In this document: positions 1 through 64,000 of the stretch, one piece after another | Numbering within the stretch: position 1 is the first letter of the stretch | Layout of the letters: every line of letters begins with the position of its first letter | Notes under the pieces: model-generated | What the model was told of the DNA's origin: nothing | The model's input: only the letters and a program-made list of their open reading frames with translations | The model's database searches: none | From: Prevotella fusca JCM 17724 | Lineage (GTDB): Bacteria; Bacteroidota; Bacteroidia; Bacteroidales; Bacteroidaceae | Length of the DNA: 64,000 nucleotides | Direction of reading: 5' to 3' | NCBI RefSeq assembly: GCF_001262015.1 | Contig: NZ_CP012074.1 | Span: 1,764,249 to 1,828,248 of the forward strand | Program-made: the position numbers and the translations under genes

Positions 1-515
1 GAGTAACAGAGGGTGCGTCTCCTGCGTTTAAAACACTGAAATATCTTTACATAAATGTTGCTCTTCCTGTCTGAAAACGGGAATAAAATCAGTCTTGTAA
101 ATACGTTTGTAACTGTCAGGTTATCAGGTTTATACTAAAGCTGTGCAAGAGAAGGTGCTTAATTGGGCTTCAATTAAGCCTTAGTTAGGCTTCAATTAAC
201 GCCCTTTTGAACGTCAATTAAGGCTTAATTCAAAAGCAATTAAGCATCAATAGAATTCAATGGGAGGAAAAAACAGGACAAAAGTTCAGTGATAGCTAAT
301 CATTGTCACACTGAGCATCACCCCGTCAGTCAGCTTTCTTTTCCTTTTTCTCCACCTCGTGAATTAAGGGTGTAGACGCCAGATTATATCTGTAAGTTCA
401 TCTGTAATCCTCTTTTCTGTCTTAAATCAGCCTCAAAGGCAATCACGCCCCGTCCATTACTCCCCCCCCTCGCTCGGTGGCAGTTGGTTATGAAAGGGAC
501 GGAACGTGAAGTGTT
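1..515. other. Intergenic stretch with family B repeat array
   Basis: No convincing gene is seen here. The stretch holds a phased 11-bp repeat array (listed separately). The rest is AT-rich DNA with a C-run near 465-471. The lipoprotein gene on the minus strand ends at its right edge. Confidence 0.6.
144..245. repeat. Family B 11-bp phased array, copy 1
   Basis: From 157 to 244 the sequence splits into eight consecutive 11-bp units, such as CTTCAATTAAG, CCTTAGTTAGG, CTTCAATTAAC and CGTCAATTAAG, ending with C at 245. Units alternate between AATTAAG-like and its approximate complement TTAATT/TTAGTT. The left flank GTGCAAGAGAAGGTGCTTAA is almost identical at copy 3 (56782), so the element has a defined edge. 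Confidence 0.8.
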
Positions 516-1061
516 TTACTGTATTCTCACACTCTTTCCATCCTTATAACAAGCGATGGTGCGGGTGCCGTTGGTATAAATATCCTCACTGCCCGGCATG
601 TCAAGAGTGAACCCCGCAGCCTTTACTTGCGCCACGAGATTGTCGTATGCAGTCTGATTGAACACTGCAATGATGATGGCGCCATCCTTGAAAGCAACGT
701 AGCTTGACACACCCTTGCGCAATGGTTTCGGATAGTCTTCATACTTGTCAGCAGTGAGAAGTTTGGCAGGAACACAGTTCTTGTAATACATTTTCGAGAA
801 CTTATCCAGACGATAAACCTCATAATTCGTCTTCAGTTTATAGCCATACTTCTTTGTCGTTGCATCCACCTTGTCAGGATTCTGATACATATTCAAGGCT
901 TCTGCAATACTGATGACATCCTTCAAGGGTTCAACGTTAACAACTGTATCCTTGACCACTTGTGTTACTGCAGGTGTCGTTACAGTCTGCTGTGTACCAC
1001 AGCTGTTGAGTGTTATGGCTGCAACGAGGATAGCCGTTGCTATCCATAGATTCTTTTTCAT
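516..1061 (-). CDS. Hypothetical lipoprotein
   Basis: A 181-residue protein with a lipoprotein signal peptide: charged start MKKN, a hydrophobic stretch, and lipobox LNSC with the lipidated cysteine at residue 21. A Thr/Val-rich linker follows, then a soluble domain of about 140 residues in which I recognise no family. Two further cysteines (in YKNC and IACY) could form a disulphide. It is probably anchored in the outer membrane or periplasmic leaflet. It is followed, in the direction of transcription, by the repeat-bearing intergenic stretch and preceded by the ABC ATPase gene after a 120-bp gap, so it may have its own promoter. Function unknown. Confidence 0.75.
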   Translation of the reverse strand: MKKNLWIATAILVAAITLNSCGTQQTVTTPAVTQVVKDTVVNVEPLKDVISIAEALNMYQNPDKVDATTKKYGYKLKTNYEVYRLDKFSKMYYKNCVPAKLLTADKYEDYPKPLRKGVSSYVAFKDGAIIIAVFNQTAYDNLVAQVKAAGFTLDMPGSEDIYTNGTRTIACYKDGKSVRIQ

Positions 1062-1184
1062 TTGTCCTTTTGTTTTATTGTTTTGAAGATTCGTTTATAA
1101 TGGGTTTATATGCTGTTGCTGGATGAGCTGTCTAAACCATTTAGCTGGTAGTTCTATCTTAGTTGGAAGAGTCTGATACTCCTC

Positions 1185-1895
1185 TCAACGATCAAGAATA
1201 GCACGCATTTCAGCCTTGACATCGGCTGCTGACACTGTCTGCAAGGCGTTATCCTTCACCTCCAGCAGACAATCAGCAAAGCGCACTGCAAGCTCTAAAT
1301 CGTGGGTTGAAAGGAGGATGAGCTTGTCACGTTCGTGTGCCATACGCCGTAAAGACTGGAAGGTTTCAGCCTTGGACGGGAAGTCAAGAAAGGCAGTCGG
1401 CTCGTCAAGGAGTATGACCGGCGTCTGCTGGGCAAGTGCTTTGGCAATCATCACCTTCTGCCGTTCACCGTCAGAGAGTGTCTGAATCATCCTTCCCCGG
1501 AGCTTTTCAATTCCCACGGCAGTGATGGCATCATCGACAACCGCACGGTCATCGGCACGCAACCTACCGAAGAAGCCTGTGTAAGGTGAGCGTCCCAGTC
1601 CTATTATCTCTTCTGTCGTAAGGTTCTGTACATCGGGTTTCTGTGTCAGGACAATGCTCACCTGCCGTGCCAGTTCCCGCTGTGAGAACGAATGTATGTC
1701 ACGGTTGTCCAGCAACAGGTCGCCTCCCATCTTCGGAAGAAAGCCTGCAAGTGTCTTCAGGAGCGTTGATTTTCCGATGCCGTTTTCCCCAATCAGGCAC
1801 GTCAGCTGCCCACTCTTCACCTCGATATTGATGTCGGAGATGACCGGCAGGGAAGGCGAATAGCCTACGGACAGATGGGAAATACTGATAATCAT
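1185..1895 (-). CDS. ABC transporter ATP-binding protein, iron-siderophore/cobalamin type
   Basis: A 236-residue ABC ATPase. Walker A GENGIGKST is at residues 36-44, the signature LSDGE at 140-144, Walker B VILLDEP at 160-166 and the switch histidine at 198. The overall pattern, with a GLGRSPYTG segment after the Q-loop, fits the FecE/BtuD group that powers uptake of iron chelates or cobalamin with a FecCD permease and a periplasmic binding protein. Neither partner is adjacent, so the ATPase is an orphan here or its partners lie elsewhere. I placed the start at the ATG at 1895. A TTG nine codons upstream would overlap the stop codon of the preceding transporter gene and adds nothing typical of the family. 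The two genes are only 19 bp apart and may be cotranscribed. Confidence 0.85.
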   Translation of the reverse strand: MIISISHLSVGYSPSLPVISDINIEVKSGQLTCLIGENGIGKSTLLKTLAGFLPKMGGDLLLDNRDIHSFSQRELARQVSIVLTQKPDVQNLTTEEIIGLGRSPYTGFFGRLRADDRAVVDDAITAVGIEKLRGRMIQTLSDGERQKVMIAKALAQQTPVILLDEPTAFLDFPSKAETFQSLRRMAHERDKLILLSTHDLELAVRFADCLLEVKDNALQTVSAADVKAEMRAILDR

Positions 1896-1914
1896 TACCG
1901 CAGAAAAGAAATTG

Positions 1915-3576
1915 TCAGACAAAGAACATCACCAGCACCTGGGCTATGATGACCCGTATGAACATACCCAAAGGATAGACCGTAGCGTAACTGATGTTGC
2001 TCGTCTCACCCTTCACCGTGTCGTTTGCATAGCCTAATGCCATTGGATTAGCCATTGAGCCGCAAAGAATACCGCAGATAGTACCAAAGTCGAACTTCTT
2101 TGTACGCAGTGCGAGCATCCCCACAATAATAACAGGAATGACCGTAAGGGCAAAGCCCATACCTATCCACAGTAAGCCTTCAGGGCGCACAACTGTGGCA
2201 AGGAAGCCTTTACCTGCATCCAGCCCGAGGCACGCCAGATAAAGTGAAAGACCCAGTTTCCGCAGCATAAGCGAAGCACTGCGCGTCGTATAGGCAATGA
2301 GGTGCAGGCGAGGACCAAAGGCACCGGCAAGGATTCCCATGATGATAGGACCGCCGGCGATGCCCAGGCGGATAGGAGAATCCATCCCCGGGATAGAGAA
2401 TGGGATAGTTCCCAGTGCCAGACCGAGGAGCATGCCGAGGAAGATTACAGCGAGATTGGGCTCGTTGAGGGTCTTCACGGAGTTGCCCAGGAACTTCTCT
2501 GCCTGGTCAATTGCTTCCGGACGGCCCACTAATGTGAGGCGGTCACCATAGCGCAGGACGAGGTCCTGTGTGGCAAGCAGTTTGATGTCACTGCGCAGGA
2601 TACGGCTCACATTGACGCTGTAAACATCTCGCAGATGCAGTTGTCCGAGCCGTTTGCCGTTCAGCATGCCCTTTGACAGCACGATGACACGGCTCTCCAC
2701 CTCTGAATCGAGGTGGTTCCAGTCAATCTGTTCTTTGTTCAAATCACGCTTTACTATCTGCCCGAAGAGGATTTCCATTGCCGGAACCTCATCCCGTTTC
2801 GTAGCTACAAACAGGTTGTCATTCTTGTGCAGCACCGTTGTACTCATCGGAACGATAACATCGTTACCACGCCATATACGTGAGATGATGAACTTCCGAT
2901 GCGTCCCCTGTGCTATCTCTGCTATCGTCTTGCCGTTGACAGCAGGATTGAGGACGACAAACTGTCCGATATAAGTATGGTCATCATCTGCGTTTGAATC
3001 CACAACCAGGTCAGACGGTTTGACAAAGAACTTGCGGATAAATATCATAGCGAAGATAACACCTACCACACCAAGGGGATAGGTGACGGCCGTTGCCAGT
3101 GCTGCATGCCCTCCGCTCTCACCTACATGTTGCAAAGCCTGCTGGGCAGCACCCAGTGCCGGCGTGTTGGTTGTAGCACCACATAGAATACCTACCATGT
3201 CGGACATTGGTACTTTCATGGCATAGGAGAGTACCACTGCCATTACCGTACCCAGGAGGATGACGCCCAGTGACCAGAGGTTGAACGATGTCCCCTCATG
3301 TCGGAAAGAACCGAAGAAGTTTGGTCCTACACTCAGTCCGAGCGTATAGACAAAGATAACCAGTCCGAAGGTCTCACAGTAGTTAAGCATCTGTTCGTCC
3401 ACATGCAGTCCAAGGCTGCCTGCAGCAATACCGAAGAAGAACACGAAGGCTATACCAAGCGATATGCCTGCTATCCTGATTTTGCCTAAGCCCAGTCCCA
3501 CTGCACACACGAGTGAGAGGACAACCACTGCCTGCAGGGCAGAAGGGATGGAAAATAATGCGTTGAACCAGTCCAT
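1915..3576 (-). CDS. YidE/AspT-family transporter with two TrkA-C domains
   Basis: A 553-residue inner-membrane protein with two hydrophobic halves flanking a soluble centre. The N-terminal membrane half (about residues 10-185) and the C-terminal half (about 375-553) each carry the duplicated YidE/YbjL segment, including the repeated motifs GATTNTPALGAAQQAL and GSMANPMALGYAND. The centre (about 200-370) reads as two RCK_C/TrkA-C ligand-binding domains. Family members include the aspartate:alanine exchanger AspT; substrates of the Bacteroidota members are mostly unknown, so substrate specificity here is open. It lies between pyridoxal kinase and the ABC ATPase, with a 19-bp gap to the latter. 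Confidence 0.88.
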   Translation of the reverse strand: MDWFNALFSIPSALQAVVVLSLVCAVGLGLGKIRIAGISLGIAFVFFFGIAAGSLGLHVDEQMLNYCETFGLVIFVYTLGLSVGPNFFGSFRHEGTSFNLWSLGVILLGTVMAVVLSYAMKVPMSDMVGILCGATTNTPALGAAQQALQHVGESGGHAALATAVTYPLGVVGVIFAMIFIRKFFVKPSDLVVDSNADDDHTYIGQFVVLNPAVNGKTIAEIAQGTHRKFIISRIWRGNDVIVPMSTTVLHKNDNLFVATKRDEVPAMEILFGQIVKRDLNKEQIDWNHLDSEVESRVIVLSKGMLNGKRLGQLHLRDVYSVNVSRILRSDIKLLATQDLVLRYGDRLTLVGRPEAIDQAEKFLGNSVKTLNEPNLAVIFLGMLLGLALGTIPFSIPGMDSPIRLGIAGGPIIMGILAGAFGPRLHLIAYTTRSASLMLRKLGLSLYLACLGLDAGKGFLATVVRPEGLLWIGMGFALTVIPVIIVGMLALRTKKFDFGTICGILCGSMANPMALGYANDTVKGETSNISYATVYPLGMFIRVIIAQVLVMFFV

Positions 3577-3759
3577 AATTGTTTTTTAGAAGTGAGGAGG
3601 AGAAGAGAGTCCTGAGGTGAAAAGAGCCGAATCTGCAGTGCTGTTGGCTGTTGCTGTCCGGCTGTCAGAACAGAAGAAAGTACATCCTTAACCATCCTTT
3701 CTGTTGTTCTGTCATGGGTTCTGACAGGAAATGCCTGCCTCACTTTGACCATTTACTGC

Positions 3760-4578
3760 TTACAGCACCTCAAGATACTTTTCCAAAGGGATACCCCTGT
3801 TCTTGTCCTCATTATCCTTGTTGAGGTCAATCAGTTTGTAAACGCCATCCATAGCTTTCTGTGTGCTTGGCACTAACAGGTCGTCATCAAGGAGATGCCC
3901 GATGAGAATGGCTGAGAAGATGTCGCCCGTACCGGGGAAATGAAAAGGAATCTCCGTATAAGGAAGTGTGAAATAGGAGTCGGTCTTGTGGTTATATCCT
4001 GCAACAGAAGGTGTACCGTCAATGAGAATGGAGGTTATCAATGCCGACTTCGTACCTATGCTTCGCAAGCCGTTGAGCAGTGCTTTCGCCCTTTCATTGC
4101 TGACACCAGCCTCATTGAACGTGCTGTCCGTGAGGTAGCAAGCCTCGGTGTAATTAGGGAAAGTAAGGTCGGCAACGCTGATCATCTCACGCATGGAGTT
4201 GATGGTTGCTGGTGTAACACCGTTATAGAGCTTTCCCTCATCGCCCATGATAGGGTCAACGAAGATTGTCGTACCCCGTTCAGCCTGCTCACGGCAGTAG
4301 TCTGCCACCAGTTTTGCCTGTCGTTCTGACGCAATGAAACCAGTTGCAATGGCGTCAAAGCTGAAGCCCAGCTCCTTCCATACGGGGAAAACGCCCTTGA
4401 TGTAATCGGTAGTCTCAAGAATATTGAACTTGCCATAGTCAAGCGTGTTTGAGACCAAAGCCGTGGGAAGGTTATAAACAGGATGTCCGAGATAGGACAA
4501 GATAGGAAGCATGGCAGCCGTAGCCACCTTGCCGTATCCTGCAATGTCATTGATAAGAAGTATATGTTTCTTGCTCAT
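3760..4578 (-). CDS. Pyridoxal/pyridoxamine kinase (PdxY/PdxK-like)
   Basis: A 272-residue ribokinase-fold kinase that would phosphorylate pyridoxal or pyridoxamine in the vitamin B6 salvage pathway. The start MSKKHILLINDIAGYGKVA matches the family's conserved N-terminus, including the GYGKV-type segment. The C-terminal PGTGDIFSA motif supplies the catalytic aspartate and anion hole, and FVDPIMGDEGKLY is the usual ATP/Mg segment. I chose the ATG at 4578. An upstream in-frame start at 4662 would add a Cys-rich, non-homologous extension overlapping the AT-rich region. Whether the enzyme belongs to the PdxK or PdxY subgroup cannot be settled by eye. Confidence 0.88.
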   Translation of the reverse strand: MSKKHILLINDIAGYGKVATAAMLPILSYLGHPVYNLPTALVSNTLDYGKFNILETTDYIKGVFPVWKELGFSFDAIATGFIASERQAKLVADYCREQAERGTTIFVDPIMGDEGKLYNGVTPATINSMREMISVADLTFPNYTEACYLTDSTFNEAGVSNERAKALLNGLRSIGTKSALITSILIDGTPSVAGYNHKTDSYFTLPYTEIPFHFPGTGDIFSAILIGHLLDDDLLVPSTQKAMDGVYKLIDLNKDNEDKNRGIPLEKYLEVL

Positions 4579-4771
4579 TATATGTTTCTTAATTGGACTA
4601 CAAAGGTAGTGTAAAGCGCATGAACAGCAAAATAAAAACCGATAAATCGCATGATGTCCCACCTTGCAGAGCTTTGTCTACAGCTTTTCCTGTGGCTTGT
4701 TCACGGACTTTCGCATGATAGGATGTGCCCGTTGAAACCTGCCCTGTCACCCTTTTCGGGCATCAGTGTTG

Positions 4772-4861
4772 AATTTTCTTCATGAAAAGAATTATTTTTT
4801 TTCACGAAAAGAAATATTTATCTTCATGAAAAAAAATAATTCTTTTCATGAAGAAAATTTG
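4772..4861. repeat. Family A 22-bp phased palindrome array, copy 1
   Basis: Four cores TTCATGAA, TTCACGAA, TTCATGAA and TTCATGAA start at 4779, 4801, 4823 and 4845, exactly 22 bp apart, with AT-rich 14-bp spacers. Positions 4772-4859 as a whole are an 88-bp near-perfect palindrome centred on AAATATTT, with only a few mismatches around the inner two cores. Confidence 0.9.
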
Positions 4862-5044
4862 TTTGATAGGGTAGACTTCTGCTTTAATCCTTGTCTGTCA
4901 TCATTTTATAGATACCGTCAATAGTTAACATTCACGCTCCATTAATCCCTACTCTCGTTTGTCATCTTTATATAGATACCATCATCACCTATCACCCGTC
5001 ACCCATCACCCACCACCTAATAATATATAAATCTTATGCTTTTA

Positions 5045-5076
5045 TTTTGTTATCCCGCTAAGTTGCAGTAACTTTG
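5045..5076 (+). promoter_or_regulatory. metK promoter (Bacteroidota -33/-7 type)
   Basis: TAACTTTG at 5069-5076 matches the -7 consensus TAnnTTTG, and TTTTG at 5045-5049 matches the -33 box, with 19 bp between TTTG and the -7 box. It lies 50 bp before the metK start codon. Confidence 0.7.
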
Positions 5077-5126
5077 CACTCTTAAACTGAAAATAAACAG
5101 TAAAATCAAATATAAAACATAAGTAT

Positions 5127-6419
5127 ATGGCATATTTGTTTTCATCGGAATCTGTATCTGAGGGACACCCAGATAAGGTTGCCGATCAGATAAGTGACGC
5201 ATTACTCGACCAGTTTCTTGCATACGACGAGGATGCACGTTGCGCAATAGAAACCTTTAACACCACAGGACAGGTGGTGATTATGGGTGAGGTGAGGTCT
5301 AAGGAATATGTTGATCTTCAGACGATAGCCCGCAAGACCATCAACAGGATAGGCTATACAAAGGCTGAATACCAGTTTGATGGCAACAGCTGTGGTATTC
5401 TCTCTGCCATCCATGAGCAGAGTGATGACATCAACCGTGGTGTTGACAATGGTGATGCTGACAATCAGGGAGCCGGCGACCAGGGTATGATGTTCGGTTA
5501 TGCCTGCAACGAGACAGACAGTTATATGCCTGTCACGCTCGACCTGTCGCATCTCATCATGAGCACATTGGCTGACATCCGCAGGGAGGGCAAGCTGATG
5601 ACTTATCTCCGCCCGGACTCCAAGAGCCAGGTGACAGTGGAGTACAGCGATGACAATATCCCGCAGCGTATTGACACGATTGTCGTTTCTACACAGCATG
5701 ACGACTTCATCCAGCCTGCTGACAGCTCACGTGAGGCACAGCTAAAGGCGGATAAGGAGATGGTGGAACAGATTTACAAGGATGTCCTTGAGATCCTGAT
5801 GCCACGTGTGAAGGCACAGATTACGTCGGAGAAGGTGCTCGCACTGTTCAATGACAATATCAAGTATCTTGTCAATCCGACAGGTAAGTTTGTGATTGGC
5901 GGTCCTCATGGTGATACTGGTCTGACCGGTCGTAAGATTATCGTTGATACTTACGGCGGTAAGGGCGGTCACGGTGGTGGTGCCTTCTCGGGTAAGGATT
6001 CAAGTAAGGTAGACCGCTCTGCAGCCTATGCAGCACGCTACATTGCCAAGAACATGGTAGCGGCCGGTGTGAGTGATGAGATACTCGTACAGCTGGCTTA
6101 CGCTATTGGTGTTGCCGAGCCTGTCAGCGTTTATGTGAATACCTACGGTCGTTCGCACGTAAAGGCTACTGATGGTGAAATTGCAGAACAGGTGAAGAAG
6201 CTGTTTGACCTTCGTCCGAAGGCTATCGAGAAATCGCTGAAGCTGCGACAGCCAATGTATCTGGAGACTGCTGCCTACGGTCACATGGGACGCAAGAATG
6301 AGGTTGTGAAGAAGACCTTTGAAAGTCGTTACCACGAGACAAAGACGGTTGATGTGGAACTTTTCACTTGGGAAAAGCTCGACCGTGTGGACGAAATCAA
6401 AAAGACATTCGGACTTTAA
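5127..6419 (+). CDS. metK: S-adenosylmethionine synthetase
   Basis: A 430-residue enzyme making S-adenosylmethionine from methionine and ATP. It begins with the family pattern [20 protein letters not shown], carries [12 protein letters not shown] in the first third, and has the flexible-loop and phosphate-binding segment [15 protein letters not shown] followed by [12 protein letters not shown]. It is slightly longer than the roughly 385-residue enterobacterial enzyme, as is usual in Bacteroidota. It opens a co-directional run of six genes, and DUF4271 follows after only 6 bp, so the two are probably cotranscribed from the promoter at 5045-5076. Confidence 0.97.
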
Positions 6420-6425
6420 CAGACA

Positions 6426-7358
6426 ATGCCGACAACTGATTCCATTGCTCGCCCCTCCCTGCTGTTGAAATCAACATTGGCGGCAGGACAGAAGGCGGAT
6501 GCTGATTCTGTGGCAAGGGCGGGTCAGGCTACTGACTCGTCTATCTTGTTGCGCCCCAAAAAGCAGAAGACGTTTCAGCTGACGGATTTCAAATTTGCAG
6601 AAGAAGGCTACTTCAAAGGAAACAAGTATTTCAAGCTGGGACGTGGAAACGGACATGCTGACGGCGTGTCGGGCGTTCTTGCCCCTTATGCCGTAAGCAA
6701 TGACAATACGATTACGGCACTGCTCCTGGGCTGTTTCGTGATGGCGATGGTGGCATTCTCCGTGTCGCATAATTTCATTGAACGGCAGATAAAGAGCTTC
6801 TTCCGCATCAGCCGCAGCAAGGATTCGATGACGGAGACTGACACTGAGGTGCGTTTTCAGATTTTCCTGATACTGCAGACCTCCTTGCTGGGAAGTATTC
6901 TCTATTACTTCTTTGCGCATGACAGTGGAAGTGGCAGGCTTGAGAGCGATTCGCAGATTGGGATGATAGGATGCTTCTTTGGCATTTTCGCAGGCTATTT
7001 CCTGTTCAAGTATGTGGTCTATGGATTTGTCAACTGGGTGTTCTTTGATAGGAAAAATAACGGACGATGGAGGCGGTCTTGGCTCTTCCTTTCCTCGCTT
7101 GAGGGTGTACTGTTGTTCCCTGCCGTCCTGCTACTGGTTTATTTCTCTTTGTCGCTCAACGCAGCATTGATTTATACACTGATTGTCATGTTATTTATCA
7201 AAATGCTTGCTTTTTATAAGGGTTATACCATCTTTTTCAAAAGAATCGGTGCCAGTCTGCAAATAATTTTGTACTTTTGTGCGCTCGAATTGATGCCGTT
7301 GATGGTATTGTGGGGCGTTTTGTTGATTACAGATAACTATTTGATAATAAACTTTTAG
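6426..7358 (+). CDS. DUF4271 family membrane protein
   Basis: A 310-residue protein with a polar N-terminal region of about 90 residues followed by roughly seven hydrophobic segments. In Bacteroidales, a DUF4271 membrane protein lies directly upstream of hemD, and that position matches here: hemD starts 6 bp downstream. The biochemical role is unknown. Its fixed place beside hemD and rnpA suggests a housekeeping membrane function. The start is the only ATG close behind metK. Confidence 0.8.
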   Translation: MPTTDSIARPSLLLKSTLAAGQKADADSVARAGQATDSSILLRPKKQKTFQLTDFKFAEEGYFKGNKYFKLGRGNGHADGVSGVLAPYAVSNDNTITALLLGCFVMAMVAFSVSHNFIERQIKSFFRISRSKDSMTETDTEVRFQIFLILQTSLLGSILYYFFAHDSGSGRLESDSQIGMIGCFFGIFAGYFLFKYVVYGFVNWVFFDRKNNGRWRRSWLFLSSLEGVLLFPAVLLLVYFSLSLNAALIYTLIVMLFIKMLAFYKGYTIFFKRIGASLQIILYFCALELMPLMVLWGVLLITDNYLIINF

Positions 7359-7364
7359 GACAAG

Positions 7365-8120
7365 ATGATAAAAAAGATCTTGGTTTCACAACCAAAGCCG
7401 TCAAGCGAAAAGTCGCCCTACTATGATATAGCAACGGACTTAGGGGTGGAACTGGTATTCAGACCGTTTTTTAAAGTGGAAGGACTCTCAGCGAAAGAGT
7501 TCCGTCAGCAGAAAGTTAACCTGCTGGACTATACAGCTGTGGTGTTTACTTCCCGCCATGCCGTAGACAATTACTTTAATCTTGCCAAGGAAATGCGCAT
7601 CACCATCCCAGAGGATATGAAGTATTTCTGTGTGATTGAAACGATTGCGCTCTACATCCAGAAGTATGTGCAGTATCGCAAGCGTAAGGTGTTCTTTGGA
7701 AATACAGGTAAGATAGACAGTCTTATCCCAACGATGGTCAAGCACAAGACTGAGAAGTATCTCGTTCCGCAGAGCTCTGTTCATACGGACTCGCTGACCA
7801 AGCTGTTGGATACAAACAAGCTCAAGCACAAGGAGTGTGTGATGTATCGTACGGTAAGTAACGGACTGACAGATGAGGAAGTGAAGAACTTTGATTATGA
7901 TATGCTTGTGTTCTTCAGCCCTACAGGAGTGAAGGCCTTGAAGGAGAATATCCCTGACTTCAAACAAGGGGATATAAAGATAGCAGCCTTTGGTCCTGCT
8001 ACTGCCAAGGAAGTTGAGGCGCAGGGATTGAAACTTGACCTGCAGGCTCCGTCTCAGGAGTATCCTTCCATGACGGGCGCACTGCGTGCTTTCTTGGAGA
8101 AACAGAAGAAGAATAAGTGA
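7365..8120 (+). CDS. hemD: Uroporphyrinogen-III synthase family protein
   Basis: A 251-residue HemD-fold protein. The start KKILVSQPKPSSEKSPYYDI matches the Bacteroidales HemD N-terminus. The domain swap region with VFTSRHAVDNYF and the second-lobe segment VFFSPTGVKAL then IAAFGPATAKEV are family landmarks. The enzyme closes and isomerises hydroxymethylbilane to uroporphyrinogen III in tetrapyrrole synthesis. Many Prevotella lack a full haem pathway, so the enzyme's role here is uncertain; no other hem gene is in the window. It lies in the conserved order DUF4271-hemD-rnpA-yidD-tyrS. Confidence 0.85.
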   Translation: MIKKILVSQPKPSSEKSPYYDIATDLGVELVFRPFFKVEGLSAKEFRQQKVNLLDYTAVVFTSRHAVDNYFNLAKEMRITIPEDMKYFCVIETIALYIQKYVQYRKRKVFFGNTGKIDSLIPTMVKHKTEKYLVPQSSVHTDSLTKLLDTNKLKHKECVMYRTVSNGLTDEEVKNFDYDMLVFFSPTGVKALKENIPDFKQGDIKIAAFGPATAKEVEAQGLKLDLQAPSQEYPSMTGALRAFLEKQKKNK

Positions 8121-8204
8121 TATAACGGCTTCTTTCCCATCTGAAAGGATGAGAGAGAAGCCGGCATCAGTACTGGGTATGTCGAATTTACAGGCTGAAA
8201 AGGA

Positions 8205-8630
8205 ATGGAAAAGCATGAAGAAAAACTGAGGAAAGGCGAACGTCTATGCAGCAGGAGACTCATAGACATACTCTTTGGTGCAGGTGGAAGTCATGCGATG
8301 ACTGCGTTCCCTTTGAAGGCTGTTTACAGACTGGTTGAAAGCAATTCAGTCTCTTCAGCATCGGAAGATGATGTTGATGAGTCGAAAGTACAGGTGCTGG
8401 TCAGTGTTCCTAAGAAGCATTTCAAGCGTGCCGTGAAGCGTAACAGGGTGAAACGACAGGTGCGTGAGGCTTATCGAAAGCACAAGAGTTTTGTGATGCT
8501 TCGTGTGAACGAGTATGCAGACAAGCAGTTGCTGATTGCTTTTATATGGCTTTCAGATGAGTTGGCTGACTCTGTTACGGTAGAACAGCGGGTTTCTAAT
8601 CTGCTTCAAAGAATAGGAGAACGTATCTGA
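8205..8630 (+). CDS. rnpA: Ribonuclease P protein component
   Basis: A 141-residue basic protein that helps the RNase P RNA process tRNA 5' ends. [17 protein letters not shown] at the start and the RNR-type motif [18 protein letters not shown] (about residues 70-87) are diagnostic. In many bacteria rnpA follows rpmH near oriC, but in Bacteroidales it sits in this hemD-yidD-tyrS context. Its stop codon overlaps the yidD start in TGATG, indicating translational coupling. Confidence 0.95.
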
Positions 8631-8929
8631 TGGAAGAGAAGGAAATGGACGGAAAGGTATCACATGAGCAGTCGTCAAAGAATGTTTTTGTCAGGTTGTG
8701 GCGTCTTTTTACACGTGGCTTATCGTGGCTGTTGATACTTCCGATACTCTTTTATCGCCAGTTCATATCTCCTTTTACGCCACCTTCCTGTCGCTTCACA
8801 CCCACCTGTTCGGAGTACGGCAGGCAGGCTATCCTGAAGCACGGACCTTTCAAGGGTCTGGCTCTCACCATCTGGCGTATATTAAGATGTAATCCGTGGG
8901 GCGGCAGTGGCTATGACCCTGTACCCTAA
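8630..8929 (+). CDS. yidD: Membrane protein insertion efficiency factor YidD
   Basis: A 99-residue peripheral membrane protein thought to assist YidC-dependent insertion. The conserved block [20 protein letters not shown] followed by [20 protein letters not shown] and the C-terminal [14 protein letters not shown] are almost invariant in the family. An N-terminal extension of about 25 polar residues precedes the core; a start further inside would drop the overlap with rnpA, so I keep the coupled start. Confidence 0.95.
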
Positions 8930-9035
8930 CGATGCTCACATATAGAATATTAATACAGAGTTGAGGCTTGTGAAGAATGGGCAGAAAGCCTTTAACGTCT
9001 TCAATCCCTTGACTCCTTAAAGTATAAAGACATAA

Positions 9036-10334
9036 ATGAAGAACTTTGTAGAAGAACTCCGTTGGCGTGGTATGCTGGCTCAGATGATGCCGGGTACAGA
9101 GGAAATGCTTCAGAAAGAAATGGTTTCAGCTTACTTGGGTACTGACCCTACAGCTGACTCTTTGCACATCGGACACCTTTGTGGTATCATGATGTTGCGC
9201 CATTTGCAGCGTTGCGGACACAAACCTTACCTCCTTGTGGGTGGTGCTACAGGTATGATTGGTGACCCTTCAGGTAAGAGTCAGGAGCGTAACCTGCTTG
9301 ATGCGGAAACACTTTATCATAACCAGGAGGCTATCAAGAAGCAGGTAAGCAAGTTCCTTGACTTCGATGGCAACGAGCCTAACAAGGCTGAGATGGTGAA
9401 TAACTACGATTGGATGAAGGACTTTACATTCCTTGACTTCGCTCGGTTGGTTGGTAAGCACATCACTGTCAACTATATGATGGCTAAGGACAGTGTGAAG
9501 AAGCGTCTTAGTGGTGAGGCTCGTGACGGACTTAGCTTTACTGAGTTCACTTATCAGCTCCTGCAGGGCTACGACTTCCTCTATCTCTATGATAAGTTCG
9601 GTGTGAAGTTACAGCTGGGTGGTAATGACCAGTGGGGTAATATGACTACTGGTACAGAACTTATCCGTCGTACTTTAAGCAACGAAGCTGAGGCATATTG
9701 CCTTACTTGTCCATTGATTACAAAGGCAGATGGTAAGAAGTTCGGTAAGACAGAAAGCGGTAATATCTGGCTCGATCGTAACCGTACTACACCATACGCT
9801 TTCTATCAGTTCTGGCTGAATGTCAGTGATGATGATGCCGAGAAGTATATCAAGATCTTCACTTCTTTGGAGAAGGATGTCATTGATAGTCTCGTTGAAG
9901 AGCACCGTCAGGACCCAGGTCGTCGTACGCTTCAGTACCGTCTTGCAGAGGAGGTTACCCGTATGGTTCACTCACAGGAAGACCTCGATATGGCGATTGC
10001 AGCCTCTAACATCCTCTTTGGCAAGAGTACAAAGGAAAACTTGCTGCAGTTGGATGAGCAGACTTTCGCTGACGTGTTCAAGGATGTACCACATTATGAA
10101 GTATCAAAGGATGTTCTTGGTCAGCCCGCAGTTGATGTCTTCAATCAGGAAGGTATGCAGATTTTCCCAAGCAAGAGTGAGATGCGTAAGCTCGTAAAGG
10201 GCGGTGGCGTTGCACTCAACAAGGAGAAACTCGCAGCTTTCGACCAGCCTGTAACAGCCGAGGACCTTATTGATGGTAAGTATCTCCTTGTACAGAAGGG
10301 TAAGAAGAACTACTCTCTGATTATTGTAAAATAA
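9036..10334 (+). CDS. tyrS: Tyrosyl-tRNA synthetase
   Basis: A 432-residue class I aminoacyl-tRNA synthetase. The HIGH signature is at residues 44-47, the tyrosine-binding block [20 protein letters not shown] with GGNDQWGN lies near 175-202, and KFGKT at 235-239 takes the place of KMSKS, as in bacterial TyrRS. The C-terminal 70 residues fit an S4 RNA-binding domain. It closes the metK-to-tyrS run and is followed by a strong hairpin terminator. Confidence 0.97.
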
Positions 10335-10362
10335 GCCTTCAGGCTTATACTATATAACTATG

Positions 10363-10404
10363 AAAAAGCCTTACTGCGCCCGTTGCGGTGCTGCAAGGCT
10401 TTTT
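10363..10404 (+). terminator. Rho-independent terminator after tyrS
   Basis: Stem AAAAAGCCTT (10363-10372) pairs with AAGGCTTTTT (10395-10404) across a GC-rich loop. It lies 29 bp after the tyrS stop. Confidence 0.8.
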
Positions 10405-10460
10405 GATTAACCACTCCCATTGAATTTATCAGGATATTCAAGGACCTAAAAAGATTCATT

Positions 10461-11687
10461 ATGAAGAAAATCTTCCTTCTTTTACAGCTGGCATTGCTTG
10501 TTCTTTTTGCCTCTTGTAGCAGTGATGTCCCACTACCATACCCTACACCACAGCCTCCTACCGAGGCAGAGAACACAATCTTTGTCTATATGCCGTGGTC
10601 AGGTAGTCCCGGTAGTCTCTATCCTTTCTTCCAAAAGAATCTGACAGACATCAAGCAGGCGGTTGAGTCTCAGGGAGGATTAGGTGATAAACATCTGATT
10701 GTATTCATCTCTGATTCACCTTCAAAAGGTTCGCTGATAAATGTCAAGTATCAGCAGGGACGTTGTGTGGATGATACGGTAGCTGTATTCAATAATACGC
10801 TTGCCAGCCAACAGTTGAACTCAGCTAACTGGATAACCACAGTACTGAAACGTGTACAGGCTTATGCACCGGCTCGCAGCTATTCAATGATAGTGGGCTG
10901 TCATGGTATGGGTTGGATCCCCGGCAACTCTGGGACACGCAGGCGTTACACCACTTCCGCTTTCAGAAGACGTGATGTAGAACGCCTCCCTTTGACCCGC
11001 TGGTTCGGTGGTGATACTTACAAGACCGACATCTCCACCTTTGATAAAGGTATCGAACAGTCAGGTATCGGCAAGATGCAGTATATTCTTTTTGATGACT
11101 GCTATATGTCAACCATCGAGGTGGCTTATGAGCTCCGTCACAGTGCAAAGCATATCATAGCCTGTCCTACAGAGATTATGGCGCACGGTATGCCTTACGA
11201 CCTCCTGTGGACAGAACTCTCAAAGAGCAGTCCTGACTATGGAAGTATCTGCGATACATTCTATAATTTCTACATCAGCTATTCTTATCCTTACGGAACA
11301 ATCGGTGTTATTGACTGTTCGCAGATTGACGGGATGGTCGATATCATGAAGTCAATCAACCATTCTGGTAATCTTGTAAGCGTATCAGAGGATGATGTGC
11401 AGATTATGGATGGTTACCAGCCTGCCATGTTCTTCGATATGGGTGATTATGTACGCAAGATAGCGAAAAATGAAACAGCCCTGTTAGCTCGTTTCGAGCG
11501 TCAGCTCAGTCTGCTCGTACCGTATAAGCGTAATACCCCGTCGTTCTTTACGGAAGTGAGAAGCCCGGGTGTCGGTGACGTCCTGCCTATAAACACTTAC
11601 TCGGGCATAACCATCTCCGACCTTTCAAGTAATACGATGGTGAAAAAAGTATTGGCATACAGCCCATATTATAAGGCTACGCATTAA
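10461..11687 (+). CDS. Clostripain-family (C11) cysteine peptidase lipoprotein
   Basis: A 408-residue predicted lipoprotein (lipobox FASC, Cys19) with a caspase-like C11 fold. The catalytic histidine is in VGCHGMGW (His148) and the catalytic cysteine in YILFDDCYMSTIEVAYELR (Cys214), the order and spacing expected for clostripain-like peptidases. These enzymes cleave after Arg/Lys. The lipid anchor and likely outer-membrane location suggest degradation of host or neighbour proteins, but this is inference. A Pro-rich linker follows the lipidated cysteine. No partner gene is adjacent, and it is convergent with the FMN oxidase gene. It has its own promoter region after the tyrS terminator. Confidence 0.85.
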   Translation: MKKIFLLLQLALLVLFASCSSDVPLPYPTPQPPTEAENTIFVYMPWSGSPGSLYPFFQKNLTDIKQAVESQGGLGDKHLIVFISDSPSKGSLINVKYQQGRCVDDTVAVFNNTLASQQLNSANWITTVLKRVQAYAPARSYSMIVGCHGMGWIPGNSGTRRRYTTSAFRRRDVERLPLTRWFGGDTYKTDISTFDKGIEQSGIGKMQYILFDDCYMSTIEVAYELRHSAKHIIACPTEIMAHGMPYDLLWTELSKSSPDYGSICDTFYNFYISYSYPYGTIGVIDCSQIDGMVDIMKSINHSGNLVSVSEDDVQIMDGYQPAMFFDMGDYVRKIAKNETALLARFERQLSLLVPYKRNTPSFFTEVRSPGVGDVLPINTYSGITISDLSSNTMVKKVLAYSPYYKATH

Positions 11688-11711
11688 GAGAATATGAATC
11701 TTGAAGAATAA

Positions 11712-11775
11712 GGTTAAGCTACCTAAACTGATGATAATAGTAAAGCTATATGAAGATAGTATAGGTAGCTAAACC
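11712..11775. terminator. Long inverted repeat between convergent genes
   Basis: GGTTAAGCTACCTA at 11712 pairs with TAGGTAGCTAAACC ending at 11775 with one mismatch, and the AT-rich interior can also partly pair. It lies between the clostripain gene and the minus-strand oxidase gene and could serve as a bidirectional terminator, although no long T tract follows. Confidence 0.5.
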
Positions 11776-11783
11776 TGTAAGGA

Positions 11784-12734
11784 TTAAATATAAAGCACAG
11801 ACGCATCGAATGAACGAGTATCTTTCACGCAGGTGTACATCATCAGCTCTGAAAGTTGCTCGTTCATTTTTTGTACCTTTTCCTCAACTCCTTCTGCTCC
11901 TTGCTGCAGCAATGGCTTTAGAATTCCTCTGCCCACTGACACTGCATCAGCTCCCAATGCCAGTGCCTTATAGGCGTCATAGCCGCTATCAATACCACAG
12001 TCAACGAAGATGGCGATACCGCTTCCCTCCAATGCTGCCTTAATCTTAGGCAGAACCATCAGCGGCGCAACACCGAAAGGAATACGACCGTGGTGATGGG
12101 AGATAACAATAGCAGCACAGCCCGCCTCCTTACACTTCACGGCATCCTGCACGGATAGCACGCCTTTGGCTACGAATGGCACGTTGCCGGCTGCCTTTAC
12201 GTATTCTTTTAGATCCGAAAGCATTACAGGTCCGAGTGGAATACCATCCACAACGTCATATCGTCCGTCTGTTCCCGGGACATGGTCAACATCTACGCCG
12301 ACAGCTATCGCACCGTGTTTGATAGCAAACTGAATCTCATCCAGAATAATACTATGGTCAGCAAATGGCTTAATGATTCTCACTGTGCTTGCTCCTTCAG
12401 CTGCAATCTCAGCATACTCTTCGTTGGGTTCCATACCTACCCAGTTCACAGTGTTCAGCTTCTTAGCTGCCCGTGCATATTCCAGCATCGGTTTCTTGCC
12501 ATCTTTCAGCACCTTATTCAGGTGTGAGAAGGCTGGCATCATAATCGGTGAATCGAACTCTTCACCAAAGATAACTGTCTTCAATGTTGGCTCAACGGCA
12601 TCAATAACACGCATCTCAACATGGATGGAATCCAGGTAATTGCGGTTAAATACGTTTGCGTCGTCTGCTTTGCCGCTTGTTACGGGTATCATTCCCGCTG
12701 GCCCTGGCCACGGACTCTTTATGTTATCGTTCAT
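11784..12734 (-). CDS. FMN-dependent alpha-hydroxy-acid oxidase/dehydrogenase
   Basis: A 316-residue TIM-barrel flavoprotein. Family landmarks include SPIMMPAFSHLNKVL (FMN-binding N-terminus), PFVAKGVLSVQDA, the catalytic-histidine region VISHHHGR with the substrate-binding arginine, IFVDCGIDSGYDAYKALALG and GADAVSVGRG (phosphate grip). Such enzymes oxidise 2-hydroxyacids such as lactate or glycolate, or act as isopentenyl-diphosphate isomerase type 2 relatives; the exact substrate cannot be read from sequence. It is slightly shorter than typical lactate oxidases (about 350-380 residues). The AEC transporter gene lies 37 bp upstream on the same strand, so an organic-acid link is possible. Confidence 0.82.
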   Translation of the reverse strand: MNDNIKSPWPGPAGMIPVTSGKADDANVFNRNYLDSIHVEMRVIDAVEPTLKTVIFGEEFDSPIMMPAFSHLNKVLKDGKKPMLEYARAAKKLNTVNWVGMEPNEEYAEIAAEGASTVRIIKPFADHSIILDEIQFAIKHGAIAVGVDVDHVPGTDGRYDVVDGIPLGPVMLSDLKEYVKAAGNVPFVAKGVLSVQDAVKCKEAGCAAIVISHHHGRIPFGVAPLMVLPKIKAALEGSGIAIFVDCGIDSGYDAYKALALGADAVSVGRGILKPLLQQGAEGVEEKVQKMNEQLSELMMYTCVKDTRSFDASVLYI

Positions 12735-12771
12735 ATTTACTTATTTTTTACTCCTTAACTCTAAAAACCTT

Positions 12772-13707
12772 CTATATCAATAGTAATGTAATCAACGTAT
12801 ATACTACCATCGCCACAGCAATGAAGATAGAGATAAAAGCCGACATAAAGCTCTCGTCGTCCTCATCTTTACAAAGACTTTCTATCTGCAGTGGTACAGG
12901 GAATCCTGTCGGACAGGCAAAGTAGAGTAGTACTCCCACAAGGAATATCTTTACAGCCATTAGTTCTGGGAACAGAAGGAAGAATGCTGCAACGATAGCT
13001 CCACACAGCACGAGGCGCACCACCGTCAATGCAAGAAGCGGCTTGAGCTGTGCTGTTCGCAGATGGAAACCATAGCCGAGTGTGAAGAGAATAATACTTG
13101 CTATCGGTGCCATTGCTATATCCATCGTACCGTCATACACCCTGTGGATGTCATTCTCTGTCAGCCATTGGTACAACCCCGACAGATTTACGAGAATGCC
13201 TACGATAACGGCGATGATGAATGGTGCAGTAATGATTCGTTTTGCCAGTGGCAGAAAAGCCACATCTTTAGCCGTCTGGCGGGTGACAAGTGCCGGAACA
13301 AGTCCGAAATTTATGAGGATTCCAGCCACGTCAAAGGTGATGATATTCACAGCGTGCTCTGCTCCTACAAGTGCAATATAAAGCGGAAGGGCAACGCTGC
13401 CGCCCTCACAGGTCATCAGCAGAAAGGGTGCCAGTCGGGCATAACGTCCGCTGACGGGCTTTGCGATACTCTTACCTATCAGATAGACAAGAATCCACGC
13501 TGCATCCAGAAAGAGAATCTCATAAATGAAATTCGTGGACAGTTCAGCTTTCACAAGGACGTGAAAGACTAATAGCGGAAAAAGAATATTGAATACTAAC
13601 GACTTTGCCCCTTCGTTCTGTCCTTCTGTTACCCAGCCTCTTCTGTGGCTCAACCAGCCAAGGAACATCATGAAGAAGACAGGAAAAAGGATTTCTATTG
13701 CTTGCAT
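12772..13707 (-). CDS. AEC-family (auxin efflux carrier-like) transporter
   Basis: A 311-residue integral membrane protein with about ten hydrophobic helices in two groups of five, separated by a short charged loop near LPLAKR. The segment PLYIALVGAEHAVNIITFDVAG and the late CPTGFPVPLQIESL resemble the paired unwound-helix motifs of AEC permeases. Bacterial members move small organic anions such as malate or malonate. The FMN-dependent hydroxyacid oxidase gene follows 37 bp downstream, so import or export of a hydroxyacid is a reasonable guess but is not shown. Confidence 0.85.
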   Translation of the reverse strand: MQAIEILFPVFFMMFLGWLSHRRGWVTEGQNEGAKSLVFNILFPLLVFHVLVKAELSTNFIYEILFLDAAWILVYLIGKSIAKPVSGRYARLAPFLLMTCEGGSVALPLYIALVGAEHAVNIITFDVAGILINFGLVPALVTRQTAKDVAFLPLAKRIITAPFIIAVIVGILVNLSGLYQWLTENDIHRVYDGTMDIAMAPIASIILFTLGYGFHLRTAQLKPLLALTVVRLVLCGAIVAAFFLLFPELMAVKIFLVGVLLYFACPTGFPVPLQIESLCKDEDDESFMSAFISIFIAVAMVVYTLITLLLI

Positions 13708-13803
13708 CTATTTGTTGAATTTATCTTATTTGTATTTGTTACAATGTACAAATGTAGGTAAAAAGGATGATATAGGCAAATGAATAGAGGGAATTTAAAT
13801 AAA

Positions 13804-13844
13804 CAGCCTCACCCCCAACCCCTCTCCAAAAGGAGAGGGGAGTA
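13804..13844. repeat. Family D GC-rich palindrome, intergenic copy
   Basis: A C-rich arm with CCCCTCTCC followed by AAAA and GGAGAGGGGAGT forms a hairpin. Related CTCC/GGAGGGGAGTG palindromes occur at about 62448-62475 and, in the opposite orientation, inside ribD at 41988-42033. Confidence 0.7.
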
Positions 13845-13925
13845 ATTACCGAGAAGAGTAATCGTAACTCGCTTTGAGCGTAAGTTGCTTCTATACTAAC
13901 AACATATTGTAAGGTGATTAACCCT

Positions 13926-14008
13926 CCGCACTATTGGTGTTTAGCATCCGCACCATTGGTGTTTGCCGTTCGCACCATTGGTGTTTACCAACAACACGAT
14001 GTTAAATA
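13926..14008. repeat. Family C 22-bp phased array, copy 1
   Basis: Units starting at 13926, 13948, 13970 and 13992 are exactly 22 bp apart. Their cores are CACTATTGGTGTTT, CACCATTGGTGTTT, CACCATTGGTGTTT and the degenerate ACACGATGTTAAAT. The palindromic centre is ACCATTGGT. Confidence 0.85.
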
Positions 14009-14138
14009 ATAGCTTGCAATGATACTAAGAGGATGTTGTTGGAATACAAAACTGGCACAGCTTGTTCCTGCCGTGCCAGTTGTTGGGGATAAAAGAGGTT
14101 GTCTTTGAATGCGTTTCTTTGCAAAAAGAGTTTACGGT

Positions 14139-15368
14139 TTATTGTGTTGTAATCGTAAAAACCTTTGTTTCGTGGGGTTGCAAAGTGCCCTGCCAAGCCT
14201 TATGCTGACGTGTAGTCTTGTGTTCCCATACGTCTCTGAAACTGTATTCTTTCGCATTGCCGATGATTGAAAGTGGTAACTGGACAGGCTGCGGAGTGTT
14301 TGAAGGGTTAATGATGGCAAGTGCCTGACGGTTACCGCTCAGTTGACGGAGGTAAATACGGCACGCACCGGGGAAGTCTATTCTGTGGGCTGCCTCGCCG
14401 AGTGCATCCTGGTTGATGGCAATAATCTCCTTGTTGAGGAGGATGTGGCGTGTCGCCTCGTTCTCATTAAGGATGTCGTGACTCATCGCCAGTGGTGAGG
14501 CGAACATACACCACATAGACATCTGTGTCTGATATTCAGAGTATGTACAGCCTACGCCACCCAAATCACTCGAAGGTCCGCCCTTTCCGTCAAGACCAAC
14601 AACGAGCATATCCATGTCAAGCCAGTGACCTGGTCCGGCGTATTTATAGAGTGGCTCGGTAATGTCGATGATATCAATGATACCCATACCGCCCTGCTTC
14701 ACGATGTCTTTCCACATATCACGCACGTCATAGCTCACACGCCAGAGCGAACCACCAGCCTGACGTGCCCACAGTTCCGGGTTCAGCTGTCCCCATTCGC
14801 AGACACCGAGGGCAATCTTACGCCCTGACTTCTGCAGTGCATCCGCCATCTTCTTGTAGCGTTTGTGGGCAACGGCACTGTCAGAAGGGGCGTGGCAGTA
14901 GTCGTACTTCAGATAGTCTATACCCCATTGTGCAAAGGTCTTGGCATCTTGTTCTTCAAACTTGTAGCTGGCGGTGTAGCCGGCGCAGGTGAGATGGGCA
15001 GCATCAGAGTAGATTCCGAGCAGCAAACCCTTTGAGTGAACATAGTCTGCGAGTGCCTTCATTCCGCTTGGGAACTTCTTTGGGTCAGGTAGGATGTTGT
15101 TACGTTTGTCACGTCCTCCCTGCCACCCGTCATCAATGAAGATGTATTTATATCCTGCCTCTGCATAGCCGTCAGCTGCCATCTTGTCGGCAATTTGTCG
15201 GATAAGCTGTTCGTTAATGTCCTCCTTGTATTTGTTCCAGGTCATAAAACCCATAGGAGGGGTTAGTGCCAGTGAGTCACGTTTGGTCGCTGTCGTGTTC
15301 AGCGATGCCAGCAGAAAGGCTGCAATGAACAGGAGTGATTTACGAAGTTTGAGTAATTGAAAAGTCAT
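14139..15368 (-). CDS. Glycoside hydrolase family 27 alpha-galactosidase, secreted
   Basis: A 409-residue GH27 enzyme with an N-terminal signal (hydrophobic residues about 11-24). PPMGFMTWNKYK, FIDDGWQGGRD and YLKYDYC are family signatures. Asp156 in YDYC is the expected nucleophile and Asp214 in WRVSYDVRDMW the expected acid/base. Substrates are terminal alpha-galactosides such as raffinose-type sugars or glycan caps; GH27 also contains alpha-N-acetylgalactosaminidases and beta-L-arabinopyranosidases. A C-terminal beta-sandwich of about 80 residues closes the protein. It stands alone, with no SusC/D pair nearby, and lies just downstream of tRNA-Gln on the same strand. Confidence 0.9.
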   Translation of the reverse strand: MTFQLLKLRKSLLFIAAFLLASLNTTATKRDSLALTPPMGFMTWNKYKEDINEQLIRQIADKMAADGYAEAGYKYIFIDDGWQGGRDKRNNILPDPKKFPSGMKALADYVHSKGLLLGIYSDAAHLTCAGYTASYKFEEQDAKTFAQWGIDYLKYDYCHAPSDSAVAHKRYKKMADALQKSGRKIALGVCEWGQLNPELWARQAGGSLWRVSYDVRDMWKDIVKQGGMGIIDIIDITEPLYKYAGPGHWLDMDMLVVGLDGKGGPSSDLGGVGCTYSEYQTQMSMWCMFASPLAMSHDILNENEATRHILLNKEIIAINQDALGEAAHRIDFPGACRIYLRQLSGNRQALAIINPSNTPQPVQLPLSIIGNAKEYSFRDVWEHKTTRQHKAWQGTLQPHETKVFTITTQ

Positions 15369-15401
15369 AATTATAATAGTTTAGGAATTAGCTTAAACCC
15401 A

Positions 15402-15436
15402 AAAATCCGCAGAATCATTAAGAATCCGCGGATTTT
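15402..15436 (-). terminator. Hairpin after tRNA-Gln
   Basis: AAAATCCGC (15402-15410) pairs with GCGGATTTT (15428-15436). Read on the minus strand it follows the tRNA by a few bases and ends in a T run, as a factor-independent terminator would. Confidence 0.75.
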
Positions 15437-15441
15437 CTGTG

Positions 15442-15512
15442 TTGTCCCAGGCGGATTCGAACCACCACTGACAGAACCAAAAACTGTAGTGCTACCATTA
15501 CACCATAGGACA
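15442..15512 (-). tRNA. tRNA-Gln (anticodon TTG)
   Basis: On the minus strand, TGTCCTA pairs with TGGGACA as acceptor stem, followed by discriminator A. The D arm is GTGT/GCAC, the T loop is GGTTCGAATCC, and the anticodon loop TTTTGGT reads TTG. The last anticodon stem pair is a T-T mismatch. CCA is not encoded. Confidence 0.93.
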
Positions 15513-15643
15513 ATCGTGGGTGCAAAGGTAGTGTTTTTTAGTCTAATGCCCAAATTTTGGTGTATAATTTTGCGCATCTGCCGTCATTGTGCAGTAAATA
15601 TGCTCGTAATACTTTCGGTTCGCTTGATATTTCTTCCTGTCTG

Positions 15644-15675
15644 CTTGGAATTGATGTGAGAAAGTGTTATCTTTG
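15644..15675 (+). promoter_or_regulatory. Promoter of the membrane-anchored regulator gene
   Basis: TATCTTTG at 15668-15675 matches the -7 consensus, with CTTGG at 15644-15648 about 19 bp upstream as a -33 box. It is 49 bp before the chosen start codon at 15725. Confidence 0.55.
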
Positions 15676-15724
15676 CAGTTGTATATTATTCGGAATATTC
15701 CGTGACATCGTGTCGCATGAGCCT

Positions 15725-16489
15725 ATGAAACCTATATCGTCAGTTATTATCTTTTTGTTACTCGTCTGCTCGGCAGTATGGGCAAGTCTTGACAGTTATT
15801 ACTGTGCAGAAACAGCTATTGTTCAGGATATGAACCAGGCTTTGTCGAAGACGCTCGCACAGAAGCGTGAGGCGTGGATAACGCCCGATACGATACAAAG
15901 TTATCGGCAGCATTTGCAGATAGCCGACCTTAAAAACTGTTCGTTCGTGTCTTATGCCTTGGGTGAAGACAGTCATTCGCTGTGCAGCAGGCAGATGAAG
16001 TGGGCGTCAGGTAGTCACTTGCTTACATTCCAGAGTTATGCTGACTGTTCCTTTGCTACGGTATGGGGATTGTCAGACCAGCGTCTGCCGCTTGCTTTCC
16101 TGTTGTTGGCAATGGTTTGGATGGCAGTATCTGTCGTTTATATCCGTCGTCACCGTGCGGGTCGTTTCGTTTTAGGCAGGATGGTATATGCCACTTCTGA
16201 CCATAGTTTCCGTGACTGGCATGGGGAAAAGATTGCCTTTACACCGATGCAACAGCAGCTGATGGAGCTATTTGTCAATGCAACTGATCATAAGCTGTCG
16301 AAGGCTGTTATCTGCGAAACACTTTGGCCTAAGAAACCCGATGCAAGCGAAACACTCTACACACTTATCCGTCGTCTGAAGCCCATTGTTAGTGAACGTT
16401 GCGGATTGAAGATTGTGGCTGATAGGGGTGATGGGTATCGACTTACTTCTGATTCGTCATCAAAGAAGATATTGGATAGCCTTTCTTAA
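15725..16489 (+). CDS. Membrane-anchored winged-helix transcriptional regulator (ToxR-like layout)
   Basis: A 254-residue protein with two hydrophobic helices (about residues 5-22 and 121-140), a periplasmic segment between them with several cysteines (72, 87 and 108), and a cytoplasmic C-terminal OmpR/PhoB-type winged helix (about 170-241: FTPMQQQLMELF, KAVICETLWP, LYTLIRRLKP, then DRGDGYRL). This is a one-component design in which a membrane protein senses the envelope and binds DNA directly. I chose the ATG at 15725: the frame is open further upstream, but that part overlaps the promoter and is Cys-rich and unlike a signal. The outer-membrane protein gene starts 200 bp downstream on the same strand and is a natural target candidate. 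Confidence 0.8.
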   Translation: MKPISSVIIFLLLVCSAVWASLDSYYCAETAIVQDMNQALSKTLAQKREAWITPDTIQSYRQHLQIADLKNCSFVSYALGEDSHSLCSRQMKWASGSHLLTFQSYADCSFATVWGLSDQRLPLAFLLLAMVWMAVSVVYIRRHRAGRFVLGRMVYATSDHSFRDWHGEKIAFTPMQQQLMELFVNATDHKLSKAVICETLWPKKPDASETLYTLIRRLKPIVSERCGLKIVADRGDGYRLTSDSSSKKILDSLS

Positions 16490-16639
16490 AGGAGAAGAAT
16501 GTACCTTTGAAATATAAATCCTAACCTTTCTCTATAGAAATATTATGCCTGACAAGGGGTTGGCAGGTTGGTATTGTCGTGCTTTTTCTTGACTATCAAA
16601 CTTCAATTTGCTATTGTCAGTTAATTGTCAGTGACTATT

Positions 16640-16671
16640 TTTGCCTTGAAAGTGACTGAATTCTATCTTTG
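16640..16671 (+). promoter_or_regulatory. Promoter of the outer-membrane beta-barrel gene
   Basis: TATCTTTG at 16664-16671 with TTTG at 16640-16643, 20 bp apart, matches the Bacteroidota consensus at both boxes. The start codon at 16690 is 18 bp after the -7 box, giving a very short leader. Confidence 0.7.
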
Positions 16672-16689
16672 CATCAAAAAACAAAGACT

Positions 16690-18753
16690 ATGAGAAAAGG
16701 TTTATGGTTGCTGCTGTTATGCTTTCTTGCGCTGCCAGTTGGTGCACAGAATGAGAAAGAGGGCGATAAGACAGCAAAGAGTGTAGAGATGAAGGAGGTG
16801 ACAGTTGAGGCTGCACGAGTGACGAAAAAGATTGATGGTCTGCTGATTATACCGTCTGATGCACAGCGGGATGCGGCAACGGACGGTTATAGTCTGCTTG
16901 GAAAGCTGTCTCTTCCACGTGTCAGGGTAGACGAGGTGATGCGTACCGTTGTGCCTTTAACGAACAATGGAACTGTTCAACTAAGGCTCAATGGAACCTT
17001 GGCAAGTAAGGAAGACCTACTTTCACTGGACCCCAAACTTGTAAAAAACATCGATTTCATCGATAATCCGGGTGTTAGATATGGTGACGGAATAGGCTAT
17101 GTCATTGATATTCGGACGAAGCGTAACACCACAGGCTACGTGCTCGGAGCAGATTTGTCGAACTCTGTTACGACAGTGAATGGCGGTAATACGCTCTATG
17201 CAAAGTACAATCATAAGAAATCGGAACTGGCTTTAACCTTTACTTCCCTTTATAAAGACCAGCATGGTTTTCGGTCTTCAGAAACGGCTGACTATACTTT
17301 GAACAACGGTAGTCATTATCTTGTTTCACGCAATCAGACCGATGGAAGGAGTCGTCGTTTTGGTAATCAGTTTGAGGTAAAGTATAGTCTTGCCGACTCG
17401 GCTACGTATGTTTTCCAAGCGAATCTGTCAGTGGGAGGAGGCAATACGCCAGGTAATTATGCTGATTTTGTGTATCGGGACGGAACGGTAGAGCAGACTT
17501 TTCGGACAATCAATGTGTCAAGTGATTTCTCTCCGACTCTTGATCTTTATTTCTTTCATCAGCTTGGTAAGCATCAGAGTATTACGGCCAACGTGGTCGG
17601 TTCGGGTATTTATACGGACAAGCGGGGATATAATGGAGAAGGAAGAACCTATGCCTATGATGTTGATGGGCGTACTTGGTCGCTGGAGAGTGAGGCTGTT
17701 TATGAGAATAAACTCAAACCTTTTACCCTTTCTGCAGGTTTGGAGCACTCAATGTCGTTCACCAATAATGAATATACAGGTGATGTAACCGCTCTCAATA
17801 AAGTGCGAAGAGGAGAATTATATTTTTTCTCAGAGGTAAAAGGGCGATGGAAGCATTTAGGCTATTCAGCTGGCGTTGGTATGGCAAACAAAACCTATTC
17901 ACAGGAAGATTACAACTTTGATTATTGGACTTTCCGTCCAAAACTCACGTTGAGTTACGAGATTTTGGCAGGATTAAATGCACGTTACACCTTTGAGACC
18001 TATCGTCGTGTTTCTTCATACGCTATGGTGAGCAATGCAAGAATCAGAAATAACAGTCGTGAATGGACGATTGGAAACCCGGATTTGCGCCCTTCAAAGG
18101 TCATCAAGAACATTATAGATATAAGTTATAATGGTAAGCGTGTGAGCAGTGGTATGAATATGGAGTACCGACGTAATATTGGGACGAATATGAGTGTGTA
18201 TGAACGTACGGCAACAGATGAATTTCTTTATTCACAACAGAACATTGGTAATGTTATGATGTTCGTTGCTCAGAACTATGTCAAGTATGATGTTGTACCG
18301 AAGCATCTGTCTGTAATGCTTTTCGGAGGTATCAATCGTTTCTTTAATATCAGCAGTCTGTACCGTCATCATCTTACAAGTTACAACTATGGTGGTAACA
18401 TTCAGGCTTATCTTGGACGCTGGACACTCACGGGATATGCCGATAATGGTTGGAAATTTGTTGAAGGAGAGCATGAGGGAAGGAATGGTCCAGCGGTCTA
18501 TTTAGGAGCCAGTTACAGATGGAAGAAGTGTAATGTATCTCTCTTTTTACAGCATCCTTTCCAGCAGCATCCCGCTATACAGCGTGGTAAGGTGCTGAAT
18601 GAGAACCTCCACAAAGACTATGTTTATCGCAGCAGAGACTTGGGAAATATGATAACTCTCAGGTTCAGTTGGAAGTTGTCAAGGGGTAAAAGCTATAAGG
18701 AAATTGATAAGAAAGTGCAGCATGAAAGGAATAAACAGACGGGGATCATGTAG
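16690..18753 (+). CDS. Outer-membrane beta-barrel family protein (TonB-receptor-like)
   Basis: A 687-residue outer-membrane protein with a signal peptide (MRKGLWLLLLCFLALPVGAQ). A plug-like segment follows (about residues 35-150: EMKEVTVEAARV, VQLRLNGTLASKEDLLSL, IDFIDNPGVRYGDGIGYVIDI), then a long run of alternating aromatic/polar beta strands to the C-terminus. It matches the OMP_b-brl_3 group, which lacks the N-terminal carboxypeptidase-regulatory domain found in SusC. No SusD partner is adjacent, so it is not a PUL pair; ligand unknown. The start at 16690 was preferred because it gives a clean signal peptide. A membrane-anchored regulator is encoded directly upstream. Confidence 0.82.
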   Translation: MRKGLWLLLLCFLALPVGAQNEKEGDKTAKSVEMKEVTVEAARVTKKIDGLLIIPSDAQRDAATDGYSLLGKLSLPRVRVDEVMRTVVPLTNNGTVQLRLNGTLASKEDLLSLDPKLVKNIDFIDNPGVRYGDGIGYVIDIRTKRNTTGYVLGADLSNSVTTVNGGNTLYAKYNHKKSELALTFTSLYKDQHGFRSSETADYTLNNGSHYLVSRNQTDGRSRRFGNQFEVKYSLADSATYVFQANLSVGGGNTPGNYADFVYRDGTVEQTFRTINVSSDFSPTLDLYFFHQLGKHQSITANVVGSGIYTDKRGYNGEGRTYAYDVDGRTWSLESEAVYENKLKPFTLSAGLEHSMSFTNNEYTGDVTALNKVRRGELYFFSEVKGRWKHLGYSAGVGMANKTYSQEDYNFDYWTFRPKLTLSYEILAGLNARYTFETYRRVSSYAMVSNARIRNNSREWTIGNPDLRPSKVIKNIIDISYNGKRVSSGMNMEYRRNIGTNMSVYERTATDEFLYSQQNIGNVMMFVAQNYVKYDVVPKHLSVMLFGGINRFFNISSLYRHHLTSYNYGGNIQAYLGRWTLTGYADNGWKFVEGEHEGRNGPAVYLGASYRWKKCNVSLFLQHPFQQHPAIQRGKVLNENLHKDYVYRSRDLGNMITLRFSWKLSRGKSYKEIDKKVQHERNKQTGIM

Positions 18754-18852
18754 TGAAGACCTGCCGGAGAGTTATGGCTGGTAAAATCTGCTTCATATAT
18801 TCCGTGCGTCCCTGCACCCTTTTTTTCTTCTTCAGTAATATCAACAGTAGGG

Positions 18853-18912
18853 AAAAACGCCCTCTTATGCCATTGGAAGTGTCATCCAAATGGATAGAAG
18901 AGGGCATTTTTT
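18853..18912 (+). terminator. Terminator after the beta-barrel gene
   Basis: GCCCTCTT (18859-18866) pairs with AAGAGGGC (18898-18905), with an A run before and a T run after, and a secondary CCATT/AATGG stem inside. It could work in both directions. Confidence 0.75.
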
Positions 18913-18959
18913 CCTTTTTTTCATTAATATTTCATCAGCGTCAAGATGTGGATGTTTCC

Positions 18960-19050
18960 AAATTCTTTTCATGAAGAAAAATATTTCTTTTCATGAAAAT
19001 AAATATTTCTTTTCGTGAAGAAAATTATTTTTTCTCATGAAGATAAACTG
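18960..19050. repeat. Family A 22-bp phased palindrome array, copy 2
   Basis: Cores TTCATGAA, TTCATGAA, TTCGTGAA and CTCATGAA start at 18968, 18990, 19012 and 19034, exactly 22 bp apart. The spacers are AT-rich (for example GAAAAATATTTCTT). The left edge AAATTCTTTTC and right edge AAGATAAACTGTTT resemble copies 1 and 4. Confidence 0.9.
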
Positions 19051-19138
19051 TTTCAGGCTGCCTGACATTGAAACAACTATTGTCAGTGTAAGGGTTTTTA
19101 CCGCTTTGTCAGAGGCAATTTGACACCTGTTATAATAG

Positions 19139-19167
19139 AAAAAGGCAAGCCGATGGCTTGCCTTTTA
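19139..19167 (-). terminator. Terminator of the HU gene
   Basis: AAAAGGCAAGCC and GGCTTGCCTTTT form a perfect stem with a three-base loop, directly downstream of the minus-strand HU gene. Confidence 0.9.
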
Positions 19168-19189
19168 TTTCATGTAATTTATTTACATA

Positions 19190-19465
19190 TTACTTGTTTA
19201 CAGCATCTGCTAACTCAGCACCAGCCTTGAACTTAGCTACCTTCTTGGCAGCGATGTGGATCTTCTCCTTTGTTGCAGGGTTGATTCCCTCATGAGCAGG
19301 GCGCTCATTGATTGAGAATGTACCGAAGCCTACGAGTTGTACCTTATCACCAGCAACGAGTGCTTCCTTGATAGCCTCTGTTGTTGCATCCAATGCCTTC
19401 TTTGCGACAGCCTTGCTCACTTCAGCATTAGCTGCAATTTTCTCAATTAACTCTGTCTTGTTCAT
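19190..19465 (-). CDS. hup: HU-family DNA-binding protein
   Basis: A 91-residue nucleoid protein. MNKTELIEKIAANAEVSK is the HU start, followed by KKALDATTEAIKEAL, VGFGTFSINERPAHEGINPAT (beta arm with the Pro that intercalates between bases) and KIHIAAKKVAKFKAGAELADAVN. Length and sequence match bacterial HU. HU bends and compacts DNA and helps replication and recombination. It is a single-gene unit with its own terminator. Family A palindromes lie just beyond that terminator; a link between HU and the arrays is possible but not shown. Confidence 0.96.
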   Translation of the reverse strand: MNKTELIEKIAANAEVSKAVAKKALDATTEAIKEALVAGDKVQLVGFGTFSINERPAHEGINPATKEKIHIAAKKVAKFKAGAELADAVNK

Positions 19466-19682
19466 AATTTTGATTTATTTATTGATTAATTTTATGAATG
19501 ATATACAAGATTATGCTGCAAATATAGTCGTTTACTTTTATAAAACAAATAAAATCAAGGGAAAAGTGTAGAAATTTATAAAAAAAAGCCTTTATCTTCC
19601 TCGTTTCCTGCTTGATAACAGGAGAATTTCGTAATTTTGCAGTGATTAAATGATACATTGTAAAGAATAAGAAAATTAATAA

Positions 19683-20639
19683 ATGCGAAATATACCTGTA
19701 GTAACAAAGAATCTTCTTATCATCAATATTCTGGTGTTCATAGCTACATACGCTTTAAGAGGATTGAACATAGACTTGAATGACATTCTTGGCTTACATT
19801 TCTTTTTAGCTTCAGACTTCCGCATCTGGCAGTTTGTTACCTATATGTTCATGCACGGCGGTTTCACGCATATTCTGATGAATATGTTTATGCTGTGGAT
19901 GTTCGGTATGGTCGTGGAGAATGTATGGGGGCCGAAGAAGTTTCTTTTTTATTACATGGTCTGCGGTATCGGAGCTGGATTCTGTCAGGAGCTGGCGCAG
20001 TACGGAAGTTATGTTGTTGAGGGACTGGCACAATATGAGTCGGTAAATACGGGTGTGAACATTATTCCAATGGAAACTTATCTGAACATGATGAACACTG
20101 TAGGTGCCTCGGGTGCTATCTATGGTGTGCTGCTTGCATTCGGAATGCTTTTCCCGGAGGAGCGTATGTTCATCATCCCCATCCCTGTTCCGATCAAGGC
20201 AAAGTGGATTGTCATTGGCTCTGTGGCGATTGAATTGTTCTCGGCTGTGAGCACAAGCAATGACGGAGTGGCGCATCTGGCACACTTGGGTGGTATGCTT
20301 TTCGGCTTCCTCCTCATCCGTTACTGGAAGAAACATCCATATTCAGGCTATGGCGACTTCGGTATGAACAAGGGACAACAGTTCTTTGACCGTATGAAGA
20401 ATACGTGGGAACAGCGTTCGGGGAATAGGTCTGGAGGCTTTACAGGGAACAACAGCAGTTCATGGTCGGGCTCTTCGCAGGGTAATACACCTGACAGCAA
20501 CAGCGATTGGGATTACAATGTCCGCAAGAAACAGCAGCAGGAAGAGGTGGACCGCATACTTGATAAGATTCGCAGGAGCGGTTATGACAGCCTTTCAAAG
20601 GAGGAAAAGCAGAAGCTGTTTGACAGCAGTAAGAATTGA
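19683..20639 (+). CDS. Rhomboid-family intramembrane serine protease
   Basis: A 318-residue membrane protease with six or more helices. The catalytic serine is in GASGAIYG (Ser143) and the catalytic histidine in AHLGGMLFG (His201). HGGFTHILMNMFMLWMFG supplies the conserved first-loop residues. A hydrophilic Ser/Gly/Asn-rich C-terminal tail of about 90 residues follows the last helix and ends in a basic helix. Rhomboids cut transmembrane segments of substrates; the substrate here is unknown. In Bacteroidales, rhomboids often precede an endonuclease/exonuclease/phosphatase-family gene, as seen 228 bp downstream. A -7-like TAATTTTG lies at 19632-19639. Confidence 0.93.
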   Translation: MRNIPVVTKNLLIINILVFIATYALRGLNIDLNDILGLHFFLASDFRIWQFVTYMFMHGGFTHILMNMFMLWMFGMVVENVWGPKKFLFYYMVCGIGAGFCQELAQYGSYVVEGLAQYESVNTGVNIIPMETYLNMMNTVGASGAIYGVLLAFGMLFPEERMFIIPIPVPIKAKWIVIGSVAIELFSAVSTSNDGVAHLAHLGGMLFGFLLIRYWKKHPYSGYGDFGMNKGQQFFDRMKNTWEQRSGNRSGGFTGNNSSSWSGSSQGNTPDSNSDWDYNVRKKQQQEEVDRILDKIRRSGYDSLSKEEKQKLFDSSKN

Positions 20640-20866
20640 CGGATTGTATGTTGATAGATTGACAGATCGTTTGTCTACGAGCTGGGATTGACTGCTTGAT
20701 AATTTGTCGCTCAATGAGTTGGCTGTCTGACTGTCAGCACTTTGACGGATTGGAGGCTTACCTGTTTGTGTGACTATTGGGCTGTACAGCCTTCTGATAA
20801 CTATTTTTATTAGCTGCAAAGAAAACATATTATAGCCACTGTGCAGCCTGAGAGGCTGGAAATGAA

Positions 20867-21967
20867 ATGATTAAGATATTCAAGAAACTTACACGCAGAG
20901 TTTTAATGACAGTCAACATCATCGTGATTCTGACGATGTTTCTTGTCGGCAATGTCGACAGGCTCAATCCTGTTGACCATCCGCTGCTGGCAAATCTGGG
21001 CTTGGGATTTCCTATACTCCTCGTGCTCAATCTGATATTTCTTGTGTTGTGGGCTTTCGTCCGACTGCGTACCATCTGGCTGCCGCTGTTGGGCTTTCTT
21101 CTCAGTTATGGTTCTATCCGCACCTATTCGCCCGTCAATCTGCCCAAGGATAAGCCGCATGGGTCAATTAAGGTGCTGTCTTATAATGTCTTTTTATTCT
21201 CAACATGGAGTGAGCCCGATGGTGAAAAGAACTCGATAGTCGATTATATTGTCAAGAGCAAGGCGGATATTGTCTGCCTGCAGGAGGCACAGGCGAGTGT
21301 GGAAGGAACGGATCATATCTACCCGACACTGAAGCAACATTACCCTTACTTCAAGCTGATGGTAAAGAAGAGTCCTGGTGCTGACAATATGGTGTTGCTC
21401 AGTAAGTACCCTGTTCTCTGGCAAGACACGATACCATACGGCTCAAGCACTAATCAGAGCGTGGCTTATATGATTGATATCAAGGGGACTAAGACTCTCG
21501 TTGTCAATAACCATTTTGAGAGTAATGGGCTGAGTTCTGACGACAAGGAAGGGTTCAAGACGCTCGTGAAGGGTAATATGGGGACGGGTGAGGCAAAGCT
21601 CCAGTCGTTCCATTTGCTGAGCAAGCTGGGCGAAGTCTCCGCAAGACGTGCACCGCAGGCAGAGATGGTGGCGCGTTATGTCAGGAAGTATCTTGACAAG
21701 AAAGTGCCTGTTATCCTTTGTGGTGACTTCAACGACAATCCGTTGAGTTATACCCATCGGACAATAGCAAAGGAGCTGACAGATTGCTTCGTAGCAAGTG
21801 GAAACGGTCCCGGGACAAGCTATCACAAGAGCGGAATGTACTTCCGTATCGACCATGTGTTCTGTTCTGATGACTTTGAACCTTATGGAGCAAAGGTGGA
21901 TAACAGCGTGACCACTTCCGACCATTATCCCATCTATTGTTGGCTCAAATACCGTCCCAAACCTTAA
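20867..21967 (+). CDS. Endonuclease/exonuclease/phosphatase-family protein, membrane-anchored
   Basis: A 366-residue protein with about three N-terminal hydrophobic helices (residues 10-90) followed by an EEP catalytic domain. The motifs are VLSYNVFLF (Asn of the metal site), ADIVCLQEAQ (catalytic Glu), NNHFESNG, VILCGDFNDNP (Asp/Asn pair) and the C-terminal SDHYPIYCWL (His). The domain cleaves phosphodiester or phosphoester bonds and may act on nucleic acid, lipid or sugar phosphates. The membrane anchor makes a periplasmic or membrane-near substrate likely. It sits downstream of a rhomboid protease gene, an order common in Bacteroidales. The gap between them (227 bp) holds nothing recognisable. 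Confidence 0.85.
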   Translation: MIKIFKKLTRRVLMTVNIIVILTMFLVGNVDRLNPVDHPLLANLGLGFPILLVLNLIFLVLWAFVRLRTIWLPLLGFLLSYGSIRTYSPVNLPKDKPHGSIKVLSYNVFLFSTWSEPDGEKNSIVDYIVKSKADIVCLQEAQASVEGTDHIYPTLKQHYPYFKLMVKKSPGADNMVLLSKYPVLWQDTIPYGSSTNQSVAYMIDIKGTKTLVVNNHFESNGLSSDDKEGFKTLVKGNMGTGEAKLQSFHLLSKLGEVSARRAPQAEMVARYVRKYLDKKVPVILCGDFNDNPLSYTHRTIAKELTDCFVASGNGPGTSYHKSGMYFRIDHVFCSDDFEPYGAKVDNSVTTSDHYPIYCWLKYRPKP

Positions 21968-22016
21968 AAAACACACATTTATAAGGTATAAATTTCCCAA
22001 AGTGTGAAAATTTGCT

Positions 22017-22024
22017 TATCTTTG
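22017..22024 (+). promoter_or_regulatory. -7 box of secDF
   Basis: TATCTTTG at 22017-22024 is a full -7 match, 49 bp before the secDF start. A -33 box is only weakly present (ATTTCCC near 21992). Confidence 0.5.
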
Positions 22025-22072
22025 CACGTCTATCAAGTGTAGCGAAACAATAATTAAAAACAATCAAATAAA

Positions 22073-25000
22073 ATGCAAAACAAAGGATTAGTAATTTGCG
22101 TAGCTGTTCTCTTGACGCTCGCAAGTGTCTTCTACCTGTCATTTTCAGTAGCAACAAGCTACTATGATGGTCAGGCAGCAAAGATCAAGGACCCTATTGC
22201 GCAGCAGGATTATAAGGATTCTGTCAAGTATCTGGGTATCTACTCTTACCAGAAATGCCTTGAAACACAGATCGGACTTGGTCTTGACTTGAAGGGCGGT
22301 ATGAACGTTGTACTTGAAATTTCAGTGCCTGACGTTGTTGACGTATTGGCTGACCACAAGCAGGATGCTGCTTATCTGAAGGCTATGGCAGAGGCTAAGC
22401 AGGAAGAAATGACCAGTCAGAAAGACTTTATCACGCTCTTCGTTGATGCTTACCACAAGGTTGCTCCGGCTCATAAGCTCGCTGAAATCTTCGCTACACA
22501 GCAGCTCAAGGGCAAGGTCAGCACACAGAGTACCGATGACGAGGTTGAGAAAGCACTCCGTGAAGAGGTTGCTGCAGCCATCGATAACTCTTACAATGTC
22601 GTAACAAACCGTATCGACCAGTATGGTGTCGTTCAGCCTAACATCCAGAAGTTGGAAGGTCAGGAAGGGCGTTTGATGGTTGAGATGCCTGGTATCCGTG
22701 AGCCGGAACGTATGCGTAAGCTCCTTCAAGGTTCTGCTAACCTTGAGTTCTGGGAGACTTATAACAATCAGGAAGTTGCTCCTTACCTCGTACAGCTTGA
22801 CCAGCGTCTGGCTAATGGTGGTGAGACAAAGGTTGATACTATAGCTGCTGATTCTACCAAGAAGGCACAGGTTAAGCCTGCTGCAGCTCCAAAGTTTGCA
22901 CTGAATGCAAACAAGACGGGTGCCGGTGAGGATGTGAAGATGGAGGCATTGAAGAAGATGCATCCGCTGTTGTCACTGTTGCAGACCTTCCCTGGTGATG
23001 CGCTCAGCCTCGTTGGATACGCAAGTGTACGTGATACTGCTGCTATCAACAAGATGCTCCACAGTCCTGTTGCCAAGCAGATTCTGCCAAGCGACTTGAA
23101 ACTTCTTTGGAGTGCCAAGCCTGCAGATGGATTGAATAAGAAGAATGTCTATGAGCTTCATGCACTGAAGGTGACAAGCGCAGACGGTCGTGCTCCTATG
23201 GAAGGTGACGTTGTTACTGATGCTGAGGACAAGTTCGACCAGTTCGGCCGTCCGGAAGTCAGCATGACAATGAACTCTGAAGGTGCCCGTCAATGGGCTG
23301 CTCTGACAAAGGCTAACATCGGTAAGGCAATCGCAATCGTATTGGATGGCGTTGTTTATTCAGCTCCACGTGTAAACGGTGAGATTGATGGTGGACAGTC
23401 ATCTATCAGCGGTAACTTCTCGGTTGAGGATACCAAGGACCTTGCAAACACGTTGAAGTCCGGTCGTATGCCAGCTCCTGCAAAGATTGTACAGGAAGAA
23501 GTCGTAGGTCCTACACTTGGTGCACAGTCTATTGAGCAGGGTCTTGTATCTTTCGCTATTGCTTTCGTACTGCTGATGCTTTACATGGTTGTCATGTACA
23601 ACATCATCCCCGGTATGATGGCTAACCTGGCTCTGATTGTCAATATCTTCTTTACCTTGGGTGTCCTGGCATCCTTCCAGTCGGCTTTGACCATGCCTGG
23701 TATCGCTGGTCTTGTGTTGTCTCTGGGTACAGCCGTGGATGCCAACGTGCTCATCTATGAACGTATCAAAGAGGAATTGCGAATGGGTAAGGGTATGAGA
23801 CAGGCTTTGAAAGAGGGTTATGGAAATGCCTTCTCAGCCATCTTCGACTCTAACTTGACATCACTCATCACTGGTGTTATCCTTCTTGTGACAGGTACTG
23901 GTCCTATCCGTGGTTTCGCAACAACGTGGATCATCGGTATCATGATTTCATTCTTCACAGCTGTATTCCTCACACGCCTCGTATTCGAGAACCGTGTCAG
24001 CAAGGACAAGTGGTTGGGTCAGACATTCTCTACAAGTTTCTCAAAGAACTTCATGCAGGATAAGAGCTTCCATTTCCTCAGTATGTACAAGAAGAGCTTT
24101 ACCGTATGGGGTGTCGTAGTAATGATATGTATCGTCAGCTTTGCTGTACGTGGTTTGAGCCGTAGTATCGACTTCACTGGTGGTCGCAACTATGTTGTAA
24201 CACTGAACAAGCCTACACAAGTTGAGGAGGTTCGCAAGGTGATGAACGGTGCTTTTGTCAATACTGTAGGTGAGAATGCCGGCAAGACTGCTACAACAAC
24301 TGTAATTGCACTGGGTACTGACGGTAAGACTGTCCGTATCTCAACCAACTATAACATTGACTCCAATAATCCTGCCGAGGACGACAAGGCAGAAACAATC
24401 CTTTACAACGCTTTGAAGAAGGGTGGTTTCGTCAACCAGGCAAGTGTTGAGAACTTCAAGAACCCGGATATCCGTGAGGGTGGCTCAATCATCCAGAGTG
24501 CGAAGGTTGGTCCTTCAATCGCAAAGAACATTACTTATAATGCGTTCATGAGCGTTCTGCTGGCAATCTTCTTCATCTTCCTGTATATCCTCCTGCGTTT
24601 CCGCAACATTGGTTTCTCTGTTGGTTCTGTTGCAGGTCTTGTACTTGATACGACAATCGTTATCGGTTGCTTCTCATTGTGCTATGGATGGATCGGCTTC
24701 TCACTTGAGATTGACCAGACCTTCATCGGTGCTATCCTTACGGTAATCGGTTACGATATCAACGATACTGTGGTTGTTTACGACCGTATCCGTGAAAATC
24801 TCGGCAAGCACAAGCACAACCTTGCTAAGGCTGATATACAGAAGATTTTTAATGATTCTATCAACCAGACCCTCTCACGTACCATCAATACGTCAGCATC
24901 TACGTTGATAGTGCTTGTGTCTATCTTCATCCTTGGTGGTGCCAGCATCCGTAGCTTTGCTTTCGCAATGATTATCGGTATTATTATCGGTACATTGAGT

Positions 25001-25096
25001 TCAATCTTCATCGCATCACCTGTTGCTTACCTCGTGTTGGGTAAGAAGATTGAGAAGCGTTCACATGAGCTGGCTGAGGCACCGGTTGAGGCTTAA
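22073..25096 (+). CDS. secDF: Fused protein-export membrane protein SecDF
   Basis: A 1007-residue fusion of SecD and SecF, which use the proton gradient to drive late steps of protein secretion. The SecD half has a first helix at residues 5-23, DLKGGMNVVLEI, a large periplasmic P1 region, GRPEVSMTMNSEGA and the GTAVDANVLIYERIKEEL signature. The SecF half begins near residue 665 and carries SIDFTGGRNYV and GYDINDTVVVYDRIRENL. Fusion is normal in Bacteroidota. The P1 region has a Lys/Ala-rich insert (about residues 265-285). A terminator follows 46 bp after the stop. Adjacent genes are unrelated. Confidence 0.96.
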   Translation: MQNKGLVICVAVLLTLASVFYLSFSVATSYYDGQAAKIKDPIAQQDYKDSVKYLGIYSYQKCLETQIGLGLDLKGGMNVVLEISVPDVVDVLADHKQDAAYLKAMAEAKQEEMTSQKDFITLFVDAYHKVAPAHKLAEIFATQQLKGKVSTQSTDDEVEKALREEVAAAIDNSYNVVTNRIDQYGVVQPNIQKLEGQEGRLMVEMPGIREPERMRKLLQGSANLEFWETYNNQEVAPYLVQLDQRLANGGETKVDTIAADSTKKAQVKPAAAPKFALNANKTGAGEDVKMEALKKMHPLLSLLQTFPGDALSLVGYASVRDTAAINKMLHSPVAKQILPSDLKLLWSAKPADGLNKKNVYELHALKVTSADGRAPMEGDVVTDAEDKFDQFGRPEVSMTMNSEGARQWAALTKANIGKAIAIVLDGVVYSAPRVNGEIDGGQSSISGNFSVEDTKDLANTLKSGRMPAPAKIVQEEVVGPTLGAQSIEQGLVSFAIAFVLLMLYMVVMYNIIPGMMANLALIVNIFFTLGVLASFQSALTMPGIAGLVLSLGTAVDANVLIYERIKEELRMGKGMRQALKEGYGNAFSAIFDSNLTSLITGVILLVTGTGPIRGFATTWIIGIMISFFTAVFLTRLVFENRVSKDKWLGQTFSTSFSKNFMQDKSFHFLSMYKKSFTVWGVVVMICIVSFAVRGLSRSIDFTGGRNYVVTLNKPTQVEEVRKVMNGAFVNTVGENAGKTATTTVIALGTDGKTVRISTNYNIDSNNPAEDDKAETILYNALKKGGFVNQASVENFKNPDIREGGSIIQSAKVGPSIAKNITYNAFMSVLLAIFFIFLYILLRFRNIGFSVGSVAGLVLDTTIVIGCFSLCYGWIGFSLEIDQTFIGAILTVIGYDINDTVVVYDRIRENLGKHKHNLAKADIQKIFNDSINQTLSRTINTSASTLIVLVSIFILGGASIRSFAFAMIIGIIIGTLSSIFIASPVAYLVLGKKIEKRSHELAEAPVEA

Positions 25097-25142
25097 TTCG
25101 TAGTTCGTCTGAACTAAGGTTTTATACCTTATTATATATAGG

Positions 25143-25177
25143 CAGCCCGTTACCACTAATGGTAACGGGCTGTTTTT
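25143..25177 (+). terminator. Terminator of secDF
   Basis: CAGCCCGTTACC (25143-25154) and GGTAACGGGCTG (25161-25172) form a perfect 12-bp stem followed by TTTTT. Confidence 0.92.
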
Positions 25178-25326
25178 ATTTCTAAGTGCTGTGGTTATCT
25201 TCGTACCTCCTTTGGAAAAGTAAGTCTCCTGATTGGATAAGTTTATTTTGTTTTTGGTAGTATGATCCTTTTCAGGCAACAGGTTGCTCTTCCTCTGGCA
25301 ACATATATTGCAAGGTATTCAGTTCT

Positions 25327-25369
25327 CAACACCATTGGTGTTTACCAACACCACCACGTGTGATGGGCT
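25327..25369. repeat. Family C array, copy 2 (short)
   Basis: One full 22-bp unit (25327-25348, core ACACCATTGGTGTT) is followed in phase by a second unit with core ACCACGTGTG. The same CACGTG-type end unit occurs in copy 3. Confidence 0.75.
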
Positions 25370-25583
25370 ATACCACGTCAGTTGGAAATGGGAAGAGGTG
25401 TTTATGATGGTCATTATAATATAGTAAGGCTCTAATGATTAGCTTATGTGGAAATGTTTGTCGGACAGCACTAATGATTAAGCCTAATCAGTCATTAGAG
25501 CACAATATCCATTATTCTTATTAATCATATTGTTGCCTGACACCTAATACTCTCTTGTCGGCATCTTATATGTCTTTATAACT

Positions 25584-25664
25584 TGACTTAGTCCGCTACG
25601 CCTTCGTTACAAATACAAACAATCTGTTCGACAATAAAACAAAATCTGCTTAGACTCTGATAAA
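25584..25664. repeat. Family E repeat, copy 1
   Basis: About 80 bp align at roughly three-quarters identity with 45353-45433, sharing CTTCGTTA, ACAAACAATCTG and AAAATCTG blocks at the same spacing. No ORF or hairpin explains it. Confidence 0.65.
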
Positions 25665-25682
25665 GAATTGGGAATAAATGAT

Positions 25683-25740
25683 GAAAGGCGGTGTTAAGCA
25701 TCAATTACATTAAATGTAAAGCCGCTTAACATCGCCTTTC
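25683..25740. repeat. Long stem-loop with nested hairpin
   Basis: GAAAGGCGGTGTTAAGC pairs with GCTTAACATCGCCTTTC with one mismatch, and inside it TTACAT/ATGTAA forms a second stem. It lies between convergent genes. Confidence 0.75.
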
Positions 25741-25776
25741 AAAGTTTTCCGGAGTCATTACTCCTTATCTTCTGCA

Positions 25777-25865
25777 AATTATTTTCACGAGAAAAAACAT
25801 TTATTTATGTGAGAAGAAATATTTGTTTTCACGAAGAAAAATATTTCTTTTCACGAAAATAATTC
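25777..25865. repeat. Family A 22-bp phased palindrome array, copy 3
   Basis: Cores TTCACGAG, TATGTGAG, TTCACGAA and TTCACGAA start at 25784, 25806, 25828 and 25850, exactly 22 bp apart. Here most cores carry CACG rather than CATG. The edges AAATTATTTTC and GAAAATAATT are mutually inverted. Confidence 0.88.
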
Positions 25866-25866
25866 G

Positions 25867-25913
25867 CATCCCACAGTCTGTGGGATGAAAAAGGACTTGT
25901 AAAAGCCTTTTTT
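25867..25913 (-). terminator. Tandem hairpins ending the M16 peptidase gene
   Basis: CATCCCACAG/CTGTGGGATG (25867-25887) and AAAAAGG/CCTTTTT (25888-25912) lie just downstream of the minus-strand gene. On that strand the first-met hairpin is followed by T-rich sequence. Confidence 0.6.
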
Positions 25914-25930
25914 CAAACACAGAATGCGCA

Positions 25931-28747
25931 TTATTTTGCAGGTGTCATTACCACCTCTGCGTGGTTGCCTGCAGCAAGAATCTGCTTCAGATGAGCTGCG
26001 AGCTTAGCTGGGGTGAGCCCCTCAACAGCTGCCTTATAGCCTGTCTGGAAGTCAATACCTGTCCAGATGTACTCATCAAGTACGTCCATCCAATGGGTGT
26101 TGCTCTTGGCAGAAAGCTCTGCATTCTTCAGCATGAAGTCCTTTACTTTCTGAACCTTGTCGGCATCCATCTTGACGGTATTGTCCTTTATGCCCTCAGC
26201 AAGAAGTTTCAAAGCAAGCTCCGACTTCTCCGGATCCATCGGGCAATAGCCCTGGACAACGGCAATAGCCTTGTTGCCAAGGCGGCGCAGGGAGCCATTT
26301 GCGCTTACAGAGTAAGCTGCACTGGCATCCTCGCGGATGCTCTTCAGGTAAACCATTGAGAGCACCTGGGCTGCTGCATTGGTAAGAACATCATTCTCAA
26401 GGGTGTAAGCAATTGGCGTATGCCACATCTCGAAGGCAATCGCCTTTGGTGTCTCCGACTTACGTGTGAACTTGTTTACAACCTTACCATTTACATAGCT
26501 TGGAACTTCCTTCCAGTTTTCAGCCTTGCCCTTTGGCAGGGATGCGATGTACTTTTCAATCAATGGGCGGAATGTTGCCTCATCAAAATTGCCCACGAAG
26601 TAGTAAACAAACTGACCGGGATTTGCATAACGCTCCTTCCATATCTGAAGGATACGGTCGTAGCTGATGCCCTTCAATGAGTTAAGCGTCAATGGAGCGT
26701 AACGTGCTTCGTGACCATAGATAGTGCAGGTGAGAGAATCACCGAATACGCTTTCTGGTGAGAGGTCTTTGTTCTTCAGTGCCAATTCAAACTGTGCCAT
26801 CATTGCCTTGTAGGAATCTTCATCCTTGGCAACATTGGTGAAGTTGAGGTAAAGCAGCTGCATCATGGTTTCTATGTCCTTTGGAACACATGAACCGCCG
26901 AGCATCTGATAGTAGCTTGACATAGAACATGACATTGATGCCTGCTTGCCGGAGAGTGCCTTCTGGAGTTCCTGACGTGAGAAATTGCCCAATCCGCTGT
27001 ATCCGAGAACAGCATCAAAGAGCTGCAGGTTATTGAAGTCAGCCTTGCCATAAAGCCCCTTGCCGCCCTTTGCAACAGCCTGGAACTGTATTTCATTGTC
27101 CTTGAAGTCAGTCTTTTTCAGAATGACACGTGCACCGTTGCTCAGTGTCAGTTCCTTGTAACCGAGCACCTTGTTTTCCTTCTCGCCGGTAATCTTGCCT
27201 GCCTTAGGGAGCTTCTTCTCATCGAGCAGCGGCTCCTGCTTCACGTTGTCAACGTATGGTTCAATCTTCTCGGCACGTACGGCTTTGACAGCCTGTGCCA
27301 TCTGAGACTCTGTTGGATAAGCCTTGCCAGCCTTCTCCTGTGCGAATATATATGCTACGAAGTTGCTGTCATTGTCAGTGATGAGTTCCTGGGCATATTT
27401 GTTGATAACGTCAACGTTCAGTGCAGGCATCTCAATCAGCTGCTTCATAATCTGATACTCTTCCTCCTTGCCCGGGATAGGCTCGTTGGCAAGATAATGG
27501 TCGCGGAGCTCATCGCCATACTGTGAGTTCTTAATCTTATTACGGTTGACATAAGCTGACTCCAGCTGAGAGAGGTATTCAGACTTCATACGGTCGAACT
27601 CGCCAGCAGTAAAGCCATACTGACGGACACGCTGTGCCTCACGGTAGATTGCCGAAAGCGCATCTATATCCTTTCCGTCCTTAGCATCTGCTTCCATTGT
27701 AAACGCTGCCTTTGGCTTTGAAATCAGATAATCGCCATCATAAGAATAGGCACTTGTAAAAGGACTTTCAGGCTTCTGTGCCAACTCGGAAAGACGTTGG
27801 TTGAGCATCATGCTGATGATGTTCTTTGCATAAGAGTCTATGTAATAGTACATGTCACCCTTCTGTGAATCAGGGAATGCGTCATGCTTCATGCAGAAAC
27901 CCACCTGGCTGTAAGGCATCTCCTTGTCCTTTCCGAACACGTAGATGGCTTCTTTGGTGTCAGGCACCTGCTCCTCAACCACCTGAGCTGCGTTGGAAGG
28001 TACGGTAGAGTTTGCCCAGAGCTTCTTGATTTCGTTCTCTGTATGGTCCACATCCACATCACCTACAACGATGATGCACTGGTTGTCAGGGCGATACCAC
28101 TTCTTGTAGTAGTCGCGGAGGTCCTGATAAGGAAAGTTGTCAACAATGCTCATCAAGCCGATTGGCATACGATGACCGTACTTTGAGTCAGGATAGAACT
28201 TCGGCAATACGTCATCATAGATTCGCATTACCGGACTACGGCGCAGCTGCCACTCCTGATGAATGACTCCACGCTCCTTGTCAATCTCCTTATCGGCAAG
28301 AACCAAGCCGTTTGACCAGTCCTTGAGAATCAGCAAGCAAGAGTCGAGAGCCGTCTGACGGGCTGTCGGTACGTCGCAGATACGATAGACTGTCTGGTCG
28401 ATGCTGGTGTAAGCATTCAGATTGCTGCCGAATGCAACACCGAGTGAACGGGTGTATTCGAGGAGGGTAGAGTCGGGGAAATGCTCCGAACCGTTGAATG
28501 CCATGTGCTCAAGGAAGTGAGCCAGACCACGCTGGTTGTCGTTCTCCTGAATGGAACCGACACGTTGCGCAATGTAGAAGTTGGCTACACGCTCCGGCCA
28601 TTCGTTGTGGAGGATGTAGTAAGTTAAGCCGTTGCTGAGCTTACCTTGTCTTACGTTTTTGTTCACAGGAATCGGTCCCATCTGCTGTGCAGATACCATA
28701 CCAGTGACAAAAAGTAAGACGATTAAGAATAAATGTTTGATTTTCAT
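25931..28747 (-). CDS. M16-family (insulinase/pitrilysin) zinc peptidase, exported
   Basis: A 938-residue peptidase with a signal peptide (MKIKHLFLIVLLFVTGMVSA). The inverted zinc motif HFLEH at residues 77-81 and the downstream glutamate region KEIDKERGVIHQEW are intact. The length fits two tandem M16 pairs (four domains), with the second half lacking the zinc motif as usual. It probably degrades peptides in the periplasm. I chose the ATG at 28747 over one 14 codons upstream because it starts a clean signal peptide. It is monocistronic, with xerD encoded about 110 bp upstream on the same strand. Confidence 0.93.
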   Translation of the reverse strand: MKIKHLFLIVLLFVTGMVSAQQMGPIPVNKNVRQGKLSNGLTYYILHNEWPERVANFYIAQRVGSIQENDNQRGLAHFLEHMAFNGSEHFPDSTLLEYTRSLGVAFGSNLNAYTSIDQTVYRICDVPTARQTALDSCLLILKDWSNGLVLADKEIDKERGVIHQEWQLRRSPVMRIYDDVLPKFYPDSKYGHRMPIGLMSIVDNFPYQDLRDYYKKWYRPDNQCIIVVGDVDVDHTENEIKKLWANSTVPSNAAQVVEEQVPDTKEAIYVFGKDKEMPYSQVGFCMKHDAFPDSQKGDMYYYIDSYAKNIISMMLNQRLSELAQKPESPFTSAYSYDGDYLISKPKAAFTMEADAKDGKDIDALSAIYREAQRVRQYGFTAGEFDRMKSEYLSQLESAYVNRNKIKNSQYGDELRDHYLANEPIPGKEEEYQIMKQLIEMPALNVDVINKYAQELITDNDSNFVAYIFAQEKAGKAYPTESQMAQAVKAVRAEKIEPYVDNVKQEPLLDEKKLPKAGKITGEKENKVLGYKELTLSNGARVILKKTDFKDNEIQFQAVAKGGKGLYGKADFNNLQLFDAVLGYSGLGNFSRQELQKALSGKQASMSCSMSSYYQMLGGSCVPKDIETMMQLLYLNFTNVAKDEDSYKAMMAQFELALKNKDLSPESVFGDSLTCTIYGHEARYAPLTLNSLKGISYDRILQIWKERYANPGQFVYYFVGNFDEATFRPLIEKYIASLPKGKAENWKEVPSYVNGKVVNKFTRKSETPKAIAFEMWHTPIAYTLENDVLTNAAAQVLSMVYLKSIREDASAAYSVSANGSLRRLGNKAIAVVQGYCPMDPEKSELALKLLAEGIKDNTVKMDADKVQKVKDFMLKNAELSAKSNTHWMDVLDEYIWTGIDFQTGYKAAVEGLTPAKLAAHLKQILAAGNHAEVVMTPAK

Positions 28748-28859
28748 CTTAAACGTTGTTTGTAATTTAATATTAGTTTTATGACACAAAGATACATAAA
28801 AATCCGTTATGCAATCCGTTTTTTTCCTTTTTTATATATTGACAAAGTGTCAATAAAGA

Positions 28860-29804
28860 TTATTCTGTCGGTAAATCCATTTGCTGACGCTCGTTATACA
28901 GAATATTACGGGGGTGATGTTCAAGGATTTCCTGTCGCAGCGTGGAGGTGTCAATATGGGTGTAAATCTCTGTCGTTCCGATACTTTCGTGTCCTAACAT
29001 TGCCTGAATTGCACGTAAATCGGCACCTCCTTCGAGCAGGGAAGTGGCAAAGGAATGGCGCAGGGTGTGAGGGGAAATGGTCTTCTTGATACCTGCTTCG
29101 ACCGCATATCGCTTAATCATGATGAGAATCATGGTACGGGTAAGATGGTGCCCACGGCGGTTAAGGAAGACATAATCTTCCTCTCCGGGCTTGATTTTCA
29201 TCACATTGCGGTCGGCAAACCAGTAGTTCAGTTCATCTAAAGCACGAGGTGAAATCGGAACTAATCGTTCCTTCGACCCTTTACCCATCACTCGGACATA
29301 CTGTTCTTCGATATACAGATTGGAAAGTTTCAGATTTGTAAGTTCAGATACACGCAGTCCACAAGAGAACAGGACTTCAATAATGGCACGGTTTCGGTGT
29401 CCTTCCCACTTTGATAGGTCTATCGCCTGCTCTAAAAGGTCTACTTCTGCAGTGGAAAGAACTTCCGGTAAGTGGTCGGGTTGCTTCGGCGACTCCAATA
29501 ACTCAGTCGGGTCAACCTCTAAATAACCGTCAAGAACAAGGAAACGATAGAACTGTCGCACCCCACTGAGGATGCGAGCCAGGGAGCGGGGACCGATGCC
29601 AAGGTCAGAAATAAAGGCTGCAAAGTGTTCCAAGTCTTCTAACTTCACATCCAATACGTCAACCTGCTCCACAGCAAGATAGCGCAGGAGCTTATCCAAA
29701 TCACGCATATAAGCATCCAGCGTATTAGCCGAGTGCCCCTTCTCTAACTTCAGATAACGGCGGTAACGGCTGACAATATCCTTTGAATTCTTGTCTGTTT
29801 CCAT
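28860..29804 (-). CDS. xerD: Site-specific tyrosine recombinase XerD
   Basis: A 314-residue tyrosine recombinase. The catalytic residues are visible: Arg151 (CGLRVSEL), Lys175, His246 and Arg249 (HTLRH), His272 (GHESI) and Tyr281 (YTHI). The N-terminal SAM-like core-binding domain covers about residues 10-95. The enzyme resolves chromosome dimers at dif with XerC. It is divergent from aroQ, an arrangement common in Bacteroidales. The length and good match to chromosomal XerD argue against a mobile-element integrase. Confidence 0.93.
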   Translation of the reverse strand: METDKNSKDIVSRYRRYLKLEKGHSANTLDAYMRDLDKLLRYLAVEQVDVLDVKLEDLEHFAAFISDLGIGPRSLARILSGVRQFYRFLVLDGYLEVDPTELLESPKQPDHLPEVLSTAEVDLLEQAIDLSKWEGHRNRAIIEVLFSCGLRVSELTNLKLSNLYIEEQYVRVMGKGSKERLVPISPRALDELNYWFADRNVMKIKPGEEDYVFLNRRGHHLTRTMILIMIKRYAVEAGIKKTISPHTLRHSFATSLLEGGADLRAIQAMLGHESIGTTEIYTHIDTSTLRQEILEHHPRNILYNERQQMDLPTE

Positions 29805-29879
29805 TTAATTTCTTATTTTTGCATACTGCAATTTACATGCAAAGATACATCAAAAAACGATATTTGAGAAGAAAGAGAT

Positions 29880-30299
29880 ATGAAAGTAATCATCATCAAC
29901 GGTCCTAACTTGAACCTCTTAGGGGTGCGTGAGCCTAAGATATACGGTAGTCTGTCAATGGAAACATTCCTTTCACAGCTGCGTGAAAGCTATCCTGACA
30001 GCACCATCGACTATTACCAAAGTAATGTTGAGGGAGAACTGATCAACAAACTGCAGGAGACAGGATTCTCGTATGATGGAATCATCCTCAATGCGGGTGC
30101 TTATACGCATACAAGTATTGCCCTTTTGGATTGCATCCGTTCCCTGCAAACACCAGTGATAGAGGTACATATCAGCAATGTCAACGACCGTGAGGACTTC
30201 CGCCGGCACTCAATGATTGCCCCAGCCTGCAAGGGTACTATCCAAGGATTTGGTCTTAACAGCTACAGATTGGCTATGGAAGCATTGTCGCTCTTATAA
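29880..30299 (+). CDS. aroQ: Type II 3-dehydroquinate dehydratase
   Basis: A 139-residue enzyme of the shikimate pathway, converting 3-dehydroquinate to 3-dehydroshikimate. IINGPNLNLLGVREPKIYG carries the catalytic tyrosine in the lid, ILNAGAYTHTSIALLD the substrate-binding Asn and His, and VIEVHISNVNDREDFRRHS the catalytic His and lid Arg. Length is typical. The O-methyltransferase gene follows after 32 bp, and xerD is divergent upstream. Confidence 0.96.
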   Translation: MKVIIINGPNLNLLGVREPKIYGSLSMETFLSQLRESYPDSTIDYYQSNVEGELINKLQETGFSYDGIILNAGAYTHTSIALLDCIRSLQTPVIEVHISNVNDREDFRRHSMIAPACKGTIQGFGLNSYRLAMEALSLL

Positions 30300-30331
30300 T
30301 CTTTCGTTTCTCATCATCACCATTAACACCC

Positions 30332-30997
30332 ATGCCAACAACCAACACCTATACTTCTCTCACTGACGAAGCGGGCTGCGACGCCTATCTTGCCTCGCAT
30401 ATTGACCCGGAAGGCGATTACCTTTACCGCCTCTATCGTGCCACAAACATCCATACCATTCACGGACGTATGGCAAGCGGACACCTGCAAGGGCGACTCC
30501 TGAAGATGCTTGTACAGATGATACGCCCCAAGAATATCCTCGAAGTGGGTACTTTCAGCGGTTATTCGGCTATCTGTATGGCTGAAGGACTGGAAGAAGG
30601 TGGCAGGCTCTATACCTTTGAAATCAATGATGAGATGGAGGATTTCACGCGTCCTTGGATTGAAGGGGCGCCTGTTGCCGACAAGATTGATTTCCGAATC
30701 GGTGATGCTGCGGAAGAAGCTCCGAAGTTAGGAATCATGTTTGATATGGCTTTCGTTGATGGCGACAAGCGGAACTATACGGAAGTATATGAGAAACTGT
30801 TGCCCGTCATCCGTCCCGGTGGCTATATCCTTGCTGACAACACGCTGTGGGACTGGCACGTCATTGACCCTGCCTACGACCACGACCATCAGACTATTGG
30901 TATCCGTCACTTCAATGATTTCATTGCCAAGGATGACCGCATCGAGAAGGTTATCCTGCCGTTGCGTGATGGCTTGACACTGATTAGAAAGAAATAA
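30332..30997 (+). CDS. Class I O-methyltransferase (Methyltransf_3 family)
   Basis: A 221-residue SAM-dependent methyltransferase of the caffeoyl-CoA/catechol O-methyltransferase type. Motif I is ILEVGTFSGYSAICMAEGL, the acidic loop is LYTFEIND, and the metal/catalytic region MAFVDGDKRNYTEVYEKLLPVIRPGG then DNTLWDW follows. The substrate is unknown; related bacterial enzymes act on small catechols or on RNA. It follows aroQ closely, a pairing seen across Bacteroidales, and is probably in the same transcript. Confidence 0.9.
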   Translation: MPTTNTYTSLTDEAGCDAYLASHIDPEGDYLYRLYRATNIHTIHGRMASGHLQGRLLKMLVQMIRPKNILEVGTFSGYSAICMAEGLEEGGRLYTFEINDEMEDFTRPWIEGAPVADKIDFRIGDAAEEAPKLGIMFDMAFVDGDKRNYTEVYEKLLPVIRPGGYILADNTLWDWHVIDPAYDHDHQTIGIRHFNDFIAKDDRIEKVILPLRDGLTLIRKK

Positions 30998-31551
30998 GCA
31001 GTCTGCCAACATCCTATATCCAAAAGATTAAGAAGAAGCCTTGCTGTTCAAGAAGGTGTGATTGGAAGTGGTCAGTCTCCAAGTTAAGATTAAATCGTGC
31101 TTTTGCGGATTATGAAAGGGAATATTACAAGTTAGTGTTGTCTGGTAAATACTTCCCGTATGTGTTAGTCATTGGTGCCTTACTGTATTTTATAATGATA
31201 ATAAAGAAACTCTCTTTCCCATTTTCTACCGATGTGTTGTTGCCCAGCACACGTGGTGTTAAGGGTAAACACCAATCGTGTTGTTGGTAAACACCAATGG
31301 TGTTAGGGGCTAAACACCTTGCGGTATGTTGCCGGGATGCGAGTAACTTGTTGTCAGGAAAGCGTCGTGTTACCAAAAGGTAAACAATACCTGTTTGATT
31401 TGGAGAGACTTGCTTTTCCAACGATAAGATGATGTTCTCTGTTTAAAAGGATTCCACACGGGAGGTTATACTGTTTAACCTAAATCGGTCATCAGAGCCT
31501 GTGCATCCTCTTCATTTATGGAGGTGATAAGAAATGAGCTTTTGTTTCATT
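30998..31551. other. Convergent intergenic region with family C array
   Basis: Nothing here looks like a gene. The region contains the family C array at 31236-31325 and, near 31478, a short segment (CTAAATCGGTCATCAGAGC) resembling one at about 25485. Confidence 0.6.
31236..31325. repeat. Family C 22-bp phased array, copy 3
   Basis: Units at 31240, 31262, 31284 and 31306 are exactly 22 bp apart, in the opposite orientation to copies 1 and 2. Cores are CACACGTGGTGTTA, AAACACCAATCGTG, AAACACCAATGGTG and the degenerate TAAACACCTTG. Confidence 0.85.
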
Positions 31552-32352
31552 TTATTTCCTTTGTCCACAGCTGTCCTTTATGCGCTCATAGAACTGTCCG
31601 AGAATCTCAAGCATATCATCGGGCAGATAGCTGACAGCCTTCTCAATCATCCATTCCGGCGCCTGATAATAGGCTTCAGCAACAGAACCGGCAATGCACG
31701 CCTTCGTGTCCGTATCGCCATCACATAGCACAGCGAGGCGGATAGTCTCCTCAAAGCTGTTGGCATCCATGAAGCAGCGCAGTGCCATCGGTACGGTTTC
31801 CTGACACGTTCCATCGAAGTGTCCCTGTGCTCCGATCTTCTTGATGTCCCGCATGGGCGGTAGTTCGTAGCCGAAGAACTTCTCTACTTTCCGTTCTACG
31901 TCCGACTTTGAGAAGCGCATCAGGCGCAGCCAGCAGATGACTTCAGCAATACATTGTGCACCTTTCACGCCCTCGGGATGGTTATGACTTACGATGGCGC
32001 TCTTCTTTGCTTCCTCAAGCACATCCTCCCACTCGTCAAACAGCCAGCCGATGGAGCTGACACGCATGGCTGAACCATTGCCGAAAGAGTTTGTGGGCTG
32101 TGGGTCTTCAGAATGAATCCATTGGTAGAAACGGTTGCCGTATGAGCCCATCGGGTCAGGATAGCGCCGGCACCAGTCGAGCAGGCTCTCCTTATAGTCA
32201 CGACCGTTCAGCACCGCATCGGCAACAGCGATGGTGCAGATAGTGTCATCCGTGTAAGAACAATCGGATGTGAAAAGCTCAAATCCTTTCTGTGGAGCTG
32301 CTCCGAATTCGAAGCGTGAGCCAACAATGTCTCCTATAATAGCACCAATCAT
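31552..32352 (-). CDS. ADP-ribosylglycohydrolase family protein
   Basis: A 266-residue DraG/ARH-like hydrolase. GAIIGDIVGSRFEF at the start and YTDDTICTIAVADA supply metal-binding acidic residues, NGSAMRVSSIGWLF is the central signature, and CDGDTDTKACIAGSVAEAYY gives the second metal-binding D-x-D-T block. Such enzymes remove ADP-ribose from proteins, nucleic acids or small molecules. No ADP-ribosyltransferase gene is visible nearby, so the target is unknown. The Fic gene about 3 kb away is a different chemistry. It is convergent with the O-methyltransferase gene. Confidence 0.9.
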   Translation of the reverse strand: MIGAIIGDIVGSRFEFGAAPQKGFELFTSDCSYTDDTICTIAVADAVLNGRDYKESLLDWCRRYPDPMGSYGNRFYQWIHSEDPQPTNSFGNGSAMRVSSIGWLFDEWEDVLEEAKKSAIVSHNHPEGVKGAQCIAEVICWLRLMRFSKSDVERKVEKFFGYELPPMRDIKKIGAQGHFDGTCQETVPMALRCFMDANSFEETIRLAVLCDGDTDTKACIAGSVAEAYYQAPEWMIEKAVSYLPDDMLEILGQFYERIKDSCGQRK

Positions 32353-32528
32353 AAAGTCTTTTTCCCAGTTCTTCTTCCTTTAAAGCGGGGGAGTGGAATG
32401 AACTTTGGGGTATATCTTTTCTTTTAATTGTTAGTAGTAAATAGATGTTTAAAACGGTAACCGTGCCCTCATCCTTTGTGAAGTAGATGGAGGTGAGACG
32501 GTGGAAAGGTCTTTGGGTGGGCTTTAAG

Positions 32529-32600
32529 TACTCCGACCGGGAATCGAACCCGGATCAAAGGTTTAGGAAACCTACGTTCTATCCATTGAACTATCAGAGC
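32529..32600 (-). tRNA. tRNA-Arg (anticodon CCT)
   Basis: On the minus strand the acceptor GCTCTGA pairs with TCGGAGT (first pair G-T), the D arm is GTTC/GAAC, the T arm is CCGGGTTCGATTCCCGG, and the anticodon loop TTCCTAA reads CCT. The discriminator is A; CCA is not encoded. Confidence 0.92.
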
Positions 32601-32746
32601 GAGTTTTTCAAGCATTGCTTTGCTTCCATTCGGTGGCTATGCAATGACTCTTGTCTGCAAAGGTAGGAAAAAAAAGTTATATATATAGTGAAACGACAGA
32701 TTTTTTACCTTTTTCTTATTGTTACTGTTTGTGGTTTTAAACTAAA

Positions 32747-32789
32747 AATGGCTGTATCAAGCGGCATCATGTGCCAGTTGATACAGCCC
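32747..32789 (-). terminator. Terminator of the C69 dipeptidase gene
   Basis: GGCTGTATCAA (32750-32760) and TTGATACAGCC (32778-32788) form a perfect stem, with an inner GGCA/TGCC stem. On the minus strand it is followed by ATTTTTAG. Confidence 0.85.
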
Positions 32790-32824
32790 GTCTTGTTGTC
32801 ATCAACGTAGGATTATGCCTACAT

Positions 32825-34267
32825 TTATGCTCCGTGGAAGAGATATTCCTGCTGAATGTCCTGTGTCATCAGCGTGAAGAGTTTTTCCTGCAGACGGTCG
32901 GCAAGGTCGAGCGCACTGTTGAGAATCCTGTCAGAGAACTCCTGCAGCATATCTTGTGCGTGGAGAGGCTGCGTCTTGTAGATGCGCAGATACTCCTCTT
33001 CCATCTCACGCTGGCGCTGGTCGGTCTCAGCTTCAAACTTCGCATACGCCTCCTTGATGACAGGCGCATACTTGTTGTAGTTGGTCATACCCAATGCCAT
33101 TACCTTGCGGAACTTCCAGTAAGCTGAGTCAGCACTTGACTCACCATTACCCTTTGTATAAGCCTCTGGGTAAGAAGTGACACCCTGATAGAGTGGGAGG
33201 AACACACCGAGGTCTGCCATACCCATTGCTACATAGTTGACACAGCCGATAGCCTGTGGAAGTTCCGGGCGTACCTGTAAGAGGTGGGTCTGCGTGGTAC
33301 GGAAGATAGAAACCGGACGATAAGGTTCCTTTGGATTACAGTTGAGATATGGGTCGTGATCCGTATTGTCGTAGTGGAAGCGGAATGCCGTGCGGAGTTC
33401 AGTCAGTGTGACCTTATGAGCAGCCTTGGCGAAGACAGGGAAGGTGTTTTTTGTTACATCATTCTTGATTTCCGGGGAGAATAACTGCTGCAATCCCCAT
33501 ACACGTGGATAGTTGTAGGTGGTGTCGAGCTTGATGTCACGTGCGTAAGCCTCGTGGAAGTCGAAGGCACCTTGTGCAGGATTGTAGAGTCCGTTCTTCT
33601 CAGCAAACTCAATCAAGTCGGCTGATGCGAGATAATTCTCCTTGTCATTCGGGTCGTATGTGCGGAAACGACTTTGGTTACCAGTTACGAAGTACTGATC
33701 CTTTGGCATACGGCAGGCCAACCAGCGATGACCGCAAGCTGTCTCCAAGTACCATATCTCCTTGCTATCCACAAAGCCGATACCGAAGCCTTCAGCAATA
33801 CCGTGTTTCTCAATGAGCATACCCAGTCGCTCAACACCTTCACGGGCGGTGTGGATATAAGGTAGAGTGATATTGAAGACAGAGTTCTCTGCCACGCCAT
33901 TCTCTACCAATGGGTCGTGTTTCAACACCTCGTCGTTGCTGAAGATACTCTCCGTCGCACTCATGCCGACACCTGCTGTGTTGAATCCGGCACTGCCCCA
34001 ATGGCTGTGGAGATTATACGGAGAAAGGGCTGTATAGCCCAAAGCCTTCTCAGGGAGTTCGCAACGGAAAGGGCTGTCCTTTGCAATGAACTCACGTGGA
34101 CCATTGTCCGTATCTTCAAATATCTCGTAGTTCTTTGCTTCCATAGCGTCCCAATCCTCTGAACGCGCTACTATCATAGAACCATCAGCGGTCTGTTCTT
34201 GTCCGACGATGATGGTTGTACACTCTGACGGGAGTTTGTGCTTTATTTGCACTTTGTTTGTTTTCAT
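32825..34267 (-). CDS. C69-family dipeptidase
   Basis: A 480-residue N-terminal-nucleophile peptidase. Cys15, in SECTTIIVGQEQTADGSMIV, aligns with the catalytic cysteine of Lactobacillus PepD. In family members it becomes the N-terminus after propeptide removal, so the first 14 residues are a likely propeptide. The sequence SEDWDAMEAKNYE and the mid-protein GFGIGFVDSKEIWYLETACGHRW are typical. It cleaves a range of dipeptides and fits amino-acid fermentation in Prevotella. There is no signal peptide, so it is probably cytoplasmic. It has its own terminator. Confidence 0.92.
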   Translation of the reverse strand: MKTNKVQIKHKLPSECTTIIVGQEQTADGSMIVARSEDWDAMEAKNYEIFEDTDNGPREFIAKDSPFRCELPEKALGYTALSPYNLHSHWGSAGFNTAGVGMSATESIFSNDEVLKHDPLVENGVAENSVFNITLPYIHTAREGVERLGMLIEKHGIAEGFGIGFVDSKEIWYLETACGHRWLACRMPKDQYFVTGNQSRFRTYDPNDKENYLASADLIEFAEKNGLYNPAQGAFDFHEAYARDIKLDTTYNYPRVWGLQQLFSPEIKNDVTKNTFPVFAKAAHKVTLTELRTAFRFHYDNTDHDPYLNCNPKEPYRPVSIFRTTQTHLLQVRPELPQAIGCVNYVAMGMADLGVFLPLYQGVTSYPEAYTKGNGESSADSAYWKFRKVMALGMTNYNKYAPVIKEAYAKFEAETDQRQREMEEEYLRIYKTQPLHAQDMLQEFSDRILNSALDLADRLQEKLFTLMTQDIQQEYLFHGA

Positions 34268-34432
34268 AAGCTTAAAAGTCTTAGTTCTTGTTGTTAATTA
34301 CTGACAACAAAAATAGCAAATATTTGTGAAAGCAGGGAAAGCAGGAAAGACAAAAAATATAAAAGGGTGTTGTTAAAGGTGCAAAATACCCATATATAAT
34401 TATTGCTACATAGTCTTTTATGCAGTTTAAGG

Positions 34433-34463
34433 TTGGAATATAAAGGGAAAAGTGTTATTTTTG
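34433..34463 (+). promoter_or_regulatory. Promoter of the 34.5-kb lipoprotein gene
   Basis: TATTTTTG at 34456-34463 with TTGG at 34433-34436, 19 bp apart. The block AAAGTGTTATTTTTG is repeated exactly upstream of the next gene (35319-35332 region). Confidence 0.55.
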
Positions 34464-34519
34464 CAGCGTGTGAAGTATAACGATGTTATTTGCTGAAAAG
34501 CATTAAGCACATTATTATT

Positions 34520-35272
34520 ATGAGAATAAAGTCCCTTTTCTTTTTGCTGAGTCTTTGCATGATACTCCTTTCTTGTACCGATAAAAAGCCTGTTGGTCAA
34601 GAGCAGGGAGCATCTGTACAGCAGGCGGATAGTATGCCTGTGAAGCGGGTAGATAGTGTTGAGGTAGTGAAGAAGAAGCCACTCACGTATAAGATTCTGG
34701 TTCCTTTTGCTTATCGTTTTTGTAATCCCGATACGTTGATAAATAAGAATTGGGTTGAATTATATAAGGATGGGAAGGATTATTATGTAGGAAAGGCGCG
34801 TTATAGTATTCAGAAAAAGGAAGATGCATGTGTGGGAGGAATGACACCTCACTTGTCGGGGAAACGAAATACAATCTTATTCGTCAATCAGTTGCCTATC
34901 AATCTGGGGAAGGTAAAGACTGCTGATGTAGAGATTTCTGATACTATTTTCCTTGCGCCGGGCACTACAAGTCGCTTTGCTTTTGCAGGAAAACGCTACG
35001 AGTTAGAGGCAAAGGCACAAGGTGAGGATGTCTATAAGAACTATACCCTGTTACTGAATGGAGAGCGAATCTGCAGAGAAACGGAGGTGGATGGGGCTTA
35101 TTTCCGCCTTCTGTTTGCTGGCGATTTGGATGGAGATGGTAAGTTAGACCTTGTTCTTTCCTTGCCATTACATTATGAAAACCTCAGAATTGTCATGTTC
35201 TTATCTTCTTGTGCGCCCCCAGGTTTACAAATGGGAAAAGCTGCTGAGATTGTTGATGACTTCAGTTGTTAG
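34520..35272 (+). CDS. Hypothetical lipoprotein
   Basis: A 250-residue lipoprotein with lipobox LLSC (Cys18 from the ATG at 34520). A Gln/Val/Lys-rich linker is followed by a soluble domain of about 200 residues. Near the C-terminus, LFAGDLDGDGKLDLVLSLPLHY looks like an FG-GAP or dockerin-like calcium loop (DLDGDGKLD). I recognise no full family. The ATG ten codons upstream was rejected because it places polar residues before the signal. A GFC-free single gene; the Fic gene follows 64 bp downstream but has its own promoter-like block. Confidence 0.75.
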   Translation: MRIKSLFFLLSLCMILLSCTDKKPVGQEQGASVQQADSMPVKRVDSVEVVKKKPLTYKILVPFAYRFCNPDTLINKNWVELYKDGKDYYVGKARYSIQKKEDACVGGMTPHLSGKRNTILFVNQLPINLGKVKTADVEISDTIFLAPGTTSRFAFAGKRYELEAKAQGEDVYKNYTLLLNGERICRETEVDGAYFRLLFAGDLDGDGKLDLVLSLPLHYENLRIVMFLSSCAPPGLQMGKAAEIVDDFSC

Positions 35273-35336
35273 TCGTTTTCTGTGTTTTATTCATAAGAAT
35301 GAAGGATATTAGATAATAAAGTGTTATTTTTGTAAC

Positions 35337-36119
35337 GTGTTTGAAACAGAGATAAAACTATATGAAGAATTGGCAGCAACATACTACGAAAAGATAGTGT
35401 TGCCAATGGGAAAGAAAGAGTTTAGAGAGTATTCTGAAATCCTTTTTTCCTGCCATAGCTGTGGTATTGAGGGGTCTTCTTTCTCAGTGGATGATACACG
35501 TTGTCTGTTTGAGGAACAGTTGGGTTATCATCCTGTTGGGAAGTCGTTGTTGGAGTGTCAGGAGATGGCAGATCATTTTGCTACATACGAATGGATGCAC
35601 AATCATTTAGACCACCCTTTTGATGTCGGACTATTGAAGACTATCAATAGATTGGTAACACTTCGTACGCTCACTTATAAGCAGGCTGATGCTGTACTTG
35701 GTGAGTTTACAACGGTTGATATGGCTGCTGGTGATACGGTCTTTGGCGAGCATGAAGGACTGGTGGCGCAGGTGCCGCGACTGATGGCATCAACTGCAGA
35801 GATGATGGAACGTGGGGAACTTCACCCTATGGTTCTGTCTGCTCGGTTCCATGGTTTCTTTGAATACTTGCACCCATTCCGTGATGGGAATGGGAGAACT
35901 GGTAGGTTATTATCAAACTTTATCTTGTTACGTCATAATTGTCCCGAATTGATTATACAAAAAGAAGATCGTCAGGAGTATATTACTGCTTTGCGAACTA
36001 TACGGACGGAAGGAACAGACGAGCATCTTGTTGCTTTCTTTTTTAAGGCAGCTACAAAGCAGATGGAATTTTCTTTGGAACAGAAGATGCACAATAGTCG
36101 CAAGATGTTCTTCTTTTAG
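35337..36119 (+). CDS. Fic-family protein (AMPylase-type)
   Basis: A 260-residue Fic/DOC-fold protein. The active-site motif HPFRDGNGRTGR is at residues 179-190 with the catalytic His179, and the upstream flap region is near EHEGLVAQVPRLM. An inhibitory-helix pattern, SxxxE(G/N), appears as S41-CGI-E45-G46 near the N-terminus, which would mark an auto-inhibited, class II-like enzyme. Fic proteins transfer AMP or other phosphate-containing groups to protein hydroxyls. The start is a GTG only four bases after a TATTTTTG -7 box, so the mRNA would be nearly leaderless; the ATG at 35406 is an alternative that keeps the Fic and inhibitory motifs. No toxin-antitoxin partner is evident. Confidence 0.88.
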   Translation: MFETEIKLYEELAATYYEKIVLPMGKKEFREYSEILFSCHSCGIEGSSFSVDDTRCLFEEQLGYHPVGKSLLECQEMADHFATYEWMHNHLDHPFDVGLLKTINRLVTLRTLTYKQADAVLGEFTTVDMAAGDTVFGEHEGLVAQVPRLMASTAEMMERGELHPMVLSARFHGFFEYLHPFRDGNGRTGRLLSNFILLRHNCPELIIQKEDRQEYITALRTIRTEGTDEHLVAFFFKAATKQMEFSLEQKMHNSRKMFFF

Positions 36120-36243
36120 GGTTCTCCTTTCTTTTATTATCTGTATGTAAAGTGTGAGCCTGTTTGTCTATAATCTCATTTTTAATCATTTACAAACAAC
36201 TCGTTAACTCGTCAGCTTGTTAACTCGTCAACTATAAAAAGAT
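36120..36243. repeat. Short direct repeat before the helicase gene
   Basis: GTTAACTCGTCAGCTT followed by GTTAACTCGTCAAC forms a tandem repeat at about 36192-36235, just upstream of the helicase start. The role is unknown. Confidence 0.45.
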
Positions 36244-38214
36244 ATGCTTCAGGAAAGTCCAATCCAACTCTTACAACGTCAGCGTTTACTGCTCCAGATG
36301 GAGTATTATGCCGAGAAAGAAGCCTTCAGAAAGCAGACAGAGGCTGCTGGTATACAGCGGAAAGTGAAGCGAGGAGACGCTTGGTTTCCGTTAAGAATGG
36401 GCAAACGGTTTTATAATGGATTGAACCAGCTGTGTATTGAGGTGTTTCGTACACAGGATGGGGATATAGAGCATAACTTTGAATGTGGTCGTCCGCTTCT
36501 TTTTTTAAAGTTTGTTGAGAAAGAGAAAGGAACTCCCAATAAGACTGTTCAGCTGAAATACTATGGCTTTACAGGTACGGTTTCGTATGTGGAAGGCGAC
36601 AGAATGGTTGTTGCAGTCCCTGACTCTGCACCCTTGTTAGACCTTCAGTCAGCCTCGGAACAGATTGGTTGCCAGTTAGGTTTTGATGAAACGAGCTATC
36701 AGATGATGTTCGATGCGTTGGACCGAACAATGAAGGCAAAGGGAAACAGACTGGCTCATCTTCGTGACTTGTTCTATTCACGACAAAAGGTTGAGAAGTT
36801 CTCCTTTGCTCCCATTCGATTACCTTGGCTGAATCCTACACAGGAAAAGGCTGTCAATGAGGTGTTGTGGGCAAAGGATGTGGCAGTGGTTCATGGTCCA
36901 CCGGGAACGGGAAAGACGACAACATTGGTTGAAGCCATCAACGAAACACTGATGCGTGAGAGTCAGGTGATGGTCTGTGCGCAGAGTAATATGGCTGTTG
37001 ACTGGATTTGCGAGAAACTTGTCGACCGTGGTATCAATGTCCTTCGCATTGGTAATCCTACCCGAGTGAATGATAAGATGCTTGGTTTTACCTACGAACG
37101 GAAGTTCGAAGCGCATCCCGACTACCCTCAGTTGTGGTCGATTCGGAAGGCAATTCGTGAACTTAGGAACAACAGAAAGAAAGGATCGGAGAGTTATCAT
37201 CAGAAGATGGACAGGCTGAAGAGCCGTGCCACGGAGCTCGAGATACGTATCAATGCAGAACTGTTTGGAGAGGCACGTGTCGTTGCTTCCACCTTGGTAG
37301 GGGCGAACAGCAGGGTCATGGAGGGTCAGAAGTTTACGACTTTGTTCATTGATGAGGCTGCACAAGCCCTTGAGGCGGCCTGCTGGATAGCAATCCGCAG
37401 AGCATCAAGAGTCATCTTTGCGGGCGACCATTGTCAGCTTCCTCCGACCGTGAAAAGCATAGCAGCCCTGCGTGGGGGCTTGGCTAAGACCTTGATGGAA
37501 CGCATAGTAGAGAACAAACCAGAGGTAGTTACGCTGCTGAAGGTGCAGTATCGTATGAATGAAGAGATTATGCGCTTCTCGTCCAATTGGTTCTATGGAG
37601 GACAGGTGGAAACCGCTCCACAGATTAAATATCGTGGCATTCTCGATTATGACAATCCAATGGTATGGATTGATACGTCAGATGAAGAGGTCGTGTCATC
37701 GTATGATTCAACTGAAAGTGAAGCTGATTCAGCCTCTTCTCAGTCAAGTAAAGACAAGGAAAATACCTTCCACGAACAGTTTGTCGGCTCTTCTTTTGGT
37801 CGTATTAATAAAGGAGAAGCAGAACTGACACTCAAGATTTTGAAGGATTATTTCACGAAGATCGGCAAGCATCGTGTGTTGGAAGAACGGATAGACGTGG
37901 GAGTCATCTCTCCTTATCGTGCCCAAGTGCAGTACCTTCGTAGTCTGATAAAGAAGCGAGAGTTCTTCAAGCCCTACCGAAGTCTTATCAGTGTGAACAC
38001 CGTTGACGGCTTTCAAGGACAGGAACGTGACGTGATTCTCATTTCGCTTGTACGTTCCAATGATGATGGTCAGATAGGTTTCTTGCGTGATTTACGCCGT
38101 ATGAACGTTGCCATAACACGTGCCAGAATGAAGTTGATTATCCTCGGTAATGTCCATACAATGACCCAACACGAATTTTATAAGAAGCTGTGGGAGAGTG
38201 TTCCACAGTCTTAA
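36244..38214 (+). CDS. UPF1/DNA2-like superfamily 1 helicase (AAA_11/AAA_12)
   Basis: A 656-residue SF1 helicase of the IGHMBP2/SMUBP-2 type. Walker A GPPGTGKTT is at residues 218-226, with FIDEAAQALEA as motif II, FAGDHCQLPPTV as motif III, VQYRMNEEIMRF as motif IV, and late motifs VDGFQGQERDVILISLVRSN and RRMNVAITRAR. An N-terminal region of about 190 residues with a beta-barrel-like segment (1B domain) precedes the core. A Ser/Glu-rich insertion sits near residues 490-510, between the two RecA domains. Such proteins unwind DNA or RNA; a role in repair or RNA metabolism cannot be assigned. A perfect terminator follows 14 bp after the stop. Confidence 0.92.
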   Translation: MLQESPIQLLQRQRLLLQMEYYAEKEAFRKQTEAAGIQRKVKRGDAWFPLRMGKRFYNGLNQLCIEVFRTQDGDIEHNFECGRPLLFLKFVEKEKGTPNKTVQLKYYGFTGTVSYVEGDRMVVAVPDSAPLLDLQSASEQIGCQLGFDETSYQMMFDALDRTMKAKGNRLAHLRDLFYSRQKVEKFSFAPIRLPWLNPTQEKAVNEVLWAKDVAVVHGPPGTGKTTTLVEAINETLMRESQVMVCAQSNMAVDWICEKLVDRGINVLRIGNPTRVNDKMLGFTYERKFEAHPDYPQLWSIRKAIRELRNNRKKGSESYHQKMDRLKSRATELEIRINAELFGEARVVASTLVGANSRVMEGQKFTTLFIDEAAQALEAACWIAIRRASRVIFAGDHCQLPPTVKSIAALRGGLAKTLMERIVENKPEVVTLLKVQYRMNEEIMRFSSNWFYGGQVETAPQIKYRGILDYDNPMVWIDTSDEEVVSSYDSTESEADSASSQSSKDKENTFHEQFVGSSFGRINKGEAELTLKILKDYFTKIGKHRVLEERIDVGVISPYRAQVQYLRSLIKKREFFKPYRSLISVNTVDGFQGQERDVILISLVRSNDDGQIGFLRDLRRMNVAITRARMKLIILGNVHTMTQHEFYKKLWESVPQS

Positions 38215-38227
38215 AAGTTATTAGTTC

Positions 38228-38272
38228 AATTAGCCCAATCAGCCGAATAAGACTGATTGGGCTAATTTTTTA
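38228..38272 (+). terminator. Terminator of the helicase gene (family F repeat)
   Basis: AATTAGCCCAATCAG (38228-38242) and CTGATTGGGCTAATT (38253-38267) form a perfect 15-bp stem followed by TTTTA. The TTATTAGTTCAATTAGCC left part recurs after the ECF sigma gene. Confidence 0.9.
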
Positions 38273-38368
38273 TAGGGGTAATCTCAATCTTTTTTATTTA
38301 ATTACCCCGTGAAAAGTGGATTTATATCATTTTTTTATTTACTTTTGTGTCATAAATAGAAATCTACT

Positions 38369-38782
38369 ATGTTACAACGAGATTATTTTATTCGATTGAT
38401 AGAGGAATTCAATGCTGCTATTTCACGTTTTCTTACGAAGAAAGAAGACGACATGAAGCGTGATAAAGAGTTGAAAGACCTTTATAAACAGTACGTTGGA
38501 GAGTATGACGATTTGCGTAATCTCTCTGTTGACGAGCTGTTGAGATATGCCAGGGAGCAGTGGGATGAGAACGAGCGGATAGATAAAATCAATATGGTAG
38601 CAGAGTTGTTACATGCCGAGGCAAGCTATAAGGTGCAGCCTTTGCGCCAGATTTTACAGGAGAAAGCATACGCTTTATTCGACTATGTTGAGGGAAATGG
38701 GTCAACTTTCTCTATAGCTCGACGACAGAAGATGGAAGCTATGCGACAAGAGTTAGATAGCATACTCTCTCAGGGACAGTAA
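38369..38782 (+). CDS. Small cytoplasmic protein, DUF6483-like
   Basis: A 137-residue, charged, helical protein. MLQRDYFIRLIEEFNAAISR resembles the opening of DUF6483-type proteins, whose function is unknown, but I cannot confirm the match by eye. The remainder is a run of amphipathic helices, with LRNLSVDELLRYAREQWDE and KINMVAELLHAEASY suggesting a TPR-like or helical-hairpin scaffold. A -7-like TACTTTTG at 38340-38347 precedes the start by 21 bp, making a short leader. It is followed by the UPF0597 gene after 75 bp. Confidence 0.7.
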   Translation: MLQRDYFIRLIEEFNAAISRFLTKKEDDMKRDKELKDLYKQYVGEYDDLRNLSVDELLRYAREQWDENERIDKINMVAELLHAEASYKVQPLRQILQEKAYALFDYVEGNGSTFSIARRQKMEAMRQELDSILSQGQ

Positions 38783-38857
38783 TGTCTGAGAGTGAGGACA
38801 ACAAAGAATATTCTTTTATTATGGTCATAATATCAGGCTAAACCTAAACCAATCATT

Positions 38858-40147
38858 ATGCTTGAGACGAACATTAGAGAACAGATTATCGAATTGATAC
38901 ACCAGCAGGTGGTACCTGCCGTAGGTTGTACAGAGCCAATGGCTGTAGCATTGTGTACTGCACGTGCTACGGAGTTGTTAGGTCAGAAGCCAGAGCAGAT
39001 AAGCGTTTTGCTCTCTGCTAATATTCTGAAGAATGCAATGGGCGTTGGTATTCCGGGCACGGGAATGATAGGCTTGCCTATCGCTATTGCCCTCGGTTCC
39101 TTGATAGGCAAGTCGGAATATCAGTTGGAGGTTATCAAGGATCTTACGCCAGTGACGTTGGAAGCTGGCAAGAAATTCATCAGTGAGAACAGGATTGATG
39201 TCAAACTGAAGGACGGAATTACCGAGAAACTGTATATAGAAGTAAGCTGTGAGGCTGAAGGACACCGTGCGACAGCTGTCATCAGCGGCACGCATACGAA
39301 TGTTGTCCTTGAGGAGAAGGATGGTACAGTCCTGCTCGATAAGATGCAACCCAGTGCTGCAGCGGTTGAAAAAGCACCACTCTGTCTGAATCTCAGAACG
39401 GTGTGGGAGTTTGCAACAACTACGCCTATAGATGAAATAGAGTTTATCATGGAGGCGAAACGATACAACCTTCGTGCTGCAGCTGAGGCTGTAAAAGGAA
39501 ACTATGGGCATTGTCTGGGTAAGATTATGGACCGCCCCTTGAGTCGTGGAATCTTCGGAAACAGCATTTTCTCGCACGTCATTGCGAAGACTGCTTCTGC
39601 CTGCGATGCCCGTATGGGTGGTGCCTTGATTCCTGTGATGAGCAACAGCGGTTCGGGAAATCAGGGTATCTGTGCAACCAATCCTGTGGCTGTCTTTGCC
39701 AAGGAGAATGAGAATACACGTGAGGAACTTATCCGTGCACTTATCTTGAGTCATCTTACGGCTATCTATATCAAGCAGAGTCTCGGAGCACTGTCAGCCC
39801 TTTGCGGATGCGTGGTGGCAAGTATCGGGTCCAGCTGCGGTATCACTTATCTGATGGGAGGTGATTATGTCAATGTCTGCCATTCGGTAAAGAACATGAT
39901 AGCCAACCTTACGGGTATGATTTGCGATGGTGCGAAGCCAAGTTGTTCACTGAAGATTTCATCCGGGGTTTCAACGGCTATTCTTTCAGCCACACTCTCT
40001 ATGGAAGGCAAGCACGTGACGGCAGCCGAGGGAATCATTGATGAAGACGTTGATAAGTCTATCCGAAACCTCACAAGCATAGGTAAGGAAGCGATGTGCA
40101 ACACCGATGATATGGTGCTGAATATCATGACGCATAAGTGCAATTAA
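38858..40147 (+). CDS. UPF0597 family protein (L-cysteine desulfidase/serine dehydratase alpha-like)
   Basis: A 429-residue protein of the UPF0597/CdsB family, related to the alpha subunit of iron-sulphur L-serine dehydratase. VPAVGCTEPMAVALCTARATEL near the N-terminus holds the first conserved cysteine. MSNSGSGNQGICATNPV and LCGCVVASIGSSCGITYLMGG contain others expected to ligate an Fe-S cluster, and GMICDGAKPSCSLKISSG is the C-terminal landmark. Known members degrade L-cysteine to sulphide, pyruvate and ammonia. That would fit sulphide production by oral anaerobes. The gene is probably a single unit. Confidence 0.9.
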   Translation: MLETNIREQIIELIHQQVVPAVGCTEPMAVALCTARATELLGQKPEQISVLLSANILKNAMGVGIPGTGMIGLPIAIALGSLIGKSEYQLEVIKDLTPVTLEAGKKFISENRIDVKLKDGITEKLYIEVSCEAEGHRATAVISGTHTNVVLEEKDGTVLLDKMQPSAAAVEKAPLCLNLRTVWEFATTTPIDEIEFIMEAKRYNLRAAAEAVKGNYGHCLGKIMDRPLSRGIFGNSIFSHVIAKTASACDARMGGALIPVMSNSGSGNQGICATNPVAVFAKENENTREELIRALILSHLTAIYIKQSLGALSALCGCVVASIGSSCGITYLMGGDYVNVCHSVKNMIANLTGMICDGAKPSCSLKISSGVSTAILSATLSMEGKHVTAAEGIIDEDVDKSIRNLTSIGKEAMCNTDDMVLNIMTHKCN

Positions 40148-40180
40148 AAAGGTGTTGCACCCCTAATCCTGCATTACTTT

Positions 40181-40274
40181 CAAATTATTTTCATGAAAAG
40201 AAATATTTTTTGTCGTGAAAATAAATATTTATCTTCATGAAAAGAAATTCTTTTTTTCATGAAGATAAATTGTT
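40181..40274. repeat. Family A 22-bp phased palindrome array, copy 4
   Basis: Cores TTCATGAA, GTCGTGAA, TTCATGAA and TTCATGAA start at 40190, 40212, 40234 and 40256, exactly 22 bp apart. It lies between the convergent UPF0597 and TPR lipoprotein genes. Confidence 0.9.
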
Positions 40275-40377
40275 TATAGCCGTTCATTTGTGTCTGTTGG
40301 ATGTGTTTTCAGCCTTTCAAGAAAGCAGAGTTTGCTTTCTTTTCCGTGGTGTTTAGTAACCTGTTTTATATCCGTTC

Positions 40378-41376
40378 TTAAATGAGATATAGTTCACATG
40401 TCTTTTCTCCCTGCGCATTTTGGTATTTCAGGACCCATACGTCCAAAAGCAGAGGCTTGCTCGGCGAGGCATAGTCATTCGAACATACATCATGTTTTTT
40501 AAGGAGCGTTTCGGGCAACTGATTACCATTGGGCAGTTTTATTATCTGTATTATTTTATTTTGGAAATAAGCTAAACAGATTGTAGCTGGCTTTTTTTCC
40601 TTGTTGCGCATTCCCGGGATGTATTTAAGTGCATTCCTGTTCAAGTGGTTCATTAAGATATACTTTTTCAGATAATCTACTGCAATCTGCTTCTTTTCTA
40701 CTTTCACAGGTTCCTGTGTTTCTTCCCTTTGTTTACCAAAATGCCATTTTGTCCCATCTGTAAATTGAATCTCCATTCCTGTAGAATCAACTTCAGAAGG
40801 TATTTCTGAAGGTCTCCCCGTATCCTTTGCTATTTTCTTGAATTCTGCAAAAGCATTTGTATTGCCCTTTTTTGAAGCATTGTGGAGATAGCAATATGCA
40901 TCGCCCATGTGCCCTTTCTTTTTGGCAATCATCCCATTCCAATAGTCTGCCTGTCCATTCGAATCATGATATTCAAAGTAAGGCGATAATTGGGCAAACT
41001 TCCTTTCTGCAGCATCCATTCTTCCTAAATGATAGTAGGCGGATAACTGTTTTTCGTATATGGAATTGATGTTGACGCTGCTGTCCTTGCTTATATCAAT
41101 ATATGAATCAACGTCTTGCTTTTCAGTAGAGTAGGGCTGGAGTAGTCTTTCGTAATCACGGAGAGCATTTTCATACTTGCCGACTTTCATCTCACAATCA
41201 GCCCGCATATATAAGAACTCTGTAGATGGGTCGTCTTCTATTGCTTTGTCTAAATAGCTTATAGCCAACTCGTCATCACCACTTAGAATGGCGTTGTTGA
41301 TTTTGCTTCTATAATCAGTATGACAACTATATAGAAAGAAGGTCAGTAAAATAAAGTATAACACATTTTTCATCAT
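40378..41376 (-). CDS. Tetratricopeptide-repeat lipoprotein
   Basis: A 332-residue protein with lipobox LYSC (cysteine 18), followed by about four TPR-like helix pairs (residues 25-200), for example DDELAISYLDKAIEDDPSTEFLYMRA then GKYENALRDYERLLQ and YYHLGRMDAAERKFAQL. The C-terminal 130 residues are basic and beta-rich with no known domain. TPRs mediate protein contacts, so it may scaffold an envelope complex. Two adjacent ATG codons (41376 and 41373) are equivalent. It is a single gene, convergent with the desulfidase. Confidence 0.8.
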   Translation of the reverse strand: MMKNVLYFILLTFFLYSCHTDYRSKINNAILSGDDELAISYLDKAIEDDPSTEFLYMRADCEMKVGKYENALRDYERLLQPYSTEKQDVDSYIDISKDSSVNINSIYEKQLSAYYHLGRMDAAERKFAQLSPYFEYHDSNGQADYWNGMIAKKKGHMGDAYCYLHNASKKGNTNAFAEFKKIAKDTGRPSEIPSEVDSTGMEIQFTDGTKWHFGKQREETQEPVKVEKKQIAVDYLKKYILMNHLNRNALKYIPGMRNKEKKPATICLAYFQNKIIQIIKLPNGNQLPETLLKKHDVCSNDYASPSKPLLLDVWVLKYQNAQGEKTCELYLI

Positions 41377-41440
41377 TTCATGCTTCTTATGTTTACGTGA
41401 TATGTTAATCTTTATATTGCTTTTGTTGCCCTGTATTATC

Positions 41441-42583
41441 TTATTCCCGTTCGTGGGTTACGATGGTGTTTACATATTGTTCTGTTCTTGTAATACGTAA
41501 GTTTGCAGGGAGTTGTGGGGCTTCTATGCCTTTGCTGACCATGAACGGTGCTGTCTCTATGCGTATCTCGTCCCATAGTCCTGCATCAATAAAGCTCTGT
41601 AAAGTCTTTGCACCCCCTTCCACGATGAGACTTTGCTTCTTTTCCTTATAGAGATGCGACAGTATTTCGGCAGGTGTTGCGTATTCTCCCTCCTTTGTCG
41701 GCTGGCTTGTCAGGACTATTTTTTCAGGGTTCGGACCGCTCCATTCCCTCACCGTCAGCTGTGGATGCTCCAGTTCTTCCGTTGTTTTGCCAACGAGTAT
41801 CGCATCGTTTTCTGCCCTCATCTTATGCACTAACATTTTAGTGAAGGGCGTTGAGATAATCAATGGCTGATAATCTTTGCCAGGCAAGTTGCCAATGTAC
41901 GCCACAGAAGTTTTTTTCTCACGAGCCGTTATTTCATCTTGGCTACCATTTATAATACTCAGATCATCAGGGGAATCTCGGTGTTCACTCCCCTCCCTAT
42001 GGGGGAGGGGTGAGGGAGAGGGGCTGGCTGGTGTGTTGGATAGTGTGTTTGTTGGCGTGTTGGATAGTGTGTTAGCTGTTACTCTTTTTACCTGTGCCCA
42101 CTTCAATATCACATACGGGCGTTTGTGTGTATGGTAAATAATAAACCGTTTGTTCAGTTCCATACACTCTTTTTCCAATACCCCCACGGTCACTTCTATC
42201 CCAGCTTCGCGAATCTTCTTCACTCCACGTCCTTGCACTTCGGCAAAGGGGTCGATGCAACCGCATACCACACGACGCACACCCTTGCTGATAATCAGGT
42301 CGGCACAGGGAGGTGTTTTGCCATGATGAGAGCAGGGTTCAAGACTGACGTATATTGTTGCTTCGTGCAGCAAAGGCTCGTCCTCTTGCTTTACAGAGGC
42401 AAAGGCGTTTACTTCAGCGTGTCCTTTGCCACAGCATACGTGGTAGCCCTCACCGATAATCCTGCCATCCTTGCTCACAATGACCGCTCCGACCATCGGG
42501 TTAGGCTTGGCAAGCAGCTGTCCGTTACGTGCCAGTTGCAGGCAGCGACGCATATGTTTTTCGTCAGTTTCTTCTTGTTTCAT
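41441..42583 (-). CDS. ribD: Bifunctional riboflavin enzyme RibD with a 60-residue insert
   Basis: A 380-residue pyrimidine deaminase/reductase. The deaminase half has HAEVNAF (His55, Glu57), PCSHHGKTPPC (Cys84, Cys93) as zinc and catalytic residues. The reductase half has STPFTKMLVHKMRAENDAILVGKTT and the GGAKTLQSFIDAGLWDE region. Between ILKWAQ (residue 164) and AYIGNLP (about 228) lies a roughly 60-residue insert rich in Thr, Asn, Ser and Pro. Its DNA (41988-42085) is a GC-rich palindrome plus TTGGATAGTGTGTT tandem repeats related to intergenic repeats elsewhere. The usual ADG motif after WAQ is not visible. I chose the ATG at 42583. It is divergent from prmC, and its start overlaps the prmC promoter. 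Confidence 0.9.
   Translation of the reverse strand: MKQEETDEKHMRRCLQLARNGQLLAKPNPMVGAVIVSKDGRIIGEGYHVCCGKGHAEVNAFASVKQEDEPLLHEATIYVSLEPCSHHGKTPPCADLIISKGVRRVVCGCIDPFAEVQGRGVKKIREAGIEVTVGVLEKECMELNKRFIIYHTHKRPYVILKWAQVKRVTANTLSNTPTNTLSNTPASPSPSPLPHREGSEHRDSPDDLSIINGSQDEITAREKKTSVAYIGNLPGKDYQPLIISTPFTKMLVHKMRAENDAILVGKTTEELEHPQLTVREWSGPNPEKIVLTSQPTKEGEYATPAEILSHLYKEKKQSLIVEGGAKTLQSFIDAGLWDEIRIETAPFMVSKGIEAPQLPANLRITRTEQYVNTIVTHERE
41988..42085. repeat. Family D palindrome and minor tandem repeats inside ribD
   Basis: CCCCTCCC and GGGAGGGG arms form a hairpin at 41988-42010, followed by GAGGGAGAGGGG and then two GTGTTGGATAGTGTGTT-type repeats near 42030-42072. The block is in frame and codes for a Ser/Pro/Thr/Asn-rich linker. 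Confidence 0.75.
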
Positions 42584-42605
42584 TTCATTAAAATTCCTAT
42601 CTTTG
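42574..42605 (+). promoter_or_regulatory. prmC promoter overlapping the ribD start
   Basis: TATCTTTG at 42598-42605 with CTTG at 42574-42577, 20 bp apart. The prmC ATG is only five bases beyond the -7 box, and the ribD start codon (42581-42583) lies inside the promoter. Confidence 0.65.
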
Positions 42606-42610
42606 CAGCT

Positions 42611-43474
42611 ATGACATACCAAGATTTATGGCACAGACTCGCTCACTTGTACGATGACGGTGAGGCACAAGCAATCATTCGGCTTGTGCTGGAGGTGCAG
42701 TTTGGCATCACGCTGACCGATATTTATACGGGCAAAGTTAATGAATTATCCCGAGAAGCGGAGGAGGAATTAGAGAAAATCATCTCCCGTCTGGAGCGTT
42801 CAGAACCGGTGCAGTATGTCCTGGGGCGTGAAACCTTTTGTGGACGCACGTTCCATGTGGCTCCGGGTGTACTGATACCACGCCCGGAAACGGAGGTGCT
42901 GTGCCGTTGGATAGAGGAGGATTACAACCGTCCTTGTTGCGCTTTGCAGCCTCCTGCACCCCTTCAGATGCTGGATGTGGGGACGGGTAGCGGCTGTATT
43001 GCCGTCACGCTGGCTGCTGATGTATATAATTCATCTGTTACGGCGTGGGATATATCAGGTGATGCGCTGCTCATTGCACGTGAGAATGTACACCAATGGC
43101 AGGTTCGTGTAGAATTGAAGATGGAGGATGCGCTCCATCCTTCGGCTTCGGCAATGCAGCAGAAGTATGATGTCATTGTCAGCAATCCGCCTTATATCTG
43201 CGACAAGGAACGGACAGACATGGCAGGAAATGTACTTGCGTATGAACCGGAAACAGCCCTTTTTGTGCCAGATGATGACCCGTTGCGTTTCTATCGGGCA
43301 ATAGCTGAATACGGTGTGCAGGCATTGTCGGAGGAGGGTGCACTCTATTTCGAGACCAATCCATTGTATATTAATAATGTAAAGGAGATGTTAAGCGAAT
43401 TAGGTTATAAGCGGATAGAACTGCGTGAAGACCAGTTCGGCAAATTACGTTTCACAAAAGCCATCCGACCATGA
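42611..43474 (+). CDS. prmC: Peptide chain release factor N5-glutamine methyltransferase
   Basis: A 288-residue HemK/PrmC methyltransferase that methylates the GGQ glutamine of release factors. Near the N-terminus, PVQYVLGRETFCGRTFHV leads to LIPRPETEVL. Motif I is MLDVGTGSGCIAVTLA, and VSNPPYICDKE is the diagnostic NPPY motif. The start at 42611 was chosen by family length; a longer open frame upstream is antisense to ribD and looks spurious. The stop overlaps recX by four bases. Almost no leader separates the -7 box from the ATG, so translation may be leaderless. Confidence 0.95.
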   Translation: MTYQDLWHRLAHLYDDGEAQAIIRLVLEVQFGITLTDIYTGKVNELSREAEEELEKIISRLERSEPVQYVLGRETFCGRTFHVAPGVLIPRPETEVLCRWIEEDYNRPCCALQPPAPLQMLDVGTGSGCIAVTLAADVYNSSVTAWDISGDALLIARENVHQWQVRVELKMEDALHPSASAMQQKYDVIVSNPPYICDKERTDMAGNVLAYEPETALFVPDDDPLRFYRAIAEYGVQALSEEGALYFETNPLYINNVKEMLSELGYKRIELREDQFGKLRFTKAIRP

Positions 43475-43989
43475 TACAGAAACGACCTATACAGGAACCT
43501 CAGGCGCTGAAGAAACTTGCCGACTTGTGTGCAAAAGGCGAACATTGTTCTGGCGATATGCTGGAGAAGATGCGTAAATGGGGGCTCTCGGAAGAGGCGC
43601 AGGCACGCATAATGGAGAAGCTGATAACGCTGCATTACGTTGATGACAGCCGTTATACGGAGTTCTTCGTACATGATAAGATTCGCTATAACAAGTGGGG
43701 TAGGCGGAAGATTGAGCAGGCATTGTGGATGAAGAAAGTGGATAGCGCCATCTCTTTACCCATCCTCGATGCCGTTGAGGATGAAGAATACCTTGAGGTG
43801 TTGCGCCCGTTGTTAGCAAGTAAGTACCGAACCATTAAGGCAGAGAGCGATTACGAGCGTTCAATGAAACTGATAAAGTTTGCGATGGGACGTGGTTTCA
43901 CGATGGACCTTATCAGGAAGTGTATAGATGAAGGGGTTGTTGATGCGGACGGGGATGTGGATTTCGTAGACGATGAAACAGCCGATTAG
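43471..43989 (+). CDS. recX: Regulatory protein RecX
   Basis: A 172-residue, helical RecA modulator. The N-terminal pattern ALKKLADLCAKGEHCSGDML with EKMRKWGLSEEAQARIMEKL, then YVDDSRYTEFFVHDKI and NKWGRRKIEQALWMKKV, follows the three-helix RecX repeats. It overlaps prmC by four bases and comF by 17 bases, so the three genes form one operon. RecX limits RecA filament growth. Neighbouring comF hints at DNA uptake and recombination, but the rest of the competence set is not in the window apart from the comM-like gene at 60.9 kb. Confidence 0.88.
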   Translation: MIQKRPIQEPQALKKLADLCAKGEHCSGDMLEKMRKWGLSEEAQARIMEKLITLHYVDDSRYTEFFVHDKIRYNKWGRRKIEQALWMKKVDSAISLPILDAVEDEEYLEVLRPLLASKYRTIKAESDYERSMKLIKFAMGRGFTMDLIRKCIDEGVVDADGDVDFVDDETAD

Positions 43990-44686
43990 TGTACTTGCCC
44001 GCCTTATCGACACCCTTGCCCCTCGGTCGTGTACCATCTGTGGCGGGCGTCTGACCGTCACGGAGGAGGTGGTGTGTGCCTGTTGCAACCATAACCTTCC
44101 CCGCACGGGCTATTCCAAGACAGCCTATGATAACAGACTTGTGCGCCTGTTCTGGGGCAGGATTCCCATAGAGAAAGGCTCGGCTTTCTTCTTCTACAAA
44201 CCCCGCTCTGCAACAAGTAACCTGCTTTATCAGCTCAAGTATGGCGGACATCCCGAGATCGGCGAACGCCTTGGGCGTATTGTCGCAGCCGAGTTGGCAC
44301 AGGATGGCTTCTTCGATGGCATCACAGCTCTGGTTCCCGTGCCCCTTGCACGTCAGCGTGAGCAGGAGAGAGGATATAACCAAAGTGTGGAGATAGCCCG
44401 TGGTGTCAGTGCTGAAACGGGCATTCCTGTGTTTGACAACGTCCTCAAGCGTATAACCTTCCATGGCAGCCAGACGCAGAAAGACCGTTGGGAACGTAGT
44501 GAGAATGTGGAAAAGGCATTCCGTCTTCTTGATTCTTCTGCCGTAAGCAACCAGCATCTCCTGCTTATTGATGATGTCATCACCTCTGGTGCAACCCTCG
44601 TTGCAGCTGCCAATGAACTCCTCAAGGCTGTCAATGTTAAAGTTAGTGTCCTCTCATTAGGCTTTGCTGATAACGATGTGACTTAA
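43973..44686 (+). CDS. comF: ComF-family phosphoribosyltransferase-like protein
   Basis: A 237-residue ComF/GntX-type protein. An N-terminal zinc-binding cluster is visible (CTICGGRL and CACC, residues 19-42), and the C-terminal PRPP-binding loop is LLIDDVITSGATLVAA. LVPVPLARQREQERGYNQS is the typical mid-protein block. ComF proteins are linked to DNA uptake in naturally competent bacteria, though the enzymatic substrate is unsettled. The last gene of the prmC-recX-comF operon, overlapping recX by 17 bases. Confidence 0.93.
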   Translation: MKQPISVLARLIDTLAPRSCTICGGRLTVTEEVVCACCNHNLPRTGYSKTAYDNRLVRLFWGRIPIEKGSAFFFYKPRSATSNLLYQLKYGGHPEIGERLGRIVAAELAQDGFFDGITALVPVPLARQREQERGYNQSVEIARGVSAETGIPVFDNVLKRITFHGSQTQKDRWERSENVEKAFRLLDSSAVSNQHLLLIDDVITSGATLVAAANELLKAVNVKVSVLSLGFADNDVT

Positions 44687-44944
44687 CCTTTTTTCTTGGA
44701 TGATCCTCATTTATATTACAACGCTCCTCCCCGGGGTGTACATTGTCTTTGAATAACGGATATTCCTTGTTCAGGGAATTGAAGCAATAATGAAGCGTCT
44801 GCTATCTGCTATGATAAGAATAGCTTTATCCCAAACCGCTCATTGAAATTCCTCATGACTTCAATATGCTGTGAAATCCTGCAGATTATCTTGGAAATAA
44901 AACATCCTTTTTGTAATAATAAAATCAATCGTGGAAAATAAAAG

Positions 44945-45035
44945 ACGCTTAATAGCGTTGCAACTAAGCCTTAATTGAGGTGCAACTAAGGCTTAATTGA
45001 ACGCTTAAAGGGCGTTAGTTGGAATGCAATTAAGC
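44945..45035. repeat. Family B 11-bp phased array, copy 2
   Basis: From 44959 the sequence is seven consecutive 11-bp units, for example TGCAACTAAGC, CTTAATTGAGG, TGCAACTAAGG, CTTAATTGAAC, GTTAGTTGGAA and TGCAATTAAGC. Units alternate between a sense and a roughly complementary form. Confidence 0.8.
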
Positions 45036-45352
45036 ACTGATAACTTTTCTGTTTTGTAATCAGTTGACAGGCTGATGGTTGCAGGTTTGGGTTTTTGTGA
45101 TGTCTGTTTATGATTAAAGGAAAGACTTTCGGCATATTATGTAAGGATATTTCGTTGATTTAAACAGGTTGTTTAAAACCGTTTTCGATGCCGTAGGTGC
45201 ATGGTGTAAAATAGCATGTTGGACTGTATTAGGGGGCATCTCCTTGACTCTTTGCACTTACGATGCCTCTGTGTTATCCTGATTTTATCACCGTTTTCTC
45301 CTTTACTCCGTGTGCTTTATCTCGTTTTCAGCATTTTATCCGTCTTCCTGGC

Positions 45353-45433
45353 TTGACCTTGCCCACTACACCTTCGTTAGAAAGACAAACAATCTGGTGG
45401 GCAATCAACGAAAATCTGTTCAGGTTCTAATGC
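45353..45433. repeat. Family E repeat, copy 2
   Basis: Same block order as 25584-25664 (CTTCGTTA, ACAAACAATCTG, AAAATCTG), roughly three-quarters identical. Confidence 0.65.
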
Positions 45434-45633
45434 ACCAATTCAGGTTCAGATGTTACTATCTGATGGTTTCATAGAGTGAGGATGGTATATGCTTACAGCA
45501 GTTCAGAATGAATAAATTGTGCTTTCTTTATTTCCTTTAAATATTTTTTCTTACTTTTGCAGGGCATAAACCGTAAATCAATAAGAACTAAAAACCAAGT
45601 GGCTTCTGTGCCATCTATATACACATGAAATGA

Positions 45634-46185
45634 ATGGAACTGAGTGAGTCCTTAATTATTCTGCAACTGAAGAGGGGGAATGAGCATGCGTACAAATATG
45701 TATTTGATACGTATCTTGAACAGTTGCGTGCTGTTGCGAAGTATTATCTGCATGATGACTTCACGGCAGAGAGTATTGTTGCCGATGTAATATTCCACCT
45801 TTGGGAAATACGTGACAATATAGAAATTCATACTTCTCTGCAGCAATATCTTGTCAGAAGTGTGCGCAATCGTTGTCTTGACCAGCTGAAATCTGTTCGG
45901 TTCCGTTATGAGCAAAGCATATCTGCCCTGCCTGACGGCAGTTGCGTGGATGATAGGAATTCCGAGAATGATCAGCCTCTGAACTGTCTGTTGGTGAAAG
46001 AACTTGAACAGGCTATCGGTGAAGCCATAGAGAATCTTCCCACTGACTGTCGGCGTGTCTTCAAGATGAGCCGTATGGAAGGAAAGAAGAATGGCGATAT
46101 TGCCAATGAGCTCAGCCTCTCGGTCAATACGGTGAAGTATCACATGAAGAATGCTTTGAGGCTTTTGCAGCGGGAGTTAGGGTAA
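45634..46185 (+). CDS. ECF-type RNA polymerase sigma factor
   Basis: A 183-residue sigma-70 family factor, group IV. Region 2 spans about residues 12-85 (AYKYVFDTYLEQLRAVAKYYL, then ADVIFHLWEIRDNI) and region 4 about 125-180 (NLPTDCRRVFKMSRMEGKKNGDIANELSLSVNTVKYHM). The Bacteroides-type expansion family usually pairs with a FecR-type anti-sigma factor, but none is encoded before the SusC gene. The gene is 393 bp upstream of SusC, on the same strand, so it is the likely PUL activator. A family F sequence follows directly after its stop. Confidence 0.9.
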   Translation: MELSESLIILQLKRGNEHAYKYVFDTYLEQLRAVAKYYLHDDFTAESIVADVIFHLWEIRDNIEIHTSLQQYLVRSVRNRCLDQLKSVRFRYEQSISALPDGSCVDDRNSENDQPLNCLLVKELEQAIGEAIENLPTDCRRVFKMSRMEGKKNGDIANELSLSVNTVKYHMKNALRLLQRELG

Positions 46186-46578
46186 AGCCTTATTAGTCCA
46201 ATTAGCCTTATTAGCCTAATTAGCCCGATTAGCTGAAATAGTCACCATTCTCACTACCCCGATTCCTTTTTAAATCGTCTCTTATATACTTAAAATAGAA
46301 TAATAAAACCTAAACATCCATGTCGATAACAGAAAATTATCGTCGTGTTTGTCGTGAAATCAGAACCTAAATGTATGATAACAAACCAAAACAACGGGTC
46401 TTAACCTATGAATAGTGAGTATCTCGAAATCCCCTTATTATTGAACAGTATAACATGATGATGCCAATGGATAGAGTTATGTTATGGAAACCTAACTGTG
46501 TGATTCGGTCTTGAGCAGAGTGCTTCGGACAGGATCTGTTGTCATTTGAACATATTAACCTATTAACAATAAAGCTGA
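46186..46578. other. 393-bp leader region before susC
   Basis: Holds a family F TTAGCC-type repeat at 46192-46230. The rest is AT-rich sequence with no recognised element. A sigma-dependent promoter for the PUL should lie here, but no consensus is known to me for it. Confidence 0.5.
46192..46230. repeat. Family F TTAGCC repeats
   Basis: TTATTAGTCCAATTAGCC is followed by TTATTAGCC, TAATTAGCC and CGATTAGC in a row. TTATTAGTTCAATTAGCC occurs in the same place after the helicase gene. Confidence 0.6.
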
Positions 46579-49500
46579 ATGAGTAACAAGAGAAATGGTC
46601 TGTATTTGACCGCATTCCTGTTATGTCTGAATCTAAGCATGGAAGCTCATGATGTTGCGTCAAACAAAACATACGCAACATTGGATGATGTCATGACTGC
46701 ATTGAGACAAAAGAATGGAAATGCCGTTTCTGTTTCGTCAACACAGGTTCCGCAAAAGCCGCAGAACGCTGGCGAGAAGAAGAAGGTAGTAGGAGTTGTG
46801 AAAGATGAGAATGGTGAGCCGGTAATCGGTGCCACTATCCGTCTGAAGGGTACCCAGGGTGGTGCTGTCACTGATATTGACGGTCGGTTTACGTTGATGG
46901 CAGAAGAAGGTGCTGAACTTGAAATCTCCTACATCGGCTATACTACCAAGACGGTACGTGTCGGTAAGGCTGATAACTACGACATCAGTCTGTCTATGGG
47001 TAGTGCCAAGGAGCTGAATGAAGTAGTTGTAACAGCCCTCGGTATCAAGCGTGAGCAGAAGGCGTTGAGCTATAACGTACAGCAGGTGAACAGTGATGCG
47101 TTGGGAACAAACAAGGATGCCAACTTCATCAATTCGCTCAGCGGTAAGGTAGCTGGTGTGAACATCAATGCCAGCTCGTCCGGTGCCGGTGGTGCTTCAA
47201 AGGTTGTGATGCGTGGTACACGTAGTATCGAGCAGTCAAGCAACGTCTTGTATGTCATCGATGGTGTGCCGATGTTCAATCTCGGTGGCGGTGGTGATGC
47301 TGTCTTCGGTTCTAACGGTACGACGGAGGCAATCGCTGATATTAACCCCGAGGATATTGAAAGTATGTCCGTCTTGACGGGTGCAGCAGCTGCTGCGCTT
47401 TACGGTAACCGTGCATCTAACGGTGCCATCGTGATTACAACGAAGAAAGGAAAGGTGGGGCATACAGAGTTTACTGTTAGTCAGAGTACGGAACTGTCTA
47501 CGGCTTTCCGTCTGCCAGAGTTCCAGAACCGTTACGGAACAGGCAGTAGTCTGCGTGATGCCGGCGGTGACAGCTACAGCTGGGGACGCTTGCTTAATGA
47601 AGCCAACTACATGGGTTATGACCCAAAGAAGGACTATCTCAAGACGGGCATCATGACCACTGAGGCTTTCACCGTTTCTACAGGTTCGGAGAAGAATCAG
47701 AGTTACTTCTCTGCCAGTGCGTTGAATTCAGGTGGTATCATTCCTAACAACGGTTACAACCGTTACAACTTTACGTTCCGTAATACATCCAGTATGCTGG
47801 GCGACAAGTTGTTGTTGGATGTTGGTGCAAGCTATATCATTCAGAATGACCGTAATATGACCAATCAGGGTGTGTATGCCAACCCGTTGGTGTCAGCTTA
47901 TCTCTATCCACGTGGTAACGACTACAACGATATGGCGATGTTTGAATATTTCGATACGACACGTAATATCTACACGCAGAACTGGAACAACCTGCTCAGT
48001 GAGTTTGTAGGTCAGAACCCTTACTGGATTAACTATCGTAACCTTCGTACCAATAAGAAGTACCGCTACATGATGAATGCAGGACTTACTTATAAGGTGA
48101 CAGACTGGTTGAACGTTGTGGGACGTATCCGTATTGACAATGCGACGAATACTTTTGAAAAGAAGTACTACTCCAGCACGAATACAACCATTGCTGGTAT
48201 CAATGGTCAGTATGCAAAGATAAAGACTGATGACAAGCAGGTGTATGGTGATGTGATGCTGAATATCAACAAGCATTTCCTGCAGAACAAGCTGTCACTG
48301 GTAGCTAATATCGGTGCCTCTCTCTCTGACATCAAGCAGGACCAGACAGGTCTTGATGGTCCGATAGCGGATAATCTGATTCCAAACGTATTCAATGAGT
48401 ATCAGGTAGATGCGGCACGTGAGAAACGTATGCCTGCCGGTTACCATGAGCAGACGAAGTCACTTCTCGGTAGTTTGGAGTTAGGATGGAAGAGTCAGCT
48501 GTATCTTACAGTAACAGGACGTAACGACTGGCCTTCAATGTTGGCAGGTCCTCATTCCAACAAGAGTTCCTTCTTCTACCCTTCAGTGGGTGGCTCATGG
48601 ATTATCTCTGAGTCTGTCAAGATGCCAAAGGCTATCAACTATTTGAAAGTACGTGGCTCATTTGCCTCTGTAGGAATTCCGTTCCTTCGTAATATAGCCA
48701 ATCCTAAGTATGAGTGGGACAATACAACAAAGCAGTGGAAGAGCCAGACAGTCTATCCTATCTATGACTTGAAGCCAGAGACAACAAACTCTTGGGAAAT
48801 CGGTCTGCAGGCTCGTTTCCTCAAACACTTCAATCTGGATGCAACACTCTATTGGACAAAGACCTTCAACCAGACTTTCAATCCTGACATCTCTGTATCA
48901 TCAGGTTACTCTGCTCTTTATATCCAGACAGGTAATGTGTCAAACAATGGTATTGAGTTAGCCTTAGGTTACAGCAATAACTGGGCTGGTTTCGGATGGT
49001 CAAGCAACTATACCTTGAGCTCTAACCGCAACCGTATCAACGAGTTGGTTCGCAACTACGTTCACCCGGAGACAGGTACTGTCATTAACAAGGACCGTCT
49101 TGATGTAGGAGGACTGGGTAATGCACACTTCATTCTCAAGGAAGGTGGCACCTTAGGTGACCTTTATTCTTTGACGGATGTAAAGCGTGACGACAAGGGA
49201 CGTATATATGTTGATAAGGATGGTAAGGTTTATCGTAACAATAATGTCGGTGATGTGAAGCTGGGTTCTGTATTCCCTAAGGCTAACATGGCATGGCGCA
49301 ATGACTTCTCTTATAAGGGCTTTAACCTCAGTGTGATGGTCAGTGCACGTTTCGGTGGTATCGTTTATTCGGCAACACAGGCTGCGCTCGACCTCTATGG
49401 AGTGTCAGAGGCAAGTGCAAAGGCACGTGACAAGGGATATGTGGAGGTGAATGGCAATGACCGTCTTAACCCTGAATCATGGTATTCAACCATCGGCGGA

Positions 49501-49770
49501 AGTGATGGTATTCCACAGTTCTATACCTATAGTGCAACGAATGTACGCTTGCAGGAAGCAAGTCTTAGCTATACCTTCAAGAAGAATCACTTCTTTGGGT
49601 TGGGTGACTTGACGCTTTCTGTGACAGGTCGCAACCTGTTGATGTTCTACTGTAAGGCTCCTTTCGATCCTGAGACGACAGCTACGACAGGTAACTACTA
49701 TCAGGGTATTGACAAGTTTATGACGCCAAGTACGAGAAATATTGGTTTCAACATTAAACTTAAATTCTAA
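46579..49770 (+). CDS. SusC/RagA-family TonB-linked outer-membrane protein
   Basis: A 1063-residue receptor that imports oligosaccharides together with its SusD partner. After the signal region comes a carboxypeptidase-regulatory-like domain (about residues 65-145: KVVGVVKDENGEPVIGATIR then FTLMAEEGAELEISYIGY). The SusC signature ELNEVVVTALGIKREQKAL is near residue 150, a plug with GVNINASSSGAGGASKVVMRG and VIDGVPM follows, and then a 22-strand barrel ends in a terminal aromatic residue (LKF). It lacks an STN domain, so it is not a sigma/anti-sigma transducer. The susD gene starts nine bases after its stop. Confidence 0.95.
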   Translation: MSNKRNGLYLTAFLLCLNLSMEAHDVASNKTYATLDDVMTALRQKNGNAVSVSSTQVPQKPQNAGEKKKVVGVVKDENGEPVIGATIRLKGTQGGAVTDIDGRFTLMAEEGAELEISYIGYTTKTVRVGKADNYDISLSMGSAKELNEVVVTALGIKREQKALSYNVQQVNSDALGTNKDANFINSLSGKVAGVNINASSSGAGGASKVVMRGTRSIEQSSNVLYVIDGVPMFNLGGGGDAVFGSNGTTEAIADINPEDIESMSVLTGAAAAALYGNRASNGAIVITTKKGKVGHTEFTVSQSTELSTAFRLPEFQNRYGTGSSLRDAGGDSYSWGRLLNEANYMGYDPKKDYLKTGIMTTEAFTVSTGSEKNQSYFSASALNSGGIIPNNGYNRYNFTFRNTSSMLGDKLLLDVGASYIIQNDRNMTNQGVYANPLVSAYLYPRGNDYNDMAMFEYFDTTRNIYTQNWNNLLSEFVGQNPYWINYRNLRTNKKYRYMMNAGLTYKVTDWLNVVGRIRIDNATNTFEKKYYSSTNTTIAGINGQYAKIKTDDKQVYGDVMLNINKHFLQNKLSLVANIGASLSDIKQDQTGLDGPIADNLIPNVFNEYQVDAAREKRMPAGYHEQTKSLLGSLELGWKSQLYLTVTGRNDWPSMLAGPHSNKSSFFYPSVGGSWIISESVKMPKAINYLKVRGSFASVGIPFLRNIANPKYEWDNTTKQWKSQTVYPIYDLKPETTNSWEIGLQARFLKHFNLDATLYWTKTFNQTFNPDISVSSGYSALYIQTGNVSNNGIELALGYSNNWAGFGWSSNYTLSSNRNRINELVRNYVHPETGTVINKDRLDVGGLGNAHFILKEGGTLGDLYSLTDVKRDDKGRIYVDKDGKVYRNNNVGDVKLGSVFPKANMAWRNDFSYKGFNLSVMVSARFGGIVYSATQAALDLYGVSEASAKARDKGYVEVNGNDRLNPESWYSTIGGSDGIPQFYTYSATNVRLQEASLSYTFKKNHFFGLGDLTLSVTGRNLLMFYCKAPFDPETTATTGNYYQGIDKFMTPSTRNIGFNIKLKF

Positions 49771-49779
49771 AACAAAGTT

Positions 49780-51339
49780 ATGAAACAGTTAAGAAATATC
49801 ATATTGTCAACGGTATCGGCTGGATTGGTTATGAGTCTGGCTGGCTGTACCAACAGCTATGAGGATTACAACCAGGACCCATACGGTGTGTCGAAAAAGG
49901 AGACGGAACGTGATGCCTATTCATTAGGTGCTGCCATGGTGAACCTGCAGAGCTGGGTGGTTCCTACGGATGTCAATACCAATCAGTTCACGGAATGTCT
50001 GTGTGGTGGTTCGTATGGTGGTTACCTCTCTGATTCCAATGCAGGTTTTGCAGGTAAGAACTTTGCACAATATAGTCCTGAGAATGGATGGAGTCGTGTG
50101 TTGTTCAGGGACTTCCTTCCCAAGCTCTCTATCTATTTCAATGAGGTGAAGAGTGCTACGGAAGAGCCTGTTATACTGGCTGTAGCACAGATTATAAAGG
50201 TTGCAGGTATCCATCGTGTTACTGATGCTTATGGTCCGATACCTTATTCTAAGGTAGGACAGAATGGTGAAATCACGGCACCATACGATTCCCAACAGGA
50301 GGTGTATAAGTTGATGTTCAAGCAGCTGGATGAGGCTATTGCCACGCTGACTGCCAATCGAACGTTCAACTTCTCACCAAAGGCTGACAATGTGTATGGC
50401 GGCAATGTTGAGAAGTGGATTAAGTTTGGTAATTCTCTTCGTCTTCGTCTGGCTATCCGCATATCAAAGGCTGATCCTGCATTGGCAAAACAGGAGGCTG
50501 AGGCTTCGGTGAGCAATGAGGTTGGCGTGATGACTTCCAATGATGACAATGCTTTCATGACCTTGTCGAATACCAATCCTTTCAGGGTTGTCATGTATGA
50601 ATATAATGGTGGTGACTCACGTATCGGTGCCGATATTACCACTTACATGAATGGATATAAGGACCCACGTCGTGAAGCGATGTTCGCTATGTCAACTTTC
50701 TCAAACGGAACAAATGGTTATTATGGCTTGCGTTCTGGCATTCAGATTCCTGGTGCAGAGATTGCCCATGCCTACAGTAACTACAATGTAAAGACTGATA
50801 CTAAACTCTTGTGGATGAATGCAGCGGAGGTTGCTTTCCTACGTGCTGAAGGTGCTTTGAAGAACTGGAACATGGGAGGTACAGCTGGCAATTTCTATAA
50901 GAAGGGTGTTGAGCTTTCTTTTGAACAGTGGGGTGTAAAGGGTGCTGCGGCTTATCTGGCTGATAAAACCAGTACGCCAGCTGTCTATACAGACCCTGCC
51001 GGACTCAATTCTTATTCAGGCTCAGTGTCAACAATTACGATTGCCTGGGATGACAACAATACCGTAGAGCAGCAGTTGGAACGTATCATCACCCAGAAGT
51101 GGCTGGCTATGTTCCCACTTGGCTTGGAGGCATGGTCGGACTATCGCCGTACAGGTTATCCAAAGCTGATGCCAGTGAAGGTTAATAATAGTGGTGGTGT
51201 GGTAAGCAGTGAGCGAGGAGCTCGTCGTTTGTCTTATCCACAGGAGGAGCGCAGCAACAACTTTGAAAACTACAATGCAGCTGTTGGTATGCTTGGTGGA
51301 GCTGACAATATGGCTACAGATGTTTGGTGGGCAAAGTAA
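49780..51339 (+). CDS. SusD/RagB-family nutrient-binding lipoprotein
   Basis: A 519-residue lipoprotein (lipobox LAGC, Cys23) that caps the SusC barrel and binds glycan. NSYEDYNQDPYGVSKKE, the TPR-like helices around VAQIIKVAGIHRVTDAYGPIPYSKV and the C-terminal QKWLAMFPLGLEAWSDYRRTGYP are SusD-like (SusD-like_2 group) landmarks. Its gene directly follows susC and precedes the surface lipoprotein genes, so all are probably one transcript. It has the expected outer-membrane position facing outward. Confidence 0.95.
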   Translation: MKQLRNIILSTVSAGLVMSLAGCTNSYEDYNQDPYGVSKKETERDAYSLGAAMVNLQSWVVPTDVNTNQFTECLCGGSYGGYLSDSNAGFAGKNFAQYSPENGWSRVLFRDFLPKLSIYFNEVKSATEEPVILAVAQIIKVAGIHRVTDAYGPIPYSKVGQNGEITAPYDSQQEVYKLMFKQLDEAIATLTANRTFNFSPKADNVYGGNVEKWIKFGNSLRLRLAIRISKADPALAKQEAEASVSNEVGVMTSNDDNAFMTLSNTNPFRVVMYEYNGGDSRIGADITTYMNGYKDPRREAMFAMSTFSNGTNGYYGLRSGIQIPGAEIAHAYSNYNVKTDTKLLWMNAAEVAFLRAEGALKNWNMGGTAGNFYKKGVELSFEQWGVKGAAAYLADKTSTPAVYTDPAGLNSYSGSVSTITIAWDDNNTVEQQLERIITQKWLAMFPLGLEAWSDYRRTGYPKLMPVKVNNSGGVVSSERGARRLSYPQEERSNNFENYNAAVGMLGGADNMATDVWWAK

Positions 51340-51365
51340 TGATTACCGATTAAAAAGAAAGAAAA

Positions 51366-52403
51366 ATGAAACATATCATTAAATATATAGCATATTCAAC
51401 GGTCTGTGCGGCAGCTTTGCTTATGTCCAGCTGCGATACAGACGTTGAACCTGTAGAAATTAACCAGCCCGGTATAGAGCATCAGAATCCTGAACTCTAT
51501 CAGAACTATCTTGTAGGTATCCGTGCTTACAAGGCAAGCAGTCATAAGATTATGATGGCATGGTTCGATAACAGTCAGGCTGTTCCATTCACCCAGGCGC
51601 AGCATATCAACGCTGTTCCTGACAGTGTGGATTACGTTGTACTGACAAATCCGGGAACGGTTACTGAACAGATGATGCAGGAAATCGAGGAAGTAAGAAG
51701 TCAGAAAGGTATGAAAGTCGTATTTCAGGTAAGCTGTGATGCTATCAAGACAGTTTACGAAGCACGGAAGAAAGCCTTTATGGCAAAGCCAGAGAATGCT
51801 GGTAAGCACTTCCGTGACTTCAATGGTTTCCTGGTTGATTCTGTCAATACACAGTTACGTCTTGCTGATAAGTATAACTATGATGGTGTGATAATGGGAT
51901 TCAATGCGAAGCTCACACATTATCTCAATGAGCAGGAAAGGGCTGAGGCTATTGCCTTGGAGAACGTTTTTTTAGGTATAACCAAGGACTGGAAAGAACG
52001 CCATAAGGACAAGGAACTGATAATAATGGGTCGTCCGCAGCATGTAACTGACAAGAGTCTTTTTGCACAGGCGCGCTATCTCATTATCCCAACACAGGAT
52101 GAGAAGTCCATATCGGGTGTTGATTATCTGGTCCGTAAGGCTGCGGTAGAAGGTGTGCCGACTGACAAGTTCATTCTTTTGGCAAACAATAAGTCTATCG
52201 ACGAAACCGATACCAAGACTGGTTATTGGGGTAAGACATTGGCAATGCATGGTATTGCAAAGTTCGTTGCTTCGGACCATACCGGCTATACCTGTGCTGG
52301 AATGGGCTTGCTGAATGCCAATGTTGATTATTACAATGCCTCATTCACTTATCCGAACCTGCGTAAGGTCATCTCAACTATCAATCCAACCGTTAAAGAG
52401 TAA
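51366..52403 (+). CDS. GH18-like surface lipoprotein lacking catalytic acid (probable glycan-binding protein)
   Basis: A 345-residue lipoprotein (lipobox MSSC, Cys23) with a TIM-barrel resembling GH18. Where an active GH18 has DGxDxDxE, this protein reads D173-GVIMGFN180: the later aspartates and the glutamate are replaced by Ile, Gly and Asn. It is therefore unlikely to hydrolyse glycans, and is more likely a surface glycan-binding protein. In Bacteroides thetaiotaomicron the high-mannose N-glycan PUL (BT3983-BT3988) has, as I recall, a non-catalytic or GH18-like lipoprotein in a similar position beside the active enzyme BT3987. That analogy rests on gene order. Confidence 0.8.
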   Translation: MKHIIKYIAYSTVCAAALLMSSCDTDVEPVEINQPGIEHQNPELYQNYLVGIRAYKASSHKIMMAWFDNSQAVPFTQAQHINAVPDSVDYVVLTNPGTVTEQMMQEIEEVRSQKGMKVVFQVSCDAIKTVYEARKKAFMAKPENAGKHFRDFNGFLVDSVNTQLRLADKYNYDGVIMGFNAKLTHYLNEQERAEAIALENVFLGITKDWKERHKDKELIIMGRPQHVTDKSLFAQARYLIIPTQDEKSISGVDYLVRKAAVEGVPTDKFILLANNKSIDETDTKTGYWGKTLAMHGIAKFVASDHTGYTCAGMGLLNANVDYYNASFTYPNLRKVISTINPTVKE

Positions 52404-52409
52404 AAGGAA

Positions 52410-53555
52410 ATGAAGAAGCTATTTAAATATGTTCCTGTCCTGGCAGCAGCTCTGTTGATGGCAGCATGCCAGAACAATGATGAAGCCGACTTCACAAGTA
52501 AGGCGTTCATAGATGGAAAGACTTTCACCAGTGAGACTATTATCAAAGATGCAAGTACCATGGTGAAGTCGTTGAAACTCTCTACTTCCCGTCCTGCAGA
52601 AAAGGACTTGAATGCAACTTTTGCTGTGGCTAAACAGTTAGTTGATACCTATAACAAGGCTTATTACAGCAATGCTGTATTGCTGCCAGACACTTGTTAT
52701 AAGGTACTCGTGGGTGAGGTGAAAATCAATCAGGGCAGTGTGAAGAGTAATGAGGCACGGTTTGAATTCTCCAAGCTCGGCGACTTGGACCGTTCTACTA
52801 CATACGTCCTGCCCGTAACGGTTAACTGTAACGATATTGAAGTCCTGCAGTCAGCTAAGAACTATTACTTTGTGTTCCGTGCAGGTGCGCTTATCAATGT
52901 TGTAGCTGACATGAGCAAGAACTATCTGCAGGTAGATTGGAAGACTCCAGACTTGGTTACTGATATGCAGCAGATTACGATGGAGGCACTCATCTATCCA
53001 CGTGAATTCGGCAAGCTCATCTCTACCGTGATGGGTATTGAGGGCAAATTCCTCATGCGTATCGGTGATGCAGGCTTCCCAGACAATCAGATTCAGATAG
53101 CAACCAGTAGTGGAAACTTCCCTGACTACGACTCAAACAAGGGCTTGCAGACTAAGCGTTGGCAGCATGTGGCAATGACCTACAATGCTGATACACGTGA
53201 GGTGAAAGTATATGTCAATGGCATGCTGCAGTCACAGGGCACGCTTCGTATGGGAACGGTTACCATCAAGGGCGATTCTCCTGACCGTATGTTCCTCATT
53301 GGCAAGTCTTATGATGATGCTCGCTGGTTTGAGGGCAATATGTCTGAAGTACGTGTCTGGAATGTTGTCCGTACACAGGAAGAGATTGCTGGACACATTT
53401 ACAGCGTTGACCCTAAGACCCCTGGTCTCGTGGGCTATTGGAAGATGGACGATCCTAACAGTCCTAATATTGTAAAGGATGCCACAGGTAACGGTAATGA
53501 TGCCAAGGCTAACAAACCTCTTCCATGGCATAATGTTTCATTGCCAGAGAAATAA
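52410..53555 (+). CDS. DUF1735 and LamG-domain surface lipoprotein
   Basis: A 381-residue lipoprotein (Cys20, MAAC). Residues about 35-165 look like a DUF1735-type domain, as found at the N-terminus of many GH18 PUL proteins. Residues about 170-370 form a LamG/concanavalin-like beta-sandwich: MEALIYPREFG, KRWQHVAMTYNADTREVKVYVNGML, EGNMSEVRVWNVVRTQEEI and GLVGYWKMDDP. The LamG domain suggests glycan binding at the cell surface. It overlaps no neighbour: 6 bp from the GH18-like gene and 22 bp from the enzyme gene. The most likely role is a second surface glycan-binding protein. Confidence 0.85.
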   Translation: MKKLFKYVPVLAAALLMAACQNNDEADFTSKAFIDGKTFTSETIIKDASTMVKSLKLSTSRPAEKDLNATFAVAKQLVDTYNKAYYSNAVLLPDTCYKVLVGEVKINQGSVKSNEARFEFSKLGDLDRSTTYVLPVTVNCNDIEVLQSAKNYYFVFRAGALINVVADMSKNYLQVDWKTPDLVTDMQQITMEALIYPREFGKLISTVMGIEGKFLMRIGDAGFPDNQIQIATSSGNFPDYDSNKGLQTKRWQHVAMTYNADTREVKVYVNGMLQSQGTLRMGTVTIKGDSPDRMFLIGKSYDDARWFEGNMSEVRVWNVVRTQEEIAGHIYSVDPKTPGLVGYWKMDDPNSPNIVKDATGNGNDAKANKPLPWHNVSLPEK

Positions 53556-53577
53556 TCTGTTAAACGCTTTAATCAAA

Positions 53578-54945
53578 ATGACATTTATGAATATCAATAA
53601 TATTAAAACACTCGCACTCTCAATGCTCGGTATGGCTCTGGCTGTATCCTGCTCGGAGAGTATCGACGTGCCTCTTGTTCCAGAAAGCAGTTACAAGCCA
53701 TTGGAGAATAATCTTGCTTTCATCACTGACAAGTATGGCTGCAGCAATCAGGATTCCCTCGTCTTCAATGAGAATGGTTCGACGGAATTCTATGTTAACC
53801 TGACTCAGGCAACCAAGGCAAAGGAGGAATACACGCTGGTGTATGATGCCAAGGCACTTGAGAACTATAACAAGACACATGGCACTGTATTTGAGGCGCT
53901 GCCGGAATCACTCGTTACGGTGAGCGGTAGTGCTGCGGTAAATGCCGGAGCGACGAAATCTTCCAAGGTGACAGTAAGCTATACCACGGCTGCGGATCTG
54001 AAGGAAAATGGCGTTTATGCTATTCCTCTGAGTGTGAAAGGTACAAGCCAGACGTCAAAGGATAAGGGTGAGTTTGTCCTTTTTGTACGTGACATCACCA
54101 AGATGCCAAACTGTCATAAGGACAACGGCTTGCAGGTAATCAGCTGTATGGAGGTGAACGATGCCAATCCGCTGCACAACCTGTGTTACACTCTGAAGGA
54201 GTCAAAGAAATATGTCTTCGATCAGGTGATTCTCTTTTCTGGTAACATCAACTACAATGCTGAGAGCGGTGAGGTATATAATTATAACAATGAGAACGTA
54301 CAGCACCTGCTCGATTACAAGGAGAAGTACTTGAAACCATTGCAGGAGAAGGGTATGAAGGTTATCCTCGGTATCCTTGGAAACCATGACCGCTCGGGTG
54401 TTGCCAACCTCTCTAAGGAGGGTGCTATCAAGTTTGCACAGGAGTTGAAAGCCGTTGTTGATGCTTACGGACTCGACGGTGTGTTCTTCGATGATGAGTA
54501 TTCTAATTATGGCACCTACCCGGGTTTTGTCTCACCTTCCATAGAAGCGGCATCCCGCCTCTGCTATGAGTGCAAGCGAATCATGCCTGATAAGCTCATA
54601 GAGGTATATGTCTATAGTCGTACTGGCAGTCTGTATTCCGTTGACGGTCACAAGCCGGGCGAGTTCGTCGACTATGCCTTGCAGGATTACGGACGCTACG
54701 GCGACCTTTCCAACAACTATGAAGGCTTGTCGCCTAAGGGCATGATACAGGGTTCATCAGAGTTTGGACAAGGTCGTATCATTTCTTTTAATACTGCAAA
54801 ATCTATCAAGACTGACGGTTATGGTGGTACGATGGTCTTCGGCCTGACCCCTCAGAACGGTTATGTGACCCGTCTGAACAACATCACACGTGCTTTCTAT
54901 GGAGAGGAAACCGTGCGGACGGGTAGTTATGCAAAAGATTGGTAA
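53578..54945 (+). CDS. GH18 endo-beta-N-acetylglucosaminidase, surface lipoprotein
   Basis: A 455-residue lipoprotein (Cys25 in AVSC). A DUF1735-like domain covers about residues 40-170 and the GH18 barrel 185-450. The active-site segment is YGLDGVFFDDEYSNYG: D300, D305 and E307 keep the catalytic D-x-E pair, while the first inner aspartate is Phe303. This matches Endo H-type ENGases, which cut between the two core GlcNAc residues of N-glycans, and resembles BT3987. The ATG at 53578 was chosen because an upstream in-frame start overlaps the previous gene. It is the only catalytic gene in the PUL; no mannosidase is encoded here. Confidence 0.88.
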   Translation: MTFMNINNIKTLALSMLGMALAVSCSESIDVPLVPESSYKPLENNLAFITDKYGCSNQDSLVFNENGSTEFYVNLTQATKAKEEYTLVYDAKALENYNKTHGTVFEALPESLVTVSGSAAVNAGATKSSKVTVSYTTAADLKENGVYAIPLSVKGTSQTSKDKGEFVLFVRDITKMPNCHKDNGLQVISCMEVNDANPLHNLCYTLKESKKYVFDQVILFSGNINYNAESGEVYNYNNENVQHLLDYKEKYLKPLQEKGMKVILGILGNHDRSGVANLSKEGAIKFAQELKAVVDAYGLDGVFFDDEYSNYGTYPGFVSPSIEAASRLCYECKRIMPDKLIEVYVYSRTGSLYSVDGHKPGEFVDYALQDYGRYGDLSNNYEGLSPKGMIQGSSEFGQGRIISFNTAKSIKTDGYGGTMVFGLTPQNGYVTRLNNITRAFYGEETVRTGSYAKDW

Positions 54946-54965
54946 CATGCTAAATATTTGAAACA

Positions 54966-55952
54966 ATGAAACTGAGATATTTCTATTCAGCCGTAATGAC
55001 GGCGTTTCTTGCCTTAGGCTTTACAGCCTGTAGCAATGATGAAGATACACCGGAAGTGAAACCGGAGCCCAAGGTTGAGACTGTCCTCACCTTCGATACC
55101 GATACGGTGAGTGTGGGAGTGGGCGAGACGGCTACGCTCAATATCACCGCCGGTGGTGGAGAATATAAGGCTTTCTGTGAGAATCCCGATGTTGCAACAC
55201 TGACTGTCAAGGAGAAGGCGATTACTGTGACTGCCATAAAGAGCGGTCTTACTGGTATTGTGGTCTCTGATGCTGCCGGCAATTACAAGCGTGTGCTTGT
55301 AAAGGCAATGTACAAGAATATCCTTCTTGACAAGGAGGAAGTCAATGTGAAGATAAAGGTTGGTCACACTGCGGGCTATACTACGTTGACTGTTACCGGT
55401 GGTAATGGTGGATATGAAGCTGTCAGCGATCATGAAGATATTGTAGATATCTATTCTGTTGTAGATAGCGTGATAACCATCAGGGGAGTCAGCAATGGTA
55501 CGGCTATGATTACCATTACAGACAAGATGGGTGTCAGCAAAAAGGTGAAAGTGACGGTTACCACAACCGACATCCCTTACACTGATGAAGAGAAGGCTGA
55601 CATCATGGCATCCACACAGGAGAACATTGTCTTTGATAATAACCAGGCGCAGGGATATGGCAGCTTGTCAATCGGAGAAAAAGACGGTAAGAAACTTGCA
55701 CAGTGGAACTACAGCGATTATATTTACCTGAAGTGCTGGTTCAGTGGCGACCTTACGGTAGGCATGAAAACCGATGGTAAGGTTGAAATCAATACCGACT
55801 ATTGGAATCCTACAGTAAGTACCTATGAGGGTGTGAATGTTGAAATCCTCAAGGTTTCTGATACGCATGTATGGGGAATCATGTGGGTGATGAAAGACAA
55901 CTATCTGCACTATGGCTACTTCGTTTTGCCAAAGGCTGGTGCTGATGATTAA
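54966..55952 (+). CDS. Ig-like repeat surface lipoprotein of the PUL
   Basis: A 328-residue lipoprotein (lipobox FTAC, Cys22). Two tandem Ig-like (BIG2-type) domains follow: TVSVGVGETATLNITAGGGEY at about 45-125 and VNVKIKVGHTAGYTTLTVTGG at about 125-205. The last 120 residues form a separate beta-rich domain I do not recognise (IGEKDGKKLAQWNYSDYIYL, then HVWGIMWVMKDNYLHYGYF). It ends the PUL and is followed by a strong terminator. Its position suggests a surface glycan-binding protein of new type. It starts 20 bp after the enzyme gene. Confidence 0.8.
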   Translation: MKLRYFYSAVMTAFLALGFTACSNDEDTPEVKPEPKVETVLTFDTDTVSVGVGETATLNITAGGGEYKAFCENPDVATLTVKEKAITVTAIKSGLTGIVVSDAAGNYKRVLVKAMYKNILLDKEEVNVKIKVGHTAGYTTLTVTGGNGGYEAVSDHEDIVDIYSVVDSVITIRGVSNGTAMITITDKMGVSKKVKVTVTTTDIPYTDEEKADIMASTQENIVFDNNQAQGYGSLSIGEKDGKKLAQWNYSDYIYLKCWFSGDLTVGMKTDGKVEINTDYWNPTVSTYEGVNVEILKVSDTHVWGIMWVMKDNYLHYGYFVLPKAGADD

Positions 55953-56021
55953 GTCTTGAACTTGTGATATTGTAATGAATAAATAAAGATTTTCCCGTTA
56001 TCGGACTGGTCTTTATATTGC

Positions 56022-56058
56022 AAAAGGGGTGTACCTGTTGATGGGTGCACCCCTTTTT
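56022..56058 (+). terminator. Terminator of the PUL
   Basis: AAAAGGGGTGTAC and GTGCACCCCTTTT form a stem with one mismatch, 70 bp after the last PUL gene. Confidence 0.85.
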
Positions 56059-56199
56059 GCTTTATGGTAAGTGTATCTGATGATAAGCAGCATCTTAGGG
56101 GCTACTGACCATTTGGGTTAAATAGTGTACGCTCCCATGCTCTTTTAAATAAACTAATGTTTCCCACTTACGGGTCTGTTTCGTAAGTAGCTTAAAAAG

Positions 56200-56267
56200 T
56201 GGTTCTTCACGTTAAATGCGCAGACGCTTATCGGACAAGGCATATAACTTTAACGTGAAGAGCCACA
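56200..56267. repeat. Inverted repeat, possible MITE or IS relic
   Basis: GTGGTTCTTCACGTTAAA (56200-56217) and TTTAACGTGAAGAGCCAC (56250-56267) are inverted copies with one mismatch around a 32-bp loop. A smaller ACTTACG/CGTAAGT hairpin lies just to the left (about 56167-56189). No transposase ORF is present. Confidence 0.7.
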
Positions 56268-56378
56268 AATTGTTATGTAAGTATAACAGCCATGGTCAAC
56301 CAACGTTTCTAATACCACAATGGCTTGTTGTGAAAGACGGTTCTCTCCAAAAAGCCCGTCGGCTGCATGAAGAAAGGC

Positions 56379-56609
56379 TTAGCTTCTTTTGTCGTCATTA
56401 CGACCGTTAACGTATTTCCGAAAGTTATACAACATCTTGCATCCATAGATAAATATCAAACAACCTATGGTTTTCAGAAAAGCAGTAGTATATATCTCTT
56501 CCTCCCCTTTCAGTATTTCAACAAGTAAAAATGTCAAGAACATCAATAGGAGAAAAACCAGAAGTCTGACAGTCTTCTTATGATATAGCATGTGAATTCT
56601 ATTACTCAT
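56379..56609 (-). CDS. Small hypothetical membrane protein
   Basis: A 76-residue protein with two strong hydrophobic segments (about residues 14-30 and 43-58) separated by a charged loop KGEEEIY, and a basic C-terminus ending in NDDKRS. Length and hydrophobic pattern suggest a real membrane protein, but no family is recognised and no promoter is clear. Its C-terminal part overlaps a weak opposite-strand frame, which I left out. Confidence is moderate. Confidence 0.45.
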   Translation of the reverse strand: MSNRIHMLYHKKTVRLLVFLLLMFLTFLLVEILKGEEEIYTTAFLKTIGCLIFIYGCKMLYNFRKYVNGRNDDKRS

Positions 56610-56781
56610 TTTTCCAATAAAGTTTACTGTTTACAGTTACATCTGAAATCATCATTAAGTCCCCGCAGACAGCGGATTGAAAAATCATGACATAATTTCG
56701 GGTAAAACATCTATAAATAAAGATGAAAACACGTGTAAAAAGCAAGTTTGCAACCAACAGTAAATCAGTTAGTTATAAAGT

Positions 56782-56878
56782 GGTGCAAGAAAAGGTGCTT
56801 AATTGGACTTCAAAAGGGCGTTAGTTAGACCTCAAAAGGGCATCTATTGCAAGCCAATTAGGCGTCTTTTAGAAGCCA
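56782..56878. repeat. Family B 11-bp phased array, copy 3
   Basis: From 56797 seven 11-bp units run in phase, for example GCTTAATTGGA, CTTCAAAAGGG, CGTTAGTTAGA, CCTCAAAAGGG and AGCCAATTAGG, more diverged than copy 1. The left flank GTGCAAGAAAAGGTGCTTAA matches copy 1. Confidence 0.75.
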
Positions 56879-57571
56879 AGAGACCATGTGTTGGTTTTGA
56901 ACTGCATGAAAATAGTTTACAAACGTTGGGCTGTATGAGAATAAGTTGTTTGTAGAAGACGGAAAGACATGGTATTTATTTGCCTTTTCTGCATTTTTAT
57001 CTTGTGCTTTATCCTCCTTTGTGAGACCGTCTGTTTTGGGATAGTCATACCATGCAAGCGTATAAGCCTTTATTCCATTTCCAATCTATGCATTTAATGG
57101 AAGAACCCTTTGTTTTGGAATTTTCTTCATAAATTATCTTGTTCCTATTGTCAAGGGATGGAGCATTGAATATATAAGGTCAAGTTTGTGGTTTATGGAT
57201 TGGTCTGCCCAGGCTGTTTCTGTGTTTAGAACAAGTAAAAAAGCAGATTCACCGCCCCTGGTTTTTATTTTAGAGAAGGTGTTGGCATTCCGATGATTCG
57301 CTCTGCAAAATTGACTGGTACTCCAATTGGAGGGAGGTTAATCAATCAGTCAGTCGTTGGTGTTTTTCTGAAGAATATGTCCCTGACTTACTATCTGTTG
57401 GGTTTCTTTAACTCTCCTGTCAGTACAGATTTAATCAATGCAATCAACCTTTCGACTAATAAGCCAGAGGGGAAAGCAATGCGTTGTATTCTTCTTTTAT
57501 AATATTTTTGTCTTTCAATCTCAGAAAAAATGCGTAAGTTTGCAGTTAGAATATAACCATAAACTACCAAG

Positions 57572-58204
57572 ATGGAAGATTTAAAGAAAGTCTTTGCGGG
57601 CAAACTGCTCGGAATTAAAGCTATTAAGTTGCAGCCTAATGACCCGTTCACATGGGCAAGTGGTTGGAAATCACCATTCTATTGTGATAACCGCAAGACG
57701 CTGTCGTTCCACGATGTGCGTTCATTCGTGAAACTTGAGCTGGTTCATGCCATCCTTGAGAACTTCCCGGAGGCGACGGCTGTGGCTGGTGTGGCTACGG
57801 GCGCGATAGCACAGGGAATGCTTGTAGCTGATGAGCTGGCGTTGCCATACGCATACGTTCGTCCGAAACCGAAGGACCATGGGATGAAGAACCAGATTGA
57901 AGGAGAACTGCCTGCAGGTGCGAAGGTCATCGTTGTTGAGGACCTCATCTCTACTGGTGGCTCATCCCTGAAGGCTGTTGCTGCCCTTCGTGAGGCTGGA
58001 TTTGAGGTTGTGGGTATGGTAGCTTCTTACACCTACGGCTTCCCTGTAGCTGAAGAGGCATTCCGTGAGGCAGGCGTGCAGCTTGTTACCCTTACTGATT
58101 ATGAGCATGTTGTGGAGAAAGCACTCGAGACAGGTTATATCAAGGAGGCGGAAGTTCCTATGCTGCATGAGTGGCGGAAAGACCCGGCAAATTGGAAAAA
58201 GTAA
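57572..58204 (+). CDS. pyrE: Orotate phosphoribosyltransferase
   Basis: A 210-residue type I PRTase that joins orotate and PRPP in pyrimidine synthesis. The PRPP loop is VIVVEDLISTGGSSLKAV, and the N-terminal FTWASGWKSPFYCDNR and the flexible loop segment YAYVRPKPKDHGMKNQIEG are typical. In Bacteroidales pyrE is followed by an SRPBCC-family gene, and that order holds here. It has its own -7 box TAAGTTTG at 57535-57542. Confidence 0.95.
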   Translation: MEDLKKVFAGKLLGIKAIKLQPNDPFTWASGWKSPFYCDNRKTLSFHDVRSFVKLELVHAILENFPEATAVAGVATGAIAQGMLVADELALPYAYVRPKPKDHGMKNQIEGELPAGAKVIVVEDLISTGGSSLKAVAALREAGFEVVGMVASYTYGFPVAEEAFREAGVQLVTLTDYEHVVEKALETGYIKEAEVPMLHEWRKDPANWKK

Positions 58205-58458
58205 ATGTTGGAAATTTCTTTTGGAAGTTAAAGGCGATAGTCACCTCCCATTGGTTGCTTAGGAAGTCAAAGGGTAATAGCGTCAAGGGCAGGTGTGGAA
58301 AGAAGACTGTCGGTGATAATGTTGGGGCGCATGCTTTGTATGTCCTCCATCAATCTGTACTTTCAGACGTGCGAGCCGTATGTTCCTGTTTCATGATACA
58401 GTGTCGTCTTGCATGTGCCTCCCGACTTCCAAATTAGATTCCCGAATATAAAATAACA

Positions 58459-58908
58459 ATGACAAAGTTTGAAAGTAGCGTAAAGCAGATACCCCATTCT
58501 CAGCAGAGTGTGTATAACACGCTGAGCGATTTGAATAACATACAGCGTCTGAAAGAACGTCTCCCGGAGGGTTCTACAGGTAATGATGACATGGATAAGG
58601 TGAAAGAGAAACTGCAGAATCTCACCTTTGACCAGGATTCGCTGTCTATCAGTGTTGACCCGGTCGGTCAGATTTCCATGCGCATCATTGAGCGTGACGA
58701 GCCGAAGACGATAAAGTTTGAGAGTGACAACTCCCCGTTGTCGTTCAATTTCTGGATTCAGATACTGCCTGTCACCGAGGCATCCTCAAAGATGAAGCTC
58801 ACGATAGATGCTGATATTCCTTTCTTTGCAAAGGGGATGGTGTCAAAGCCATTGCAGGAGGGTATCGAGAAGATTGCCGATGCGTTGGCAATGATTCCGT
58901 TTGAGTAG
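58459..58908 (+). CDS. SRPBCC/START-like fold protein
   Basis: A 149-residue protein of the SRPBCC (polyketide cyclase/Bet v1-like) superfamily: KFESSVKQIPHSQQSVYNTLSDL as the N-terminal strand and helix, then RIIERDEPKTIKFES and the long C-terminal helix ending ALAMIPFE. These proteins bind small hydrophobic ligands. It is conserved downstream of pyrE in Bacteroidales, here after a 254-bp gap with nothing recognised. No ligand can be inferred. Confidence 0.85.
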   Translation: MTKFESSVKQIPHSQQSVYNTLSDLNNIQRLKERLPEGSTGNDDMDKVKEKLQNLTFDQDSLSISVDPVGQISMRIIERDEPKTIKFESDNSPLSFNFWIQILPVTEASSKMKLTIDADIPFFAKGMVSKPLQEGIEKIADALAMIPFE

Positions 58909-59086
58909 TTCGGTAGACGGTCTCGGGCTTTTATCTTGTCTCCACGGAGGACTTGGAGTGTTACGATGATTGTCATGATTCTGAATTTGGGATTATGAGT
59001 TATGAGTCAGTTTTAATCTTAGTCTCAGGTTTTGGATTTAGAATTAGGAACGTTCGTTATTATGAATCTTGATTTGGAAGTTAAGT

Positions 59087-59671
59087 ATGAGAAAGATTAT
59101 TCAATCCATTCTGTTTCTGGTTGTCGTGCTGTTGTCATCCTGTGGTGACAGTGTCGATTATGAGTACAGTAGTCATCGTAACTTCTTTACCTTTCATAAT
59201 GAAACACATCAGAATCCTATCCTTGCATCTGCAATGAACCCGCTGTCACCCGGTGTGTATTGCATCATAAGGTGTTCCTTTGTCAGCGGACGTTATAGTT
59301 TCTCTTTTGAGAATAATCAAGGACAGAAGTCTGATGCACCTGTGTGGTTCAATGGTATCGACCTCAGGTTGGAGAGCTGGAAGTATGTGGGGATGAATAA
59401 TGGACTCATTGTGGGCTATGGCAACTTGGATAATCCGTCCCCCTTCTTTGCCTACGACCTGCAGTGTCCTAACTGTTTTGATGCAAATGTGCTTCCCCAG
59501 CGTTCTTGCGAATTGAAGATGAGCAGTGACGGTATTGCCGCTTGCAGCAGTTGCCGCCGCAAGTATAATCTCAACACTGGTGGGAATGTTGTGGCTGGTG
59601 AGAGTGGAAAGAAACTGACACGCTATCGCGCCAGCAGTACAGGACCTTATGGTGTGTTGGGGGTGAATTAA
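59087..59671 (+). CDS. Lipoprotein with two CxxC pairs (Rieske-like layout)
   Basis: A 194-residue lipoprotein (lipobox LSSC). Late in the protein, CPNCFDANV and, about 30 residues later, CSSCRRKYNLNTGG place two cysteine pairs as in a Rieske [2Fe-2S] domain, but the histidine positions are cysteines. That pattern would favour a zinc ribbon or a four-cysteine iron site rather than a classical Rieske centre. The preceding 110 residues are beta-rich. I chose the ATG at 59087, which gives a clean signal; six codons upstream is another ATG. A strong terminator follows directly. Confidence 0.75.
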   Translation: MRKIIQSILFLVVVLLSSCGDSVDYEYSSHRNFFTFHNETHQNPILASAMNPLSPGVYCIIRCSFVSGRYSFSFENNQGQKSDAPVWFNGIDLRLESWKYVGMNNGLIVGYGNLDNPSPFFAYDLQCPNCFDANVLPQRSCELKMSSDGIAACSSCRRKYNLNTGGNVVAGESGKKLTRYRASSTGPYGVLGVN

Positions 59672-59725
59672 GGGGAGCTTATCAGCCTTGTTAGCCTTCT
59701 TGGGCTAACAAGGCAGATAAGCCCC
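59672..59725 (+). terminator. Terminator after the CxxC lipoprotein (family F related)
   Basis: GCTTATC..GCCTTGTTAGCC and GGCTAACAAGGC..ATAAGC form a long stem, with AAAAAA-type sequence after. It has the TTAGCC/GGCTAA motif of family F. Confidence 0.85.
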
Positions 59726-59749
59726 ATAAATAAAAAAACTTGCAAAACC

Positions 59750-59781
59750 TTTGCCAGTTCGGAGATTTAGCCTTATCTTTG
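59750..59781 (+). promoter_or_regulatory. tRNA-Leu promoter
   Basis: TTTG at 59750-59753 and TATCTTTG at 59774-59781, 20 bp apart, match the Bacteroidota consensus fully. The tRNA begins 11 bp later. Confidence 0.8.
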
Positions 59782-59791
59782 CAAACGGTTT

Positions 59792-59877
59792 GCCGCAATG
59801 GTGGAATTGGTAGACACGAGGGACTTAAAATCCCTTGGCCAGTAATGGCTGTGCGGGTTCGAGTCCCGCTCGCGGCA
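59792..59877 (+). tRNA. tRNA-Leu (anticodon TAA)
   Basis: GCCGCAA pairs with TCGCGGC as acceptor stem and A is the discriminator. The anticodon loop CTTAAAA reads TAA. A long variable arm (TGGCCAGTAATGGCTG) is present as expected for Leu. CCA is not encoded. Confidence 0.95.
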
Positions 59878-59895
59878 CTTCTTTCTTAAATCTTT

Positions 59896-60891
59896 ATGCG
59901 CATGAAGCGAATAGCATACATACTTTTGTTCCCTCTGCTGTTGGTTTCTTGTGGTACCCGCAGCGGTTACTTCAAGATGGGAGGACGCTTCCTGCACATG
60001 AATCAAGGTGAACTTTATGTTTATAGTCCCGATGGTGGTATCAATGGCTTGGATACAATCAAGATTGAAGCGGGACGCTTTTCTTACGAGAAGCCTTGCA
60101 GCAAGCCTTCTACACTGATAGTCATTTTCCCTAATTTCTCCACACAGCCTATCTTTGCCGAATCGGGTGAAGCCGTTGAGGTGAAGGCGGATGCTTCCCA
60201 CTTGAAAGAGATGGAAGTGGAGGGTACGAAGGATAATGAACTCATGACAAAGTTCCGCAAACAGATAGCCAGTGCTTCACCTCCAGAGGAGCTGAAGTAT
60301 GCTATACAGTTTATCAATGACCATCCTGAATCGGTTGTGAGTACGTATCTGCTCAACCGTTATCTTGTTCAGACGGAGTCTCCTGACTATAAGCAGGCGG
60401 CAAAGCTCTTGCCTATTTTAATGAAAGAGCAGCCTGATAACGTCATCTTGGGGCGTCTTCAAAGGCAGCTGAATGAGCTTGGCACGTTGACGGTAGGCGG
60501 CAAGTTGCCTAAGTTTTCAGCCAAGGATGTCAAAGGAAAAGCTGTCAATAATGCTACTTTGCAGGGAAAGAGTGTTGTCATCATCAATGCTTGGGCGAAC
60601 TGGAGTTACGAGAGTCTCGACATCCAGCGTGCGCTGAACGATGCCGTAAAAGCTGGGAAAATAGCTGCTTTGGGTATCTGCATAGACGCCAATCCTAAGG
60701 AGATACGCCAGTCGTTGGAGCGTGATGGCATTGATTTCCCCAACGTCTGTGACGGGAAACTGCTCAACACACCTCTGCTCAAAACCTTTGGTCTTACCAC
60801 AATACCTGATAATATCGTCATTCGCAACGGAAAGGTGACCGAACGGAATATCACCGCTAATACCATCCGTCAGCGTTATGGCACTGACTAA
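59896..60891 (+). CDS. DUF4369/thioredoxin-fold lipoprotein without redox cysteines
   Basis: A 331-residue lipoprotein (lipobox LVSC, Cys19). Residues about 20-110 match the DUF4369 type, common at the start of Bacteroidales thiol proteins. Residues about 195-330 have the AhpC/TSA-thioredoxin fold with GGKLPKFSAKDVKGKAVN. At the active site, WCxxC is replaced by W236-SYES240: both cysteines are serine. It therefore cannot do disulphide exchange in the usual way and may have kept a binding or chaperone role. The YifB gene starts 12 bp after its stop. Confidence 0.85.
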   Translation: MRMKRIAYILLFPLLLVSCGTRSGYFKMGGRFLHMNQGELYVYSPDGGINGLDTIKIEAGRFSYEKPCSKPSTLIVIFPNFSTQPIFAESGEAVEVKADASHLKEMEVEGTKDNELMTKFRKQIASASPPEELKYAIQFINDHPESVVSTYLLNRYLVQTESPDYKQAAKLLPILMKEQPDNVILGRLQRQLNELGTLTVGGKLPKFSAKDVKGKAVNNATLQGKSVVIINAWANWSYESLDIQRALNDAVKAGKIAALGICIDANPKEIRQSLERDGIDFPNVCDGKLLNTPLLKTFGLTTIPDNIVIRNGKVTERNITANTIRQRYGTD

Positions 60892-60902
60892 AAACCTATA
60901 TT

Positions 60903-62444
60903 GTGCTTGTAAAAACATTCTGTGCAGCTGTCAACGGAATGGAAGTCACCACCGTGACAGTCGAAGTTAGTATAACGCGGGGCGTATTGTTTCACCTTAC
61001 CGGTCTGGCTGATGGGGCGGTAAAGGAGAGTCATGACCGCATAGCAGCAGCACTACTCAATACGGGTTACAAGTTTCCTGTAGCCGACATCACCGCTAAT
61101 CTTGCTCCTGCCGACCTCAAGAAGGAAGGTTCCAGTTTTGATCTTCCATTGGCTATAGCCATTCTTGCCGCCAATGAGAAGATGAGTCATGACCGTTTGC
61201 GTGAGTTCATGCTCGTGGGAGAATTGAGTCTTGACGGTACTTTACAGCCAGTCAAAGGTGTGCTGCCCATAGCCATCAAGGCGCGTGCTGAGAAGTTCAA
61301 GGGGATTATTGTACCGAAAGCCAATGAGCATGAGGCGGCAGTGGTAGACACGTTAGAGGTCTATGGAATGGATAATATCCTGCAAGTCATTGACTTCCTT
61401 AATGGCACAACGTCTCCAGAACCTTGTTTTGTCGATACCCGAAAGGAGTTCTATGAGCATCAGTATGCCTTTGACCTCGACTTTGCTGACGTTTGTGGAC
61501 AGGAGAATGTGAAGCGTGCATTGGAGGTAGCGGCTGCCGGTGGGCATAATCTTATCATGATCGGACCGCCCGGAAGTGGAAAGAGTATGATGGCAAAGCG
61601 TCTTCCGTCCATTCTTCCTCCCCTGTCACTCTCGGAGAGTCTGGAGACAACGCAGATTCATTCCATCGCCGGTAAGCTGCGTCGTGATACAGGACTGATA
61701 ACGCAACGTCCCTTCCGTAGCCCCCATCACACCATCTCTGAGGTTGCCCTTGTGGGTGGTGGAGTTAATCCAATGCCGGGTGAGATAACCCTTGCGCATA
61801 ATGGTGTGCTCTTCTGTGATGAGCTACCTGAATTCAATAAACATACTTTAGAGGTGCTTCGGCAGCCTTTGGAAGACCGCCAGATAACCATCTCACGTGC
61901 AAAATATACAGTCACTTATCCTTGTAGCTTTATGTTCGTGGCGAGTATGAATCCCTGTCCCTGTGGCTATTTTGCTGATCCTACGCATCATTGTGTCTGC
62001 ACGCCGGGACAGATTCAGAAGTACCTTGCCAAGATATCCGGTCCGCTGATGGACAGAATAGACATCCAGTGTGAGATAGCTCCGCTTCCTTTCAAGGATA
62101 TATCACGGGCAACACCGGGCGAACCAAGTGCTGCTATCCGTGAGCGGGTTATCCGTGCCCGTGCCATTCAGACCAAGCGTTTCAGCAGTTATCGTAATAT
62201 TCACTGTAATGCGCAGATGTCTGAGCGTATGATTCACGAGTTTGCCGAGCCTGATGAAGCCTCTATCAAACTGCTCCGTGACGCTATGGAACGTTTGAAA
62301 CTGTCTGCCCGTGCTTATAACAGAATCCTGAAAGTCGCCCGTTCTATTGCTGATTTGGACGAGTCGGAGGCTGTGCAGGTGCAGCATATTGCTGAGGCAA
62401 TAGGGTATAGGAATCTGGATAGGAGTGACTGGGCGGAGAGGTGA
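60903..62444 (+). CDS. YifB/ComM-family Mg-chelatase-like AAA ATPase
   Basis: A 513-residue ATPase. The N-terminal ChlI-like domain has FHLTGLADGAVKESHDRIAAAL and SSFDLPLAIAILAA. The AAA core begins NLIMIGPPGSGKSMMAKRLPS (Walker A), with GVLFCDELPEF (Walker B region) and MNPCPCG, the C-terminal chelatase-like part follows. ComM is a helicase that aids branch migration in natural transformation in some bacteria. Together with recX and comF in this window it may reflect DNA uptake, but they are far apart. The start is a GTG at 60903, 12 bp after the previous gene. Confidence 0.92.
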   Translation: MLVKTFCAAVNGMEVTTVTVEVSITRGVLFHLTGLADGAVKESHDRIAAALLNTGYKFPVADITANLAPADLKKEGSSFDLPLAIAILAANEKMSHDRLREFMLVGELSLDGTLQPVKGVLPIAIKARAEKFKGIIVPKANEHEAAVVDTLEVYGMDNILQVIDFLNGTTSPEPCFVDTRKEFYEHQYAFDLDFADVCGQENVKRALEVAAAGGHNLIMIGPPGSGKSMMAKRLPSILPPLSLSESLETTQIHSIAGKLRRDTGLITQRPFRSPHHTISEVALVGGGVNPMPGEITLAHNGVLFCDELPEFNKHTLEVLRQPLEDRQITISRAKYTVTYPCSFMFVASMNPCPCGYFADPTHHCVCTPGQIQKYLAKISGPLMDRIDIQCEIAPLPFKDISRATPGEPSAAIRERVIRARAIQTKRFSSYRNIHCNAQMSERMIHEFAEPDEASIKLLRDAMERLKLSARAYNRILKVARSIADLDESEAVQVQHIAEAIGYRNLDRSDWAER

Positions 62445-62445
62445 A

Positions 62446-62478
62446 GCCTCCCCCAACTCCTCCGAAGGAGGGGAGTGC
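62446..62478. repeat. Family D GC-rich palindrome, copy after comM-like gene
   Basis: CCCCCAACTCCTCC and GGAGGGGAGTG form a hairpin directly after the ATPase gene stop. It may act as a terminator or as a dispersed repeat. Confidence 0.65.
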
Positions 62479-62594
62479 TGAAAAAGATGGCAAGATCGTT
62501 CAGTAACTTAGTAATGTATAGATAGTATAGGTTCCTTATAGCTGCTATAAAGACAGAAGGTTCTTATGTTTTAATATTTAAAAGTGAAAAGTAT

Positions 62595-63284
62595 ATGAGA
62601 AAGTTTATCATTCTTATACTGTTGCTGACATCCTTGAAGCTCTCGGCACAGACGGAAAGAACTCTGACGCCTGTAAACTGGAAAAAGATAGAGGCAGAAG
62701 CAAAGGATAATCCACAACACATAAAGACCCTCATGGGGTATTTCATGAAGGTGGATGCTGACACTGCATTGACGGCTGATGAACGTATCCTGGCTTTCTA
62801 TGGAAGCACTTATCTCGGCAAGGGTGTCTTGGAGGCTGAATGGGAAATGCTGAAGGCAAGAAGGGAAGGCACGAATGATGAAGTCGCAGTTATGGCAGAC
62901 AAGGTACTTGCCATCAATCCTCTTAATACGAATGCCATCATATCTAAGATATCCTATTATAGACAGGTTGCGACAGCTGACCCCGACAAGGCTTGGATGA
63001 CGACTGACAGTCTCAAGGTATATGCAGTTCGCTTACAGCGTATCTTGGAAACTATTTCCATGACGGGTGATGGCAGCAGGAAGCATCCTTTTAGTGTCAC
63101 GTCGGTAGGAGATGAGTATAATTTTGTGAATTATTTTCTTACTATCTCCAAGATAAATCGTCAGATGGTGGTAGATACATGCGACCGTCTTGTATTGGGC
63201 GAGGTGAGTGAAAAATATTCAGCTCCTGATATTTACTTCGATATAACACGTGTTCTTGAGATTGAAAGAGAGATGTTCAAATAG
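62595..63284 (+). CDS. DUF4919 family exported protein
   Basis: A 229-residue protein with a signal peptide (MRKFIILILLLTSLKLSAQ) cut near residue 19. The rest is helical with a TPR-like pattern: LTADERILAFYGSTYLGK, VMADKVLAINPLNTNAI, and DRLVLGEVSEKYSAPDIYFDITRVLE. This matches the DUF4919 type, a periplasmic family of unknown function in Bacteroidales. It is a single gene, convergent with the DUF2238 gene. Confidence 0.82.
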   Translation: MRKFIILILLLTSLKLSAQTERTLTPVNWKKIEAEAKDNPQHIKTLMGYFMKVDADTALTADERILAFYGSTYLGKGVLEAEWEMLKARREGTNDEVAVMADKVLAINPLNTNAIISKISYYRQVATADPDKAWMTTDSLKVYAVRLQRILETISMTGDGSRKHPFSVTSVGDEYNFVNYFLTISKINRQMVVDTCDRLVLGEVSEKYSAPDIYFDITRVLEIEREMFK

Positions 63285-63681
63285 CATAAAAAAATATTTG
63301 TAAGCAGCTTGTCATAATTGATTGCCAATGTATTTACGCTTGTTTTTATTCTGTCAGCCATATCGAAGAAAGTATCTTGCAAAGGATATGACTGGCGAGA
63401 ACTGCTGGAATGACAAGAATGTGGGTGAACATATTGGTAAAGCAAGGAGGAATACACAGAAGATACATATCCGTGTTCGGTTTAGAATACCTGCCTTACA
63501 GTCGCAAGGAGGCTCGCATGGCAAATTATTTTCATGAAAAGAAATATTTATTTTCATGAAGAAAAATATTTATTTTCATGAAGAAAAATATTTCTTTTCA
63601 TGAAAATAATTTCTTTTTATCGTGAAAATAATTCGTGTTTGATGGTTCGTCCTGTTGTTTTTTCCTTGCAATGACAATATA
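63285..63681. other. Convergent intergenic region with family A array
   Basis: Apart from the family A array at 63522-63634 nothing is seen. No gene is supported. Confidence 0.6.
63522..63634. repeat. Family A 22-bp phased palindrome array, copy 5 (five units)
   Basis: Cores TTCATGAA at 63531, 63553, 63575 and 63597 and ATCGTGAA at 63619 are exactly 22 bp apart, one unit more than other copies. The edges are AAATTATTTTC and GAAAATAATT. Confidence 0.92.
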
Positions 63682-64000
63682 TCAGCATCTTTTTCTTGTC
63701 ATCATGGAGCGGAGAATATAATAGAAAAACATCCCGGTGGAGCCCAGCAGAGCCAATGCCATATCTTTCTGTGCATCCCATATATCTCCTTGCTGCCCGT
63801 TGTAGTAGTCTGCTGATTCTGATGTCATGACAATAGTCAGCATCCATTCAAACAGTTCATACATCATGCTGCCAGTCTGTATCATCAGCCACGCCATGAG
63901 AACAGCGACAAGCGGTTGCTGCCTGACCCATTTTCTGCATACATGAACAAAGTACGGGAACAGCAGTACGCCAAAGGAAAAATGCACCAGACGGTCGTAG
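63682..64000 (-). CDS. DUF2238/YjdF-like membrane protein, truncated by window edge
   Basis: The C-terminal part (at least 105 residues) of a membrane protein. YDRLVHFSFGVLLFPY, MYELFEWMLTIV and QQGDIWDAQKDMALALLG are family landmarks of the YjdF/DUF2238 group. The frame is open to the window end without a start, so the N-terminus lies beyond base 64000; an internal GTG at 63987 is not the real start. Hydrophobic segments are about three in the visible part. Function unknown. Confidence 0.85.
   Translation of the reverse strand, partial: YDRLVHFSFGVLLFPYFVHVCRKWVRQQPLVAVLMAWLMIQTGSMMYELFEWMLTIVMTSESADYYNGQQGDIWDAQKDMALALLGSTGMFFYYILRSMMTRKRC

Follow-up and report, generated by a model that had tools for sequence, protein, structure and literature searches.

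Short intergenic elements of one family, here called family A, are dispersed through several Prevotella genomes and have a fixed geometry, a common origin, many sites shared between species, constraint specific to particular positions and a preferred placement near gene 3′ ends. At a probability of about 0.58, we consider that each of them is a maintained cluster of four (rarely two to six) like sites for a putative homodimeric DNA-binding protein. The changes seen between orthologous elements are not compensated in the way that a hairpin would require, and this, together with the position-specific constraint, supports DNA binding sites as the best reading of the sequences. The window, that is, the whole 64-kb stretch of DNA that was analyzed, forms the end of a 1,828,248-base contig, the larger of the two that make up a 3.26-Mb Prevotella genome, and it holds five such elements (Table 1). 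We found no description of family A arrays in the open-access literature, and the curated Rfam families, searched at gathering score, matched three tRNAs in the window and nothing else.

Table 1. Family A elements of the window, with coordinates from a profile (model) scan, and unrelated tandem repeats of the same period.
Feature	Coordinates	Strand	Description
Element 1	4770..4861	.	Four 22-bp units; divergent gap between a pyridoxamine kinase gene (-) and metK (+)
Element 2	18959..19050	.	Four units; orthologous element in P. jejuni (L066:13126-13217)
Element 3	25775..25866	.	Four units, degenerate second core; adjoins the 3′ end of an M16-type peptidase gene
Element 4	40181..40272	.	Four units; convergent gap, gene ends 40147 and 40378
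Element 5	63522..63635	.	Five units
Unrelated tandem repeat, period 22	13925..13987	.	CACCATTGGTG-type unit, not family A
Unrelated tandem repeat, period 22	31256..31318	.	AACACCAATCGTGTT-type unit
Unrelated tandem repeat, period 22	44959..45000	.	TGCAACTAAGCCTTAATTGAGG

Anatomy, distribution and common origin

The first-pass annotation had described five loci of dyad-symmetric cores placed exactly 22 bp apart, with inverted edges. All five arrays exist, four of them with four units and one with five, and the edges, CRAATTATT and AATAATTYG, are real; the description has to be corrected in that the second core of element 3 is poor (TATGTGAG, read on the + strand) and that four is the canonical number of units. 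The arrays clearly exceed chance: the window has 14 matches to a pair of cores 22 bp apart, with at most three mismatches, whereas 100 shuffles gave 0.74 on average and never more than 4, and the whole genome contains 265 core pairs with at most two mismatches, against 4 for a reversed control pattern. The constancy of the spacing was also borne out: when each period between 15 and 31 bp was imposed in turn on 439,385 bases, 22 bp yielded 21 chains and the other 16 yielded none (the degenerate array at 25775 escaped this detector and was recovered by the profile). Neither of the two outcomes that the first-pass annotation named as refuting it, a variable spacing and a lack of excess over chance, was therefore observed. 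We estimate that this genome has roughly a hundred copies.

The canonical element is 92 bp long and consists of CRAATTATT, four TTCRYGAA cores with 14 bp between them, and AATAATTYG. Its repeating unit is an 18-bp dyad (TTNTYTTCRYGAARANAA) recurring every 22 bp, with inverted ends that form terminal inverted repeats of about 17 bp (CRAATTATTTTCATGAA). This anatomy was derived from 107 arrays of three or more cores, distributed over five genomes (G000 46, G132 22, G146 18, P. jejuni 12, G347 9), three further places in G000 (L089, L098 and L101) with fewer than three clear cores being dropped under the three-core rule. Conservation is strong up to the C located 9 bp outside the outer core, and beyond it there are weak signals of at most 0.35 bits. 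Furthermore, the left and right flanks of a given element resemble each other no more than flanks taken from different elements do (89 elements), so longer terminal repeats outside the element were not seen. In a second, profile-based set, also of 107, four units are present in 97 elements, three in seven, and two, five and six in one each, and the dyad has C/G at ±2 and TT/AA at ±8 and ±9 in more than 99% of cases, while at ±7 three bases are freely tolerated and the fourth is never present. The predominance of four units is equally seen in 490 kb that were not chosen for arrays (the window and matched blocks), where the full elements comprise 21 of four units and one of five, in addition to two single-unit remnants and three partial matches that correspond to elements cut by the ends of the stretches. 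Different elements of one genome have a mean identity of 0.81-0.82.

A four-unit element in G084 (L206:18582-18670) has the ends, the spacers and the 4 x 22 layout of family A, with TACRYGTA cores in all four places, that is, with the core altered in all eight half-sites. One copy was seen, and it looks as if a change of binding specificity had left the layout intact.

In a sample of the genus comprising 398 genomes, G000 included, any three-core match was present in 38. Family A counts are high in G000 (164), G347 (71), G146 (61) and G132 (58), and low in G124 (4) and G378 (1). The three-core matches of G240 (19) and G354 (12) are units of another sequence; these distant Prevotella carry, at L035 and L040, other dispersed 22-bp arrays with the consensus TCATAAAGAAATGGCTGAAACT. 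Seven of the 12 stretches recovered in a scan of named genomes belong to P. jejuni and the remaining five hold different 22-bp units, and among 60-genome samples each of the phylum and the order, exact three-core matches were found in G000 only.

The exact edges (RAATTATTTTCATGAA) occur, after grouping of matches, at 53 places on the large chromosome of G000 and at 6 on the small one, and a slightly wider edge pattern gives 30 and 2 places, respectively, in G146. A chromosome-specific marking is not relied on here, since the difference is estimated to be only about two-fold because elements of the small chromosome have poorer edges; a chromosome-specific core variant is likewise weak (p 0.018). 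The elements of the large chromosome of G000 show no bias of orientation with respect to replication (11 vs 15 on the right arm, 4 vs 4 on the left), the origin and end of which were located approximately by sampled GC skew. In both genomes searched, the sole dnaA match is located on the smaller chromosome (L172, G000:C2:802355-803719; L171, G146:C2:223-1587); the larger chromosome, which bears most canonical elements, is without a dnaA match, and sampled GC skew places its origin near 1.70 Mb in G000.

Dispersed repeats of other kinds are also present in the window. An intergenic repeat of about 430 bp (56677-57110) has many copies, with ~74-90% identity among the matches listed, in all six related genomes searched, and one of its copies lies in the gap corresponding to element 2 in G132, G146, G347 and G378. 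Another, of about 200 bp (25478-25681), has dozens of matches listed (~73-83%) in G132, G146, G347 and P. jejuni, and a third one (71-283) shows a weak internal self-similarity at 11/22 bp.

As regards the origin of family A, 42 elements of G000 share a common polarity, with a log-likelihood of -1519.7 against -1551.9 for the null (sd 3.2, best of 12 randomisations -1546.5; 12 restarts for the data and 4 per null). The copies therefore go back to a single polar ancestor of four units, which spread in one piece. To this extent, and as to origin only, the first-pass suggestion of a mobile element similar to the BrickBuilt elements of Porphyromonas gingivalis stands.

Shared sites, turnover and constraint

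The inverted ends, the single polarity of the dispersed copies, the absence of family A from most of the genus sample and the sites that vary between species could all be accounted for if the elements were passive remnants of a small transposon (a MITE, BrickBuilt-like), devoid of present function. We regard this as unlikely, on account of what is and is not found at the sites themselves. No clear excess of target-site duplications of 2-9 bp was seen in 97 four-unit elements (the largest was 3 against 1.7-1.9 expected, at 3 bp). Viral contigs contained no element under the exact three-core pattern, and no plasmid was found with element 5 as query, which is a weak search given that BLAST masks low-complexity DNA.

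Moreover, many sites are common to several species. When both flanks were matched, 78 of 100 element-by-genome comparisons had the element and 22 lacked it, 10 of the latter in G124 and G378; this presence is inflated because many target stretches were fetched for holding an array, and detection favours well-kept copies, decayed sites being counted as absent. In the syntenic block, three sites (elements 3 and 4 and L052:16466) are occupied in every one of the five main genomes where the site was located. Thus, G132, G146, G347 and P. jejuni have elements at the same M16-type peptidase gene as element 3 and in the same convergent gap as element 4. By our own grouping, the other three of the six comparable sites vary, namely element 2, for which no counterpart was found in the same gap of G132, G146 and G347, and Sites A and B; elements 1 and 5, which are comparable on both sides in no genome, stand outside this grouping.

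The variation proceeds in part by whole units. At Site A, G146 has four units while G132 and G347 have a single one, a difference of exactly 66 bp, and differences of three vs four and of six vs four units occur elsewhere. Site B differs by about 240 bp, flanking DNA included. A comparison of empty and filled sites, as called for by the first-pass annotation, thus brought out sites that vary, but no clean empty site: Site A keeps one unit and the difference at Site B takes in flanking DNA, and no clean insertion was seen at the compared sites. Two P. jejuni elements, L065:17262-17353 and 19468-19559, lie 2.2 kb apart, and the flanks of both match a single site in G132, G146 and G347; judging by these flanks, the pair looks as it would after a local duplication.

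The constraint acting at shared sites also speaks against remnants without function. We aligned 41 orthologous pairs and compared the identity of the element with that of 60-bp flanks. The element is above its flanks in all 15 pairs that include G000 (0.884 vs 0.696) and in the nine that set P. jejuni against G132, G146 and G347. Among these last three genomes the means are equal (0.929 vs 0.926), with the element higher in 12 of 17 pairs and two pairs lowered because of the loss or gain of a unit. In the 33 pairs whose members both have four units (pairs that share sites and so are not independent), there is no change in 792 comparisons at ±9, ±8 and ±2, against 60 in 264 at ±7 and 4.5-10.6% at the other positions. 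Since gene conversion would not spare a position located beside invariant ones, we read this pattern as selection on a binding site. Element 3, left out of these 33 pairs because only one of its flanks is syntenic, shows one change at ±2 in each comparison with its four counterparts, and four to six of eight at ±7. Dyad sites are consequently found at helix-phased spacing and under position-specific constraint, and the phased array of binding sites proposed in the first-pass annotation is supported, also by the lack of hairpin compensation described below. The recognition of a lost transposase could have shaped the founder element, not the later constraint.

Gene context and the folding of transcripts

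All 107 arrays lie outside the genes predicted by a simple caller. The context was studied in 68 elements for which both neighbouring genes were called and the gap did not exceed 1,500 bp, leaving out 27 arrays with no called gene on one side of the stretch and 11 with longer gaps. Convergent gaps are strongly preferred (25 vs 8.2 expected by gap length, p 1.6e-7), while divergent gaps (6 vs 13.6, p 0.02) and tandem gaps (37 vs 46.2) hold fewer elements than expected. Within tandem gaps, 30 elements are closer to the upstream 3′ end and seven to the downstream start.

This placement near 3′ ends would also be expected of an RNA element, transcribed 3′ of genes, whose long hairpins end or stabilise the mRNA. 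Indeed, the four window elements that were folded, element 3 being left out, give strong structures (z -5.0 to -10.8), but any chain of dyads folds. Among 94 facing 3′ ends, 26 are less than 40 bp from an element with no terminator found between by a terminator scan, and separate terminators occur at 20; an intrinsic terminator is ruled against, the sequences being AT-rich, without a GC-rich stem and a T-run. In tandem gaps the orientation relative to transcription shows no clear skew (15 vs 25, by our own count).

Among the changes between orthologues, single ones that keep a pair as G-U number 33 cells for one long hairpin and 30 for two hairpins, but double changes that keep a pair are 0 against 122 pair gains or losses in the former model, and 2 against 93 in the latter. 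In addition, pairing between the two halves is poorer inside one element than when halves of different elements are combined (0.772 vs 0.796, se 0.0065), because of the polarity. As the changes are hardly compensated, it is the DNA that is kept, and we judge a transcribed element to be quite improbable.

Coming back to DNA binding sites, one dimer would sit on each 18-bp dyad, and the 22-bp step, of about two helical turns, would set the four dimers on roughly one face. Neighbouring dimers may touch and bend or wrap about 90 bp of DNA, in the way of Lrp/AsnC-type multimers of dimers. The role of such complexes would likely be architectural (nucleoid or supercoil domains, or insulation) rather than the regulation of single promoters, because most of them would be located past the 3′ ends of genes, in many cases between two convergent ones. 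Twenty-two bp is slightly above two turns of relaxed B-DNA, which counts against this arrangement; it suits underwound DNA of about 11 bp per turn. In Prevotella, little is established, to our knowledge, about the packing of the two chromosomes. A platform that is under constraint, varies little in size and recurs at about a hundred known places would, with its exact spacing and its critical positions already mapped, offer a direct bait for the protein.

The 22-bp period beyond family A and comparison with known systems

The period of 22 bp is not exclusive to family A, a point that the first-pass annotation had missed. In seven genomes, 45 of 75 other tandem repeats with a period of at least 8 have a period of 22, the next best period having 4; one of the 45 (L169) resembles a missed family A copy, and a stricter count gives 43. 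Shared 9-mers divide them into ten groups, of which the two largest have 20 and 10 members, and none of the 27 that were checked lies inside a called gene. Gapped palindromes in these units have a mean arm of 4.40 vs 3.42 in shuffled sequences, with arms of at least 5 in 20 of 43 against 4.6 expected; strict even palindromes show no excess in the other 22-bp units (3.77 vs 3.63).

A count of 8-mers repeated at each lag, with family A masked and the other lags that are not multiples of 3 as baseline, yields the same period. At lag 22 there are 35 repeats in G000 (mean 5.1, sd 2.8), 43 in the blocks of four related genomes (5.8, sd 3.4), 28 in G124 and G378 (2.0, sd 1.7) and 41 in 20 other Prevotella stretches (8.0, sd 5.2), against 14 in other Bacteroidales (7.1, sd 2.8), 6 elsewhere in the phylum (7.3, sd 3.5) and 0 in 50 kb of E. 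coli (0.5, sd 0.7). Multiples of 3, which run higher from coding DNA, reach 22, 23 and 8 in the first three sets, and lag 21 reaches up to 41 in the Prevotella sample, so that the peak at 22 is clear in those three sets and less so in the 20 Prevotella stretches. Among tandem repeats of the wider sample, the period is a multiple of 22 for 6 of 28 in Prevotella and for 2 of 16 both in other Bacteroidales and in the rest of the phylum. The 22-bp period of unrelated repeats hence fades outside Prevotella, and is weaker in the wider Prevotella sample as well. Some 22-nt tandem repeats have been described in P. gingivalis W83 (PMC4596501).

That unrelated repeats should share a spacing would suggest some host factor or process by which DNA is measured off in steps of 22 bp. 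Such a process might be mutational, the replication or repair of Prevotella making 22-bp tandem duplications of which the arrays are by-products. The exact period in unrelated families and the gains and losses of whole units are in line with this idea, which leaves unexplained the dyad symmetry seen in family A and in many of the other units, the usual number of four, the shared polarity and the position-specific constraint; we hold it to be very improbable. We propose more tentatively, and at less than even odds, that the measure is a protein: one sequence-tolerant architectural protein (or several paralogues that differ in specificity) might pack dimers every two turns throughout the genus, family A being its most regular platform, with a core specificity that would shift between species while the 22-bp ruler stays.

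Among known repeats, the PINSR of Prevotella intermedia/nigrescens is also a high-copy intergenic repeat of a Prevotella sub-lineage, with about three quarters of its places conserved between two strains (PMC4755523). It is set apart by its description, being a 188-bp repeat of another clade without terminal inverted repeats, whereas family A has 92 bp and inverted ends, and the relevant section of that paper describes no 22-bp array (PMC4755523). REP/BIME sequences are abundant short palindromes as well, often located downstream of coding regions; they form stem-loops with a GTAG or CGTC tag, and RAYT transposases are associated with the GTAG type (PMC3733652). Neither tag is present at the family A ends, according to the end logo of the G000 elements, and the RAYT transposase (Y1_Tnp, PF01797) was found in none of six genomes, the control search detecting it in E. 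coli and four others of 14.

The BrickBuilt elements of P. gingivalis resemble family A in several respects, as dispersed, intergenic sequences of the Bacteroidales built of short tandem units, with whole-unit gain and loss between strains (PMC4596501). They are made of a 23-nt unit, repeated 1 to 22.8 times in 19 copies of 84-991 nt, and possess a leader and a tail, IS5-type ends (GAGACC), and filled and empty sites with short duplications (PMC4596501). Family A differs in its period of 22, the only one detected from 15 to 31 over the 439,385 bases, in the want of an equivalent to the leader and tail, its strong conservation stopping at the outer C, and in its CRAATTATT ends as compared with the GAGACCTTTGCA-type ends of BrickBuilt (PMC4596501). 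With respect to MITEs in general, family A shares the terminal inverted repeats and shows no clear target-site duplication. It is on these differences, on the lack of clear duplications and on the many sites common to several species that the mobility part of the first-pass comparison gives way.

The regions bound by Lrp/AsnC proteins constitute a close parallel in geometry. Lrp-type dimers bind clusters of imperfect dyads placed two or three turns apart, and fourfold octamers are known (PMC2995911). The dyad clusters with spacings of two or three turns and the interacting dimers resemble what we suggest for family A, which is likened to them by geometry alone; the known cases are control regions (PMC2995911).
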